Assembly (NCBI GenBank): GCA_030272155.1
Contig: CP126193.1
Location: 372,001 to 436,000 of the forward strand
From: Tetradesmus obliquus
Lineage: Eukaryota > Chlorophyta > Chlorophyceae > Sphaeropleales > Scenedesmaceae
Direction: 5' to 3'
DNA: 64,000 nt
The notes beneath the pieces are model-generated. The model was not told the DNA's origin and did not search any database. It worked only from the letters and a program-made list of their open reading frames with translations. This document shows positions 1 through 64,000 of the stretch, in pieces (positions within the stretch are counted from its first letter, which is position 1; the number at the start of each line of letters is the position of its first letter). A program made the translations under genes and the position numbers.

Positions 1-406
1 CCAACACTGCCAGGTTCTTGACAGCAGCTGTGACGCAGCCGACTTGAAATGCCAGGTGGGCAACTGCACATGCCAGAACCGACACTGCCGCTGCTGCTCA
101 TACCCTAGCGCTGCTTTGCTCTGGAGAGCAAGACACAGCAACCCAGGTTCCCCTGTACAACACTCTAGGGCACAAGCACAACTGCATCTGGCCACCAACC
201 CTCAAAAAGAGCGTTCGACACATTTGCCTGCATCACTGCTGCACGCACAGCCAGGCAAAAGGCAAGCCCAGCGCGCCTGCCAACATCCACCTCGCAGCTA
301 CCACACATGATTACTCCGGCCACGCGATGTGATGCAACCTGCAGGTGTACTACACTGCGCCGTACGCCTGCTGCTGCGTGGGCACGGCCCGCACGCCCCT
401 GCTGCT

Positions 407-1356
407 TCAGCGCTTGGAGGTCTTCTTGCCGCTCACGGTTGCCTTCTTGCCGCTGACGGTCTTCTTGCCGCTGGTGGTGGCGCCCTTCTTTGCCGCGCTC
501 TTGTCAAAGATTTTGTCAGCAGCTGCCTGGCCTGCAAGCAGATGCCAGGGTCGGTTTAGGATGCATATGAGTGTCCAGTGAGGGCGCAGTGAGGTCACAG
601 CAACAGAGCGGCAACGGCGCTGCCAGCAGCATGCCAGGGGACGTAGATGTCTTCTGCCCACTGACAAGTACGCGTGTGACCAATGTTGGCTGTTTACGTT
701 TACATATAATGCAGTGAGGCGATTGGATGTGGCTGTTACCCTGCACCAGCCAGGTGCACCTGGCTGGTGCAAGCATACTGGACTGCTGCACAGTGCAGCT
801 GCTGTGCTGACATGGCATGAGACACCTGGGCAGTTGGACACTGTTTCAAACTGTGGGGTACTCACAAGTCCCGAGCTGCCGTCTTCCCTATACATATGAT
901 TATTTGAGCTCCAATATCACAGTTTTTGTTGCACGGAACATTTCGCCGATGGCTGGCTGGGCCAGACAGGTGATCACAGCTGCCGTTGAGCACTCACCCC
1001 TTTGCAGGTATGCGGGCACCAGGAACGTCACTGCCGCAGTGACCACAACAGCCCTACAAACAAGCAAAAGCTGAACGTGTCAGCAGAGCATGCCAACACA
1101 ATGTGGGCACACGCGACACCTTTCGTCAAAGCTCACGACCAGCTACAAACAGCCATTTGACCCCGAGCGCTACTCACGCGATAAGCGGCACGGCTACAGG
1201 TGCATCCACGTCACCAGCAGCTGCCAGCAGCTCGTAGCTCCTGCACACAACGGGAGTCCGGGCTGGCTTGGCAGCAGCTGCCTTGAACGCACAAGGGGCT
1301 GCCGTGCGGCTTGAAACAATCGACGAGCTGTTGATCTTCATCATTGAAGCGGCCAT
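407..1356 (-). CDS. Small plastid-targeted single-pass membrane protein, function unknown
   Basis: Three exons are joined in consistent phase: 1356-1178, 1053-998 and 531-407. They total 360 nt, giving 119 aa plus TGA. The ATG sits in a strong context (caccATGGcc). Residues about 1-40 look like a chloroplast transit peptide: rich in Ala, Ser, Lys and Arg with no acidic residues, ending near TPVVCRS. A hydrophobic segment of about 20 residues follows at about 53-75 (PLIAAVVVTAAVTFLVPAYL), and then a basic tail with repeated S/T-GKK motifs (SGKKTVSGKK). Donors are GTGAGT/GTGAGT and acceptors TAG/CAG. The layout suggests a small thylakoid or envelope protein with a lysine-rich tail; that is inference. 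I do not recognise the family. It is divergently oriented to the paladin gene. No TGTAA was seen downstream within the window. Confidence 0.72.
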
Positions 1357-2574
1357 GGTGATGCAAATGAGCCGTTGGCTGTGAAGATCAGAGTCTTGAT
1401 CAGTGATCACAGTTACTGTGCGTTCCTGGCAGTAAGAGTGATAAAACGTCAACTCAAATCAATGATATCGGTTACCGCAACGGTGTTGACTTTAACGGCG
1501 TGCTGGTCAAGCACCAACGGTGCGGATCTGCACAGATCAGTGTAGACCCTGAACACGTCAGCAAGCCTGCATCGCGGGAGTTCTTGACCGTGCAGGTAGC
1601 CGAACCGCCAACAAACTGATCATAAATAAGTATAAGACGGTTTCGGTAGGGTAAGTGCCAATGCTTGTTGCTTCGGCCCAGTTGGGGCCGAGGCTCACAT
1701 TGTTGCTACACCCCCAGAACCTTGTACAGGTACGGGCTTCAACCACCTCGGCAAATGCTCACTCAATGGCTGAATGTGTAGGGAAAAGCTAACATTGTTT
1801 AGGAAGCCACTTCGCGCGAAGGATACTAGCCTTAGGCCAATGCGCTGCAGGCCCTGAGGGTGGCTGTAGTCACTACGCCGGGCACTGCAGGTTGAGAAGT
1901 GCTCTGGCAGGCTGTGTGCAACAAGCTGTCAGGGCCTGGCTGCCGCTGTGCTGCGTGTCTTTTCAAACACTCCCGCCTCCATGTGCAACCGCATCAGAGG
2001 CCACGCATAGAGCCCATACTTGCTGGCCCGGCACTGGGTGCTTGTCACCAGTGCTTGCACGTAACAGCAGGTGGACAAGTCGCATGAACCACACATATAT
2101 GGTGTAGATCTTGATGTTGTACTTGATGGTGCGCAGGCGAAAGATACCTCGCCCCAGGCAACCTGCAGTACTTTCTGCACAGTGATGTGCTGCAGGCACA
2201 TGGCTTACAAACCATGCAGCTGTCGAGCCAATAAGCAACCAATGAAGTTACAAGCGGACATTGCAGAATGACGGGTGATGCTGCAGGAGCGGACCTCACA
2301 CACACTCCACGCCACGTTCACGTGCGCTTGTCAGTGACACTTGCATTGACAACGCGTGCTCAAGCGCTTCATGATAGTTCAGTGGTATAAGAACTCAAGG
2401 CTTGATAGTAAACGCGCTTGTTGAATTACCTGCTGGGACATACACCTACTACTACAGCAAAGAACTTCATCTCGCAGCACAGTGCAAACTGCTTGCACAG
2501 TACACACTCCCAACACAACCAAACACTTGAACTTCCAAGGATCGAAAGATCGCTGGGGGGATCGAGTCCAGCGT
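1357..2574. other. Divergent intergenic region
   Basis: About 1.2 kb lies between the starts of the minus-strand plastid-protein gene and the plus-strand paladin gene, so it should hold both promoters and 5' UTRs. Short ORFs exist on both strands, but none has recognisable motifs or coherent splice structure. An unseen 5' exon of the paladin gene could lie here. Confidence 0.4.
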
Positions 2575-5500
2575 ATGGCCTTGCGGAAGACTGGCAGTGG
2601 AGATGCAACGGGGCTTGCAGAGGCCGGATGGCCTAAAGCAGAGGACGTAATCAGGTCACGGGCTGGGGATGTCTTGATTAAGAACACTTTGCTGAAAGCA
2701 GACCACTTTCCAGGCAAGTAGTGCTTGAAAACTACCTTGACCGAGGGTATCGGTCGTGAGCACAGGAGGTGTTGGCACAGATAACGTGTCTTGACAGGCT
2801 TCTGTACTCCGTAATGGAAAACAGCGAAATATGGGAATGTGGGCACGCCTGGGCTCTCAGCGAGGCATACACAGATGCTGCTCTGATGCCAGACAAACCT
2901 CGCATGCTTGCCACACACATGCACAAAGGGCAGTCCTGCAAGCACGTATAGAACTGCACGCACAAGCAGCACTGTTTGACACCCGCACTCTTTGCTCACT
3001 TGTCAAGTGAGCTGTCCTGCCAGGTGTGCTGTCTGACAGCAGCACATGTGCTGTGTGGTGTGCATGTTTTTCAGGGTGCCAGAACACCAAGCTCACACCT
3101 CTGTTGGATGGAGCTCCAAACTTCAGACAGGTGGAGGGCCTGCCGGTGTACGGTGTGGCCATCCCGACTGTGCGCGGGCTGCGCAATGTGATGGATGTGC
3201 TGGGTGCAGCGCAAGGTGCGAATCCCAGGGCTGTTTGCTTGTCAGCAACCATGCCAGGTGCAAGCAGCAGCCGACGCAGCAGCAGCATCAATGGCAGCAA
3301 CAGCAGCATCAGAAGTTGGTTGCAACCTATGGAAGTGGAAATCACAACACAAGGTGTCAGAGGACAGCAGCTGAGGTGTAGCTGCTGTCGAACAGTTGCA
3401 AGCTTGCTGCATGCAGCTCATCCTTGTTGCTGCTGCAGCTGCTGCTGCACAGGCAGGACCTTGAACATCAGCAGCTGCAGAAATGGTGTTCAGTGCAACT
3501 GCACCCTTCAGCACTCCCCAGCAGCTTTGCTTCGTGCTTCCTGCAGCTGCTTAACGTGCCAATATGTACCAACAGCCTTGGATGTATGCTGCTGCCCCTG
3601 CTGCAGGCCAGCGCGGTGTGCTATGGCACAACATGCGGGAGGAGCCGGTGCTGTACATCAATGGCAAGCCGTATGTCGTGCGCGAGTCAGACCAGCCCTT
3701 CTGCAATGTGGAGTACACAGGTGACACGCAGCAGCGCTTGCAGGACGGCAACAGCTGCAGTGGCTGCGGCAGCAAGGGCAGCTGCAGCAGGCAGGTTACA
3801 TAGAGCTATGGCTGCTGCACTGGCCCTGTTTGGCTGCAGTAGTAACTGGTGCACCAAGAGGGCAGCCGCGCTGGCTCAGCAGTGGCAACAGAGCCATGTT
3901 GTGTGCAGTAGTCGGCGGCACAGCACAGGAGAGAACCTAGGCAGGCTATTCAAGGCTTTGCAGCAAACGCTCTCAGCGTTTCATTGGCTCTTGATGGTTG
4001 CAGTCGAGCACTATCGCGGCAGCTGTTGCACATGCCATCTGGCTCTCCACACGTGCTGTTCATGAACACAGCCACAGTGTCGCCTGCAAACAACAAGCAT
4101 GGCTCTGGCCTCTTTTGTGCTGTGCTGTGCTGCAGGCATCGACCGCTCCCGCGTGGAGGACATGGAGTCACGCCTGAAGCGTGATGTGCTGCGCGAGGCG
4201 GGTCGCTACGGGCACCACATCCTGGTCACGGAGGAGGACGACGACATGAACGTGAGCAGGGGCAGCATGCCAGCTAGCAGCAAGCAGCTGTGTGGGTTGC
4301 GGTGATGTGAAGGTGAAGCGCGCTGGTGGTGCAGGCAGCAGCTGCGTGAGTGCTGAGGCATGGCAGCCGTGATGCCTGCAGCTGCCACAGGGCCTGCAGC
4401 TGCGTGATGCGCCAATTCCTGCAAGCATGAACAGCAGATGCGGCTGTGTGGTCTAAGCATCATCCCCAGCGACGCCACAGCTGCGCGTCTTGTGCGCTTG
4501 AGCCACTGGCCTAGCATCTCCGCCTCTCCAACGCAACTCCAACGCAACTCCAACGAATGTGGTTTGCTGCCGCTGCCATCCTTGCAGGTGATTGACGTGT
4601 GGGAGCCTGTCACGGAGAGTGACGTGCAGACGCCCATGGAGGTGTACCAGGAGCTCATCGAGGACGGATACAACGTGGTGCGTGCGAATTTGTTGAACTG
4701 TTGTTATGTTGAACTGTATTTATGAAGCTGCAATATAGTGATGCAGCGCGGAGTGAGGCCGCGCAATGCCAGGGTGCTCCTCGAGTTGGTTAGGAGCTGC
4801 ATGGTGCAGGCACTGGCTGCATGCTTGTCCTGCAGCAGTGGTATGCAATGCTGTCAACAGGGCAGGTGCTTTGTGCAGCAGCCGGTTTGCGGACACCTCC
4901 TGGCAGTATCATATTCGGTGTGAATAGTGAGATGCCAGCATGCGATGTGCACTCCATCCAGATCATCCGTCCATCTCTGCCTTCGGGGCTTTTTGCCACT
5001 TTATCATGACCACTGCAATGCTGTGCTTCGTTTTGCGCTGCCGCTGCCTCTTGCAGGACTACACGCGCGTGCCCATCACCGATGAGAAGGCCCCAAAGGA
5101 CAGCGACTTTGAGCTGCTCATTCAGCGGCTGTGGAACGTGCCTCCTGATGCAGCACTGGTCTTCAACTGCCAGATGGGCCGCGGCCGCACCACCACAGGC
5201 ATGGTCATTGCTACGCTGCTCACGCTGCGGCGCTTCGGCGCATTCAGCGCGGCAGCAGCACCCCTTGCAGGACAACAACAGCAGCAGCAGCAGCAGCTGG
5301 CAAACGGCAACGGCAACGGCTTCCACATGCAGGCTGGAGATGGCGCTGCTGCTGCATACGGCAGCCAGCTGCAGCAGCTGGTGCCTGCGTGGTTCCGCAA
5401 CAGCAAGGCGGCGCGCGGCAGCGGCGCGGGCGGCGTGGGCAGCCTGGGGTCGCCCACTGCAGCGGGCGGCACGCCTCGCGGCACTGAGCAGAAGCTGAAG

Positions 5501-8500
5501 GCTGGGCAGTTTGGTGTGGTGCGCAGCCTGCTGCGTGTGCTGGAGCGGGGCGTGGCTGGCAAGGCCATCCTGGATGTGTGCCTGGACGCGTGCAGCGCGA
5601 TGCAGGTGGGTGGGGGTGCAGCGCGCAGCGTGGTGGCGCTGCTGCGCTGGTGGGGTAGTAGAGGGGCGCAGGAGACGCAGTAGCTGGCAGCAGCACTGGC
5701 TGTGGGGTTGGGGTGAAAATGTTGTTGCTGGTGAAAGATTCCACCTGCGAGGCCATCACCGCGTACCTTGGCCAGGCTTGCGGCCCATCGGCCGCATGTG
5801 CAGGAGCATTGCCTCTGTGTTGCTGGCTTGCTGACTTGTAACTGCTGTTTTGTCACATGTTATGTGCCGCAGAACCTGCGTGAGGGCATCACCACTCACC
5901 GCGGTCAGACCTGCGGCCCATCTGCTGCACATGCACTACACGAGCATTGCTTCTAGTTGCTGCTGACTTGCAAACACCTTTGTTTCTCTGCCGCATGCCG
6001 CAGAACCTGCGTGAGGCCATCACCACGTACCGCAGCCGCCTCATGGCTGAGTCCAAGGAGTCACGCCGCGCGCAGCTGATGGGCGTGTGCCTGGAGTACT
6101 TGGAGCGCTACTACATGCTCATTGCTTTTACGAGTTACCTCACCTGGCCCAAGTTTGACCCGGCCTCGCGGGGGCACGTGACGTTTCAGGACTGGATGGA
6201 CAGCAGGCCTGAGCTGCGCAGCGTGCTCAGCAGGATGCTGCGCAGGTGCGTGGTTTGGTCAGCATGCACCGCAGCCAGTGCGTGGGGAGGGTGGCATCTG
6301 CGGCAATGGTGTGTCTGTAGGTGCAGTGGTGCACCTGCGCAGCTTGCTCAGCAGGATGCTGCGCAGGTGCGTGGTTTGGTCAGCATGTAGGGCAGTGTGT
6401 GGGTTGGAACCAACGCACACGAATGTTGGCGTGTGAACCAGCGTGTTGGTCACATGCAACCTGGTTTGAGTTGATTCCATTCAAAGGGCCCCTGAACTCC
6501 ACCTTGTGCTGGCTGGCAGGCATGGCCGGGTGGGGCTTGTCTAGCAGCAAGTGCCTGGGGAGTGGTGCATCTGCTGTACTGAGTGCGAGCATTGGATGCG
6601 CCACAGCTTGCATTGTGTTTGGTGCTCGTTGCGGTCGTCGTGTACTACGCAGCAGCTCATCGAGTGTGAATGCTGTTTTGCAAATGTGTGCAGAGCCATT
6701 GTTGCACACAATGATTTATTTGGCTGTGTCTGCTGTTGTACGTCGCCAAATTCGTGACCTGACCTCTGCCTGCCGACTTCTGCCTGCCTGCCTGCTTGCT
6801 TGCTTGCCGCTGCAGGAACCCGCTGTCTGCGCTTGAGCTGCACATCCCTGCTGCCACGCTGCTGCAGGACAGCGCGGCAGGCCACCAGGGCAGCGACGAG
6901 GATGCAGACCAGGCAGCGAGGTCACAGGTGCGGCGCTGATGCTGCTGCTGCTGCTCCTGCTGCTGCTGCTGTCAGCGTGGTGCACAGCAACTTGGTGGCT
7001 GTCACGGCAAGCCAAATGTGTATCAGCGTGTGGTGGTTAGCACTCTGTGCAGAGCGCCCAGCAGCAGCTACGCATCGTCCGCGTGCAGTGCCACACAGAC
7101 AGCAGACACATGCATGCAGCCCTGCGCTACGTGTCTCGCCAAGGTGTGCGTGCTGCGGAGTGCGCTGGTCAGCCGCCTACTTGCTATGCTTGGCTGCACA
7201 TCAAGCTGATGCACCTGCCTCTCCTTGCCCGCGCGCTGCTGCTGCTCCTGCTGCTGCTGCTGCTGCTGCTGCCGCCAGGCTGAGGCGCGTGCTGACGTCA
7301 TCATCGAGTCGCGCAGCGGCGCGGTGCTGGGCGCACTGACCATCCTCAAGGAGGACTACTTCCCAGGCATGAAGAGCAGCAGGTGTGTATGGGGTGTGGG
7401 GCAGATGGGCGTGTGTGCAGCAGCAGGCGCAGGATCGAGCTAGCGAGCTGGCACGACAGATGTGAGCAGCTGTTGGATCATGTCAAGGTGCAGCTGTGAC
7501 TCTGGAGTTTCCTTTTTGAGCTCACTGATGTGTAGCCGAGATCCTCAGATGAGGTGCAAGCAACTGCGCTGTGCCTCTGCTGCGCTGTTGTGCAGATTAA
7601 GTATGCTCCACGTATCCTAGTTCTTTGCCGTTGAGCTGCCTGCTGCCGGCCGCCTCCCAACAGGCTGCCGCAGGTGCTACCTTTGCTTTTGCACATCATG
7701 AGTAGGCACCAACTTTCCTTTTTCTTCGGCGCTGTGCTGCCTGCTGCTTGCCGTGCCTCCCATCAGGCTGCCGCAGGTGCTGCCAGGTGCGGGCAACTTC
7801 AGGCGCGCCGCAGGGCCCCCTGTGTACGGCGTGGCCATGTGCACACTGGGAGGCATCCGCAACGTGCTGGCAGCGGTGGCGCAGCAGCAGCAGGCGGCTG
7901 GCGGGCCCAAGGTGCGGCAGGCTGCGCGCTTTGGAGTCCTATCAGCCAGCAGCATATGCAGCATGCACGTTGGATCTTGCCGCATGCCGCATTGACACAT
8001 CGAGTGCCGCTGCAAAGCTGTGTGCAGCTGTGCATGCACCTCATCGCGGCTGTAGCGCGCTCCACCTTGAACTGCTGCCGCCGTGCCCCCTGCACTCCCC
8101 CCTGTGCTGCGCTGCGCTGCACCCCCTGCAGTCTGTGATGTGGTTCAACATGCGTGAGGAGCCCATGGTGTACATCAACGGGCTGCCTTTTGTGCTGCGT
8201 GAGCAGCAGCGGCCCATGAAGAACCTGCAGGAGTATGCGGGCATTGATGCTGGGCGGCTGGAGCGCATGGAGGCGCGGCTGAAAGATGACGTGCTGGCAG
8301 AAGCAGGTGTGTGTATGTGTAGGAGGGGGCAGGGGGTCCTTCTGTTATAGTTTCATCAGTGCATATATGTGTTGTGTCGACGCTTAGATGCAGGCAGGCT
8401 GGAGCGCATGGAGGCGCGGCTTGGCATACGACGTGCAGGCTGAGGCAGTGCTGCTGCTGCTGCCGGTGCTGCTGCTTGCGCAGCTGCAGGTTTTGGCTGT

Positions 8501-11500
8501 TTGGGTGCGCCGCACACCTGTGTTGCTGCTAGATGGTTGGCGATTGTGCTTGGGTTGTGCAGGTTCAAGTTCAGGTTGAGTGTGAGGTTGCGTTGGTAGC
8601 TGCAGCATGCCAGATGTGCAGTTGCTCAACGACCTAGGGTTTGTCCGCGTCCAGTGCAGTTCTGTCAAGTCCAGGTGCTGCTGCTGATGCTCCTGCTGAC
8701 GCTGACGTAACACACCTTGTTTTCCACTGCAGCCCACCACAGCGGCCGCATCCTGGTGGCGCGTGAGTCAGCAGCAGCACCAGGCAGCCTGCCCTCAGAG
8801 CACGCCGTGCACTACAGCGGCACAGGAGAGGTGGTGGACATGTGGGAGCCAGTGGATGGCCCCGATGCAGTGCAGACCCCTGCTGAGGTGTATGCTGCGC
8901 TGGCTGGGGAGGGCCTGGGCGTGCATTACCTTCGCGTGCCTGTCACGGACGGCAAGGCGCCCTCAGCTGGCGACATTGACGCCATCATGCGCCAGGTGGG
9001 ACTGCAGTGTTGATTGGGTTTTTGCAGGCTCTTGCTGCAGTACATGCAGTGCATGCCATGCGACAGTATACAACCATCTGAGACGCACAATATGTTTGCT
9101 TGGTGGTGACACATCCTAATGCAGTACGCGGCCGTCATCCCGCAGCGCAGATCAACCGCCAGCAAGGGCATCTGGCTGCCGCTGCATCCGCAGCTGCCTC
9201 CCACAGCTATCAAGATCACCGCCCAGAAGCATCGTCAGCGCTCGCTGTGCTGCAGGCATGTCCCGGCATTCCCTGCCTGTATCTTGCTCCTCTTGCTCAC
9301 CCTCTGCTGCCTCTCTGCTTCCTGTCTAGTGCCCTGTCAGGTGGCGCGGGTTTGACGTCAGCAGTCGCTGCGCTGCATACAGCATTGCCCTGCTTGTGCC
9401 TTGCTCACCTGCCCCTCGCTGCTTCCTGCCTGTCTGCCCTGCAACGTGGCGCATGTGGGCCAGCAGTCGCTATGTTGCAGGCATGTCCCAGCACTCCCTA
9501 CCTGTGTCCTGCTCACCCTCTGCTGCCTCTTTGCTTCCTCTCTGCCCTTCCAGGTGGCGCATGTGGGCTATGACCACCCCATGGTCTTCAACTGCCAAAT
9601 GGGCGCAGGCCGCACCACCACAGGCACTGTCATCGGTGCCCTGCTGGCTATGTACGGCTGCGCCACGCAGCCGCCGGGCGCTGCTGCTGCTGCTGCTGCT
9701 GCTGAGGACGGCGGCAGCGGCGGCGCTGACGCTGCTGCTGCAAGTGCGCGGGCGTTCCTGGCGAGCATGCCCAGCAGCACCAGCATGGATGACTTGAGCA
9801 AGGACATCATCCGGGAGGAGCTGGCTGGGGATTCACCACGGCACTCAGGTGCGATTTTGGCTGCATCCGGTTGCATTTGTATGGACAGACGCTGGCTGGG
9901 CACAGACTGTGTGCACTGCAGAGGTCTGAGCAGGGCCGGGTCTGTGCAATTGAAGGTTGGATGGTTGGAGCTGGTGCTGCTTGTGTTTTGCGGTCTTGCC
10001 TACAGCTTCAGGCTTTCTAGCGCCTATGCTTGCTCATCGTTGTAACGCTGCCTGCCTGCCCACCGTGGTTGCCCCTGCACCCGCAGAGGATTCAGACAAT
10101 GGCAGCCCCCTGTCATCTGCCGGCATGTCGCTGCAAGGCGCATTTGCCAACCGTGCCGGGGGCGAGGCAACAGCAGCAGCAGCAGCAGCAGGCGCAGCAG
10201 CAGCAGGCCAGGGCCAGCAGCCGCCGGTGCCGCGCTGCAGCAGCGTTGCTGAGCTGTGGAGTGACCTGAGCCCTGAGGAAGTGCAGGTGCGCATGTTTGT
10301 GGTATGAAAGCTACTGGGCACAGTTTAGATAGGTTGATGAGGTGGTGTGCCTGTCTGACTGGTGACCTGCAACGCGTGTGGTCCTGCGCGTGGATGGTGC
10401 TTGCCGGATATGTAGAAGCGCCAGTGCTGCCTGGCAATTGCTGCCGAGATCAGCGCTCTCATGGATGCAAGCTTGCCAGGCACAGCGCCTGCGCGCCGCC
10501 ATGTGACGAGGTGGTGAATCATGACTGAGAGTCTGCTGCTGCTGCTGCTGCAGGAGCGCGTGAGCCTGGCTGCGGGCGGGTACGTGGGCGTGCGGCGGGT
10601 GGTGCGGCTGCTGGAGCACGGCGACAGCGCCAAGCGGCTCGTGGACGCGGTCATTGACGGCTGCGCGCAGATGCTCAACCTGCGTGTGGCCATCATGAGG
10701 TGGGCGCAGCGGCGGCATGCTGCTGCTGCGGTCCCTGCCTGCAAAATCTGCGGCCCTCATGTCCTCCCACTTGTGCCTGTGCAGCTCAGCCATGCGCATG
10801 CATGCATGAAGTGCTGCTTCAGATGGCGGAGCCACCACCTGTGGAAGCAGGACTGACAGCTGCCACATGCCCCCTGCAGCAATGGCAATTACGGCGCCAG
10901 GCTGCTGCGCGCGCGGTATGTCCAAGCTGCCCTCGGCCTGCTGCTTTTCTCAACCCCTCCGCCCTGCTGCTGCTGCTGCTGCTGCTGCTGCCACAACCTG
11001 TACACTCTCGTTGCGCCAGGTTCCGCCGCCCCAAGCACCAGTACCACAACCACAAGAGCGAGGTGGCGGCGCGCCACTTTGCGTACCGGCGCGGCTCCGC
11101 GTACCTGGAGCGCTACTGCCTGCTGGTGGCGCTGGGGGCCTACCTGCAGGCGGAGGGCCTGGGCAGCGCCACCAGCTTTGAGGCGTGGCTGGAGGCGCGG
11201 CCTGAGCTGAAGCAGGTGCGCTGCTCATCTTGTATGGGGAATGGTAGGGGTTGGTGTGCGTTGGGTTGTGGTGCGCAGTTGTGCATCTGTGCGTGCCGGT
11301 GTGCGCGCTAGTTGAGCCTTTATTTGACGTGACCGCCATGACTTCTGTTCCTTGAGCTAGGTGGCCCTTGCTTCATCAGCAGGGCAACCACACATGCAGC
11401 CTGAGCATATGCACAGCTGGGCTGCGCCTGTTCAATGCGCTGCTGACATGCACTTGCTGCACCTGCTGCCTGCACCTGCCTCCTGCTGCTGCCGCAGGCG

Positions 11501-14500
11501 CTGTCCAACATCCACAGCAACCCAGCCACCGCGCTGGCGGCCGTGCCTGTGGCTGCCATGCCGGTGCTGTACCGCTCCGTGCGCGGCGGGGTGGAGGTCA
11601 CGCCAGCTGAGCAAGAGGAGGTGCGCGGCTCCGCTGCATTGTGCTGCTGGACGAAGGGCAGCGTAAATAATTAACTGTGTTCTGGTTACGTTCGGCACAA
11701 GTGCTGCACATCACGCATTGCATGCTGTGTACATGTTCAACTGCACAGCCTGCTTGCTGCACAGCCTGCTTGCTGCACAGCCTGCTTGCTGCACAGCCTG
11801 CTTGCTGCACAGCCTGCTTGCTGCACAGCCTGCCTGCTGCACAGCCTGCTTGCTGCACAGCCTGCTTGCTGCACAGCCTGCTTGCTGCACAGCTGCCAAC
11901 TGCACCAACAGCACCACCCATTACGTTGACAAACTGGCCCCCTTCCTCCCTGCCCCGCCCGCAGGTGCTGCGCAAGCGCCGTGGCAAGACGCTGAACCGC
12001 CGCATCATCCTCAAGTCCTACCTGGCAAGAGCAGCAGACCCCTCGCTGCCCCCCGGCACGCCCGACGTGCGGCAGGCGGAAGGTGCGGCAGCGCGCTGGT
12101 GGCGCTGTGTGTGCTTAGGCTGTGCACTGCAGCAGTTTTTGTTGTGCATGCGTGTGTGCACCTCATGTTCTGTTGCTGTGGAGTAGGCTGGCAGCGATAA
12201 CTGCAGCCCTGGCTAATACCTCACAATCAATGCTGCCAGATGCAGATGATATGGCGCCTGTTTCGTCTGACACTCCTGTAGAAATGCACCTGATTCATGC
12301 CTGCTGCTATGCTGCCTGGCTGGGTGTGCCGAGTCCTGCTGCTGCCTGCTGCCGCTCACTGTGTGTATGTGGTGTACGTGCCGCGCTGTCTGCCGCAGGC
12401 CTGCCCGTGTTTGCTGTGGGCAACGTGGCTTATGAGGCGCTGGCTAAGCTGCTGCTGCACCTGGGTGCGGGCCCGGGGGGCAGCACGCATGTGGTGGTGA
12501 CTGATGTGAGGGAGGAGCTGGTGGTGTATGTCAACGGTGAGTTTGTGATGTCGTATCAATGGCTTCATAGGTCGCATTTGCTATTGCTCGGTTGGCATCA
12601 TCGTAATGGTTTGATTTGTAACATGGTGATGATGAGGCCAGGAGGCGGGCGGACGGTGAGGCCAGATGACAATGCTGTGGTTTGCCGTTTCTATGGTGTG
12701 AATGGTAACTGTGTGTTGATGATGTGGTAGACGGCGCGGCTGCGAGGAGCTTACCTATCCCCATATTCACGGCAGCGGGTACCTCTGCAGAAAACCCCCC
12801 TGATCATGCATACAGTGCCGTATGTGCATGCTCTGAACGTAACACTAATCTGTTTGTCTGTTTTCACACACACCCGTCTGCCCCCCGCAGGCGTGCCGCA
12901 CATCCGGCGCGAGCTGGAGATGCCAGCTGCTGCGCTGCACCACGCAGGCGTGCACGCACGGCAGCTGGAGCTGCTGGAAGCAGCGCTGCGCGAAGATGTG
13001 GCCAACGAGGCAGCCAAGTGGGGAGGCCGCGTGCTGCTGCACCAGGAGCTCTACACAGCAGCAGATGCGCAGCGCCGCATGAGCGGCCTCATCCCAGGAG
13101 GCAGCAGCGGCGGCGGCGCGGCGCTGCGCGTGTCAATTCCTGGCCGCGCAGGTAGCTCAGCGCTGCCGCTGCCAATGCTGGGGTCATTCCTCACGCCGCC
13201 CACAGGCCCTGTACCTGCCACAGCGCTGCAGCTGGCATCGGCGATTGCGCCGTCACCTGTTGCAGCCGCAGGCACCGCCCGCCGCATCAGTGGGCAGCTG
13301 CCGCCAATCTCACCCGGCCCAGCAGCAGCAGCAGCAGCAGCCAGCCCAGCTGTAAACGGTGCAGCAGGCGATGCATCAGCAGCAGCAGGCTTCCCTGGTT
13401 TCCCGCCTATCAGCCCCAGCCCCTTTGCAACCAGCCCGGCTGCAGCAGCAGCCGGCCGCGGCAGCAGCAGCCAGATTCTCATCGGGCCCGAGGGCGCCGC
13501 TGCTGCCAGCAACACTGCGGGTGATGACGTCACAGCACCCGTGGATGTGCGGCCAGGTGCGGCCGTGGTGCCGTATTGGGAGCCTGTGGAAATTGCCAGC
13601 AGCGGCGACAGCGCAGCATCCCCTCCCAGTGCAGCAGCAGCAGCAGCAGCAGACACACAGCCAGATCCCAAGCAGCAGCAGCAGCAGCAGCAGCAGGGCA
13701 TGCGGCCGTCGCCGCTGGCGACATGCCTAGATGTTGCAAAGCAGCTGCAGCATGCGGGCTTCCACATCACGTACCGCCGCATCCCGCTGTCGCGTGAGCG
13801 CACGCCTGTGCCCTCAGATCTTGGTGACATGATGAAGCAGATGCTGGCGCTGCCTGCGGGGGTGGGCCCGCTTGATCTAGGCAGCCCGGGGGGTGGTGCC
13901 AGCCCGCGTGCCGCGCAGATGATGCGCATGGCCGCGCAGTGCGCAGCAGACATGAACCGGCTCGCTGCAAAGCCACCAGCAGGTGTGGCAGGAGGTCAAG
14001 AAGGCCAGCAGCAGCAGCAGCAGCCGCGCAGCATCGTGCACTTGGTGGTGTCTCGCACAGCGACCGGCAGCAGCGCGCGCTTCGCCACAGCCGCCTTTGC
14101 CACCTTCCTGCAGAAGCACTCCAAGTCAGAGTCCAAAGCAGCAGCAGCGGGTGCACCTGGCAGCCCAAGCAAGGGTCCTGGCGGCGCTGTGGCAGCAGCA
14201 GCAGCAGCGAATGGCGACAGCCCGAGCCAGGGGCCCGCAAAGCGAATGCGGCGCACGCATTCTGACTTAGGGGAGTACCGGGGCATCATGAGTGTGGCGA
14301 GGCTTCTGCCGGGGGGGCTGGAGGTGAAGGGGGCCGTGGATGCGGCCATTGACCGCTGCTCGGCGATCGGCAACCTGCGGGAGGACATCAAGGTGCGATA
14401 ATGAGGATAGTGAGGATGAATCTTTAGTGGAGGTAGCTGCAGTTCTGCAGTGTTGCGGACTTGCTTTGGGGTTGATGTGGATACGTAGGTTGGCTTTAGG

Positions 14501-15181
14501 CGTACTTGCAGCTGCTCGAGTACTTGTCAGGCGCATGTCTGCGAGTTCGGCAGGGGACCAAGCGGTTGCCGCGCCTCATGTGTTGAAATTGGCTTAATAC
14601 ACTGGCAGTGCACCGGTACTGCTGGCTGCATATCTTGCTCAAGCTGAACCTGACATCTTATGGCTGCTGCTGCTGCCGCTACGTGCCGCAGGCCTGCAAG
14701 CACAACGCGTCCGCGCCTGGCCAGAGCAGCGACGACCCTGGCAGTATGGCCTGGGCGGCGCGGCAGCTGGGCGTGCACTACCTCAAGCGCTACTTCCTGC
14801 TCATCGCGTTCAGGTGCGTTGAGTGTGTGAGGCGGGGGAGGGAAGGGGTGTGTGTGGTTTACGCCGATTGCTGGTCGCCTTCAGGGGCAGCTGCCGTAGC
14901 TTCTTGTGCACTTTTTGAAGCGCTACGTCCTGCTGGTTGCCTTCAGGTGTGGGGTCAGTCGGTGGCAATGCTGCTGTGCTTCAGCAGTTGATGTACAGAC
15001 GTTTTCTTCCAGCGCTGCCTAACACTCGCGCCTGCTGCTGCTGTTGTTCGCCTGCAGGTGCTACCTGGTGCAGCGGCAGCGCGCGGAGCAGCTGGGCCGC
15101 ACCGCGCCCGACTTCACAAAGTGGGTGGAGGACAGGCGAGAGCTGGGGCACTTGATGCACCACCTCAACCTGGACACATGA
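2575..15181 (+). CDS. PALD: Paladin-like protein (multi-domain dual-specificity-phosphatase-like), 23 exons
   Basis: Exons: 2575-2713, 3075-3215, 3607-3720, 4136-4251, 4588-4677, 5057-5605, 6004-6245, 6816-6927, 7279-7382, 7767-7911, 8132-8306, 8733-8995, 9554-9848, 10087-10286, 10554-10699, 10880-10915, 11020-11215, 11498-11620, 11965-12082, 12399-12536, 12891-14392, 14692-14813, 15058-15181. All phases agree and the sum is 5190 nt (1729 aa). Plant paladin proteins have the same repeat order: VIxSRxGxVL..HFPG, GVAxPTxxGIRNV, MREEPxVYINGxPFVLR, then a Cys-x5-Arg P-loop. P-loop 1 is CQMGRGRTTTG (Cys about 238) and P-loop 2 is CQMGAGRTTTG (Cys about 744). The third repeat has SRTATGSSAR (about 1534) with no cysteine, so it is probably inactive. 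Exon 21 carries long Ala/Gln/Pro-rich insertions. Intron 1 is GC-AG (CAG|GCAAGT). The family is probably an inactive or weak phosphatase in signalling; the substrate is unknown. The start is the least certain part; ATG 2575 was chosen because the family has a short N-terminus before VIxSR. Confidence 0.88.
11740..11895 (+). repeat. 16-bp minisatellite in paladin intron 18
   Basis: About nine head-to-tail copies of a 16-bp unit (cctgcttgctgcacag) lie between exon 18 and exon 19. Every unit ends in CAG and so can resemble a 3' splice site. Only one or two copies differ, by a single base, which suggests recent expansion. Confidence 0.9.
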
Positions 15182-15299
15182 GCGGCAGCTGCTGCTGCTG
15201 ATGATGATATGATGCGTTGCCTGCGCTGTGGTGCGGTGCGCGCACAGTGTGTCACAGGTGCAGCAAAGCATCTTGCTGCAGCCAGCAAGTTTGGTGTTG

Positions 15300-15304
15300 T
15301 GTAA
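15300..15304 (+). terminator. Candidate TGTAA poly(A) signal of the paladin gene
   Basis: TGTAA lies 119 nt after the paladin stop. This is the usual polyadenylation signal in chlorophycean green algae. No other copy lies closer. Confidence 0.55.
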
Positions 15305-16063
15305 GTATGCGGCAAGCCGTTGCAGCCTGGTGCCCCAGGCCTTCGGCAGCATGCGCATATGCTGCAGTCGTCCCGCACTATCACGTGCAGTGCTCTGCTA
15401 AGAATCGCAGTAGTGCATGAGTTTTGCCTGACCAGCAGCTCGGTGTGTCCCACTCCCTGCAGCTCCTGACCTCTGACAACTAGTTTCGTTGCTGGGGACT
15501 TATCTATGCTTATGGTTGCAGTGGCTGGGATGATGCGCCAACTTAAATGTCGCCAGGGCGGCAGCAGCAGCAAGCACCAAACTTCGAATCCATGGTTTTC
15601 ATTATGCAGGCCCTGCCTGCTTTTCTGAGTGTGTGTGTGGGGCTACGTGCAGCTCAAAACAGCAGGCCATGGACAGCACGACTGCTCAGGCAAGCAAGCT
15701 GATCACCCGGTGCAGTGGCTGCTCAGGTGTGCTGTCGTGTGTTTGCTTGTGCTGTACATGAGGGGAGGACATTGTATGACTGCCTGGGATGATGATGCGT
15801 GTGCTGCTGTGCTGTGCAGTCAACCAGCATGCGGCGCTGTTGGTATCTGTATGGGCTGCAGCAGCACGCATGGCACTGTGCATTGCGGTGACAGTGCTGC
15901 AGCAGCTGGCTGTAGCTGTCTGTTGCACGGCTGCAATGTATTTGGAGCAGCTAGACAGTGTGGCTCAGCATGCAGATGTGCCAAATCAGGCAGGAAGCGG
16001 CAGCATAAGGCAGGAAGTGGCAAGTTGGCCGCTGCATGTTGGTGCATGCCCTGGCGCACATTA

Positions 16064-16232
16064 TACTGCCGGGCTGTCACTTGTACTGCCAGGCCGTCAA
16101 TTGTTCTGCCAGGCCGTCAATTGTACTGCCTGGTTGGTGATTGTACTGCCAGGTTGTTGATCGTACTGCCAGGCCATCCATTGTACTGCTTGGTCGTCAG
16201 TCGGACTGCCAGGCCGTCAATTGTGTCGCCAG
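16064..16232 (+). repeat. 20-bp minisatellite
   Basis: About eight diverged head-to-tail copies of a 20-bp unit (gtactgccaggccgtcaatt). Divergence is mainly in the gccgtcaatt half. No gene is associated with it. Confidence 0.85.
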
Positions 16233-16880
16233 GTGGGCGAGGTAGCTGGGTGTCGGTAGGCAGGCCTGATCGGAGCCGCCGCAGTGATGTGGCAGCCTGG
16301 GCCAGCTGCTAAAAGCCATTCCATTGATCAATTGTTTGGTCAAGCAGCTGCTCGACAATTCTGTGCATGCACACAGCATGGTGTGCAATCGCTATGCGCA
16401 GCAAACAACTCTATAATATCTAGCTTTTGGGCTAGGTGGAGGTATGCAGGTTATGTGCGCGGATCAAGTGCCTCATACGCATGTGTCGTGCGTCTAGTCA
16501 TCCGTTTATGGATAGTGCGCAGCTTTGCACAGTCAGGCACAGTAACCTAACGCATGTGCGTAGTGCTAGCAAGCACTGTCGTGTCGTGTGTCTGCGTGCT
16601 TTCAGAAGCATGCTGCTAGCCTATCTTGGCAGCTGGGTGCATTGCCCATGCACGATTCTGGTACGGTCATGCACCAGCTGCGGGCATGGGATGTCTTTTT
16701 TGTGTGATTGCGCTGCTGCTGCAGCTGCTGCTGCTGAGTGTTGCTCTGTGTGACCTGTGTCTTTCAACTCTGCTGCCACCCTGTCCTGGTCATTGCTACG
16801 GCACAGCAGTGTTGCAGAGTGCGCATGCCGTTGACAACAGCTGCTCTTCCTGCCACATCTTCAGCAAAGGTTCCTGTGGG

Positions 16881-16950
16881 CAGATTTGTTGCATGGTGTG
16901 CTGGCGCACAGTGCATGGATTTGTTGCATGGTGTGCTGGCGCACAGTGTC
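16881..16950 (+). repeat. Direct duplication, about 37 bp
   Basis: Two adjacent copies of a unit beginning gatttgttgcatggtgtgct are nearly identical. Nothing coding is recognisable here. Confidence 0.8.
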
Positions 16951-17087
16951 CGCAACCGGCGTGAGGCACCGTATGGTCGGTCGCAGGTGTTGCATGCAGC
17001 ACGTGCGTTGTGGCAGGAAGCAACGCTCTCCCTGCCTTTTGCTGATGACCGATATGGCAGTGAAACAGCGTCCTGCTGCCACTGCAG

Positions 17088-17192
17088 GAGCTTCTGCACA
17101 ACGTGGCAGCGCTGCATTGTGGCTGTGCACTGTGTGCAGGAGCTGCTGCACAACATGGCAGCGCTGCATTGTGGCTGTGCACTGTGCGCTGT
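17088..17192 (+). repeat. Direct duplication, about 52 bp
   Basis: Two adjacent copies of a unit containing ggcagcgctgcattgtggct differ at a few bases. It lies in the same gene-poor stretch as the 37-bp duplication. Confidence 0.8.
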
Positions 17193-17812
17193 TCTCACTG
17201 GACCTTGTAAGGGCGGCCCAGCGGCCAGCGTGACGACTGGTGGAACGAGTGTTGTTGCTGCTGTCCTATCACGTTGCAGCTGTGCATATAGTTTATGACG
17301 TGCTTGGAGTTGCTGATTGCAGCATGTACAACAGGTTATGCTTGACCAGTGATGATCAGATGCTCACATGCATTGCCCTCCTCTTTGCACATGTAACACT
17401 CCGTATCCTCGAGTGCAGTTGCTGGTTCTGCTTATTAGCAAGAGTCTCGTTCTGCTTATTAGCAAGAAACTCGTTTTGAATGTCAGCAAGCCGTGCGTTG
17501 GCTTACTGACTGGACGGTCGCAGTGCTCATTCAATGATTTGCAATGCATGCAGCACAGGCCACTGCCGAGGTTCATGAGCTGTCACCCTTGGTAGTTGCG
17601 GGCACCGCCTGCGCCACATGAACTGTGCCAGCAGCTGTCTCTTTGCACCACGCACCGGCTCTCGGGGGTGCTCAAAGGCATATCGCCGGCTACGGTTCTG
17701 TGTGTTGTGTTGTGACAGGGTGCATCGGCTAGCATGCCAGTGCCTTGTGGTGCATTGGCAGGCACCCTGAACTGGCAACCTGTGCTTCGTCTGTCACAGT
17801 GCTGACTGATAG

Positions 17813-17817
17813 TTACA
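17813..17817 (-). terminator. Candidate TGTAA poly(A) signal
   Basis: Minus-strand TGTAA, 271 nt beyond the stop codon of the secreted-protein gene ending at 18088. Confidence 0.5.
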
Positions 17818-18087
17818 AAACATTTTGGCCAAAACAGCAATTGCTCAGACCGTTAGAACTACAATGCCATTATGACGGCACAAACAGCAGCCGCTGATCT
17901 GGCATGCCAGGCAACCGCACCAAAGCCCCACCCCACAGCGTGAAACGTTCTGAAACCCCATCACCCTACACCTTCACTGGTGCATCCTATACTATACATC
18001 TACAGAAGCACACCTGATCAGTTCCGCGTGGCTACACCTGCTGCACCAGCAGCGCGCCTCATCACAGGGTGATTCGTCATCACATCA

Positions 18088-19182
18088 TCACATGGACAGC
18101 TCAAAGTTGAGCACACCCATGAAGGAGCCCTCCTGCCTTGCTGCATTCACCTCCAGCACGCCGCGCTTGAAGCCCACCACCGTATTAGTCAGACTAAACA
18201 GCGTGCCGATGAACGCCTCGGGGCCTGAGTTGTACTGTATGCTGCGCACGTACAGCCGATCTGCTTGGATCGCGTGGATGGCTTCGTCGGCTGTCGCGTT
18301 GGCTGCTGCTGGTGCGTACTTGACTATGCCCATGCCGCGCACGAAGAGGGTGGCGCCTCCCTTGAGTTTGTAGTCGCAGTAGGTGCCGGCGTTGGAGTTG
18401 AGGTTGCTGCGGCACACAACACCACCAGACAGAACAAGCCACTTCGCTCAGTGCCAGGGTGTAACATGTGGTGAAATTGCCTGATGCCCTCTGCTGCAAG
18501 ATACAGACAACTTGCAGTTGCAGTAGGTGCCAGTGTTGGGGTTGAAACTGTTGCATGGCATCACACCACGAACCCCAACACGTCAGGGTGCAGACAATGA
18601 TGGAAATTGTGAAAGAGGACATCAGGGTGCGGACAATGATGGGTGTGTTTATGAACACATCCCCTGCAAGGAACCAATGCGCTGTTGCAGCTGCCTGGCT
18701 GCTGCAGTGACAGCCAACGATGTGCCTCAAGCGTTGGTGCTGCTGGGAGCGCAGATGGTCAAGCATCAACCTCAGGTCGTTGAGCCCGGCTAGATGACTG
18801 GCTACAAAGTTGCAGTAATATCACACTGCACAGTAAATTACAGCCGCTGGGTGCCTCGGCTCTCACCACTGCCCATCAATCATGGCCTGTGCAGTGTCTG
18901 GCACGGCCCCTTGCACATCAACCACCGGCCTCACTGGCCTGCCAGTGAAGGCACATGTGCCCACTGTGGGGGAGATGCTGCCCCTGTAGCTGCACTGCAG
19001 GTTGGCTCTGCAAGGCAGTAGACAGGCAAATGTTGTGTGTTTGTCAGTTGGCGTTATGTAGGGGTGGCGGAGGAGTATGTTTTCGACAGTTGGTGCCGGC
19101 AGTGCCACTGCTGCTGCAGCTCAGTTGTTGATGTGGGCGCTGACGGCGTCGCGTTGCCCACAGCACTTGGTGGGGAATCACG

Positions 19183-19216
<34 letters not shown>

Positions 19217-19507
19217 TTGTTGCTGCCACTGCTGCTGCTCCTGCTGCCAATCAGCACTGCCACATGTTGGTGTCACTGGGTTGACACAAGAAGCGGCTGG
19301 TGCCACCAACGCTGCCGCGTGTGCACTTGTGCATGCATCAGCACAGTCAGCACCACCATCGCTGCACTACTGCTGACTCTATAGATGCAATGGCTTTCGG
19401 CAATCGAGCCAGAGCGGCACACTGTGAATGACCAGCACTGCTACTCAAGACCAGGCACCACTGGTTGCACAGTGCTGAAGTGCTGAAGAACCTGCTGCTG
19501 CTGCTGC

Positions 19508-19565
<58 letters not shown>

Positions 19566-19983
19566 CTTACGTGTATGAAAACGACGTTGCACTCCTCGGC
19601 AGGTCGTTTGGCAGGTTTGTCTGCGATGTCACCACTGCTGTGCCGTCTGCCAGGACTTCAATGTTTCTGTACAAGATCCGAGCTTCTGGGTTACGGACCA
19701 GGCCACCTGGGACGACAGGCACACGCCCCTGCTGCGATGCGTCTACTGCAAGTAATCTACGGCCTTCGCTGAGCGGCTTATCAACTGCTGCTGCGGCTAC
19801 TTCGTCTGCTGCATCGTGCTCGCCAGCGCCTGCTGCGTGTACTGCCGGTCCCAGGGGCTCTCCAGTTTGCAGCAGAGCTCTACCTAGGCTATCTCGTGGA
19901 GGTTCTAGAAATCTGTAACCGTTTGTGCATGTGTATAGGCCAACGAGACACAAACATAGCAGAGCGGTGTGACTCCGCGCCAT
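18088..19983 (-). CDS. Secreted protein, unrecognised family, paralogue A
   Basis: Three exons: 19983-19571, 19007-18867 and 18406-18088. Both introns are phase 2 and the sum is 873 nt (290 aa). The ATG at 19983 starts a typical signal peptide (MARSHTALLCLCLVGLYTC); an upstream in-frame ATG at 20010 would bury it. The mature part has an Ala/Asp-rich linker, then a cysteine-containing core (ANLQCSYRG, VGTC, GQC, GTYCDY) and a C-terminal segment ending VGFKRGVLEV...GSFMGVLNFELSM. The gene 21362-23252 has the same exon number, intron phases, cysteine spacing and VGFKRG motif, so the two are tandem paralogues. I do not recognise a named domain. A cell-wall or extracellular role is an inference from the signal peptide only. 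The first intron contains a long CTG repeat (sense CAG) and the second a partial copy of exon 3's start. Confidence 0.75.
19492..19562 (+). repeat. CTG microsatellite, intron 1 of secreted paralogue A
   Basis: About 23 nearly pure CTG units end eight bases inside the intron, next to the GTAAGA donor at 19570. Because the gene is on the minus strand, the transcript reads CAG. This is the reverse of the CTG orientation seen before most acceptors here. Confidence 0.95.
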
Positions 19984-20010
19984 CCCGCACGTCGTTCTGA
20001 AGAGAGGCAC

Positions 20011-21361
20011 ACACGAGCTCTTACTGCAGCCTTAACCCGAGAAAAATTAAAATAATATGCGAAATTGATTGTTTGGAGGCCGTTTAAGCCAGGGGGTGTT
20101 AGTCCAGGTATACAACAGGTATCATCAGTGACCCATGGGGCTTTCTTGCCTGAAATTGAGCGGCGTGCAGGAACCAAAGCGCACAGAAGGTTATTGTGTT
20201 GGTTCCAGATATAAGCTGCATGCGTTCTTGCTGTTGCGGCCTAGCAATATGCATGCCATCTGTGAACTGCGCGCCACCATGCACTTGGCAACCTGGCATA
20301 TCAACAGAAGATGCATCTGCCATGACGGCAGACGCTGTTGACCCTGCCGCCGCACACTCTGCCACCAACAGCAACAGTAACGCACAGTTATGCTGGATAC
20401 AAGCAGCACCTTTTGGAAAAGCCCTGCTAGTCACTAGGTATGCAGGGACTGTTACCTTGACCAGATTCTAAAATGCGGTTTGGGCCTGGCTGCAAGCAGC
20501 GGACGTGGACTGCAGGTGCATCTTGCACAGTTCATATGCGTTCTACTTTTTTGGCAGGCGCTGCACCTTTTTCTGATGTTGTCATGGCAACAGCACGTCT
20601 TTTGCGCCAAATTAGCGAGTGTACTATGACAGCAGTATGTGTGTCCTACTGGTCAACACCAGGTGCTGCGAGCTAACACGGATCACAGAGGCATTGCAAT
20701 TGGGTGTGTTGTAAGCGGGGGCTAGCAACGCATCTTGCCAACAGTAGTAGGAACTTGGTTTTGACTATGACTCTGAGGGCACACACGCATAGCAACAGCA
20801 CGCCCAGCCATGAACTGCATATATGTCACCACCTGAGCCGCTGTTCCGCGCTTCCGGCAGTCCCATTCTATGCTTTTACAAAACAAAGCCATGCCTGGTG
20901 GATAACTTAAGCAGCGCAACCATCTCATATCTGTCACAGACCTTATGGCTGCCATAGATCAGTACGCACTCTCCTTGTACACATAAGACAGGGGTGTGTG
21001 TACATTGTATGTGCGCATTGTGAGCTTGACTCAGCACATTTGTTGCTTGCAGAACTCCCACAGTGCCTGATCCTTACTTTCACTGCACGGAAGAAACTGG
21101 CTGCAACAGACAAACAAAATAAACCTAGCTTGCAGCACCAAACATGCCCAGTCACGACTACAAACTGGAGTATGGAAGTTAACTAGATCCAACATCAGCT
21201 GCGCTATTATCAGAATGCAGCTGCCCGCCGTACATACACTGAGCCATAGCCGGTCAAACACCCAAGCCATTCTGACAAAACTAACTAGTGCTCAATAATA
21301 CCCCCGGTCAATCAGGCGGAGTCATGCTCAGACTCCCAGTCAACGCCGGTCAAACATTCAT
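20011..21361. other. Intergenic region between the two secreted paralogues
   Basis: About 1.35 kb of AT-richer DNA with no supported gene. A minus-strand TGTAA at 20880-20876 is the nearest candidate poly(A) signal for the gene ending at 21362 (482 nt beyond its stop). The right part of paralogue A's promoter must also lie here. Confidence 0.45.
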
Positions 21362-23252
<1,891 letters not shown>

Positions 23253-24398
23253 CGTGTACAGTCTGCTGTCTTACTCAGCGCGCAGATAAACTAACAAATC
23301 AGCTATATACTTTAATCAATTTCAGACGCTTTTTTCGGCCGAGATGCCGCGGTGACTCGTGAAGCGGGAACAGGGGCGGTACAGTACTGGTGAAGACAAC
23401 CCGGCACGCTGCACTTCACGCTCGTGACATCAAATCAGTTTTGAGACAGATGCATTCGCAGGAGCAAGCTGCGCATGCTGCGGTGTCACCACGTTGCAAG
23501 AGGGGGTCATGTCAGGAACGCACGACACTAAGCGACGAGCCAACAGCCACATACAAACAGACGGATGCAGTTACCGCAAACCAATCGTCCGTCAAAGCAT
23601 AAAACGGGCATCACACATCGCTGCGCGGCGCCGTTGAGTCGAATCAACATCAGCATGCATGCACACAAGAATCTGCAAGGCAGCAGCAGCACACACCAGT
23701 CCACTGGGCCCCAGCAGCCAACTGATCAGCAACTCCCTGGACCTGCGCTGTCACTGCTGCTGCTGCTGCTCAAAAAGCGGCTGCGCCTCTCCCGATCATA
23801 GCGTATAGTCGTGGTGAGCTATGTCAGCTTGGTATCCCCGCCTGCATGATGTGGCCAGCAAGCAGACAGGCAGCACAGAGCCTTTAAGCGTCACGAAGAG
23901 GCTTTGCACAGTCAGCTGTCGCTAGCACACCGCTTCGTGCCGTTGCAGAGCATTAACACAGCAAGCCCTGAACTGCAACGCATGCATACTTGCTACAGAG
24001 CACATCTGCATCTTTCCAACAACAGGCATGGCATGCAAGACATCAGCTGCAGGCAGCGCCATCAGCTCACCACACTGCTCGGAACTCCTCCCGTGCACTG
24101 GCCAGCCGCGCCTTCAAATTTGGTGAGCGCAGGCTGGCATGGCACAGCGGCACGCACGTGCCTGCGCCAGCAACACGCATGAGCACTCAGGTCAAGTATA
24201 TTAAACCGTCAAAACAGCGTGCAAGCAGCTGAGCGGCCAAGCCCAATGCGCATCGGCTGCGCCATGCAACATGCACACTGCCTCCTGGCACTGCACCGCC
24301 TACACTGCTGCTGCTGGCTGCAGCTATCCGACCCACGTGTGTCATAAACCTTTAATCCTAGAGGATACATCACAGCGACGTGCATTGCAGTCCAATGC
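23253..24398. other. Intergenic region
   Basis: About 1.1 kb between the start of secreted paralogue B and the probable 3' end of the PRA1-like gene. No supported gene was found. The AT-rich segment at about 23280-23330 is where the paralogue B promoter would be expected. Confidence 0.4.
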
Positions 24399-24403
24399 TT
24401 ACA
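24399..24403 (-). terminator. Candidate TGTAA poly(A) signal of the PRA1-like gene
   Basis: Minus-strand TGTAA about 100 nt beyond the last exon I could place for the PRA1-like gene. Confidence 0.4.
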
Positions 24404-24502
24404 TATAAACTCTTCGCTAACAGCTGCTGCACATGCAGCAGCCGCTGCACCTATGCCAGCTGCCGGTGCTGCCCCTGCAGTGCCCCCTCTCCCGCCCCAT
24501 AC

Positions 24503-25145
24503 CTGCCAGCAGCGCCAGCGCCAGCCCCAGCCACGCTCTGCTGCGGTACCAGCAGTACAGCGCGCCAGCCGCCAGCAGCAGCACAAACAGCGGCCGGCTC
24601 AGCCCCAGCACCTTCACGTTGCCCTGCCGCTGCCGCGACGTGCTGCAGAACACGCAGCACAGCCGCATATTTGGTGAGCACACTCGTTCTCCTGATTGTG
24701 TGATGATGATTGCTGATCGTCAGCTGCAACAGATCGTCTGCAAAGCGATATCTGTTCACAACGCGGACATTCCCTGCCAGTACAGCTACCCATCCTGACA
24801 CAACAGCCAGAGGCTGCAGCTGCTCTGCTGGCAGTGTGCAGCACAGTTTTCACACCGGGCCATTCACTCTGTGTCAGCAACACCGAAGCTTGGGGATCTC
24901 CTGCTCTCTGCACATTGAACAGCCCTTGAGCGCAGCCAGCAGCTGCCACTGCACCCGAGTCGGCTGTTGCAGGTGCTTGCGCTGTGCGCCCCAGCTCCGC
25001 AGACACCCACATGAGCAATCAAAGCCACTTACATGCAGCTGATGCAGCTGCCGCCGCTGCTGCTGCCGCCGCTGCTGCTGCCGCTGCTGCTGCTGCCACT
25101 GCTGCTGCTGCTGCTGCCGTCGCTGCTGCTGTAGCAAGTGTCATA

Positions 25146-25177
<32 letters not shown>

Positions 25178-26475
25178 GCCCCACCAGCCCCAGCAAGCCA
25201 GCCACTCACGCGACCAAGCTGCCGGATGACGCGCTGCACCTGCTGCGCAGCAGCGACGCACTATGAGGGTGCACCTTGCGCACCAGCCGCACTGCAGCGT
25301 CACTGCGGCACAGCACATCACATCACATGGCACAGGGTGAGCGTGTTATCGGTACACACGCAGCAGAGCTCGCGGCCTGCTGCTTGGCCTCTTCAGTGAG
25401 CTGCCGGGCAGGCTGTGTTGCACATGCTGTTAACAAGAGGCATACGAGAAAGCCGTTGCGGCAGCAGCTATAGAGTATCTGGCTGGCTGTTGGTGCCTTT
25501 TGCTGCATGGCATGTACGCCGCATAGCCTCAGCCATGCAGCTGCCCACAAAGGCCAGCGCAGCTCTGCTGCCATGTTCAAGGCCTATGCAGGCTTGGGGT
25601 TTCTATTGGCATTTGCTGCTATGCAGTGCGCAGGTCTGCCGCGCATGCAGATCTCCAAGGTGCCTGCATCAGCGTCCTGCTGCTGCTGCCGCTGCTGCTG
25701 CTGGTAGCTGCTGCTCACTTGAGGCTGCTGGTGAATGGGTCGTTGAAGCACATCAGCGCCACCAGGCTCAGCGCTGCTCCCAGCAGCCCTAGCGGTCTCC
25801 GCAGCAGCGCCAGCGCCAGCGCCAGCACCAGCAGCACCAGATAGCTGCAGGCAGCGGCAAAGGCAGAGGCACCCTGATGTGATTGATGTTGATGTTGGGT
25901 GTCCAAGGTGCGATAAAGCCACTGTCAGCAGGTCCAAGCTCCAGCAGACACAAAATAGCAGCACCCTGAGTCACTGGCTGGGCCTGACTGCTGAGCATGG
26001 CGAGCTGGACAGCAACAGGCAGGCGGGCTTGCACCTACTTGGTTCTGTAGTAGTATATGTTGCACTTTAGCCGCGACGTCCATTTGCTCTGGTTTTTGGG
26101 TATGCTGAACTTGGACACAAACTCCCACACAGGGCGGGGGGCCTTCCAGTCGACCTGTGCAAGCAGAAGAGGGCAAGCGGCGCTGCTTTTGACTGTACCA
26201 GTGTACCCGATTGCAGGCGCTGCTGTTTAACTGGCCACCCAGCGGATGCAGCGGCTGTTGATCAGCCTCATTCGAAGCTGATGCAGGGACGGAACCTTCA
26301 CCCCGACAAGTAGTCCAACCCATGTGTGTGTAGGCGGCAACTAAAACAATATTGTTGCTCTGCTGCTGCAGCAGCACAGTAGACAGTACGCTGCCAACCT
26401 CCTGATGTAGCGGCTGCACATTACCTCTCTTAAAGCATCAACCAGCTCCTCAGCTGTGACGTTAGACCAGTCCAT
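24503..26475 (-). CDS. PRA1 family protein, plant PRA1-H type (model incomplete)
   Basis: Placed exons: 26475-26425, 26154-26039, 25844-25719, probably 25239-25210, and 24642-24503. The protein starts MDWSNVTAEELVDALRE, continues WEFVSKFSIP..QSKWTSRLKCNIYYYRTN, and then enters a hydrophobic hairpin (LVLLVLALALALL...LVALMCFNDPF). Plant PRA1-H proteins, as I remember them, show this same order, with the KWTSRLKCNxYYYRTN signature before two membrane hairpins. The short exon VQRVIRQLGR matches the loop between hairpins. The last placed exon carries a second hairpin (SRPLFVLLLAAGALYCWYRS). PRA1 proteins are ER/Golgi membrane proteins that bind prenylated Rabs. Exon 3 ends in phase 2, whereas the 30-nt exon needs phase 0. 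A small exon is therefore missing or the gene is damaged. I could not place the C-terminus and stop. Confidence 0.7.
25041..25176 (+). repeat. Imperfect GCT/GCC triplet tract in the PRA1-like gene
   Basis: About 135 bp of GCT, GCC and GCA triplets. In the gene's sense it reads CAG/CGG and could encode a Gln/Ala/Ser run. I see no splice structure that would place it in the protein, so it is probably intronic. Confidence 0.8.
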
Positions 26476-26973
26476 GAGGGCGCTGCGGTGTTGGGCAGCC
26501 AAGCCAAGCACCGTTTGTACAGCAGCAAGTACACACCAACACGATGCAGTATCACGAAAGGCGTCTGATGGTCAACGCTGCAGAGAACGCAGAATTGATA
26601 CACTAGTTATTGTATCAGCTCTGATGCGAAGAAGCGCTTAGCTAGTGCAACGTGCAGGCAGGCGAAAGCAAACGTCCTGTAGCTCTGACAACTGAGGCAG
26701 CACGTACAAAATTTAGTCGATCAAACGTGTTCCACAACGCTTTCGTCTTCTCTGCCTCTCGAGTGCATGTGAACAGGGGGCAGCAAAGGACATACAGGAC
26801 ACCAGGGTTCGTGGTGTGACATGACAGTGCCCCACTGCTATGTGCTGCATGAACAGTGCATCGTTTCGCAGATCCCGGACCTGAAGAAACAACCTTCACG
26901 TTTTGGCCAACATAATCTATTCTGGGACGTAGGTTTGCTGATCACCAAGTAGAGCAGCGGCAGCACCAGTCAC
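26476..26973. promoter_or_regulatory. Bidirectional promoter region
   Basis: Just under 500 bp separates the start codons of the divergent PRA1-like (-) and gamma-glutamyltransferase-like (+) genes, so both promoters must lie within it. I see no clear TATA box or other site that I can name. Confidence 0.45.
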
Positions 26974-29858
26974 ATGGGCACATACAGTACCTTGGTGCAG
27001 CAGCAGGCTGCCAGCGCCAATGTAGTGCTGCCTTACAACTCCAGGTTGGTGAAAGCTGCCGAATCTCTCTGCTCGCTGCAATTGCAGCCTGCAGCAGCAG
27101 TTGCCATGCAAGCCAGCATGTGCGCATCAGCACCACAGGATTATGCCACACAGCAGAATTGCAGCAGCATGTGCGGCACAAGCACGCACCAGCTGTGCCA
27201 GGCACCCTCCATTTCCAAGCATTCATCTATCTATTACAACATGCCATACACTGCGCCCGGCGCATGCAGCAGCGCTACGCCTCAGTCCTGCAAAGGCCCA
27301 AACCCTAGTGACTGACAAACTGGCCCCATTGGGCCCCACAGGCGCTCCCCCGTCTACTCCACCAAGGGCAATCCTGCAAAGAGCAAACCCTAGTGACCAA
27401 CCAACTGGCCCCTTGTCCTGCAGGCGCTCCCCCGTCTACTCTACCAAGGGCAATCCTGCAAAGCACAAACACTAGTGACTGACCAACTGGCCCCTTGTCC
27501 TGCAGGCGCCCCCCCCCCCCCCGTCTACTCCACCAAGGGCAATCCTGCAAAGCGCAAACCCTAGTGACTGACAAACTGGCCCCTTGTCCTGCAGGCGCTC
27601 CCCCGTGTATTCCACAAAGGGTATGGTGGCCTGCTCTCAGCCGCTGGCAGCGCAGGCCGGCCTGCGCATCCTGCAGGCAGGCGGCAACGCAGCAGACGCA
27701 GCAGTGGCAGTGGCAGCAGCACTCAGCGTCACAGAGCCCTGCTGCACAGGTGCGGCGCCGCTGCGCGACATCACTAATCACAGCGTGACGTGTACCATGC
27801 GGCATGCAGCTTGCATACAAACAGCGAGCCGCTTGGCATCTACCTCCTCCTCGGCAGTGCGTGCTAGCTGAAAAGCACCACTGTTTCCTCTGCAGGCATC
27901 GGCGGCGACGCCTTCGCGCTGTACTACTCCGCGCAGCAGCGCAAGGTGCACTGCCTGCAGGGCAACGGCGCAGCACCCGCAGGGCTCAGCCTGGAGGCGG
28001 TGCGGGCGGCAGGTGCGGGCGGCGCGGGGTTGTGTCGCCTGGGGCAGATTTAATGCGGTTTTGTTTTGCACGCATTGAGGCGGCCAGCCACGCGTGCTTG
28101 TTGTTTCACCAGCGCTGGTCTGCATGAAGCCCAGCAGGTCACAGCAGCGCATTTGACATCAAGCTGCTTGCACAGCAACATCAGGCTGCATGCCCACGCC
28201 ATGCACTCTTTTACACCAACTGCTGCTGCCAGCACACTAGACTGCCGGCGCTTCCCCAACTGTCTGCTGCTACCTGCTACCTGCTGCTGCTGCTGCTGCT
28301 GCTGTTTCTGCGGTATCAATTCCACCAGGCATAACTGGCAGCGAGCTGCCGCCCCGCCACGCGCTGACAGTCTCAGTGCCCGGCGCAGCAGCGCTCTGGG
28401 AGGATGCTGTGTCTCGCTGGGGCAGCGGACACTGCAGCCTAGCTGATATTCTAGCCCCTGCAATAGAACTGGCAGAAGAGGGCTTTCCGGTGGGCCCCGT
28501 GGCCTCATTCGAGTGGCAAAAGGGTGCCGAGGTGATTGCGGCGGCTGGCGGCCCCGGCGTGTTGGCGCTGATCACGGAAAAGGGTGAAGGGCCGCAGCCG
28601 GGCCAGATCTGGCGCAATAAGGACCTGGCGGCGACGTTGCGGCGGCTGGGGGAGCTCGGCGCGGCTGAAGGTGCGCAGGGGAGCTGCTGTGTCTGAAATG
28701 GCCCGCTAGTTGTCTACTGTCAGGCAGCTTGCAGCCAACATGCACGCATGTCAGAGGTGTGCAAGCAGCACATCTTAATCTTGCTGTCTGGCCTGTGGCG
28801 GAATAAGGACCTGGCGGCGACGTTGCGTCGGCAAGGGGAGCTCGGCGCGCGGCTGAAGGTGCGTGGTGATGCGCTGCTGCTGTGGTGACTAGCGGGCTGC
28901 TGAAGTGTGATGTCATGCCCCATCAATGCTGTACTAGTTTGTTCATGTTCAAAACAAACTCAATGATATTTTTGAATGGTGCGTTGCATGCAAGTTTGGC
29001 GCACACAGTTGCCAAACGTAACAAATAACATGTGTCAGTGCGGAGGGCGCCTGCAAGCAATCCCGTCCTAGACATCACTTCTGAGCGACCTAACATCATT
29101 TCCTGCACCCTAGCAGTGATGTAAAAGTTGTAATAGGTTAAAAGCAACGAACTGATATTTTTGAATGGTGCGTTGCGTGCAAGTTTGGCGCACACAGTTG
29201 CCAAACGTAACAAACACCACGTGTCACTGCGGCGGGTGCCTGGGAGCACTTCTGCACCAGACATCACTGTTCAGCAAGCCAACATCCTTCCCTGCACTCC
29301 AGCAATGCTGTAATAGTTTATTTGTGTTTCAAATAACTCAATGATATTTTTGAAAGGTGCGTTGCGTCCAAGTTTGCCCCGGACAGTCGCCAAGCGTAAC
29401 AAACAGCCTGTGTTATTGCGGAAGGTGCCTGCAAGCAATCCCGCCAAAGGCATCACTTTTCAGCAACCCAACATCATTCCCTGCACCCCAGCAATGCTGT
29501 GCTAGCTGTAATAGGTTTAAAGCAACAAACTGATATAACTCTGAATTGTGCGGTGTGTGCAAGTTTGGCGTACACAGTTGGCAAACTCATCAAACATCAT
29601 GTGTCATTGCAAAGGGTGCCTGCAAGCAATCCTGCCCTAGGCATCACTTTTCAGCAACCCAACATCATTCCCTGCACCCCAGCAATACTGTATGATTCAT
29701 ACAGTATGAGTTGAATTAGTTTATATGTTATAGGTTATAGGGACAAACTGACATTTTTGAACGGTGCTTATCATTCAATTGCGGCCCGCAGAAGTGGCAC
29801 GTGTCACTAGCCACATGTGTCATTCCTTTATGGGTTTGCTGTACAGTAGTGTATGAAT

Positions 29859-29915
<57 letters not shown>

Positions 29916-30070
29916 AGGCTTCTACTCAGGGCCGGTCGCGGAGGCGCTGGTGGCTGCTGTGCAGTCGCGGGGTGGCGTACTGAGCCTGCAGGACCTTGCC
30001 GACCACCGCACAGCTGAGGTGGAGCCCATCAGCGCACAGTACAAGTGAGTAGGAGTGCGGCACCAGCTGC

Positions 30071-30115
<45 letters not shown>

Positions 30116-30920
30116 GCAGTGATGCATGACAGCTGAGGTGGAGCCCATCAGCACACAGTACAAGTGAGCGGATGAAAGGGAGTGTGGCAGCAGCACCGCG
30201 GCAAATTTCCTTTTTGTTCTCTCCTTCTCTTTAAAAGTAAGTAGCAAAATGTATCAAACACTTACAAAAAGAGCGAGATCAACGCTCAAATGGCAGGAGA
30301 TTGCTTGCAGTGAGCAGCAAGGCAGGACGTAGGCAAAAGGCCCTTGAGAGCATGCGGTTCATACATGTGGAGGTGTGGATGTGTGGAGGGTGCTGCGCTG
30401 CCGTTTTCGTTGTGGCAGGGAGTACCAGCCGCCCTGGAACTGCAACTGGGCAGTTGCAGCATGGCGTGTGGCTGAAGCGACCCACACATGCTGCTGGGTT
30501 TAAGCGTGCTGCATGCTGCCACATAGCGACACAATGCATGTTGCGAGGCAGCAGCAGCCAGGTAGTGGTGATGTCACAGCATTTATTTGTACACACACCA
30601 GCTGCTGGCCCGGCTGCCTCACCCGCAGCAGCCAGCTGTGACGGCGCAGCGTTGTTGTGCCTGGCTGCCTGACCCGCAGAAATATGTTGTGAGTCAGCAG
30701 CAGCTAGCCTATAATGCTGCAGCTTGACTGTTGATTTGCATCCACCAGCTGCTGGCCTGGCTGCTTCACCCGCCTGCAGGGGCGCTGTGGTGTGGGAGGT
30801 GCCGCCACCAACCGCAGGCATCGTCACACTCATGGCTCTCAACGTACTGGAAGCACACAGCAAGCAGCAGCAACACCACACAGTCAACACTCCTACCTCC
30901 ACCACCACAACCAGCGGCAG

Positions 30921-30952
<32 letters not shown>

Positions 30953-31851
30953 TCAACTTTGGGCAGCCAAAGGCAGTGCAGTGGAGCCCCCAGCAGCTGC
31001 ATCTAAGCATCGAGGCCTGCAGGCTGGCCTTTGCTGATGCACTGGCTTGGGTGGCTGACCCACGGGCGCATGAGCAGCCGCTGCAGCAGCTGCTGTGCAC
31101 GGAGCGGGCCGCGCAGCGCTGCCAGCAGTACTTCCGCCCTGACCAGGTGTGTTGTGCAGTTTTTGAGTTTACGTTGCTTGTTGTTTGCGTGCCAAAAAGC
31201 GGCATGTTCAGGGTTTAGTTTGTGCAGCTGACGCAGGAGCATGTTGATGATGCAGGCCTGGCAGCAGCTGCTGTGCGCAGCGCCCTGCAGCTATGAGCAT
31301 CCGATGTGGAGTGTGCCATTTAGGATGCAAATGGCAGCAGCGGTTGCACAGCAGCATCGTATGTGTGTGTATCAATATTTCCACGCTATCCTGCTGTTGC
31401 TGAGAATGCGTTGATGGCACTGCTGCTGCTGCTGCTGGCCAGGCCTGCTGCCCTGAGCCCTGCCAGACGCTGCCAGCTGGGCAGCCCAAGCAGTTCAAGG
31501 GCGGGGACACTTGCCAGTGGGTGAGTGCGGTGCTGTGGTGGGCCTGCGTGTGCAGACTAGCAGAGCAAAGCGGGGTCCGCAGCTGTGACTGCTGTTGCAT
31601 ACCTATGTTGCACACATGTGGCGCATTGCAGGGCCGCACGCAGTGACATTTGGTAATCGTGGGTTGCCAGCAGCGTGGGATGGCATCTTTGAGCAGCAAG
31701 CACGCATGTAGTGTGCAACAGCGCAGCCCCCTGCCTGCGCCTGCTCAGGACAATCACCCAGCAAGCGGGGCACTCGCATCGCAGCGGCGCCGCAATTGTG
31801 CTTGCCGCACAGCCAGGCACGACTTCGATTGCTGCTGCTGTTGCTGATGCG

Positions 31852-31924
<73 letters not shown>

Positions 31925-32759
31925 GTGTAACTGCCTGTCGTGGTGCGCTGTGTGGTGGCCCTTGCTCCTGGTTTCAGGTGGTGGTTGACGGCCAGGGCAA
32001 TGCTGCATCGTTCATCCAGAGCACCTACATGGGCTTTGGCACAGGCATCGTGCCTGAGGTGGGGCTACTAGGATACTTGAATTAGGGTAGTGACGTGTGC
32101 GTCTTGACACCATCTCAGACAGGATCTTGATGGGCTTCGGCACACGCATCGTGCCTGAGGTGGGGCTACTAGGATAATTGAAATAGGGTAGCCATGTGTG
32201 GTTCGTGACACAATATTGGACAGGATCTTGATGGGCTTCGGCACAGGCATCGTGCCTGAGGTGAGGCTGCAAGAGGGGTTATGCTTGTCATGCTTCCCAT
32301 TCAATGGACAGCTATGCTTTTTGTTGAATGTTGGGCTTGAGCTAGGCTGCGCCATGCTGCATGTGTGGCTTCAGAGCACCACAGCGGCAGGCACCCGACA
32401 GCGTACGCTGCACTTACCCATGCATTGTGCGCACACGCATGTTCAGCTCAGACTTGTGCTTCAGCAGCTAGATGCCTTCCAGATCCCTCAGCTGGCGTTG
32501 AGCATGCCTGGCGGGCCTGCACTTGGCATGTGGCCAGACGTGCAGTTGCTCATCTGTGCTGCTGGCATATTGGGCCGGCCAGGGCTGCGGCTGCAGCCTG
32601 CAGATCCGCTGGGGGACTTGAAATGCTGCTCACACTGCTGCTGCTGCTGCTGCTACTACTGTGTCGCAGGGCTGTGGCTTCAGCCTGCAGAACCGCTGCC
32701 ACGGCTCCAACCTCTAGTCTTAGCCGTGTGCAGTACATAGGACGCGAGGTACAGTGCAC

Positions 32760-32800
<41 letters not shown>

Positions 32801-34183
32801 ATGTTTGTGTCGCAGGGCTGCGGCTTCAGCCTTCAAAACCGCTGCCACGGCTCCAACCTCTAGTCTTAGCCGTGTGCAATGCATAGCTCGCGCGGTACTG
32901 TACGCACTGCTGCTGCTGCTGCTGCTGCTGCTGCCGCTGCTTGTTTGTGTTGCAGGGCTGCGGCTTCAGCCTTCAAAACCGCTGCCACGGCTTCAACCTC
33001 TAGTCTTAGCCGTGTGCAGTGCATAGGACGCAAAGTACTGTACACACTGCTGCTGCTGCTGCATGTTTGTGTCGCAGGGCTGCGGTTTCAGCCTGCAGAA
33101 CCGCTGCCACGGCTTCAACCTGGACCCCGGCCACCCCAACAGCCTGGCCCCCCGCAAGCGGCCCTACCACACCATCATGCCGGGGCTGCTGACTGACGCG
33201 GAGGGGGGGCTGATGGCAGCGTTTGGCTGCATGGGAGGCTTCATGCAGCCACAGGGCCACCTGCAGGTGGGTGGGACACCTGTTGATGTCTGGCGGGTGG
33301 GACACACTTGCCTGGCAAGTGGGACACAGTTGCCAGAGTTGCTGTCAAGCTGCCCAAAGGACTAACATGCTGAGCCGCTGCCGTCTGTGCACGCTGCTGT
33401 TGCTGCTCAGCATGCTGCAGCTGCTCTCCAACACACTGCGTTGTGTGTGCATCCCACCCTGCAGCTGCTGCTCAACATGCTGCAGCTGGGGCTGGAACCC
33501 CAGGCGGCGCTGCTTTTGAACTTTATGCAAACAAATATCAACCTGCTGCAACTGCTCTTTAACGCGCCGCAACTGCTGTAGCACACAATGCATATGCACA
33601 GCAGGTTATTATCCAGCACGTTGGTTGCAACATGCTGAGCATTAACCTGCTGTGCATGTGCATTGTGGGCTACAGTTGCTGTTCAAAGCGCTGATTACAA
33701 GCCTGCTAGCTGTTGTTGTAGGCGGAACTGAACTTTCTGTGTGTTTTTGCTGTGCCTGCTGCAGCTGCTGCTTAACATGCTGGAGCTGGGGCTGGACCCC
33801 CAAGCCGCATTAGACGTAACGCTTCTGCACACTCGTTTGAAATAATGCTTCAGCTGCTGTTCAATGCGCTGCAGCTGCTGTTCAACATGCTGGAGCTGGG
33901 GCTGGACCCACAAGCCGCATTAGACATGCCGCGCTTCTGCATCGACCGCGTCGACTCATCAGCAGGCCCAGCCAGCGTGAACGAGAGCCACATCCTGCTA
34001 GAAGATGGCATGAGTGAGGCTGCTGTAAGAGGCTTGCAGGAGAGGGGCCATGAGGTGCAGCTGCGCAGCGGGTTTGGGCGGCTGGTGTTTGGCAAGGGCA
34101 CGATTATCGCGAGGGATGCGGAGAGTGGTGTGCTGTGTGGGGGAAGTGACCCGCGGGGTGACGGCTGCGTGCTGGGGCTGTAG
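26974..34183 (+). CDS. Gamma-glutamyltransferase-like protein (Ntn hydrolase), 10 exons
   Basis: Exons: 26974-27044, 27595-27749, 27896-28012, 28329-28670, 29918-30044, 30780-31146, 31443-31520, 31978-32058, 33078-33266, 33875-34183. Phases agree throughout and the sum is 1836 nt (611 aa). Family motifs run in order: [121 protein letters not shown] and DMPRFCID. The Thr of GGDT (about 416) is expected to be the autoprocessing nucleophile. The sequence resembles the bacterial YwrD-like branch more than animal GGT. There is no obvious signal peptide, so a cytosolic or organellar place is possible. The likely role is glutathione or gamma-glutamyl-peptide hydrolysis. Exon 6 has a Ser/Thr/Gln-rich insertion. 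At least six of nine introns carry extra copies of exon edges. A candidate TGTAA lies at 34600-34604. Confidence 0.88.
28925..29770 (+). repeat. About 190-bp tandem repeat, five copies, in transferase intron 4
   Basis: Units begin near 28929, 29121, 29309, 29500 and 29690. Each carries the block actgatatttttgaatggtg or a variant, and most also carry catcacttttcagcaaccca. Units 1 and 3 share one leader (caataactcaatgat type) and units 2 and 4 another (ggtttaaagcaacaaactg type), so the array looks built from a 380-bp dimer. It is AT-richer than the surrounding exons. Confidence 0.85.
29861..29915 (+). repeat. CTG microsatellite abutting an acceptor
   Basis: About 18 CTG units end directly in the CTGCAG acceptor of transferase exon 5 (29918). 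The repeat replaces the polypyrimidine tract. Confidence 0.95.
31855..31923 (+). repeat. CTG microsatellite in transferase intron 7
   Basis: About 23 CTG units lie 54 nt upstream of the exon 8 acceptor. Confidence 0.95.
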
Positions 34184-34670
34184 TGGAAGAAGGGCTGTTG
34201 CTGCAGTATGTATCGTGCGGTGCGCTTGCAAGCGCAATTGCGCAATTGCAATTGTAGGGCAAGTTGCAGGCTGCTACATGTGTTCCTTTGTTGAGTTTGT
34301 TTGCACTGCACCTGGCAGGTGTTGGTCATGACGTATTGTGTTGATCATTTTATGAGCATGGCCATTTTACAGTACGCTGCTGGTCTTTGCTACTGCACTT
34401 CACTTGCGCAAGTGACCCTGGTGACGAAGCAGATCAGGTCAAATCACTCCAGGCTCAGGTTTTTGCTGTCCGTGTTGACCATCTGCTTAGCAGCATGCAA
34501 GTACACGGTGGATAATCTTTTTCACTGCGCTTGCATCTGCCAGAGCCCAATTCTGCTCGCCCATTGGACGTCGACAGCTGCATCGAAGAACGTCGTGTTT
34601 GTAATCCAGACTCTAATAGTTTAGTTCATTTGGCAGTAGATACTATATAGCAGAAGCATAAGAGCTAAGC
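34184..34670. other. Intergenic region with candidate TGTAA
   Basis: About 490 bp between the transferase stop and the dehydrogenase start. TGTAA at 34600-34604 would be the poly(A) signal of the transferase gene and leaves under 70 bp before the next ATG. A short AT-rich stretch, tactatatagc, at about 34639-34649 could be the TATA region of the dehydrogenase gene. Confidence 0.45.
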
Positions 34671-36682
34671 ATGCTCTGCAGGGCTGCATCGGCCATTGTT
34701 TGCAGGCATGGTGCAGCCTTGCGGGCTAGCTACACTACAGGAGCACAAGGCGAAAGATCGATGGTACTGGATATGCAGGTTTGTGGTCTTGCAACCTTGC
34801 CCACCACGCTAGTGAACTTGCTGACGTGCACGCACTGCTGGAAGCGCAGTGTGACTCGTTGAACTGCGTGAACTCGCTGTTTCAAGGTGGACTTTTCTTT
34901 GTTACAAGCATATGTAAAATCAGTTACACAGCAAGGCCTGCCCAAGGGGCTAGAATGCTTCAAGTGACCAGACTACTCACCTGCTGTCTTCCAACCTGTC
35001 CTGATGGATTGCAGTGCCTTCCTTACAAGCTGGTACCGTCACTTTGCATGATGCGTTGGGTCAAAGGGTTTGCAACGAAGGCAACGCATACTGGCACAGC
35101 AATCAAGTGTTGTGTACCTGTCAAATGTACTGCTGCTCCTGCAAGTGTAGTCATGGCATGTTGCCTGCGCTTGTTGCCTGTGCAGGGAACCATTGGCTTC
35201 ATCGGCGTCGGCAACATGGGAGCACCAAGTATGCCACGCCAGCAGCAGCAGCAGCAGCACATTGCGAAGCATGAAGCATAGATGCCGGCCATCCAGATAT
35301 TCCAGCTTGCTGCCCAGCTCACCATGTTGCAGCGCAGCACGTGTGTCTCCAAGCTGCCTTCAAAGAAGTCCCAGGACACTTTTCATGTTGAAAACCGTTC
35401 TAAGTTAGGATTCCACAGCACTGCAGCATGCAGCCACCCCGTCGTCTCTAATTGTACAACTGCCTGGCCCATGCCGGGCATGACGCTGCCCCAACCCAGC
35501 AAGCCGCCCAACTGCTCACCGCTGCTGCCTCGTTCCCCGCCACGCACTGCTGCCTGCCTATTAACACCTTAAATCTATCACTTGCAGTGGCGGCAAACCT
35601 GCTGAAGGCGGGCCTGCCTGTGCTGGTGTTTGACCGCAACCCAGCAGCTGTCGACAAGCTGGTCAAACTTGGTGCAAAGGCAGCCAGCAGCCCGCAGGAG
35701 ATGGGAGAGACGCCAGGCGAGCAGCGGCCTGTTTTTTTCACAGCTGTTTTTTTTTGCAGTGGCAGGCTGTCATTAGAAGTGGAACACAGCAGGCCTAGGG
35801 GAAAAAACTGTTGGATTGTATGGGTGTGCTCAAGCAGTGTGGTTTAACAGAGGTTGCGAGCCATGCATCGACTGCGGCTGCGGCTGCTCCTGACAGCTTC
35901 CAAACTCTGAGCGCAGCCAGCAGTCATTTGTACTGTTCAGCGCATGCAGGAAGAACCACGCCTGCGCAAACTGTTGCACTGCCGCGCTGCGTGTGCCTGC
36001 TGCTGCTGCTGCAGGCGTCACAGCGATAATGAGCATGCTGCCATCCACCGACCACGTGGCAGATGCATATGAAGGCGTGAGTGTGACAACTGGTGCCACA
36101 ACAGTGCTGTGCTGCTGTAGGAGTACTCATTACACATGTCTGGACTTGCACACGGTGCTGTGGTGTGTTTGGTCAGCAGTAGCAGCAGCTGCCGCAAAGC
36201 AGCGGCAGCGGCAGCAGCAGCTGCAGCATGCTGCATATCGTGCTTGGGTGTTGCCCTGGTGTTTGCTGGTACAGTGACCTTCGCGTCGGCAGGCGATACA
36301 TGTGTGCGGTGTCTTGCTGCCACTGCCTGTACCTGTGCCTTTCCCTCGCAGCCTCAGGGCCTGCTCAAGGCGGCCGGTGGCCTGCAGCCCAGCCTGCTCA
36401 TCGACTCCTCCACCATCCTGCCCACCTACACGGCTGAGCTGGCGGCACGCATCGCCACCTACAGCATGCTGGCGCCAGGGGCCCGAAAAGTGGCTGGTGC
36501 ACCCGGGCCCGTGTTTGTGGACGCGCCTGTGTCTGGCGGGGTCATTGGTGCAGTGGCTGGCACGCTCACGTTCATGGTGAGGCGGGAAATTGTGGGTCAA
36601 TCGGCAGGTTTGCGATGCATGGGGCTGTCTGGATACAGCAGTCCAGTCTGCGCATAAAATGTGAGCGGCCACACCTTTGTTG

Positions 36683-36730
<48 letters not shown>

Positions 36731-36842
36731 GGTTTGTTGTGCAGTGCGGCGGCAGTGCTGCTGGTGTGCGTGCTGCTAAGCCGCTGCTGCAGCTGATGGG
36801 CAAGGCTGTGGAGCACCTGGGGGACCCCGGCGCTGGGCAGGT

Positions 36843-36876
<34 letters not shown>

Positions 36877-36877
36877 T

Positions 36878-36930
<53 letters not shown>

Positions 36931-37089
36931 GGCAGCAACAGTAGCAGCAGCAGCAGCAGCAGTGCCTCGGGGGCAAGGCTGTGGAGCACCTGGGGGACCC
37001 CGGCGCTGGGCAGGTGAGCAGCAGCAGCAGCAGCAGCAGTGCCTCGGCAAGGCTGTGGAGCACCTGGGGGACCTGGCACTGGGCAGGTG

Positions 37090-37182
<93 letters not shown>

Positions 37183-38456
37183 CACCATCTCTTTTCTAGC
37201 AGAACCGCGCTGCTGCTGCTGCTGCCGCGTCAGGTGGCCAAGATCAGCAACAACCTAGCAATGGCGTGCAACACATGCGGCTGCTGCTGCCAGCATCTCT
37301 GCTCCGACAACATCATGCTGCTGCTGCTGCTGCTGCTGCCACTGCTGCCGCGCCAGGTGGCCAAGATCTGCAACAATCTGGCCATGGCCATCCAGATGGC
37401 AGCAGTCAGCGAGGCGCTGGCACTGGGGGCGGCCATGGGCCTGGACCCTGCTGCTCTCACCCAGGTCTTCAACAGCTCCTCGGCACGCTGCTGGTCCAGC
37501 CAGGTGTACAACCCAGTGCCAGTGAGTGTGGTGATGCGTCACGGCCCGTGAGGGTGGTGTGTCACTGTGTGACGTGTCACTCGGCACGCTGCTGGTCCAG
37601 CCAGGTGTACAACCCAGTGCCAGTGAGTGGATGATGTGTCACTCCGTGTGACCTGCCACTTGGTGTGACCTGCCACTTGGTGTGACGTGTCACTCCGTGT
37701 GACCTGTTGGTCCAGCCAGGTGTAAAACCCAGTGCCGGTGAGTGTGGTGCGAAACAGCACATGTGTTATGATGCATGCCTACGCACCTTTGAGCAATGCA
37801 TGATCGGGACACCCCTGCCCAACGTCTCCTGATGTGTCAGCCGCTGTGATGTGGCGCTCAGCAGCGGGCCCAACGAGCAGCTGCACTGGCCTCAACAACG
37901 CACCAGCAGGGTGCAGCATCCGACTGTCCCATGACGCACCCACCAGACTGCTGCTGCTGCTGCTGCTGCTGCGAGGGTGTGCTGCCTGACGTGCCGTCAG
38001 CGCACGAGTACAGGGGCGGCTTCAATGCAGGCTTCATGAGCAAGGACCTGCACTGTCCCATGACGCACCCACCAGACTGCTGCTGCTGCTGCTGCTGCTG
38101 CGAGGGTGTGCTGCCTGACGTGCCGTCAGCGCACGAGTACAAGGGAGGCTTCAATGCTGGCTTCATGAGCAAGGACCTGCACTGTCCCATGACGCACCCA
38201 CCAGACTGCTGCTGCTGCTGCTGCTGCCAGGGTGTGCTGCCTGACGTGCCGTCAGCGCACGAGTACAGGGGCGGCTTCAATGCTGGCTTCATGAGCAAGG
38301 ACCTGCACTGTCCCGTACCGCACCCACCAGACTGCTGCTGCTGCTGCTGCTGCCAGGGTGTGCTGCCTGACGTGCCGTCAGCGCACGAGTACAGGGGCGG
38401 CTTCAATGCTGGCTTCATGAGCAAGGACCTGCACTGTCCCGTACCGCACCCACCAG

Positions 38457-38507
<51 letters not shown>

Positions 38508-38667
38508 GTGTGCTGCCTGACGTGCCGTCAGCGCATGATTACAGGGGCGGCTTCAATGCAGGCTTCATGAGCAAGGACCTGCGCCTGGCGCTGCAGCTGG
38601 CGGGCAGCGCCAAGCAGCCGCTGCCGATGGGGGAGCGCGCTGCACAGCTGTATCAGCAGGTGGGTGG

Positions 38668-38717
<50 letters not shown>

Positions 38718-38980
38718 CCAAGGGGTGCATCATTGTCAGGATACATGCAACCTCATGGATGCGGGTCATGGTGTGGGTCTTAGATGAGTATGACCCTGGG
38801 CAACCGAACTACATCAAGTGTGGTATATACAACAGGCTTACAGCTCCACTGCTACGTGTTGCAGCATGAGCGTCAGACTGAAGTCCCGGTCATGCCCTGT
38901 ACGCAAGTAGCAGTAGAGCCGTAGATAATTAATGTTGACCAGGCTTGCCATGAGGGCTCTGCTGTGTGCCGCACGGCCGC

Positions 38981-39051
<71 letters not shown>

Positions 39052-39349
39052 AGGTGCTGGATGCATCAGGCGGCGAGCCCGTCGACTTTGGTGCCATCTA
39101 CAAGGTGCGCCGGGTCATCTGTGCAAGCATGCCTGCAGCTGACACTGTTTCTGTTCAAGGGTGTTGCATTGCATGCATGTTACAATGCGTGTGTGGCGCT
39201 TTGTGCAGAATGTGCAGTGCATGCTCCAAGTTGGTCGCTTTTGTGGTGCTGCTGTCCTACTGCACCTGACTTGCCGGTGCTGTGCCGCCCTGACAATGCA
39301 GTTCGTCTACAACGGCCGGCCTTCAAATGGTGGCTTGCAGGGCAACTAG
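34671..39349 (+). CDS. 3-hydroxyisobutyrate dehydrogenase-like protein, probably mitochondrial, 10 exons
   Basis: Exons: 34671-34778, 35186-35228, 35588-35716, 36015-36076, 36352-36576, 36745-36840, 37357-37521, 38507-38659, 39054-39104, 39302-39349. Phases agree and the sum is 1080 nt (359 aa). Residues 1-25 are Arg/Ala/Ser-rich without acids (mitochondrial presequence-like). [14 protein letters not shown] (37-50) is the Rossmann NAD-binding loop. [11 protein letters not shown] (about 171) is the substrate-binding signature. [11 protein letters not shown] (exon 7) and [12 protein letters not shown] (exon 8, catalytic Lys about 299) complete the beta-hydroxyacid dehydrogenase fold. The expected role is valine catabolism: oxidation of 3-hydroxyisobutyrate to methylmalonate semialdehyde. 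Intron 3 appears to be GC-AG (CCAG|GCGAGC). Introns 6 and 7 are filled with copies of flanking exon edges. TGTAA at 39786-39790 is a candidate poly(A) signal. Confidence 0.87.
36684..37185 (+). repeat. CTG run before exon 6, then CAG runs after each donor copy
   Basis: A CTG tract (36684-36731) precedes the exon 6 acceptor. After the donor at 36841, CAG tracts occupy 36842-36929, 37017-37038 and 37093-37163. Each CAG tract follows directly on a copy of the exon 6 end and donor. A CTG tract at 37317-37337 precedes exon 7. Confidence 0.9.
37931..38506 (+). repeat. Four tandem copies of the exon 8 start in dehydrogenase intron 7
   Basis: Copies start at 37976, 38105, 38231 and 38357, ahead of the true exon at 38507. 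Spacings are 129, 126, 126 and 150 bp, all multiples of three. Each copy encodes [12 protein letters not shown] plus [12 protein letters not shown] and is followed by CTG units. Copies 1 and 2 have GAG where the acceptor CAG should be; copies 3 and 4 keep CCAG. The whole array is open in one frame. Confidence 0.93.
38987..39051 (+). repeat. CTG microsatellite abutting exon 9 acceptor
   Basis: About 21 CTG units run directly into the CTGCAG acceptor at 39053 of dehydrogenase exon 9. Confidence 0.95.
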
Positions 39350-39785
39350 CGTGCAGCGTCAGGGTCTTGGGCGGGCCAGGGAGCTCCGGAGTGGCCACCG
39401 TTCGCTTGTCAATTCATGCTGAGCCAGAAGGAGACTAAGCAAGGTTTTAATGTGATGGGTGTTGATTTTAAATGTGTCTTCGAGTCGCTTTGCGGCGCCT
39501 ACCTGCGAGGTTGCCTCTAATGAAATGTCTTGTGAAGTTAACTGCGAGGTTTTGAGTAACCAGCCCATTTTCTGCTGCAAGAAGAGCGTGTCACCATTTG
39601 GACTTGTAGAGTATCTCTTATGTTTCTTCCGATTTTGCTCTTTATGTTTGCCAGCCTCCACCACGATTATATACACTCATAAGCATCACCTCGACCAGTG
39701 CCCACTGGGCTTTGAGAGCCGAAAATCCACTATCATGCAGGGTTTGAAATTCAAAGTAATTCCTTGAAGTGACGAGCATCGCAAC

Positions 39786-39790
39786 TGTAA
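39786..39790 (+). terminator. Candidate TGTAA poly(A) signal of the dehydrogenase gene
   Basis: TGTAA 437 nt after the stop codon. No nearer copy was seen. Confidence 0.4.
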
Positions 39791-40144
39791 GCGCATCCCA
39801 TCAGAAACGGTGAGCTGCAGTTGCTGTCTGCGAGAATACCAGCTGCCTCGGCCAACTAATTCAGCATATATGCTCTAGAGTTAAAACCTAATGTTGCTAG
39901 CTGCTGCTGTGTGCCAACTGCGACCAAACCAGCGCGCCACTCTTTTGCCCCCACCTTCACCTTACTGCCCGGTTACGAACACGGCTGTTTTGTGCAATGA
40001 TTAAACCGTAAATATCAACTCCAGTTTGCTCAGCCAGCTGCAGGTCGTCGCAGCAAATCTGCTGTGGCCACAGCCAGCAGCTCTGATACGTGCCGCAGCA
40101 GCTCCGCATTCAAACACTCACAAGTACGCCACTGCTGAACAAAA

Positions 40145-40162
40145 GTCTATTATATTATTTTC
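40145..40162 (+). promoter_or_regulatory. AT-rich TATA-like box
   Basis: The stretch tattatattattttctc stands out from GC-rich surroundings about 40-55 nt before the ATG at 40200. It would favour that start codon over the upstream in-frame ATG at 40026. Confidence 0.35.
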
Positions 40163-40199
40163 TCGGCCCCTTGACGACAACCCTCAGGCACCTGGCCAC

Positions 40200-40513
40200 A
40201 TGAAGCCCAGCCTGCAGTACAACGAGCAGGCTGGCAGCCCAACTCACCACATGCAGCACCACATGCTCCCTGAAGATGACCGCAGCAGGCCTGCACAGCC
40301 AGCAACACTCGTCTTCAGGCGCCGCCACTACAGCAGCCAGCTGGCCCGCAGCGGCAGCAAGCAGCTCTTCAAGCCGCTGCAAGCCCGAAAAGACATAGCC
40401 AAGCCAGGCAGCAGCAGCAGCAGCAGCCCCGGCGGCAGCACCCTGCCAGCCCTGCACCACTACTTCGACCCCAGGCGGCGACAGCAAGCCGCAACAGCAG
40501 CAGCAACCAGCCC

Positions 40514-40545
<32 letters not shown>

Positions 40546-41273
40546 GTGAGCCTGGCCCTGCTCGCAACAGCAGCCTCACCTCAGAGGATGCCACGCTGCA
40601 GCAGCTGCTGATCGAGCGGCTGCAGCACATTCAGCAGCAGAAGGAGCGCTGCATGGCAGAGCTGCTGGGCCTGCAGAGCCAGCGCACAGCAGCATTCCAG
40701 CAGCAGCAGCAGCAGCAAGGGATGCAAGCCCTGGCAGTGCACACAGCAGAAGCAGCAGCAGCTGGGTCCCACCAGTACAATGGCAAACACAGCGCTGCTG
40801 CCGCTGCTGCTGCAGTGGCAGCTGTGCCGGTCAACGTCTGCGAGTCACCGCAGTTCAGCTCTCAGTCGCAGCACTCGCGCCACCTGCTGTTCAGGCAGCC
40901 CAGCTGTGAGGTGTCACAAGCAGGCTCTGCAAGCCCCTCCCCACTGGCACCACGGCCAGCAGCAGCAGCAGCAGCAGGACCGGCGCATGCCATGTCAGCA
41001 CCAGCAGCAGGCCTGGTGGCAGCACCCCAGGCAGCAGCAGCAGCAGCAGCAGCAGCAGTGCCATCTGCCATGGATCTGTTGCTGGCCGCTGCAGCTGCAC
41101 CTGCAGCAGTGGTGCCGAGGGCAACAGCAGCAGTGGTGCCTTCGACAGCAGCAGCTGCAGCAGCTGCTGCAGCACCTGAGCAGGAGCCCAGTGCTGGTGA
41201 GCTGGCAGTCTTGCAGCAGCTGCTGCTGGCTGTTGCTTCTCCCGCCAGCGGTCCGGCATACTCCGATTGCCTT

Positions 41274-41325
<52 letters not shown>

Positions 41326-41513
41326 TGTTACAGCAGCAACTGTTGGAGCAGCAGCAGCAGCAGCAATACCAGCAGCAACAGCAGCTGGTGCAGCTGGTGC
41401 AGGCATTGCAGGGTGGCCCCACAGCAGCAGCAGCAAAGCCCGAGTTAGGGCCCCTGGCAGCACTGATGGTGGGGCTGCTGCAAGCTGCGGCAATGCAACA
41501 GCAGTCCGACTGA
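40200..41513 (+). CDS. Low-complexity polyGln/polyAla protein, function unknown
   Basis: A single uninterrupted ORF, 437 aa from ATG 40200; the frame also stays open from an ATG at 40026. The N-terminal 100 residues are basic and the least repetitive part (FRRRHYSSQLARSGSKQLFK). Then follow Ser, Gln and Ala runs, a probable coiled coil (LIERLQHIQQQKERCMAELL), more Ala/Gln tracts, and a short amphipathic tail GLLQAAAMQQQSD. The composition resembles transcription or RNA-associated regulators, but there is no recognisable domain, so I assign no function. Absence of introns is unusual beside its neighbours. The 3' end, stop codon included, is repeated downstream (41514-41815). Confidence 0.5.
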
Positions 41514-41815
41514 TCAGGCTGATGTTAGCAGCGGTGATGCAGCAGCAGTCCGGCTGATGGGGCTGCTGCAAGCAGCAGCAATGCAGCAGCAGTCTGGCTG
41601 ATGGGGCTGCTGCAATCAGTGGCAACGCAGCAGCAGTCTGGCTGATGGGGCTGCTGCAAGCAGCGGCGATGCAGCAGCAGTCTGGCTGATGGGGCTGCTG
41701 CAAGCAGCGGCGATGCAGCAGCAGTCTGGCTGATGGGGCTGCTACAAGCATGGCAGAGCAGCAGCAATCGGCTGAATCGGCTGATTTTAGCAGCGGCAAT
41801 GCAGCAGCAGTCCAA
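41514..41815 (+). repeat. Tandem copies of the polyQ gene's 3' end
   Basis: About six copies of a 45-bp unit matching the last codons of the ORF plus TGA (core ggggctgctgcaagcagcgg, then atgcagcagcagtctggctga). The copies vary at a few positions and the last two decay. Confidence 0.92.
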
Positions 41816-44526
41816 TCAGGTAGCTGGCTGTCAAGGCGCCAGGTTGCTTTGGTGTTGTGACTAGCACAGAGTTGTTGTTGGTTGGCCAGCAACTACAGTG
41901 CAGTTGCAGCATGTTGGCTACACAACTGCATGCAGGCATGTGCAAAGCTAGTGTATGCTTCTCTGCCTCAAGCCATAGCACAGGTTGCTTGATTGCTGCG
42001 TGGCTGCACTTCGTTTGCCCGCTCACTGTATACATACTACATCACACCAAATTAGGTGCCATTATCTTTGTGCCACTCGTCTTGCCGCACTTGCTTATTG
42101 ATGTTAAAGTGGGTTTTTGGGTGTTACACTCTCCCATCATGCCAGTCAGGGCGCCAAGAAAGTGCCTTTCTGGAGTTGCAGCTTGCACTAATGTGCCTGC
42201 CTGCTGACATGCTGCGCTGCATGCAACGCCTTGCATGTTGTGAGACGACTTTTCACAGAGCACAACGCTGTGCGTGCCTGCTGACATGCTGTACTGCATA
42301 TACTTTTCGCATGTTGTGTGATGGCTAACCTTTGAGATGCGCTAAATGCTCTGCAGCCAGAGCATCAGACAACAGCAAGCGTCACAATCACCTGGTTTTC
42401 TCGTGTTGCCATGTCAACTGTGTGAGGTCGTGTCCAACTTGCTGCGGTCCAGAAGTGGGGAGGAAAAAAAAGAGGTACACAAAAACCTGTTCCTGTTGAG
42501 TGAGGCTGGGTCTGTGTCTGGTTACTCCGATCCACACAATGGACGTCACGGCTGGCTGCGTTTTACTGTTTCAAAGCTCACCTGTGGCTGCTGCTGCACA
42601 ACAGAGCTTGCATGGAAGCTGCACCAGTAGTGCAGGTGATGAGTGAACAGGAGGACGATGCAGCTTGCAAGCAAAAGCGGTGGATCGGGCGGCAGTTGTG
42701 TGCTGTAGCTAAGATGTTTTTGAGTCTGTGCTGCTGCGCGTGCCGCCAGCAGTGCGGTTGGCCATAGCGCTGGTTGGAGTGCTAGCTGGTAGGCTGGGAG
42801 TGTGTGTGGCTTTTTCTCAGCATCTCGTCCCTGGCATGTCCCATGATGATGCCTGGCGTGTCCCATGCTGATCATGTGCAGTGGCTGACAGAAGTCAGTG
42901 ACAGCAGTGCGGTGCCTAGCACTTTTGTTTGTCTACAGCACACTTGGTTGGGTGTCTTTCTATGGATTTTGAGCAGACACTGTTACTGGCAAAAGTGTTA
43001 TAACTGTTAACCAGCTGCTGGCATCTGGGATCTGTGCCCAGTGTTGCCAGCAGGCAGATGCTGTGCTGCTGTGCACCCACGTGTCAGTACAGGTTTGTGG
43101 CTGAGATAGATGGCAGCCACATATCTGGCTGCTGTCGTGCAGGAAGTTCGTATCTGTTTGGGCCCACGTGCTTCTCTAGCACTCCAGGATGCTGCTCATT
43201 TCTTGCATTCCTTGCCGCTGTTCAAGTGTGTTGGGCAAAGCAGGGATGCGGAACCAACGCAGGTGGTCTGGATTCTGATGTGGTGCGCTGCATAGCCCTC
43301 CGAGCGTTGATTTTGTGGGAGCTGCTGATGGTTGCTTAGGACACTGAGGCCAACCACCAGATGCCAACTGGCGTGTGGCCATCATGGTGTGTGTATATCT
43401 GTTACGGAGGTTAGTAGACCACTGTCCAATGTTATGCAGTTTTGGCCGCGTGTCACGTTTGCACATTTCCTTTATCTCTTTTGGCATCTGCCATGTGCGC
43501 GTGGCTTTGGTGTTAGCAGTAGTCACCAGCACAGCAGCAGCAGCAGTTGCGGCAGCAGCAGTTGCAGCTGCAGTAGCATGACGGTGCTGCTTGCAGACTC
43601 CCATGCCTGACGATGCAGAACATGGCACATATTTTATTAGTTGAGTTTGCGATCAGAATTCTTCATAAGACATCTGTTGCGTCTTGGTATTGTAGTGCAG
43701 AGGGGCTTAAGAATAGGAAAGGCTTGAGGCTTATTCAGATCTGCCAGCAGTGCTCTAGAGTATTCAAAGTAGTATCTGGGTATGCATGCTGGTATATCGA
43801 TTGGACACGACAGTCGGATGGCATCCTGTAGGCATATGGTATGTTGGATGCCACGTCACTGCGGTGTGGCACTGGTTTAGCAGTTACACTTTCTGTTGCA
43901 ACGCTGTTGCATGTTTGAGGCATGCTGCGGTTGCAGGAAGTTGGGTCTACTGTTACCTATGTTGTGCCCGCAGCTGGGCACAGCCGAGTTGTAAAATGAG
44001 AATTATGTGACAAATATGTGGTGCATTCAACACGGTGATAGTGGCAACATTGTATCAGCCGGACATTCGTCAAGAACCTTGACAGTGTTGTGTCATGCCC
44101 CACTGGCATGCCCAGCCTGGGCCCTCCACCTGGCAGGTGGGGCACAGCACACCAACACTTCAGGCCATCTGTGCGCTAACGCGGCACACCTAGCAGCTCA
44201 GCAGCAGGCATTGAAACAGCAAATTGCAATGTTTTCACAATTGATGACTGTATACGCAGCTTCGTGACTCATCATCACGTTACTCATCAAGCCATAGCAT
44301 CAACACATAGCAGCTTCGTGACTGTAGAGAACATGTTCTGTTAAGTTCTAGGGCTCTCTGTACTGCAGCCGGTGAATTGCTTGGACACATCCCCGCTACA
44401 ATCCTGAAATACTAGATGGCAGTGCAGATCTTTATCCGGTGTGCTGAATGCGAACAACCTTCTCTCTGCCGAAGTTTCCTCTTCGTATCGTAGCTCAAGT
44501 GCGACAGCAGTCTATGCACCGGCCAG
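41816..44526. other. Gene-poor stretch
   Basis: About 2.7 kb with only short ORFs and no recognisable protein, RNA or mobile-element signature on either strand. The last few hundred bases should contain the promoter of the protease gene starting at 44527. Confidence 0.45.
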
Positions 44527-45639
44527 ATGCGGCTTCAGCCAGTGTTGATATGCGCAATTATCTCGCTAACATGCAATATAGCTCCTGGCGACAGCCACAT
44601 GCGCCATGTTTTACAGAGCAGAGAAGGACGCACCAGACGTGTTGCTCGCGGGACCGCCAGAGACCCAAGCAGCCGCAACAAAAACGGAAATATGTTCGAC
44701 TTGAGAGCATTTGGTGGCGCATCGGCCTTTCTGGAGAAACAGGAGCCGGGGCTGGTTGCCAAACTGCTGGACAGTTACGGCCGGGAGAAAGGGGCCCAAA
44801 AACTTGCCGCTCAGCTGGATGCAGATGCTGATTTCGTAAGCCACTTGAAAATGCTAGCACCTATCGTTTGGAGAGCTGCTGCAAGTGTGACAGAAGGCAG
44901 TCGAGCCATCATGGCTGCACCAGGCTGCTGCTACTACTGCCAGTACAGTACCGTTCCTTGTACCGTGTCTGACGTGCACAGCAACAGCAGCAGCCAGTGC
45001 TCATCTTCAAAGCAAATATCTCTGCCTGTGATTCCTCTGTCTCATGTGATAATTCTACCAATGCCTTGAATGTCCATGCAGGGCATCGACGTCCCAAACG
45101 GCGCACTGCTGTATGCCTGTGAAGGCCTGGCAGTGAGCAGCAGCACAGCGCGGCGCGCTGCACGCCGCGCGCGTGCCCGAGCTGCCACACCGCTTGGCAG
45201 CAGCACAGGCAGCCCCGCTGTCAGTGAGGCAGATCCTGCTTGTGACCAGGCCTTCAAGCTGGCCAGCCGCAGCTCATCAAGTAAAAAGATTTGGTGAGGA
45301 TGCAGAGCTCGCCGTGCTGTGCTGCACAGCGCGTTGTGCTGTGCTGACCAGCGCATTGCACAGCGAGTGTCAGTGCTGCCTGCCAGAGCAGCACTGCCCA
45401 AAAAAGGCTGAGTTTTGCTGAACAAGCCAGTCGGTTGGCACGCAGTGCAGCGCAGTGGCGCTGCTGCTGTTGAAGTGCCTTCCACATGCACTGCTCACAG
45501 GCCAAGCTGGCAGCCGTGCATTTCACTGCACACAGGCCATGGCAGCAGCCGCTGAGTCGAGTGAGGCTGCAGCGCAGGAGAACAGCTTGCTTGTGTTACC
45601 CACAAGCTTGCAGCTGACGTGGTGCACACCTGTGTGTGG

Positions 45640-45692
<53 letters not shown>

Positions 45693-47040
45693 GCCCAGGC
45701 TGGACTTCACAGGCTGCACCATCAGGGACACTGTTTGGAATTGGGCCAACCAAGAGATCACCATACCTCCCTATGACAAGGTGTGACGCGTGTTTGCTGC
45801 GGCCACGGTGTGATCACAGTGTGACAACAGCGTGGCCACAGCATGACAACAGCGTGACCACAGTGTGACAACAGCGTGGCCACAGCATGACAACAGTGTG
45901 GCCACAGCATGACAACAGCGTGGCCACAGCATGACAACAGCGTGGCCACAGCATGACAGCAGCGTGGCCACAGCATGACAACAGCGTGGCCACAGCGTGA
46001 CAGCAGTGTGGCCACAGCATGACAGCAGCGTGGCCACAGCATGACAACAGCGTGGCCACAGCATGACAACAGCGTGGCCACAGCATGACAACAGCGTGGC
46101 CACAGCATGACAGCAGCGTGGCCACAGTGTGACCACAGCGTGACAGCAGCGTGACAACAGCATGGCCACAGCATGGCACACAGGATGAAGTGTATCTTGT
46201 CTGGAGTGTCACTTGTGATGTGCAGCGTCACTGCTTGAGCTGGCAGGCCAGCCATGCTGCTGTTGGGTGACATCTGTAACGTAATTCCACCTCCTTCGTT
46301 GGGCATTGCCTTCAGCCCTGCACAGGATGCTCGTCGTAGGCTCGACAAGTACGTCTAACATAGGTTGCTGGAATGCATAGCACATATTGATGTTGGTGTA
46401 GCGCTGCCTGATAAGGCTCCAGGTGGGCTGTGTGCCAGTGGCCTGAGACAGCTGAGTCATCTGCTGCCTTTGCTGCCCTGCGCACGTTTGTGGTTTGTGG
46501 CACTGCAATCTGCCTCCAGGATGGTACCATCAGCGGCGAAGGCAAATTCAACAGGTGTGTGTGTCTTGGATAGTAATAGATCTTCCAATCACCTCCCCTC
46601 TCCTGACCGTGGCACCGCATTGTGCAGCAACCGCAGATTCAGCCAACGCCAGTGTAATCCTGCTCCCAGAGATGACTGTGCTGCCCGCTCACATCAGGGT
46701 GCAGCAGCAGCTCAGGTAGCATGACGCTGCCATTGGTTGGGCATGCCTGCCGCCAGCACTGCCGCCATGTGTACACGCTCCGTGCAATCTTGCAAAATGC
46801 GCAGAACCACTGACTATTGTACCCCAGCATGTTTGTTCAGCCCTAGGCAGCAGCACAAGCATCTCGGGTGATAGCTTGCCTTCTCCTGTAACAAGCCTCT
46901 CCCTCTTCCGCACAAGCAGGGCAGGCTGCGCATGTTGAGTTGTGCCATGCGCTGCGATTTGTGGATGGCTGCCAGATTTATTGTCTTGCACGTTTCCTGC
47001 ATTAACTGGCTGATGCTGTCGCTGCTGTTGCCGCTGTTGC

Positions 47041-47103
<63 letters not shown>

Positions 47104-49278
47104 GCAGTGACGAGATGTCAGACATAGGTGCGTACCTCTGTGCTGACTGTGCAGTTGCTTGGAGGGGGCGGGGGGGGGGGGGGGGGGGTGTACGGGCACC
47201 GCAAATCTGCCGCCTTATGGTGAAGTGCTAATGATGGCCAATATCGCCTCTGGCAGGGCAAGGCTTCGAGGCCTTGCTCCTGCCATGGAGCAGCTGAGCA
47301 TTGGCTAGTCTGCCGTTCGCTGGCAGCAGCCTTTGCCACCACTTGACCGTATGCTTGAGGGCTTGCAGACGGGTGCATCTGGTGGCAGCACCTGTTTGGG
47401 CTGCTGTGGGTGTCACCAGGTGTCACCAGGTGTCACCAGGTATCACCAGAAATGTGCACACAGCGCATCCTTCCAGCACCACGCGACATGTCCAACAGAG
47501 AAGAAAGAAGCTGCCAGCCATGGTGTTCGCGGTGCCTGCATACCCTCCGAACCTTGCACTCTCGCTCGTTTAGGCTCCATTTGTGTGTCTGCATGTCTGC
47601 TTGCAGTTGCAATTTGGCGTGGGGTAGCAGAGGACTTTGCGCCGTTTGATGTTGACATCACTACCATACCTCCAGCAGAAGATACCAAACAGGCATATAT
47701 CTCACATGTCTGCATTGGAGGCAATGGTGCCGGCACAGGCTATGAAGGAGGTGGGTGGCGTGAGTTCCAAACGCTTCCGATGCAGCAGCCGTTGACAAAG
47801 TTGTCGCTCGCACATCAACTTTTTTGGCTGCAAGTATCCACAGCAAGGAACACCCGGCATGTCACCATGTGAACCCACATGTGCTCTGCTACACCTGATA
47901 CTTCCAGAACGTGCACAATGTGAAGTTGTCAGTGCACGCTGATGAGGAGAGCACTCAGCCTGCTGGTAACTGTGCACTGGTTTGCAACACATGGCCAGCG
48001 CGCATTTGTCGGCACCCAGTAGCACCTGGGACACCTGGGACACCTGGTAACACCCGGTGACACCTGGGGACACCTGGTGACACCCGGGGACACCTGGTGA
48101 CACCCGGTGACACCCGGTGACACCTGGTGACACCTGGTGACAGCCACCAGCTGGTGGCTGAAAGGCAGATCTGGGCTGCATGGATCAGCAGCCAACCGCT
48201 GCTGTTCTGGTGTTGTGACTGCATAAGACACTTGCAATGTTGCTGCCTGCATGTTGTTGCTGCTGCGACTTAACACTGTGTGCTTGTAACATTGCTGTGA
48301 ACCTGATTCCAGCTAGTCTAGATGGCTAACAAAACCGAAGACTGCCTGCTGCTGAACATCGTCTGTGCCTGCACCTGCATTCGCAGCCGGTGGGGTGGGC
48401 TATATCAACACGCTGAGCAACCCGTACATGCAGCCGGCACTTGTCTTCCCAAAGGTACAGTGTGGTGTAGCTGGCAGTGTTGAGGCAGCCGCGGGGAACC
48501 AGTCAGCTGTGTCCCGGCTGAGTCATCTGAGGCTCACTCAGGTCGAGGCCCAGACTTGACATGCCGAATGCATTCATGGTGAACCTGTACTGCCTAGCAT
48601 CATGTTATGTGAAGTACAACCCTGGCTTGCTGGAGCCTGGCAGGCAGGACCAGCCAGATGGCGCTTGACGCTTAGCGCTTAGCGCCAGACGTGCACAGCA
48701 CTTAGCAGACTTGCACCGAGTCCTCATGTGCTGGTGCCCGGGTGATGGACCTGCTGCCTGACAGTACGATTCATAATCACAGCTGCATTGCACACAACAG
48801 CAGTAAAGAATCATAAACAACTCGTCACCGCTGACAGCTAGCTGCGTGCCATGTGGCGCTTGTCTGTATGCAGAACCTAGGCCCTGACATTCCCAAGTAT
48901 GTCTGGGAGGCAACATCACACGGTGAGAACTGCTGCACTGGCAGCGCAGCACATAGCGCATACACACAACATGGCATTTCTGTTCATCAGGTCGCTGCTG
49001 TGATTATTGCTATTATGATGATGATTATTATTATTATCATTATCATTATTATTATTATTAGTATTATCGTGATTAGTATTATCGTGTTATTATAACTATC
49101 TATTTATTGATTTATTTATTCAAAGTATGTGTACACATGTGTCGCATGCCATGTCCTAGTCATCTATGCTACAGTGGTGAGACTGCACACAGCAACCGTG
49201 CAGCATGACGGGGTGCCACCCAAAGCGCTGCACCTGGAGCTGCCTACTGAGCACCCAGTGATGCCACAAGCCCATCTA

Positions 49279-49354
<76 letters not shown>

Positions 49355-52300
49355 GGCAGAGATTGGCCACAACCTGGGCCTGAGCCATGACGGCACAACA
49401 GGGGCAGCAGCTGTGGAGTACTACGACGGGCAGGGCGACTGGGCCCCAGTGAGTTACCGCTTCAGCAGGTGGCGCTACCCATTATGACAGAACAGTTGAA
49501 AACACTACCCAGCGCCAGCACATAGCTTCATAGTTGCTGGTTTCTCCATCGCATTGCGTCGCACTGCTCTGTGTTCGTGATGCGCACCAGTTGCTGATGC
49601 AAGGTGAGGAAACAGAACATGCAACCGCATCATTGGTTCGTCATAAAGTACTCCTTCCTGGTTTTGAAACACCCGTTGAGCAGGCCATTGCACCGTCAGA
49701 GATGGTGCTAGGAGCTGCAACTCCCTGCCGTCTCACAGCCGTTGGCTAGTGCGCATGCTCAGGAGTTGAGTTGCGTTGCTGTGCAGTCAGAATGCGCCAG
49801 CTTGCTTGGCCACCTTGCTTGCTTGCTTGTCTGTCGTCCTGCGCTCTCTTGAACAGCAAGACGGATGTATGCATACACTGCAATGAAGCTACTGCAGGCC
49901 CCCAAGAGCTGCATCACACCCTGCGCTGTTGAGGTTTGCAGACGGCTTTCAAAGATGACAGATTTATAATAAAAAACTGTTGATGAAACAGCATCTTCTT
50001 CAGCTGCTGCTCCTGCTGCTGCTTGCGCATCATTGCTTTTGCAGATCATGGGTGTTGGCTACTATAAGCCGCTGACACACTGGAGCAAGGGAGAGTACGC
50101 TGCAGCTAATAACGTGCGTGCAACGTTCATGTCATTGCTTCTAAAAGCAGCCTGGTTGCTTGAATGTTTTCACGCTGTTGCAGCTGCGTTTCCCAGCTCA
50201 CTTTTGCCTACGGTTTGATGCACTGTACAACTCACATCTTTGGTGTCGAGCCTGATAACCAGCCGTGGCGTACTGCATAGGCTATGTGTTGAATACACTG
50301 GTTCATAGGTCATAGCAATTCCATGTGTTATCATGCCGGCATGTTGAAGAGCTGGCATGCAGCCTCCTGCTGAGCGTGCTGAGCCGTGCTGAGCCGTGCT
50401 GAGCCGTGCTGAGCCGTGCTGAGCCGTGCTGACCGTGCGTGGCTGAAGACTGCGTGTGCCCTACAACAGCTGTAAGCGTGTCAATGAACTTTTGCATTGT
50501 CTCATACCGCACTAACTCTGTTTACCATGGTTGTTCCTCCACTCCCATTTCATGGGCCCGTTCATTAACTTTCCGTTTCACGCACGCACGCACTCATGCA
50601 CGCATGCACCCAAACACTGACCCACCCGTCTTGCCTCTTCCACCTAACATGCTGCTGAATGTGCCACAACAACGCAACAGAAAGAAGACGACTTGGCTAT
50701 CATAGCCTCACAGGTTGGGCGGGCGCCATCCCTCGCTGGCAACAGCTTGGCGGCAGCAACAGCCCTCCGGTTTGTTACATCCACTGACGGCAGAACTGCC
50801 ACAGCCACTGCAAACAGCATTGTCACGCAGCCTGGCGTCAGCGACTTCTTCAAGTTCTATGCGTTGAAAGGCACAGCCACCATCGCAGGGCAGGTGACCG
50901 CCCGGCTCATCAGCAAATAGAAGCTGCGATCATAGCCGTTGCCCCACCGAATCAGTGATCAGCTCTTTTCAGGTATCAGTTGTTTATAAACATGGCTGAC
51001 ATTACAGGGAGTGAACATAACATACATGTATGATTGCTCAGTCAATGTGCCAATGACGCTGCTCTAGCTGGACGTTCTTCTGCACTGCAGAGGCCACTTG
51101 AATGCAGGCTTTGCTGCTGCTCTGGACTGTGATTGATTGTCCTGGTGCATGTGTTGGTAGAGTGCTGCAACGACACTGTGGGGCGTGCGTCGTGTGCATG
51201 CCTGATTCTGCGGTGATGCTGTTGACAGATACACAATCAACAGTTGCATGCAAGCAGCCTAGTGGTGTGTACACCCAGACATATGAGCATCCGCATTCCC
51301 AGCAAGGGATATTCCGCTCAACCAATGCAATGCCATGCTTGCTGCTGCCAGGTGCTGCTCGACTGGGCTAACCCGCAGGGGTACTTCCTGTTCCCTCAGC
51401 GAAGCAATCTGGACATGCTCATTACAGTTTGGAATTCCAAAGGCCGGGCGATCTCACAAATAAACCCCAAAGCCAGCATAGTATCTGGAGGAGGGTCGGC
51501 AATCAACGGCCTAGGAGTACCTGCCGCCACTGTCTCCTTGAATGGAGCAGGGTGGTACCACGTGTCTCCTTGAATGGAGCAGGGTGGTACCACGTGTCTC
51601 CTTGAATGGAGCAGGGTGGTACTACGTGTCTCCTTGAATGGAGCAGGGTGGTACCACGTGTCTCCTTGAATGGAGCAGGGTGGCACTACGTGTCTCCTTG
51701 AATGGAGCAGGGTGGTACTACGTGTCTCCTTGAATGGAGCAGGGTGGTACCACGTGTCTCCTTGAATGGAGCAGGGTGGTACTACGTGTCTCCTTGAATG
51801 GAGCAGGGTGGTACCACGTGTCTCCTTGAATGGAGCAGGGTGGCACTACGTGTCTCCTTGAATGGAGCAGGGTGGTACTACGTGTCTCCTTGAATGGAGC
51901 AGGGTGGCACTACGTGTCTCCTTGAATGGAGCAGGGTGGTACTACGTGTCTGTCACTGGCGCTGGCTTGGGCAAAGCATCGACAACAGGTTACTCAAACT
52001 ACGCCTCAGTTGGTCAGTACGGTCTCAGGGTTGCTCTGAGTCCTCCACCTGTCCCAGGCACTCCTGCTGCATCATCATTGTCACCGTCACCGTGGCAGTC
52101 ACCCTCACCATCACCGTCACTGGCAGCGTCACTGCCAGCCTCAAAGTCACCGTCACCGTCACCGTCACCGTCACCGTCACTGGCAGCGTCACCGTCACCG
52201 TCACCGTCACCGTCACTGGCAGCGTCACCGTCACCGTCACCATCACCCTCACCGTCATCGTCATCATCATTGTCATCGTCACTGTCATCGTCACCGTCAC

Positions 52301-53391
52301 CGTCACCAATGCCGTCACCATCCTCGCCGCCAGAGCAATCGCTGTCGCCAGCGCTGTCACCGCCAACGTCGTCGCCACCACAACCATCACCATCACCGGA
52401 ATGTGCACCATCACCACCGCCAGAAGTAGTCCCATCACCAGAACAATACCCCCCATCACCACCGTCATCGCCACCGTCACCAGAACAGTCACCATTGCCG
52501 CCATCATCACCATCCCCAGAACAATCATCTTCGCTGTCACCGTCACCAGAACAATCACCAACACCATCACCAGTACCAGCACCGTCACCAGAACAATCAC
52601 CATCGCCGCCACCATCACCATCCCCAGAACAAGAACCACCACCGTCACCGTCACCGTCACCTTCCACAAGGTGCGCTTGCTCACTTACCTCTGCATGTAA
52701 AAAAGCCGGTCTTCAGCCCAAGGCTGACTCGCTTGCAGCACTCCTTGTGTCAGTACAGTGCATGCACAGTGTTGAGCAACAACCTGTTGCTGCCAGGCTG
52801 GCAGCAGCTGGCGGCTGGTTGCTGCAGATTCTGTCAACTTGTGCGGTGGCCAGGTGTCACCGGCCCGTGTTCCAGCGCAGCCAGCAACATGTAAGTTCTA
52901 AATGCAGGGCAGCGTAGTTGTCACGCAAGTTGTGTGTGGCGGCGTTATGCTTCGGCAGGCAGGCAGGCTGTGCAGGCTCAAGCATGCCCTGCTGCTTCTG
53001 TCCAAGCACTGACTGCACGCAACACAGTAAGTGGCAGTGAAAGCTGGGTTTTATGCCTTGCTGCCTGCACACCTGCTGCTTGCATTGCAGCCCCTCCGCA
53101 CTGGAAGTTGCGCCAGCCTCCAGCACGCAGCTGGTCCCTAACAAACATGGCAATGGCTTCAAGTGCACCGCAACAGTCACTGTGGCAGACGCTGGCACAG
53201 GCAGAGCTGTCATTGGGGCCACAGTGTCATTAACATGGACGCTGGGCACAGCAGCAACAACCCAGCTCGCAAGTGCCGCAAATTCAAGCTATGGAGACGC
53301 GACATCAACCTCCAGCAAGTTCAGCGATGGCGGCTGTAGCTTCATTGTCACTAGTGTGAGTGCTGCTGGGTATCCTGCGTGCACCAACTGA
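44527..53391 (+). CDS. Secreted reprolysin-like zinc metalloprotease, copy 1 (coding frame interrupted by a VNTR)
   Basis: Exons: 44527-44835, 45082-45293, 45699-45780, 46520-46554 (or -46556), about 46643-46715, 47108-47127, 47607-47750, 48387-48454, 48874-48922, 49360-49448, 50045-50113, 50681-50893, 51352-52670, 53091-53391. It has a signal peptide (MRLQPVLICAIISLTC), a basic propeptide, and IWRGVAEDFAPFDVDITT. The split zinc site HEIGHNLGLSHD (metzincin HExxHxxxxxH) is followed by WAPIMGVGYY (Met-turn). C-terminal parts are a beta-rich PPC-like region (SNLDMLITVWN), a long Ser-Pro-rich stalk, and an Ig-like end. By family it is an extracellular protease, perhaps acting on cell walls. A 13-copy 32-bp array in exon 13 brings an in-frame TGA at 51571, so the stalk is lost unless the array is spliced out. 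The junction from exon 4 to 5 also needs a donor shift of two bases. TGTAA lies at 53532-53536. Confidence 0.8.
45642..45690 (+). repeat. CTG microsatellite before protease exon 3
   Basis: About 16 CTG units end eight bases before the exon 3 acceptor. The paralogue has CTG at the same place (58582-58609). Confidence 0.95.
45790..46175 (+). repeat. 12/24-bp minisatellite in protease copy 1 intron 3
   Basis: About 390 bp built from alternating 12-bp halves (gtggccacagca, tgacaacagc-type). It begins within about 20 bp of the exon 3 donor. The paralogue intron lacks it, so it arose or expanded after the gene duplication. Confidence 0.92.
47040..47102 (+). repeat. CTG microsatellite before the 20-nt microexon
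   Basis: About 21 CTG units lead into ctctgcag, the acceptor of the 20-nt exon 47108-47127. The same arrangement stands at 59396-59494 in the paralogue. Confidence 0.95.
47163..47188 (+). repeat. Poly-G run
   Basis: Almost pure G over about 25 bases inside an intron of protease copy 1. Its exact length is unlikely to be reliable in an assembly. Confidence 0.85.
48010..48145 (+). repeat. 10-11-bp minisatellite in protease copy 1 intron 7
   Basis: About twelve copies of a ggtgacacctg-like unit. Related caggtgtcac units occur on the opposite sense at 47409-47450, and two or three degenerate ones (ggtgacagct) at 60295-60335 in the paralogue's matching intron. Confidence 0.88.
49008..49095 (+). 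repeat. ATT/ATC microsatellite
   Basis: About 85 bp of att, atc and atg triplets in the intron before the HExxH exon. It is an AT-rich island in an otherwise GC-rich gene. Confidence 0.9.
49281..49349 (+). repeat. CTG microsatellite before the zinc-site exon
   Basis: About 23 CTG units, ending ten bases before the acceptor that completes HEIGH. The paralogue keeps a shorter tract at 61470-61498. Confidence 0.95.
50370..50433 (+). repeat. 10-bp minisatellite
   Basis: About six copies of gccgtgctga in an intron of protease copy 1. Confidence 0.9.
51543..51958 (+). repeat. 32-bp VNTR, 13 copies, inside protease coding exon
   Basis: Copies start every 32 bp from 51543 to 51927. The ancestral single copy encodes LNGAGWYYVSV; the paralogue at about 63735-63770 has just one. 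Twelve extra units add 384 bp (a multiple of three), but the first unit ends in an in-frame TGA at 51571. Each unit contains both an AG (gagcag) and GT dinucleotides (gtggta). Confidence 0.96.
52080..52670 (+). repeat. Ser-Pro codon repeat tract
   Basis: Repeated ccgtcaccgtca triplet pairs encode the SPSPSP stalk of protease copy 1. A matching tract begins at about 63880 in copy 2 and runs off the window. Such stalks are typical of volvocine and other chlorophycean wall proteins, where they are hydroxylated and glycosylated. Confidence 0.9.
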
Positions 53392-53531
53392 TTCACAGGT
53401 TGAGCTGTCACCTGACAGCAGACACTGCACGCTACGCTGTGGCACAGCAGCAACCATGCACGGTTGCAAATGAAGACGGCTGGCGTTAAACAAAAGCTGA
53501 AATAGGGGGGAGAAGAAACAGGCTGGTATGA

Positions 53532-53536
53532 TGTAA
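53532..53536 (+). terminator. Candidate TGTAA poly(A) signal of protease copy 1
   Basis: TGTAA 141 nt after the stop codon of the last exon. Confidence 0.5.
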
Positions 53537-53749
53537 GGCGGAGTGCAATGTGTTCACTCTGTGGACAGCACAGTATGCAGCCGGCTATCAATGCATGTGA
53601 GCGGTTACTGTTCTGCAGCCATGCAGGTTTGGGGCGGGCTCAGGTTAGGGTAGGTGGCTTCATCTTGTATATTCTGGACATGTCCAATGATTCCAAAGGC
53701 GCAGCATGTGTGTATTGTGCAGCGGCGTAAGATGCAACGGGGCGTTGAT

Positions 53750-53842
53750 GCATCAAAGCTGTTCAACTGCATGCTGTTTTGATTGTCAAAGCTGTTTAAC
53801 TGCATGTTGTTTTTGCGTCAAAGCTGTCCAACTGCATGTGTT
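53750..53842 (+). repeat. Three copies of a 35-40-bp unit
   Basis: Three head-to-tail copies of gtcaaagctgttcaactgca-type units. The intervening bases differ slightly. Confidence 0.85.
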
Positions 53843-55016
53843 TTGCTAGTCAGGTACGTGCTGTTCACAGCAGGCCAGCAGGGCAAGCAGAAACCGCATG
53901 TGTGTACAGCACCATGGATGCCTTGCAAGCCTGAAAGCCTTGCAGGATATGTTGATCATAACAGACAGAGGTGGCTGCATGTGTGCATGCCCTGCGTGGC
54001 ATGCTGGATTCAGGACTTGCCGATCAAAACGCATGCTCAATACGTCATACAATACGCCTTATGTCTTGGGATTATGGCCAAGCTGTACCATGTGGGTGCT
54101 GCAAGATGCAAGGGAGGAGCCTGTGTATCATGCTGCACCACTGGCAATGTGCACATTCCACGTGGCTCACTGAGCCACTGGCAGCGCACTGGCAGTGCAC
54201 CTTGGCCAGCTTATGTGCTTAATTTGATGGCACTTGGCCAACCTAGTTTGGCTGTATTGTCTTGAGTAGGCTAGCATAGCCTTGCTGCTTTGATTCGCTT
54301 TTGGGGACCGCAGGTCACGCGTATCATGGTGATTCTGCATCTTGGATTTGTTTTTTTGGGAGTGGGGGGCATGATAAGTCAGCATCACAACAGAGGGCCT
54401 GCCAGCATTGCATGTTGCTCGTGCTGCCAATGCTACGTATTTGTTTTGATGATGCAGTTCAAGATGTGGTTGCAATGATGCAATGTTGTATGGTGCTTTG
54501 CTTTTGCGTTGCATGTACCCTGCAGGCTCTGCAAGTGTCCTGAGGACACCAGGCTGTTGCTGTGCTAAATCGCTGTACTGCCAGCATTCAAACCTTTGTT
54601 ATTTTTGTCACTTTTAAATGAGCTCGTTGTGGGCTAGTTCAGGCCACTGTATTGACGTCTCCCAGGAAGTGCACGGCAGCAGCATCAAAGCTCTTCACTG
54701 TGCTACCCTTGCCTGACGATGGCGACAGGGCCTTGTGGGGTGGTTTGCGCACTGGGAAATGGCGGGGTGGCATTGGATGCGGCTGCTGCTGGCTGAATAA
54801 CATTTGAGTTTAATATCCACCAACGCGCTATTTAGCTCTCCATAGCTTGGCAAATTGCACTCAGACCAGTTCCAACGCCGAGCCAACGTTGCAGCGGCAG
54901 GTACAAGGTAGGATGCGACGAGCGGTGAAGCGTTACGGCGCGAACGGTTGACACACGCACAGCAGACATCTTCGCCTTGTTAAGATCATTTCGGTATCCT
55001 GAGCGTACAGGAAGTG
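53843..55016. other. Intergenic stretch between the protease copies, left part
   Basis: About 1.2 kb with short ORFs only, and no recognisable product on either strand. Confidence 0.4.
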
Positions 55017-55304
55017 CTATGCGGTTGGCGGTGCATATACCTCGAGATAGCAGTTTGTTCTGCATCCAGGTACCTGACACTGAGGTGAGCTGGTGACAAC
55101 TGCTATACAACTGCAGATGTTGCGAGCACTGCTGGAGTCAGTTTGTGCAAGCATATAAAGCAGAGGAAAGATAGCTGCTGAGTGCAACCCATGCCAGTGA
55201 ATCCCAGCGCACTCACAGTCAGCCTGTGCCGCACACATGGCACTTGGCAAGTGTGCAGCAAAGACAGCAAGGACAACAGCTAGGGCACGGGTCTCACAGC
55301 ACAC
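55017..55304 (-). CDS. Possible small secreted cysteine-containing protein (weak)
   Basis: A minus-strand ORF of 95 aa starts with a plausible signal peptide (RALAVVLAVFAAHLPSAMCA) followed by seven or more cysteines. A GTGAGT donor lies just after the signal-peptide cleavage region, so the true gene may instead be a first exon ending near 55217. No family is recognised. It is kept at low confidence because hydrophobic starts arise by chance in this composition. Confidence 0.22.
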   Translation of the reverse strand: MCCETRALAVVLAVFAAHLPSAMCAAQADCECAGIHWHGLHSAAIFPLLYMLAQTDSSSARNICSCIAVVTSSPQCQVPGCRTNCYLEVYAPPTA

Positions 55305-55446
55305 ATAAAGCTGTCAGTCTGACGTACGCTGCCCATTGCTGCTGCTGTGTGTAGGCTGAGATGGAGCTGGAACAGCGCTGCACACAGCAACAGAGCAGCA
55401 CAGCAGTCAGTTGTGGAGCTATATAGCTATATAGTGATATATCACA

Positions 55447-55848
55447 GGCGGGCTTGTTGGCGGATGCACTGGCCGTCTGACTGGCCGCTTGGTGGCAGGT
55501 GCCTGCGCGGACGCCATCGGCTGGTGCTTCGGCATGCCCCCTGGTACCTTCAAAGCAGCTGCCCAGACCTGTGGAACATTGCTGGGTGGCTTGATTGGCT
55601 ACGAGCAGGGCAGCGACTGGGGTGCCACAGTTTGAGCAGGGGCCTCCGAGAGCTTTGAGGGTGTGGCTGCTAGCATTGCAGGTGCTGTTGGTGGTGTGCT
55701 AGGTGGTGCCGCTGGTGGAGCATATGCCGGTGCAGTGGCAGGTCCTGTTGGTGTGGTGGCAGCTGTAGGTGGCCAGTTGCTAGGCACTCATGCAGCCCCA
55801 GCTGCCGTTGGTGCAGGCTACAGCTGGGTCTCGAGTGTGCCTTTGTAG
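55447..55848 (+). pseudogene. Glycine-zipper protein ORF with internal TGA
   Basis: One reading frame spans 134 codons with a single TGA at 55633-55635. Before it: GGLVGGCTGRLTGRLVAG and TCGTLLGGLIGYEQGSDWG. After it: SIAGAVGGVLGGAAGGAYAG and VGVVAAVGGQLLG, ending in TAG. The repeated small-residue zippers suggest membrane-inserting helices. No start codon is in frame; a cacag acceptor sits just upstream (55443-55447), so this may be the last exon of a spliced gene. The TGA could mark a pseudogene, an unrecognised short intron, readthrough, or selenocysteine (green algae do encode selenoproteins). I favour pseudogene. It lies between the two protease copies. Confidence 0.45.
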
Positions 55849-57259
55849 ATGCATGGTGCACATACGGTCTTGAGCACCACAACAGCAGCAGCACACAAGG
55901 CCCTCATTGCCAAGCTACTGTACTGCCAACCAGCCATGGCTTCTGCTTGCATGGCGGCCCAGCGTGGCATTGCTGCAATGCGCATGCGCGGCCGAGGTGG
56001 CAGCAGCGTTTAGTTGGATTGACAGCCAGCACTGTGCACCTGCCAGGTGCCGGCATGATGCCGGCAGCCATGCAAAGTTGTGCCTTGTCTTGAGTGTGGC
56101 CTCGCAGCTTGGCAAGGAGGTTACAAACTCCTGTGGTTGTTGGGCCAACATACTGTGATGGAAGAAGGTGGTGTACTGTGGCTGAGGCTGCAAGTTGGAT
56201 CTTTACGCCATGAGTGGCGCTGTACAAAACAGCAATACATTCTGTAGTGTTTTTGCATTCCACTTTGTGCATGGAGGCCATGCACCTTATCGCCTGGTTC
56301 GGCTGTAGGCACACTGTACGTCAGGCATTTGCAGCAGTTTTGTTTGCTCTTGACGGTCACCAGGGGACGGCATCCAATTGGCTTTCTTAGAATTGCCAAA
56401 AATGTATACCAGGCAGTTGCAGCTTGTGTAGGTTCTATTCACTGGCTATTAAGCCACTTGCTGTTGTATGTCAGGCGGCCTTGCTTGTCAAGCAGAACTC
56501 AATGAGTTCTGATGAACTCCAGCCCCCGCTGCGGGGGTGTAAGGCTTACATTACCAAAGGCAGCCGCTGCAGGGCCTGCTGGCCCGTTGAAGGGAGTTGT
56601 AAAGAGTTTACAGCATTTATGCAGGCAAACATCACAAGCACAATGCAGCAGTTGTGGAGTGTGCGCATCCTGCAACAGCTTGAACATACCGTATGTTAAA
56701 ACATGCATGGTATAACTTTCAGCTGCTGCCCACCATCTTTGTACCCGTGTACTGCTGTGTACACCCCCGCCCCACAATCATCATGCCATATGCATGTAAC
56801 GTGCCCTATGCATGCACACAGATGACGTAAAAAGCAATCTTATGCTTACACCGTTATATCCCAGCGTTCCTGCAACGCAGCTGACAGCAGCACCACGACC
56901 TAACCTGCACCTTTACAAGGGTGTGATTACACCCTGCAGGGCTGCACAGCCGCAACATTGTTGCATTTAGCGTGCTGCCATTGTTGAACACCCCAAACTC
57001 CTGCATAGATGCGAAACGAACTTTCGGGGGTGCGAGCACGGCGAGCCATGCTTGTTTCTTACTATGGGTTCTTTCAGGTTCTGTGACGCTCTGTTGTGCA
57101 ATTGGTATGCTGCTTGGGCGCATCCCCGCCACGATCTATGTGATACAAATGAAATCTTCGAATGTTTTAAGAGATGGATCGAATTCAAGCAGCTTCGCCC
57201 TGCCAGGTCCCCTGATCGTATCGTAGCACTGGTGCGACCGCATCCTGTGCATCGGCCAG
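55849..57259. other. Intergenic stretch upstream of protease copy 2
   Basis: About 1.4 kb with no supported gene. The 40 bases before the ATG at 57260 resemble those before 44527 (gccagATGCGGCT), so the duplication that made the protease pair reaches into the 5' flank. Confidence 0.4.

Positions 57260-64000
<6,741 letters not shown>

Follow-up and report, generated by a model that had tools for sequence, protein, structure and literature searches.

The tandem genomic duplication route to intron gain, as set out in a review that cites Gao and Lynch 2009 and Hellsten 2011 (PMC3443670), begins with the duplication of an exonic segment containing AGGT, which then provides both ends of a new intron. 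In the potato RNA-dependent RNA polymerase gene, a tandem duplication across an intron-exon boundary is described as one event that produced a new intron via a cryptic donor (PMC4974935), and in Drosophila, novel intron positions have been attributed to sliding or tandem duplication (PMC2891723); the cases described there are few, come from species comparison, and concern the position of introns, not their filling. At the level of mutation, CST and polymerase alpha-primase make small tandem duplications at staggered breaks (PMC8355091); the products described are adjacent and experimental, and the part of that report that covers them mentions neither a border preference nor spacers of 60-90 nt. 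Introners change introns in bulk in some eukaryotes, and those described in PMC9860276 insert into many genes genome-wide. Within the open-licence literature, which leaves out most subscription papers, no description of recurrent arrays of exon edges in introns was found; the accounts found there were of single border-crossing duplications (PMC4974935) and of general models, as far as the portions consulted extend.

In this study, we have found that many introns of Tetradesmus obliquus contain additional copies of the edge of the neighboring exon, splice site included. This had been proposed in an initial annotation of the window, by which we mean the whole 64,000-nucleotide stretch of DNA that was analyzed (G000:C3:372001-436000, from a genome of 104.7 Mb in 17 contigs), and it proved to hold outside the window as well. 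The window was compared with itself and searched with Tandem Repeats Finder, and its first 12 kb and two further stretches were inspected directly. The self-comparison, which the annotation had asked for, placed 58 of 78 window repeat pairs within 3 kb, and copies were seen at 13 of the 77 window borders of predicted exons, in the stated numbers of one to four per border. They occur on both strands, as had been claimed, at twelve plus-strand exons and at one minus-strand donor that was recognized by eye, and they range as described from near-identical (46/46 nt at the 37521 donor) to decayed (at 14813 and 8306). The claim that at least six genes are involved stood for a Paladin-like gene, a gamma-glutamyltranspeptidase gene, a 3-hydroxyisobutyrate dehydrogenase gene, and one unnamed minus-strand gene; the figure of six was not established, and the gene finder merges neighbors. 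The copies in the window are listed below.

5743..5902, plus strand: Paladin-like gene, copy of the acceptor edge of exon 6004-6245 (copy of 5874-6033); self-comparison and border test
Edge 5741, plus strand: Paladin-like gene, second, weaker acceptor-edge copy for exon 6004-6245; border test
6335..6395, plus strand: Paladin-like gene, copy of donor edge 6214-6274 (exon end 6245), 93% over 61 nt; read directly
7600..7681, plus strand: Paladin-like gene, copy of acceptor edge 7701-7784 (exon start 7767); self-comparison and unanchored scan
8387..8448, plus strand: Paladin-like gene, decayed copy of donor edge 8246-8306; self-comparison and border test
9236..9347, plus strand: Paladin-like gene, copy of acceptor region 9461-9560 (exon start 9554), exon part about 7 nt; self-comparison and unanchored scan
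14906..14949, plus strand: Paladin-like gene, copy of the donor edge of exon 14692-14813; border and unanchored scans
21951..22057, minus strand: unnamed gene, copy of 22063-22179 including the donor edge; self-comparison and by eye
27283..27594, plus strand: gamma-glutamyltranspeptidase gene, tandem array of the acceptor and first nucleotides of exon 27595-27749; self-comparison, Tandem Repeats Finder, and border test
28796..28863, plus strand: gamma-glutamyltranspeptidase gene, copy of donor edge 28610-28675 (exon end 28670); self-comparison and genome search
30129..30168, plus strand: gamma-glutamyltranspeptidase gene, copy of the donor edge of exon 29918-30044; self-comparison
32130..32268, plus strand: gamma-glutamyltranspeptidase gene, two donor-edge copies of exon 31978-32058, period 101; Tandem Repeats Finder and border test
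32624..32999, plus strand: gamma-glutamyltranspeptidase gene, acceptor-edge array of exon 33099-33266, edges 32690, 32836, and 32976; border test
33459..33829, plus strand: gamma-glutamyltranspeptidase gene, acceptor-edge copies of exon 33875-34127, edges 33464 and 33764 and a weak third at 33399; border test
37580..37749, plus strand: 3-hydroxyisobutyrate dehydrogenase gene, two donor-edge copies of exon 37357-37521, edges 37622 (the 46/46-nt match) and 37737; border test
37923..38482, plus strand: 3-hydroxyisobutyrate dehydrogenase gene, four acceptor-edge copies of exon 38507-38659, period 126-129; Tandem Repeats Finder and border test
37975, 38104, 38230, and 38356, plus strand: copy edges of this acceptor array; border test

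The copy at 6335..6395 falls outside the border counts because a spurious short predicted exon comes next, and that at 9236..9347 is not among the 13 window borders. On the minus strand, the exon (recognized by eye) ends at 22140 and the copy edge lies at 22018, an offset of 122. The 3-hydroxyisobutyrate dehydrogenase acceptor array lies within one open frame (37850-38869, plus strand) in units of 126-129 nt, and use of an upstream copy could therefore add in-frame repeats of about 42 residues. The window also holds other repeats: a 189-bp array of 3.8 copies (28964-29692), in which no exon edge was seen, in the intron after exon 28329-28670; a 44-bp unit in about eight copies (41470-41813) at the end of a low-complexity, Gln/Ala-rich plus-strand open frame, which need not represent an exon edge; and minisatellites of 22 bp (45815-46183, 16.7 copies) and 32 bp (51531-51951, 13.2 copies, 96% matches). 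Two tandem paralogous segments that lie some 12-13 kb from each other (44459-52669 and 57193-64000) have diverged (70-96% identity in pieces) and differ in their local repeats; their divergence is too great for a comparison of paralogues to reveal an empty site.

Exons were taken from a purpose-written gene finder that was seeded with window peptides and junctions; its self-training used the window together with ten random 20-kb blocks and eight short loci. It merges adjoining genes, and border sources were restricted to exons with a strong coding score. For the random blocks, a fixed seed gave a draw of 100, of which the first ten were used; these amount to 200 kb, or 0.2% of the genome, on five contigs (C1, C4, C5, C14, and C15). 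Where exons could be checked, the predictions are good, since they agree with deposited proteins. The Paladin-like model, from which weak predicted exons were taken out by hand, has 21 exons and no stop and is 98% identical to the T. obliquus protein (OEZ85_011384 was used as the comparison); against this protein and that of Scenedesmus sp. NREL 46B-D3, it has zero indels at splice junctions. One of the random blocks yielded a partial eIF3B model that matches a T. obliquus protein at 100% identity across 481 residues, although one of its borders has five intronic copies.

In the first border test, in which 40 exon and 6 intron nt were compared with the border's own intron after exclusion of the border-adjoining part, 39/339 borders gave a match (12/75 in the window and 27/264 in the random blocks). 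Unrelated introns reached the same score in 0.34% of cases and dinucleotide-shuffled introns in 0.06%, so that in the count against shuffled controls suggested by the annotation, here run on the ten random blocks, borders stand well above background; exon-interior queries reached it in 2/311 cases, and intron pieces compared with the rest of their own intron reached it in 8.8%. A second test, in which simple repeats were masked, less of the border-adjoining intron was excluded, and the score required was slightly lower, found 82 own-edge copies in the adjacent introns of 42/348 borders (13/77 in the window and 29/271 in the ten random blocks), with at most seven per border and with donors (19/170) and acceptors (23/178) alike. 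The blocks differed strongly, from 0/54 to 11/40 borders with copies (heterogeneity P = 3.7e-4). L019-L020 (0/54) and L023-L024 (0/34) had no border copies despite many strong exons; introns are shortest there (medians, 244 and 227) and CAG/CTG tracts fewest, and L009-L010 (11/40) presents the contrasting case. Introns at borders with copies are longer (median, 480 versus 299 nt), a difference that was counted per border and to which the greater room offered by longer introns may contribute.

The nearest copy lies at a median of 119.5 nt (5 to 95%, 94-161), and the steps between copies have a median of 116 nt (n = 40). Two or more copies were present in 18/42 families and a single copy in 24/42; the units are direct and head to tail with a regular period, and an array of n spacers has n+1 edges. 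The eIF3B gene is typical, with the last 39 exon nt plus GTGAG found five times in the intron in steps of 99-116 nt and at 95-100% identity. Internal array spacers align to each other (mean substitution, 0.24 versus 0.52 when shuffled; 17 families), which indicates that units were multiplied as wholes. In the same number of families, substitution was 0.126 in cores and 0.244 in spacers, with cores less diverged in 16/17, and gaps per 100 nt numbered 0.3 and 2.8, respectively, a contrast that must be read with the fact that copies were detected via their cores. The units are thus unequal along their length, cores against spacers, unlike those of minisatellite-like arrays. The outer flank of the last copy was homologous to the exon-side intron in 10/24 single and 5/18 terminal copies. 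Across 33 borders, the farthest copy comprised a median of 37 exon and 12 intron nt; its intron part was 13 nt or less at 18/33 borders (11/22 in the random blocks), and at donors as well as acceptors the conserved block often took in 5-12 intron nt before it ended. A similar spacing was found for repeat pairs assigned to introns (median, 114; n = 17) or to sequence far from exons (median, 130; n = 11), although of twelve such or similar pairs inspected by eye, at least five turned out to be exon-like. At L015:782-969 and 1156-1480, a whole small exon-like unit with splice-like ends (it reads ...EAVADAYSKWNKR) is repeated several times, and at L009:888-966 and 1559-1638 there are tRNA-like sequences, recognized by eye, that are 98% alike and 671 bp apart.

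Matches were confined largely to the adjacent intron and to one orientation. In the first border test, they were direct at 39/339 borders and inverted at 3/339, whereas the intron on the exon's other side gave 1/318 direct and 3/318 inverted matches; the next 2 kb beyond the adjacent intron matched 25/339 borders, at one seventh the density and with simple repeats unmasked. This adjacent, direct bias supports the view, put forward in the annotation, that a local process repeatedly duplicates exon-intron borders. One border each from the gamma-glutamyltranspeptidase, 3-hydroxyisobutyrate dehydrogenase, and eIF3B genes was searched against the 104.7 Mb of the genome, in a search that skips simple repeats and very common words; the 2, 5, and 6 matches, respectively, lay at the border's own locus only.

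Local-repeat coverage was only mildly raised at borders: it was 17-19% just inside the exon and 12-19% in the first 20 intron nt, compared with 10-16% further into the intron and 7-10% deeper in the exon; by class, it was 20.5% in introns versus 8.2% far from exons. When 118 introns flanked by strong exons were scanned by BLAST with no anchoring at borders, border-spanning repeats appeared in 29 introns, intron-internal repeats in 14 (only 4 without border involvement), and exon-only pieces in 3. In introns with edge copies, 276/623 interior anchors were copied. CAG/CTG tracts were considered as a trigger; they showed no association with copies at either donors (3/19 with copies and 42/151 without) or acceptors (7/23 and 55/155). 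Microhomology, assessed as exact 6-mer recurrence 80-170 nt away, is insufficient alone as the cause of the border excess: at donor-side positions it was 4-12%, the border itself (6%) not standing out, and at acceptor-side positions it was 4-17%, rising modestly to 17% where intron and exon meet.

Taken together, these findings are probably explained by recurrent short-range duplication of borders, which is tolerated and then followed by unit-wise expansion and decay. A short-range process would repeatedly copy a border-spanning piece, mostly in direct orientation, and a second exon edge with its splice site would thus land about 100-130 nt off, inside the adjacent intron. The duplication could be tolerated because the exon-attached splice site still yields the same mRNA, the spare edge being merely intronic. 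The two edges may then offer homologous footholds of about 40 nt for unit-wise gain and loss, leading to arrays of up to seven copies, which would decay via substitution and indels. There is good support for duplication that is local, direct, and periodic and that expands by whole units: the locality, the orientation, the periodicity, the range of decay, the relatedness of internal spacers, and the fit to deposited proteins in two genes were all observed directly. The mutation itself presumably originates in DNA repair or replication, and splicing is likely to act as a filter on the events. Template switching is one candidate initiator of the duplication. Staggered breaks, which yield small tandem duplications (PMC8355091), are another. 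Neither of them explains the border excess, and the model as a whole does not account for that excess, whether borders are hit or retained more often, or for the exon-derived part of the copies outlasting the intron-derived part. Among copies with a core identity of at least 0.9, the outer-flank homology expected of plain tandem duplication was present in only 4/8 single and 2/12 terminal copies; furthermore, simple decay is at odds with the exon-derived cores having roughly half the divergence of the spacers when all of these copies lie in introns.

Several other explanations need to be weighed against recurrent border duplication. The exons come from a home-made gene finder seeded on this window, and an artefact of prediction or assembly might therefore be suspected; it is very improbable, since assembly errors would hardly produce decayed copies, the eIF3B and Paladin exons agree with deposited proteins, and the scan unanchored at borders recovers the same repeats (predicted exons were still used for classing). 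A mobile element or introner family would suit the regular unit length and the insertion-like geometry, and 6/41 spacers do match other blocks; however, the other 35/41 have no match in any other block, one spacer provides 50/59 of the spacer matches there, and the three edges searched genome-wide were found only at home. There were 285 loose spacer-to-spacer hits, and the 25 listed are 9-17 nt long. The dispersal expected of such an element is absent from both the spacers and the three edges, and we rejected this origin as extremely improbable, in agreement with the annotation, which had held that the copies match locally, are not dispersed, and are not transposons. It is also quite unlikely that the copies are selectively kept as putative alternative or decoy splice sites. 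Their GT or AG is kept in 71/82 copies, acceptor copies score about as well as used acceptors (6.9 versus 7.1), cores are less diverged than spacers, and 166 of 312 copy-exon differences are synonymous (146 are not), above the expectation of 0.26 if the copy alone evolves or 0.42 with silent exon change too. The GT/AG retention, however, equals the expectation from neighboring-base identity (0.87 and 0.87), donor copies score below used donors (5.4 versus 7.5), and the synonymous excess is modest and counts multi-copy families repeatedly. In addition, core indels comprise ten that break the frame and none in frame, on which ground coding mini-exons were rejected; we saw no evidence of coding use of the copies, and a consistent AG or GT at their inner ends was not seen by eye among the copies listed.

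The remaining alternatives concern why borders stand out. If local tandem duplication struck purely at random, was filtered by splicing, and was followed by neutral decay, borders would only seem special because the exon preserves a readable reference copy. Small tandem duplications at breaks are a known mutation class (PMC8355091), at 6/33 borders here the copies are simply tandem duplications that take in much of the intron (57-130 nt), pairs classed away from borders have similar spacing, and repeat coverage just inside borders (17-19%) is only mildly above that of the adjoining intron (10-19%). Our simulation placed duplications of about 118 nt at random in 83 clean introns, with 1500 draws under each of three settings and the same scan, excluding splice-site loss, constraining exons, and letting introns decay by substitution and indels. 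The ratio of border to intron-only repeats was 1.09-1.24 in these single-event simulations, with unit length assumed normal, versus 29 to 4 observed (binomial P = 1.4e-4), and the share ending 13 nt or less from the splice site was 0.13-0.20 versus 18/33 (P = 1.2e-5). Moreover, in introns without edge copies, 30/222 border anchors were copied compared with 36/1035 interior anchors, and a purely random origin is therefore unlikely. Because the simulation treats single events with a normal unit length and exon-like cores may persist longer, the excess may reflect retention rather than targeting. At the other extreme, splice-site-bounded pieces of exon edge could be copied into the nearby intron by a splicing-aware process, for example, from unspliced RNA during break repair. 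This would fit the conserved block that often stops 5-12 nt into the intron on both sides, the preference for direct over inverted copies (39 versus 3), and the three edges matched only at home, but it is rather improbable: copies of spliced exon-exon junctions numbered 0/122 (two flagged cases were acceptor copies on inspection), and internal spacers were duplicated as well. The outer tracts of 12 acceptor copies with unrelated flanks also do not resemble random sites, with a mean score of -0.15 compared with 1.74 for real acceptors and -1.56 for position-matched sites (P = 0.04 against the latter); an outer tract that is half decayed, not random, leans toward a real acceptor that was duplicated in the ordinary way and has since decayed. 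A bolder and doubtful proposition is that a mechanism recognizing the splice site itself, coupled to RNA or the spliceosome or to exon chromatin, copies from a variable exon point to just past the splice consensus and that, with preferential upkeep of the exon-derived part, introns would grow from their own borders.

Recurrent short-range duplication of borders is the favored reading. If borders are preferred targets, or if copies are preferentially kept, such duplication would be a way for introns to grow that supplies spare splice sites at the same time. In the comparison given in PMC5966456, mean intron length is 462 nt in T. obliquus versus 230, 302, and 284 nt in three other Sphaeropleales and 270 nt in Chlamydomonas; since introns at copy-bearing borders are longer, border copies could be part of the cause. 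The copies range from identical to decayed, and rates and mechanism should therefore be measurable by strain comparison; short-range duplication at gene borders thus makes one route of intron growth testable.

The initial annotation had likened the copies to the tandem-duplication route to intron gain. As worded, this does not hold: the copies lie inside existing introns, and in two genes new intron creation was not borne out, the deposited eIF3B and Paladin proteins fitting the exon-adjacent borders with one intron at each. As in the AGGT route, the duplicated segment supplies splice sites; unlike that route, what is duplicated is an existing border, and no new intron was seen in eIF3B or Paladin. 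The potato case, as it is described, is likewise a local direct duplication that spans the 3' part of an intron and the 5' part of the next exon and takes its splice signals from the parent copy; in T. obliquus, by contrast, many borders are involved, donors and acceptors alike, and the copies stay intronic and often form arrays. The Drosophila cases, as reported, share local duplication with splice-like sites. The T. obliquus copies are reminiscent of the described products of CST and polymerase alpha-primase in being direct duplications of tens of nucleotides made without transposons, and of introners, as portrayed in PMC9860276, in changing introns in bulk; unlike introners, the copies in T. 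obliquus are local, each belonging to the border beside it.
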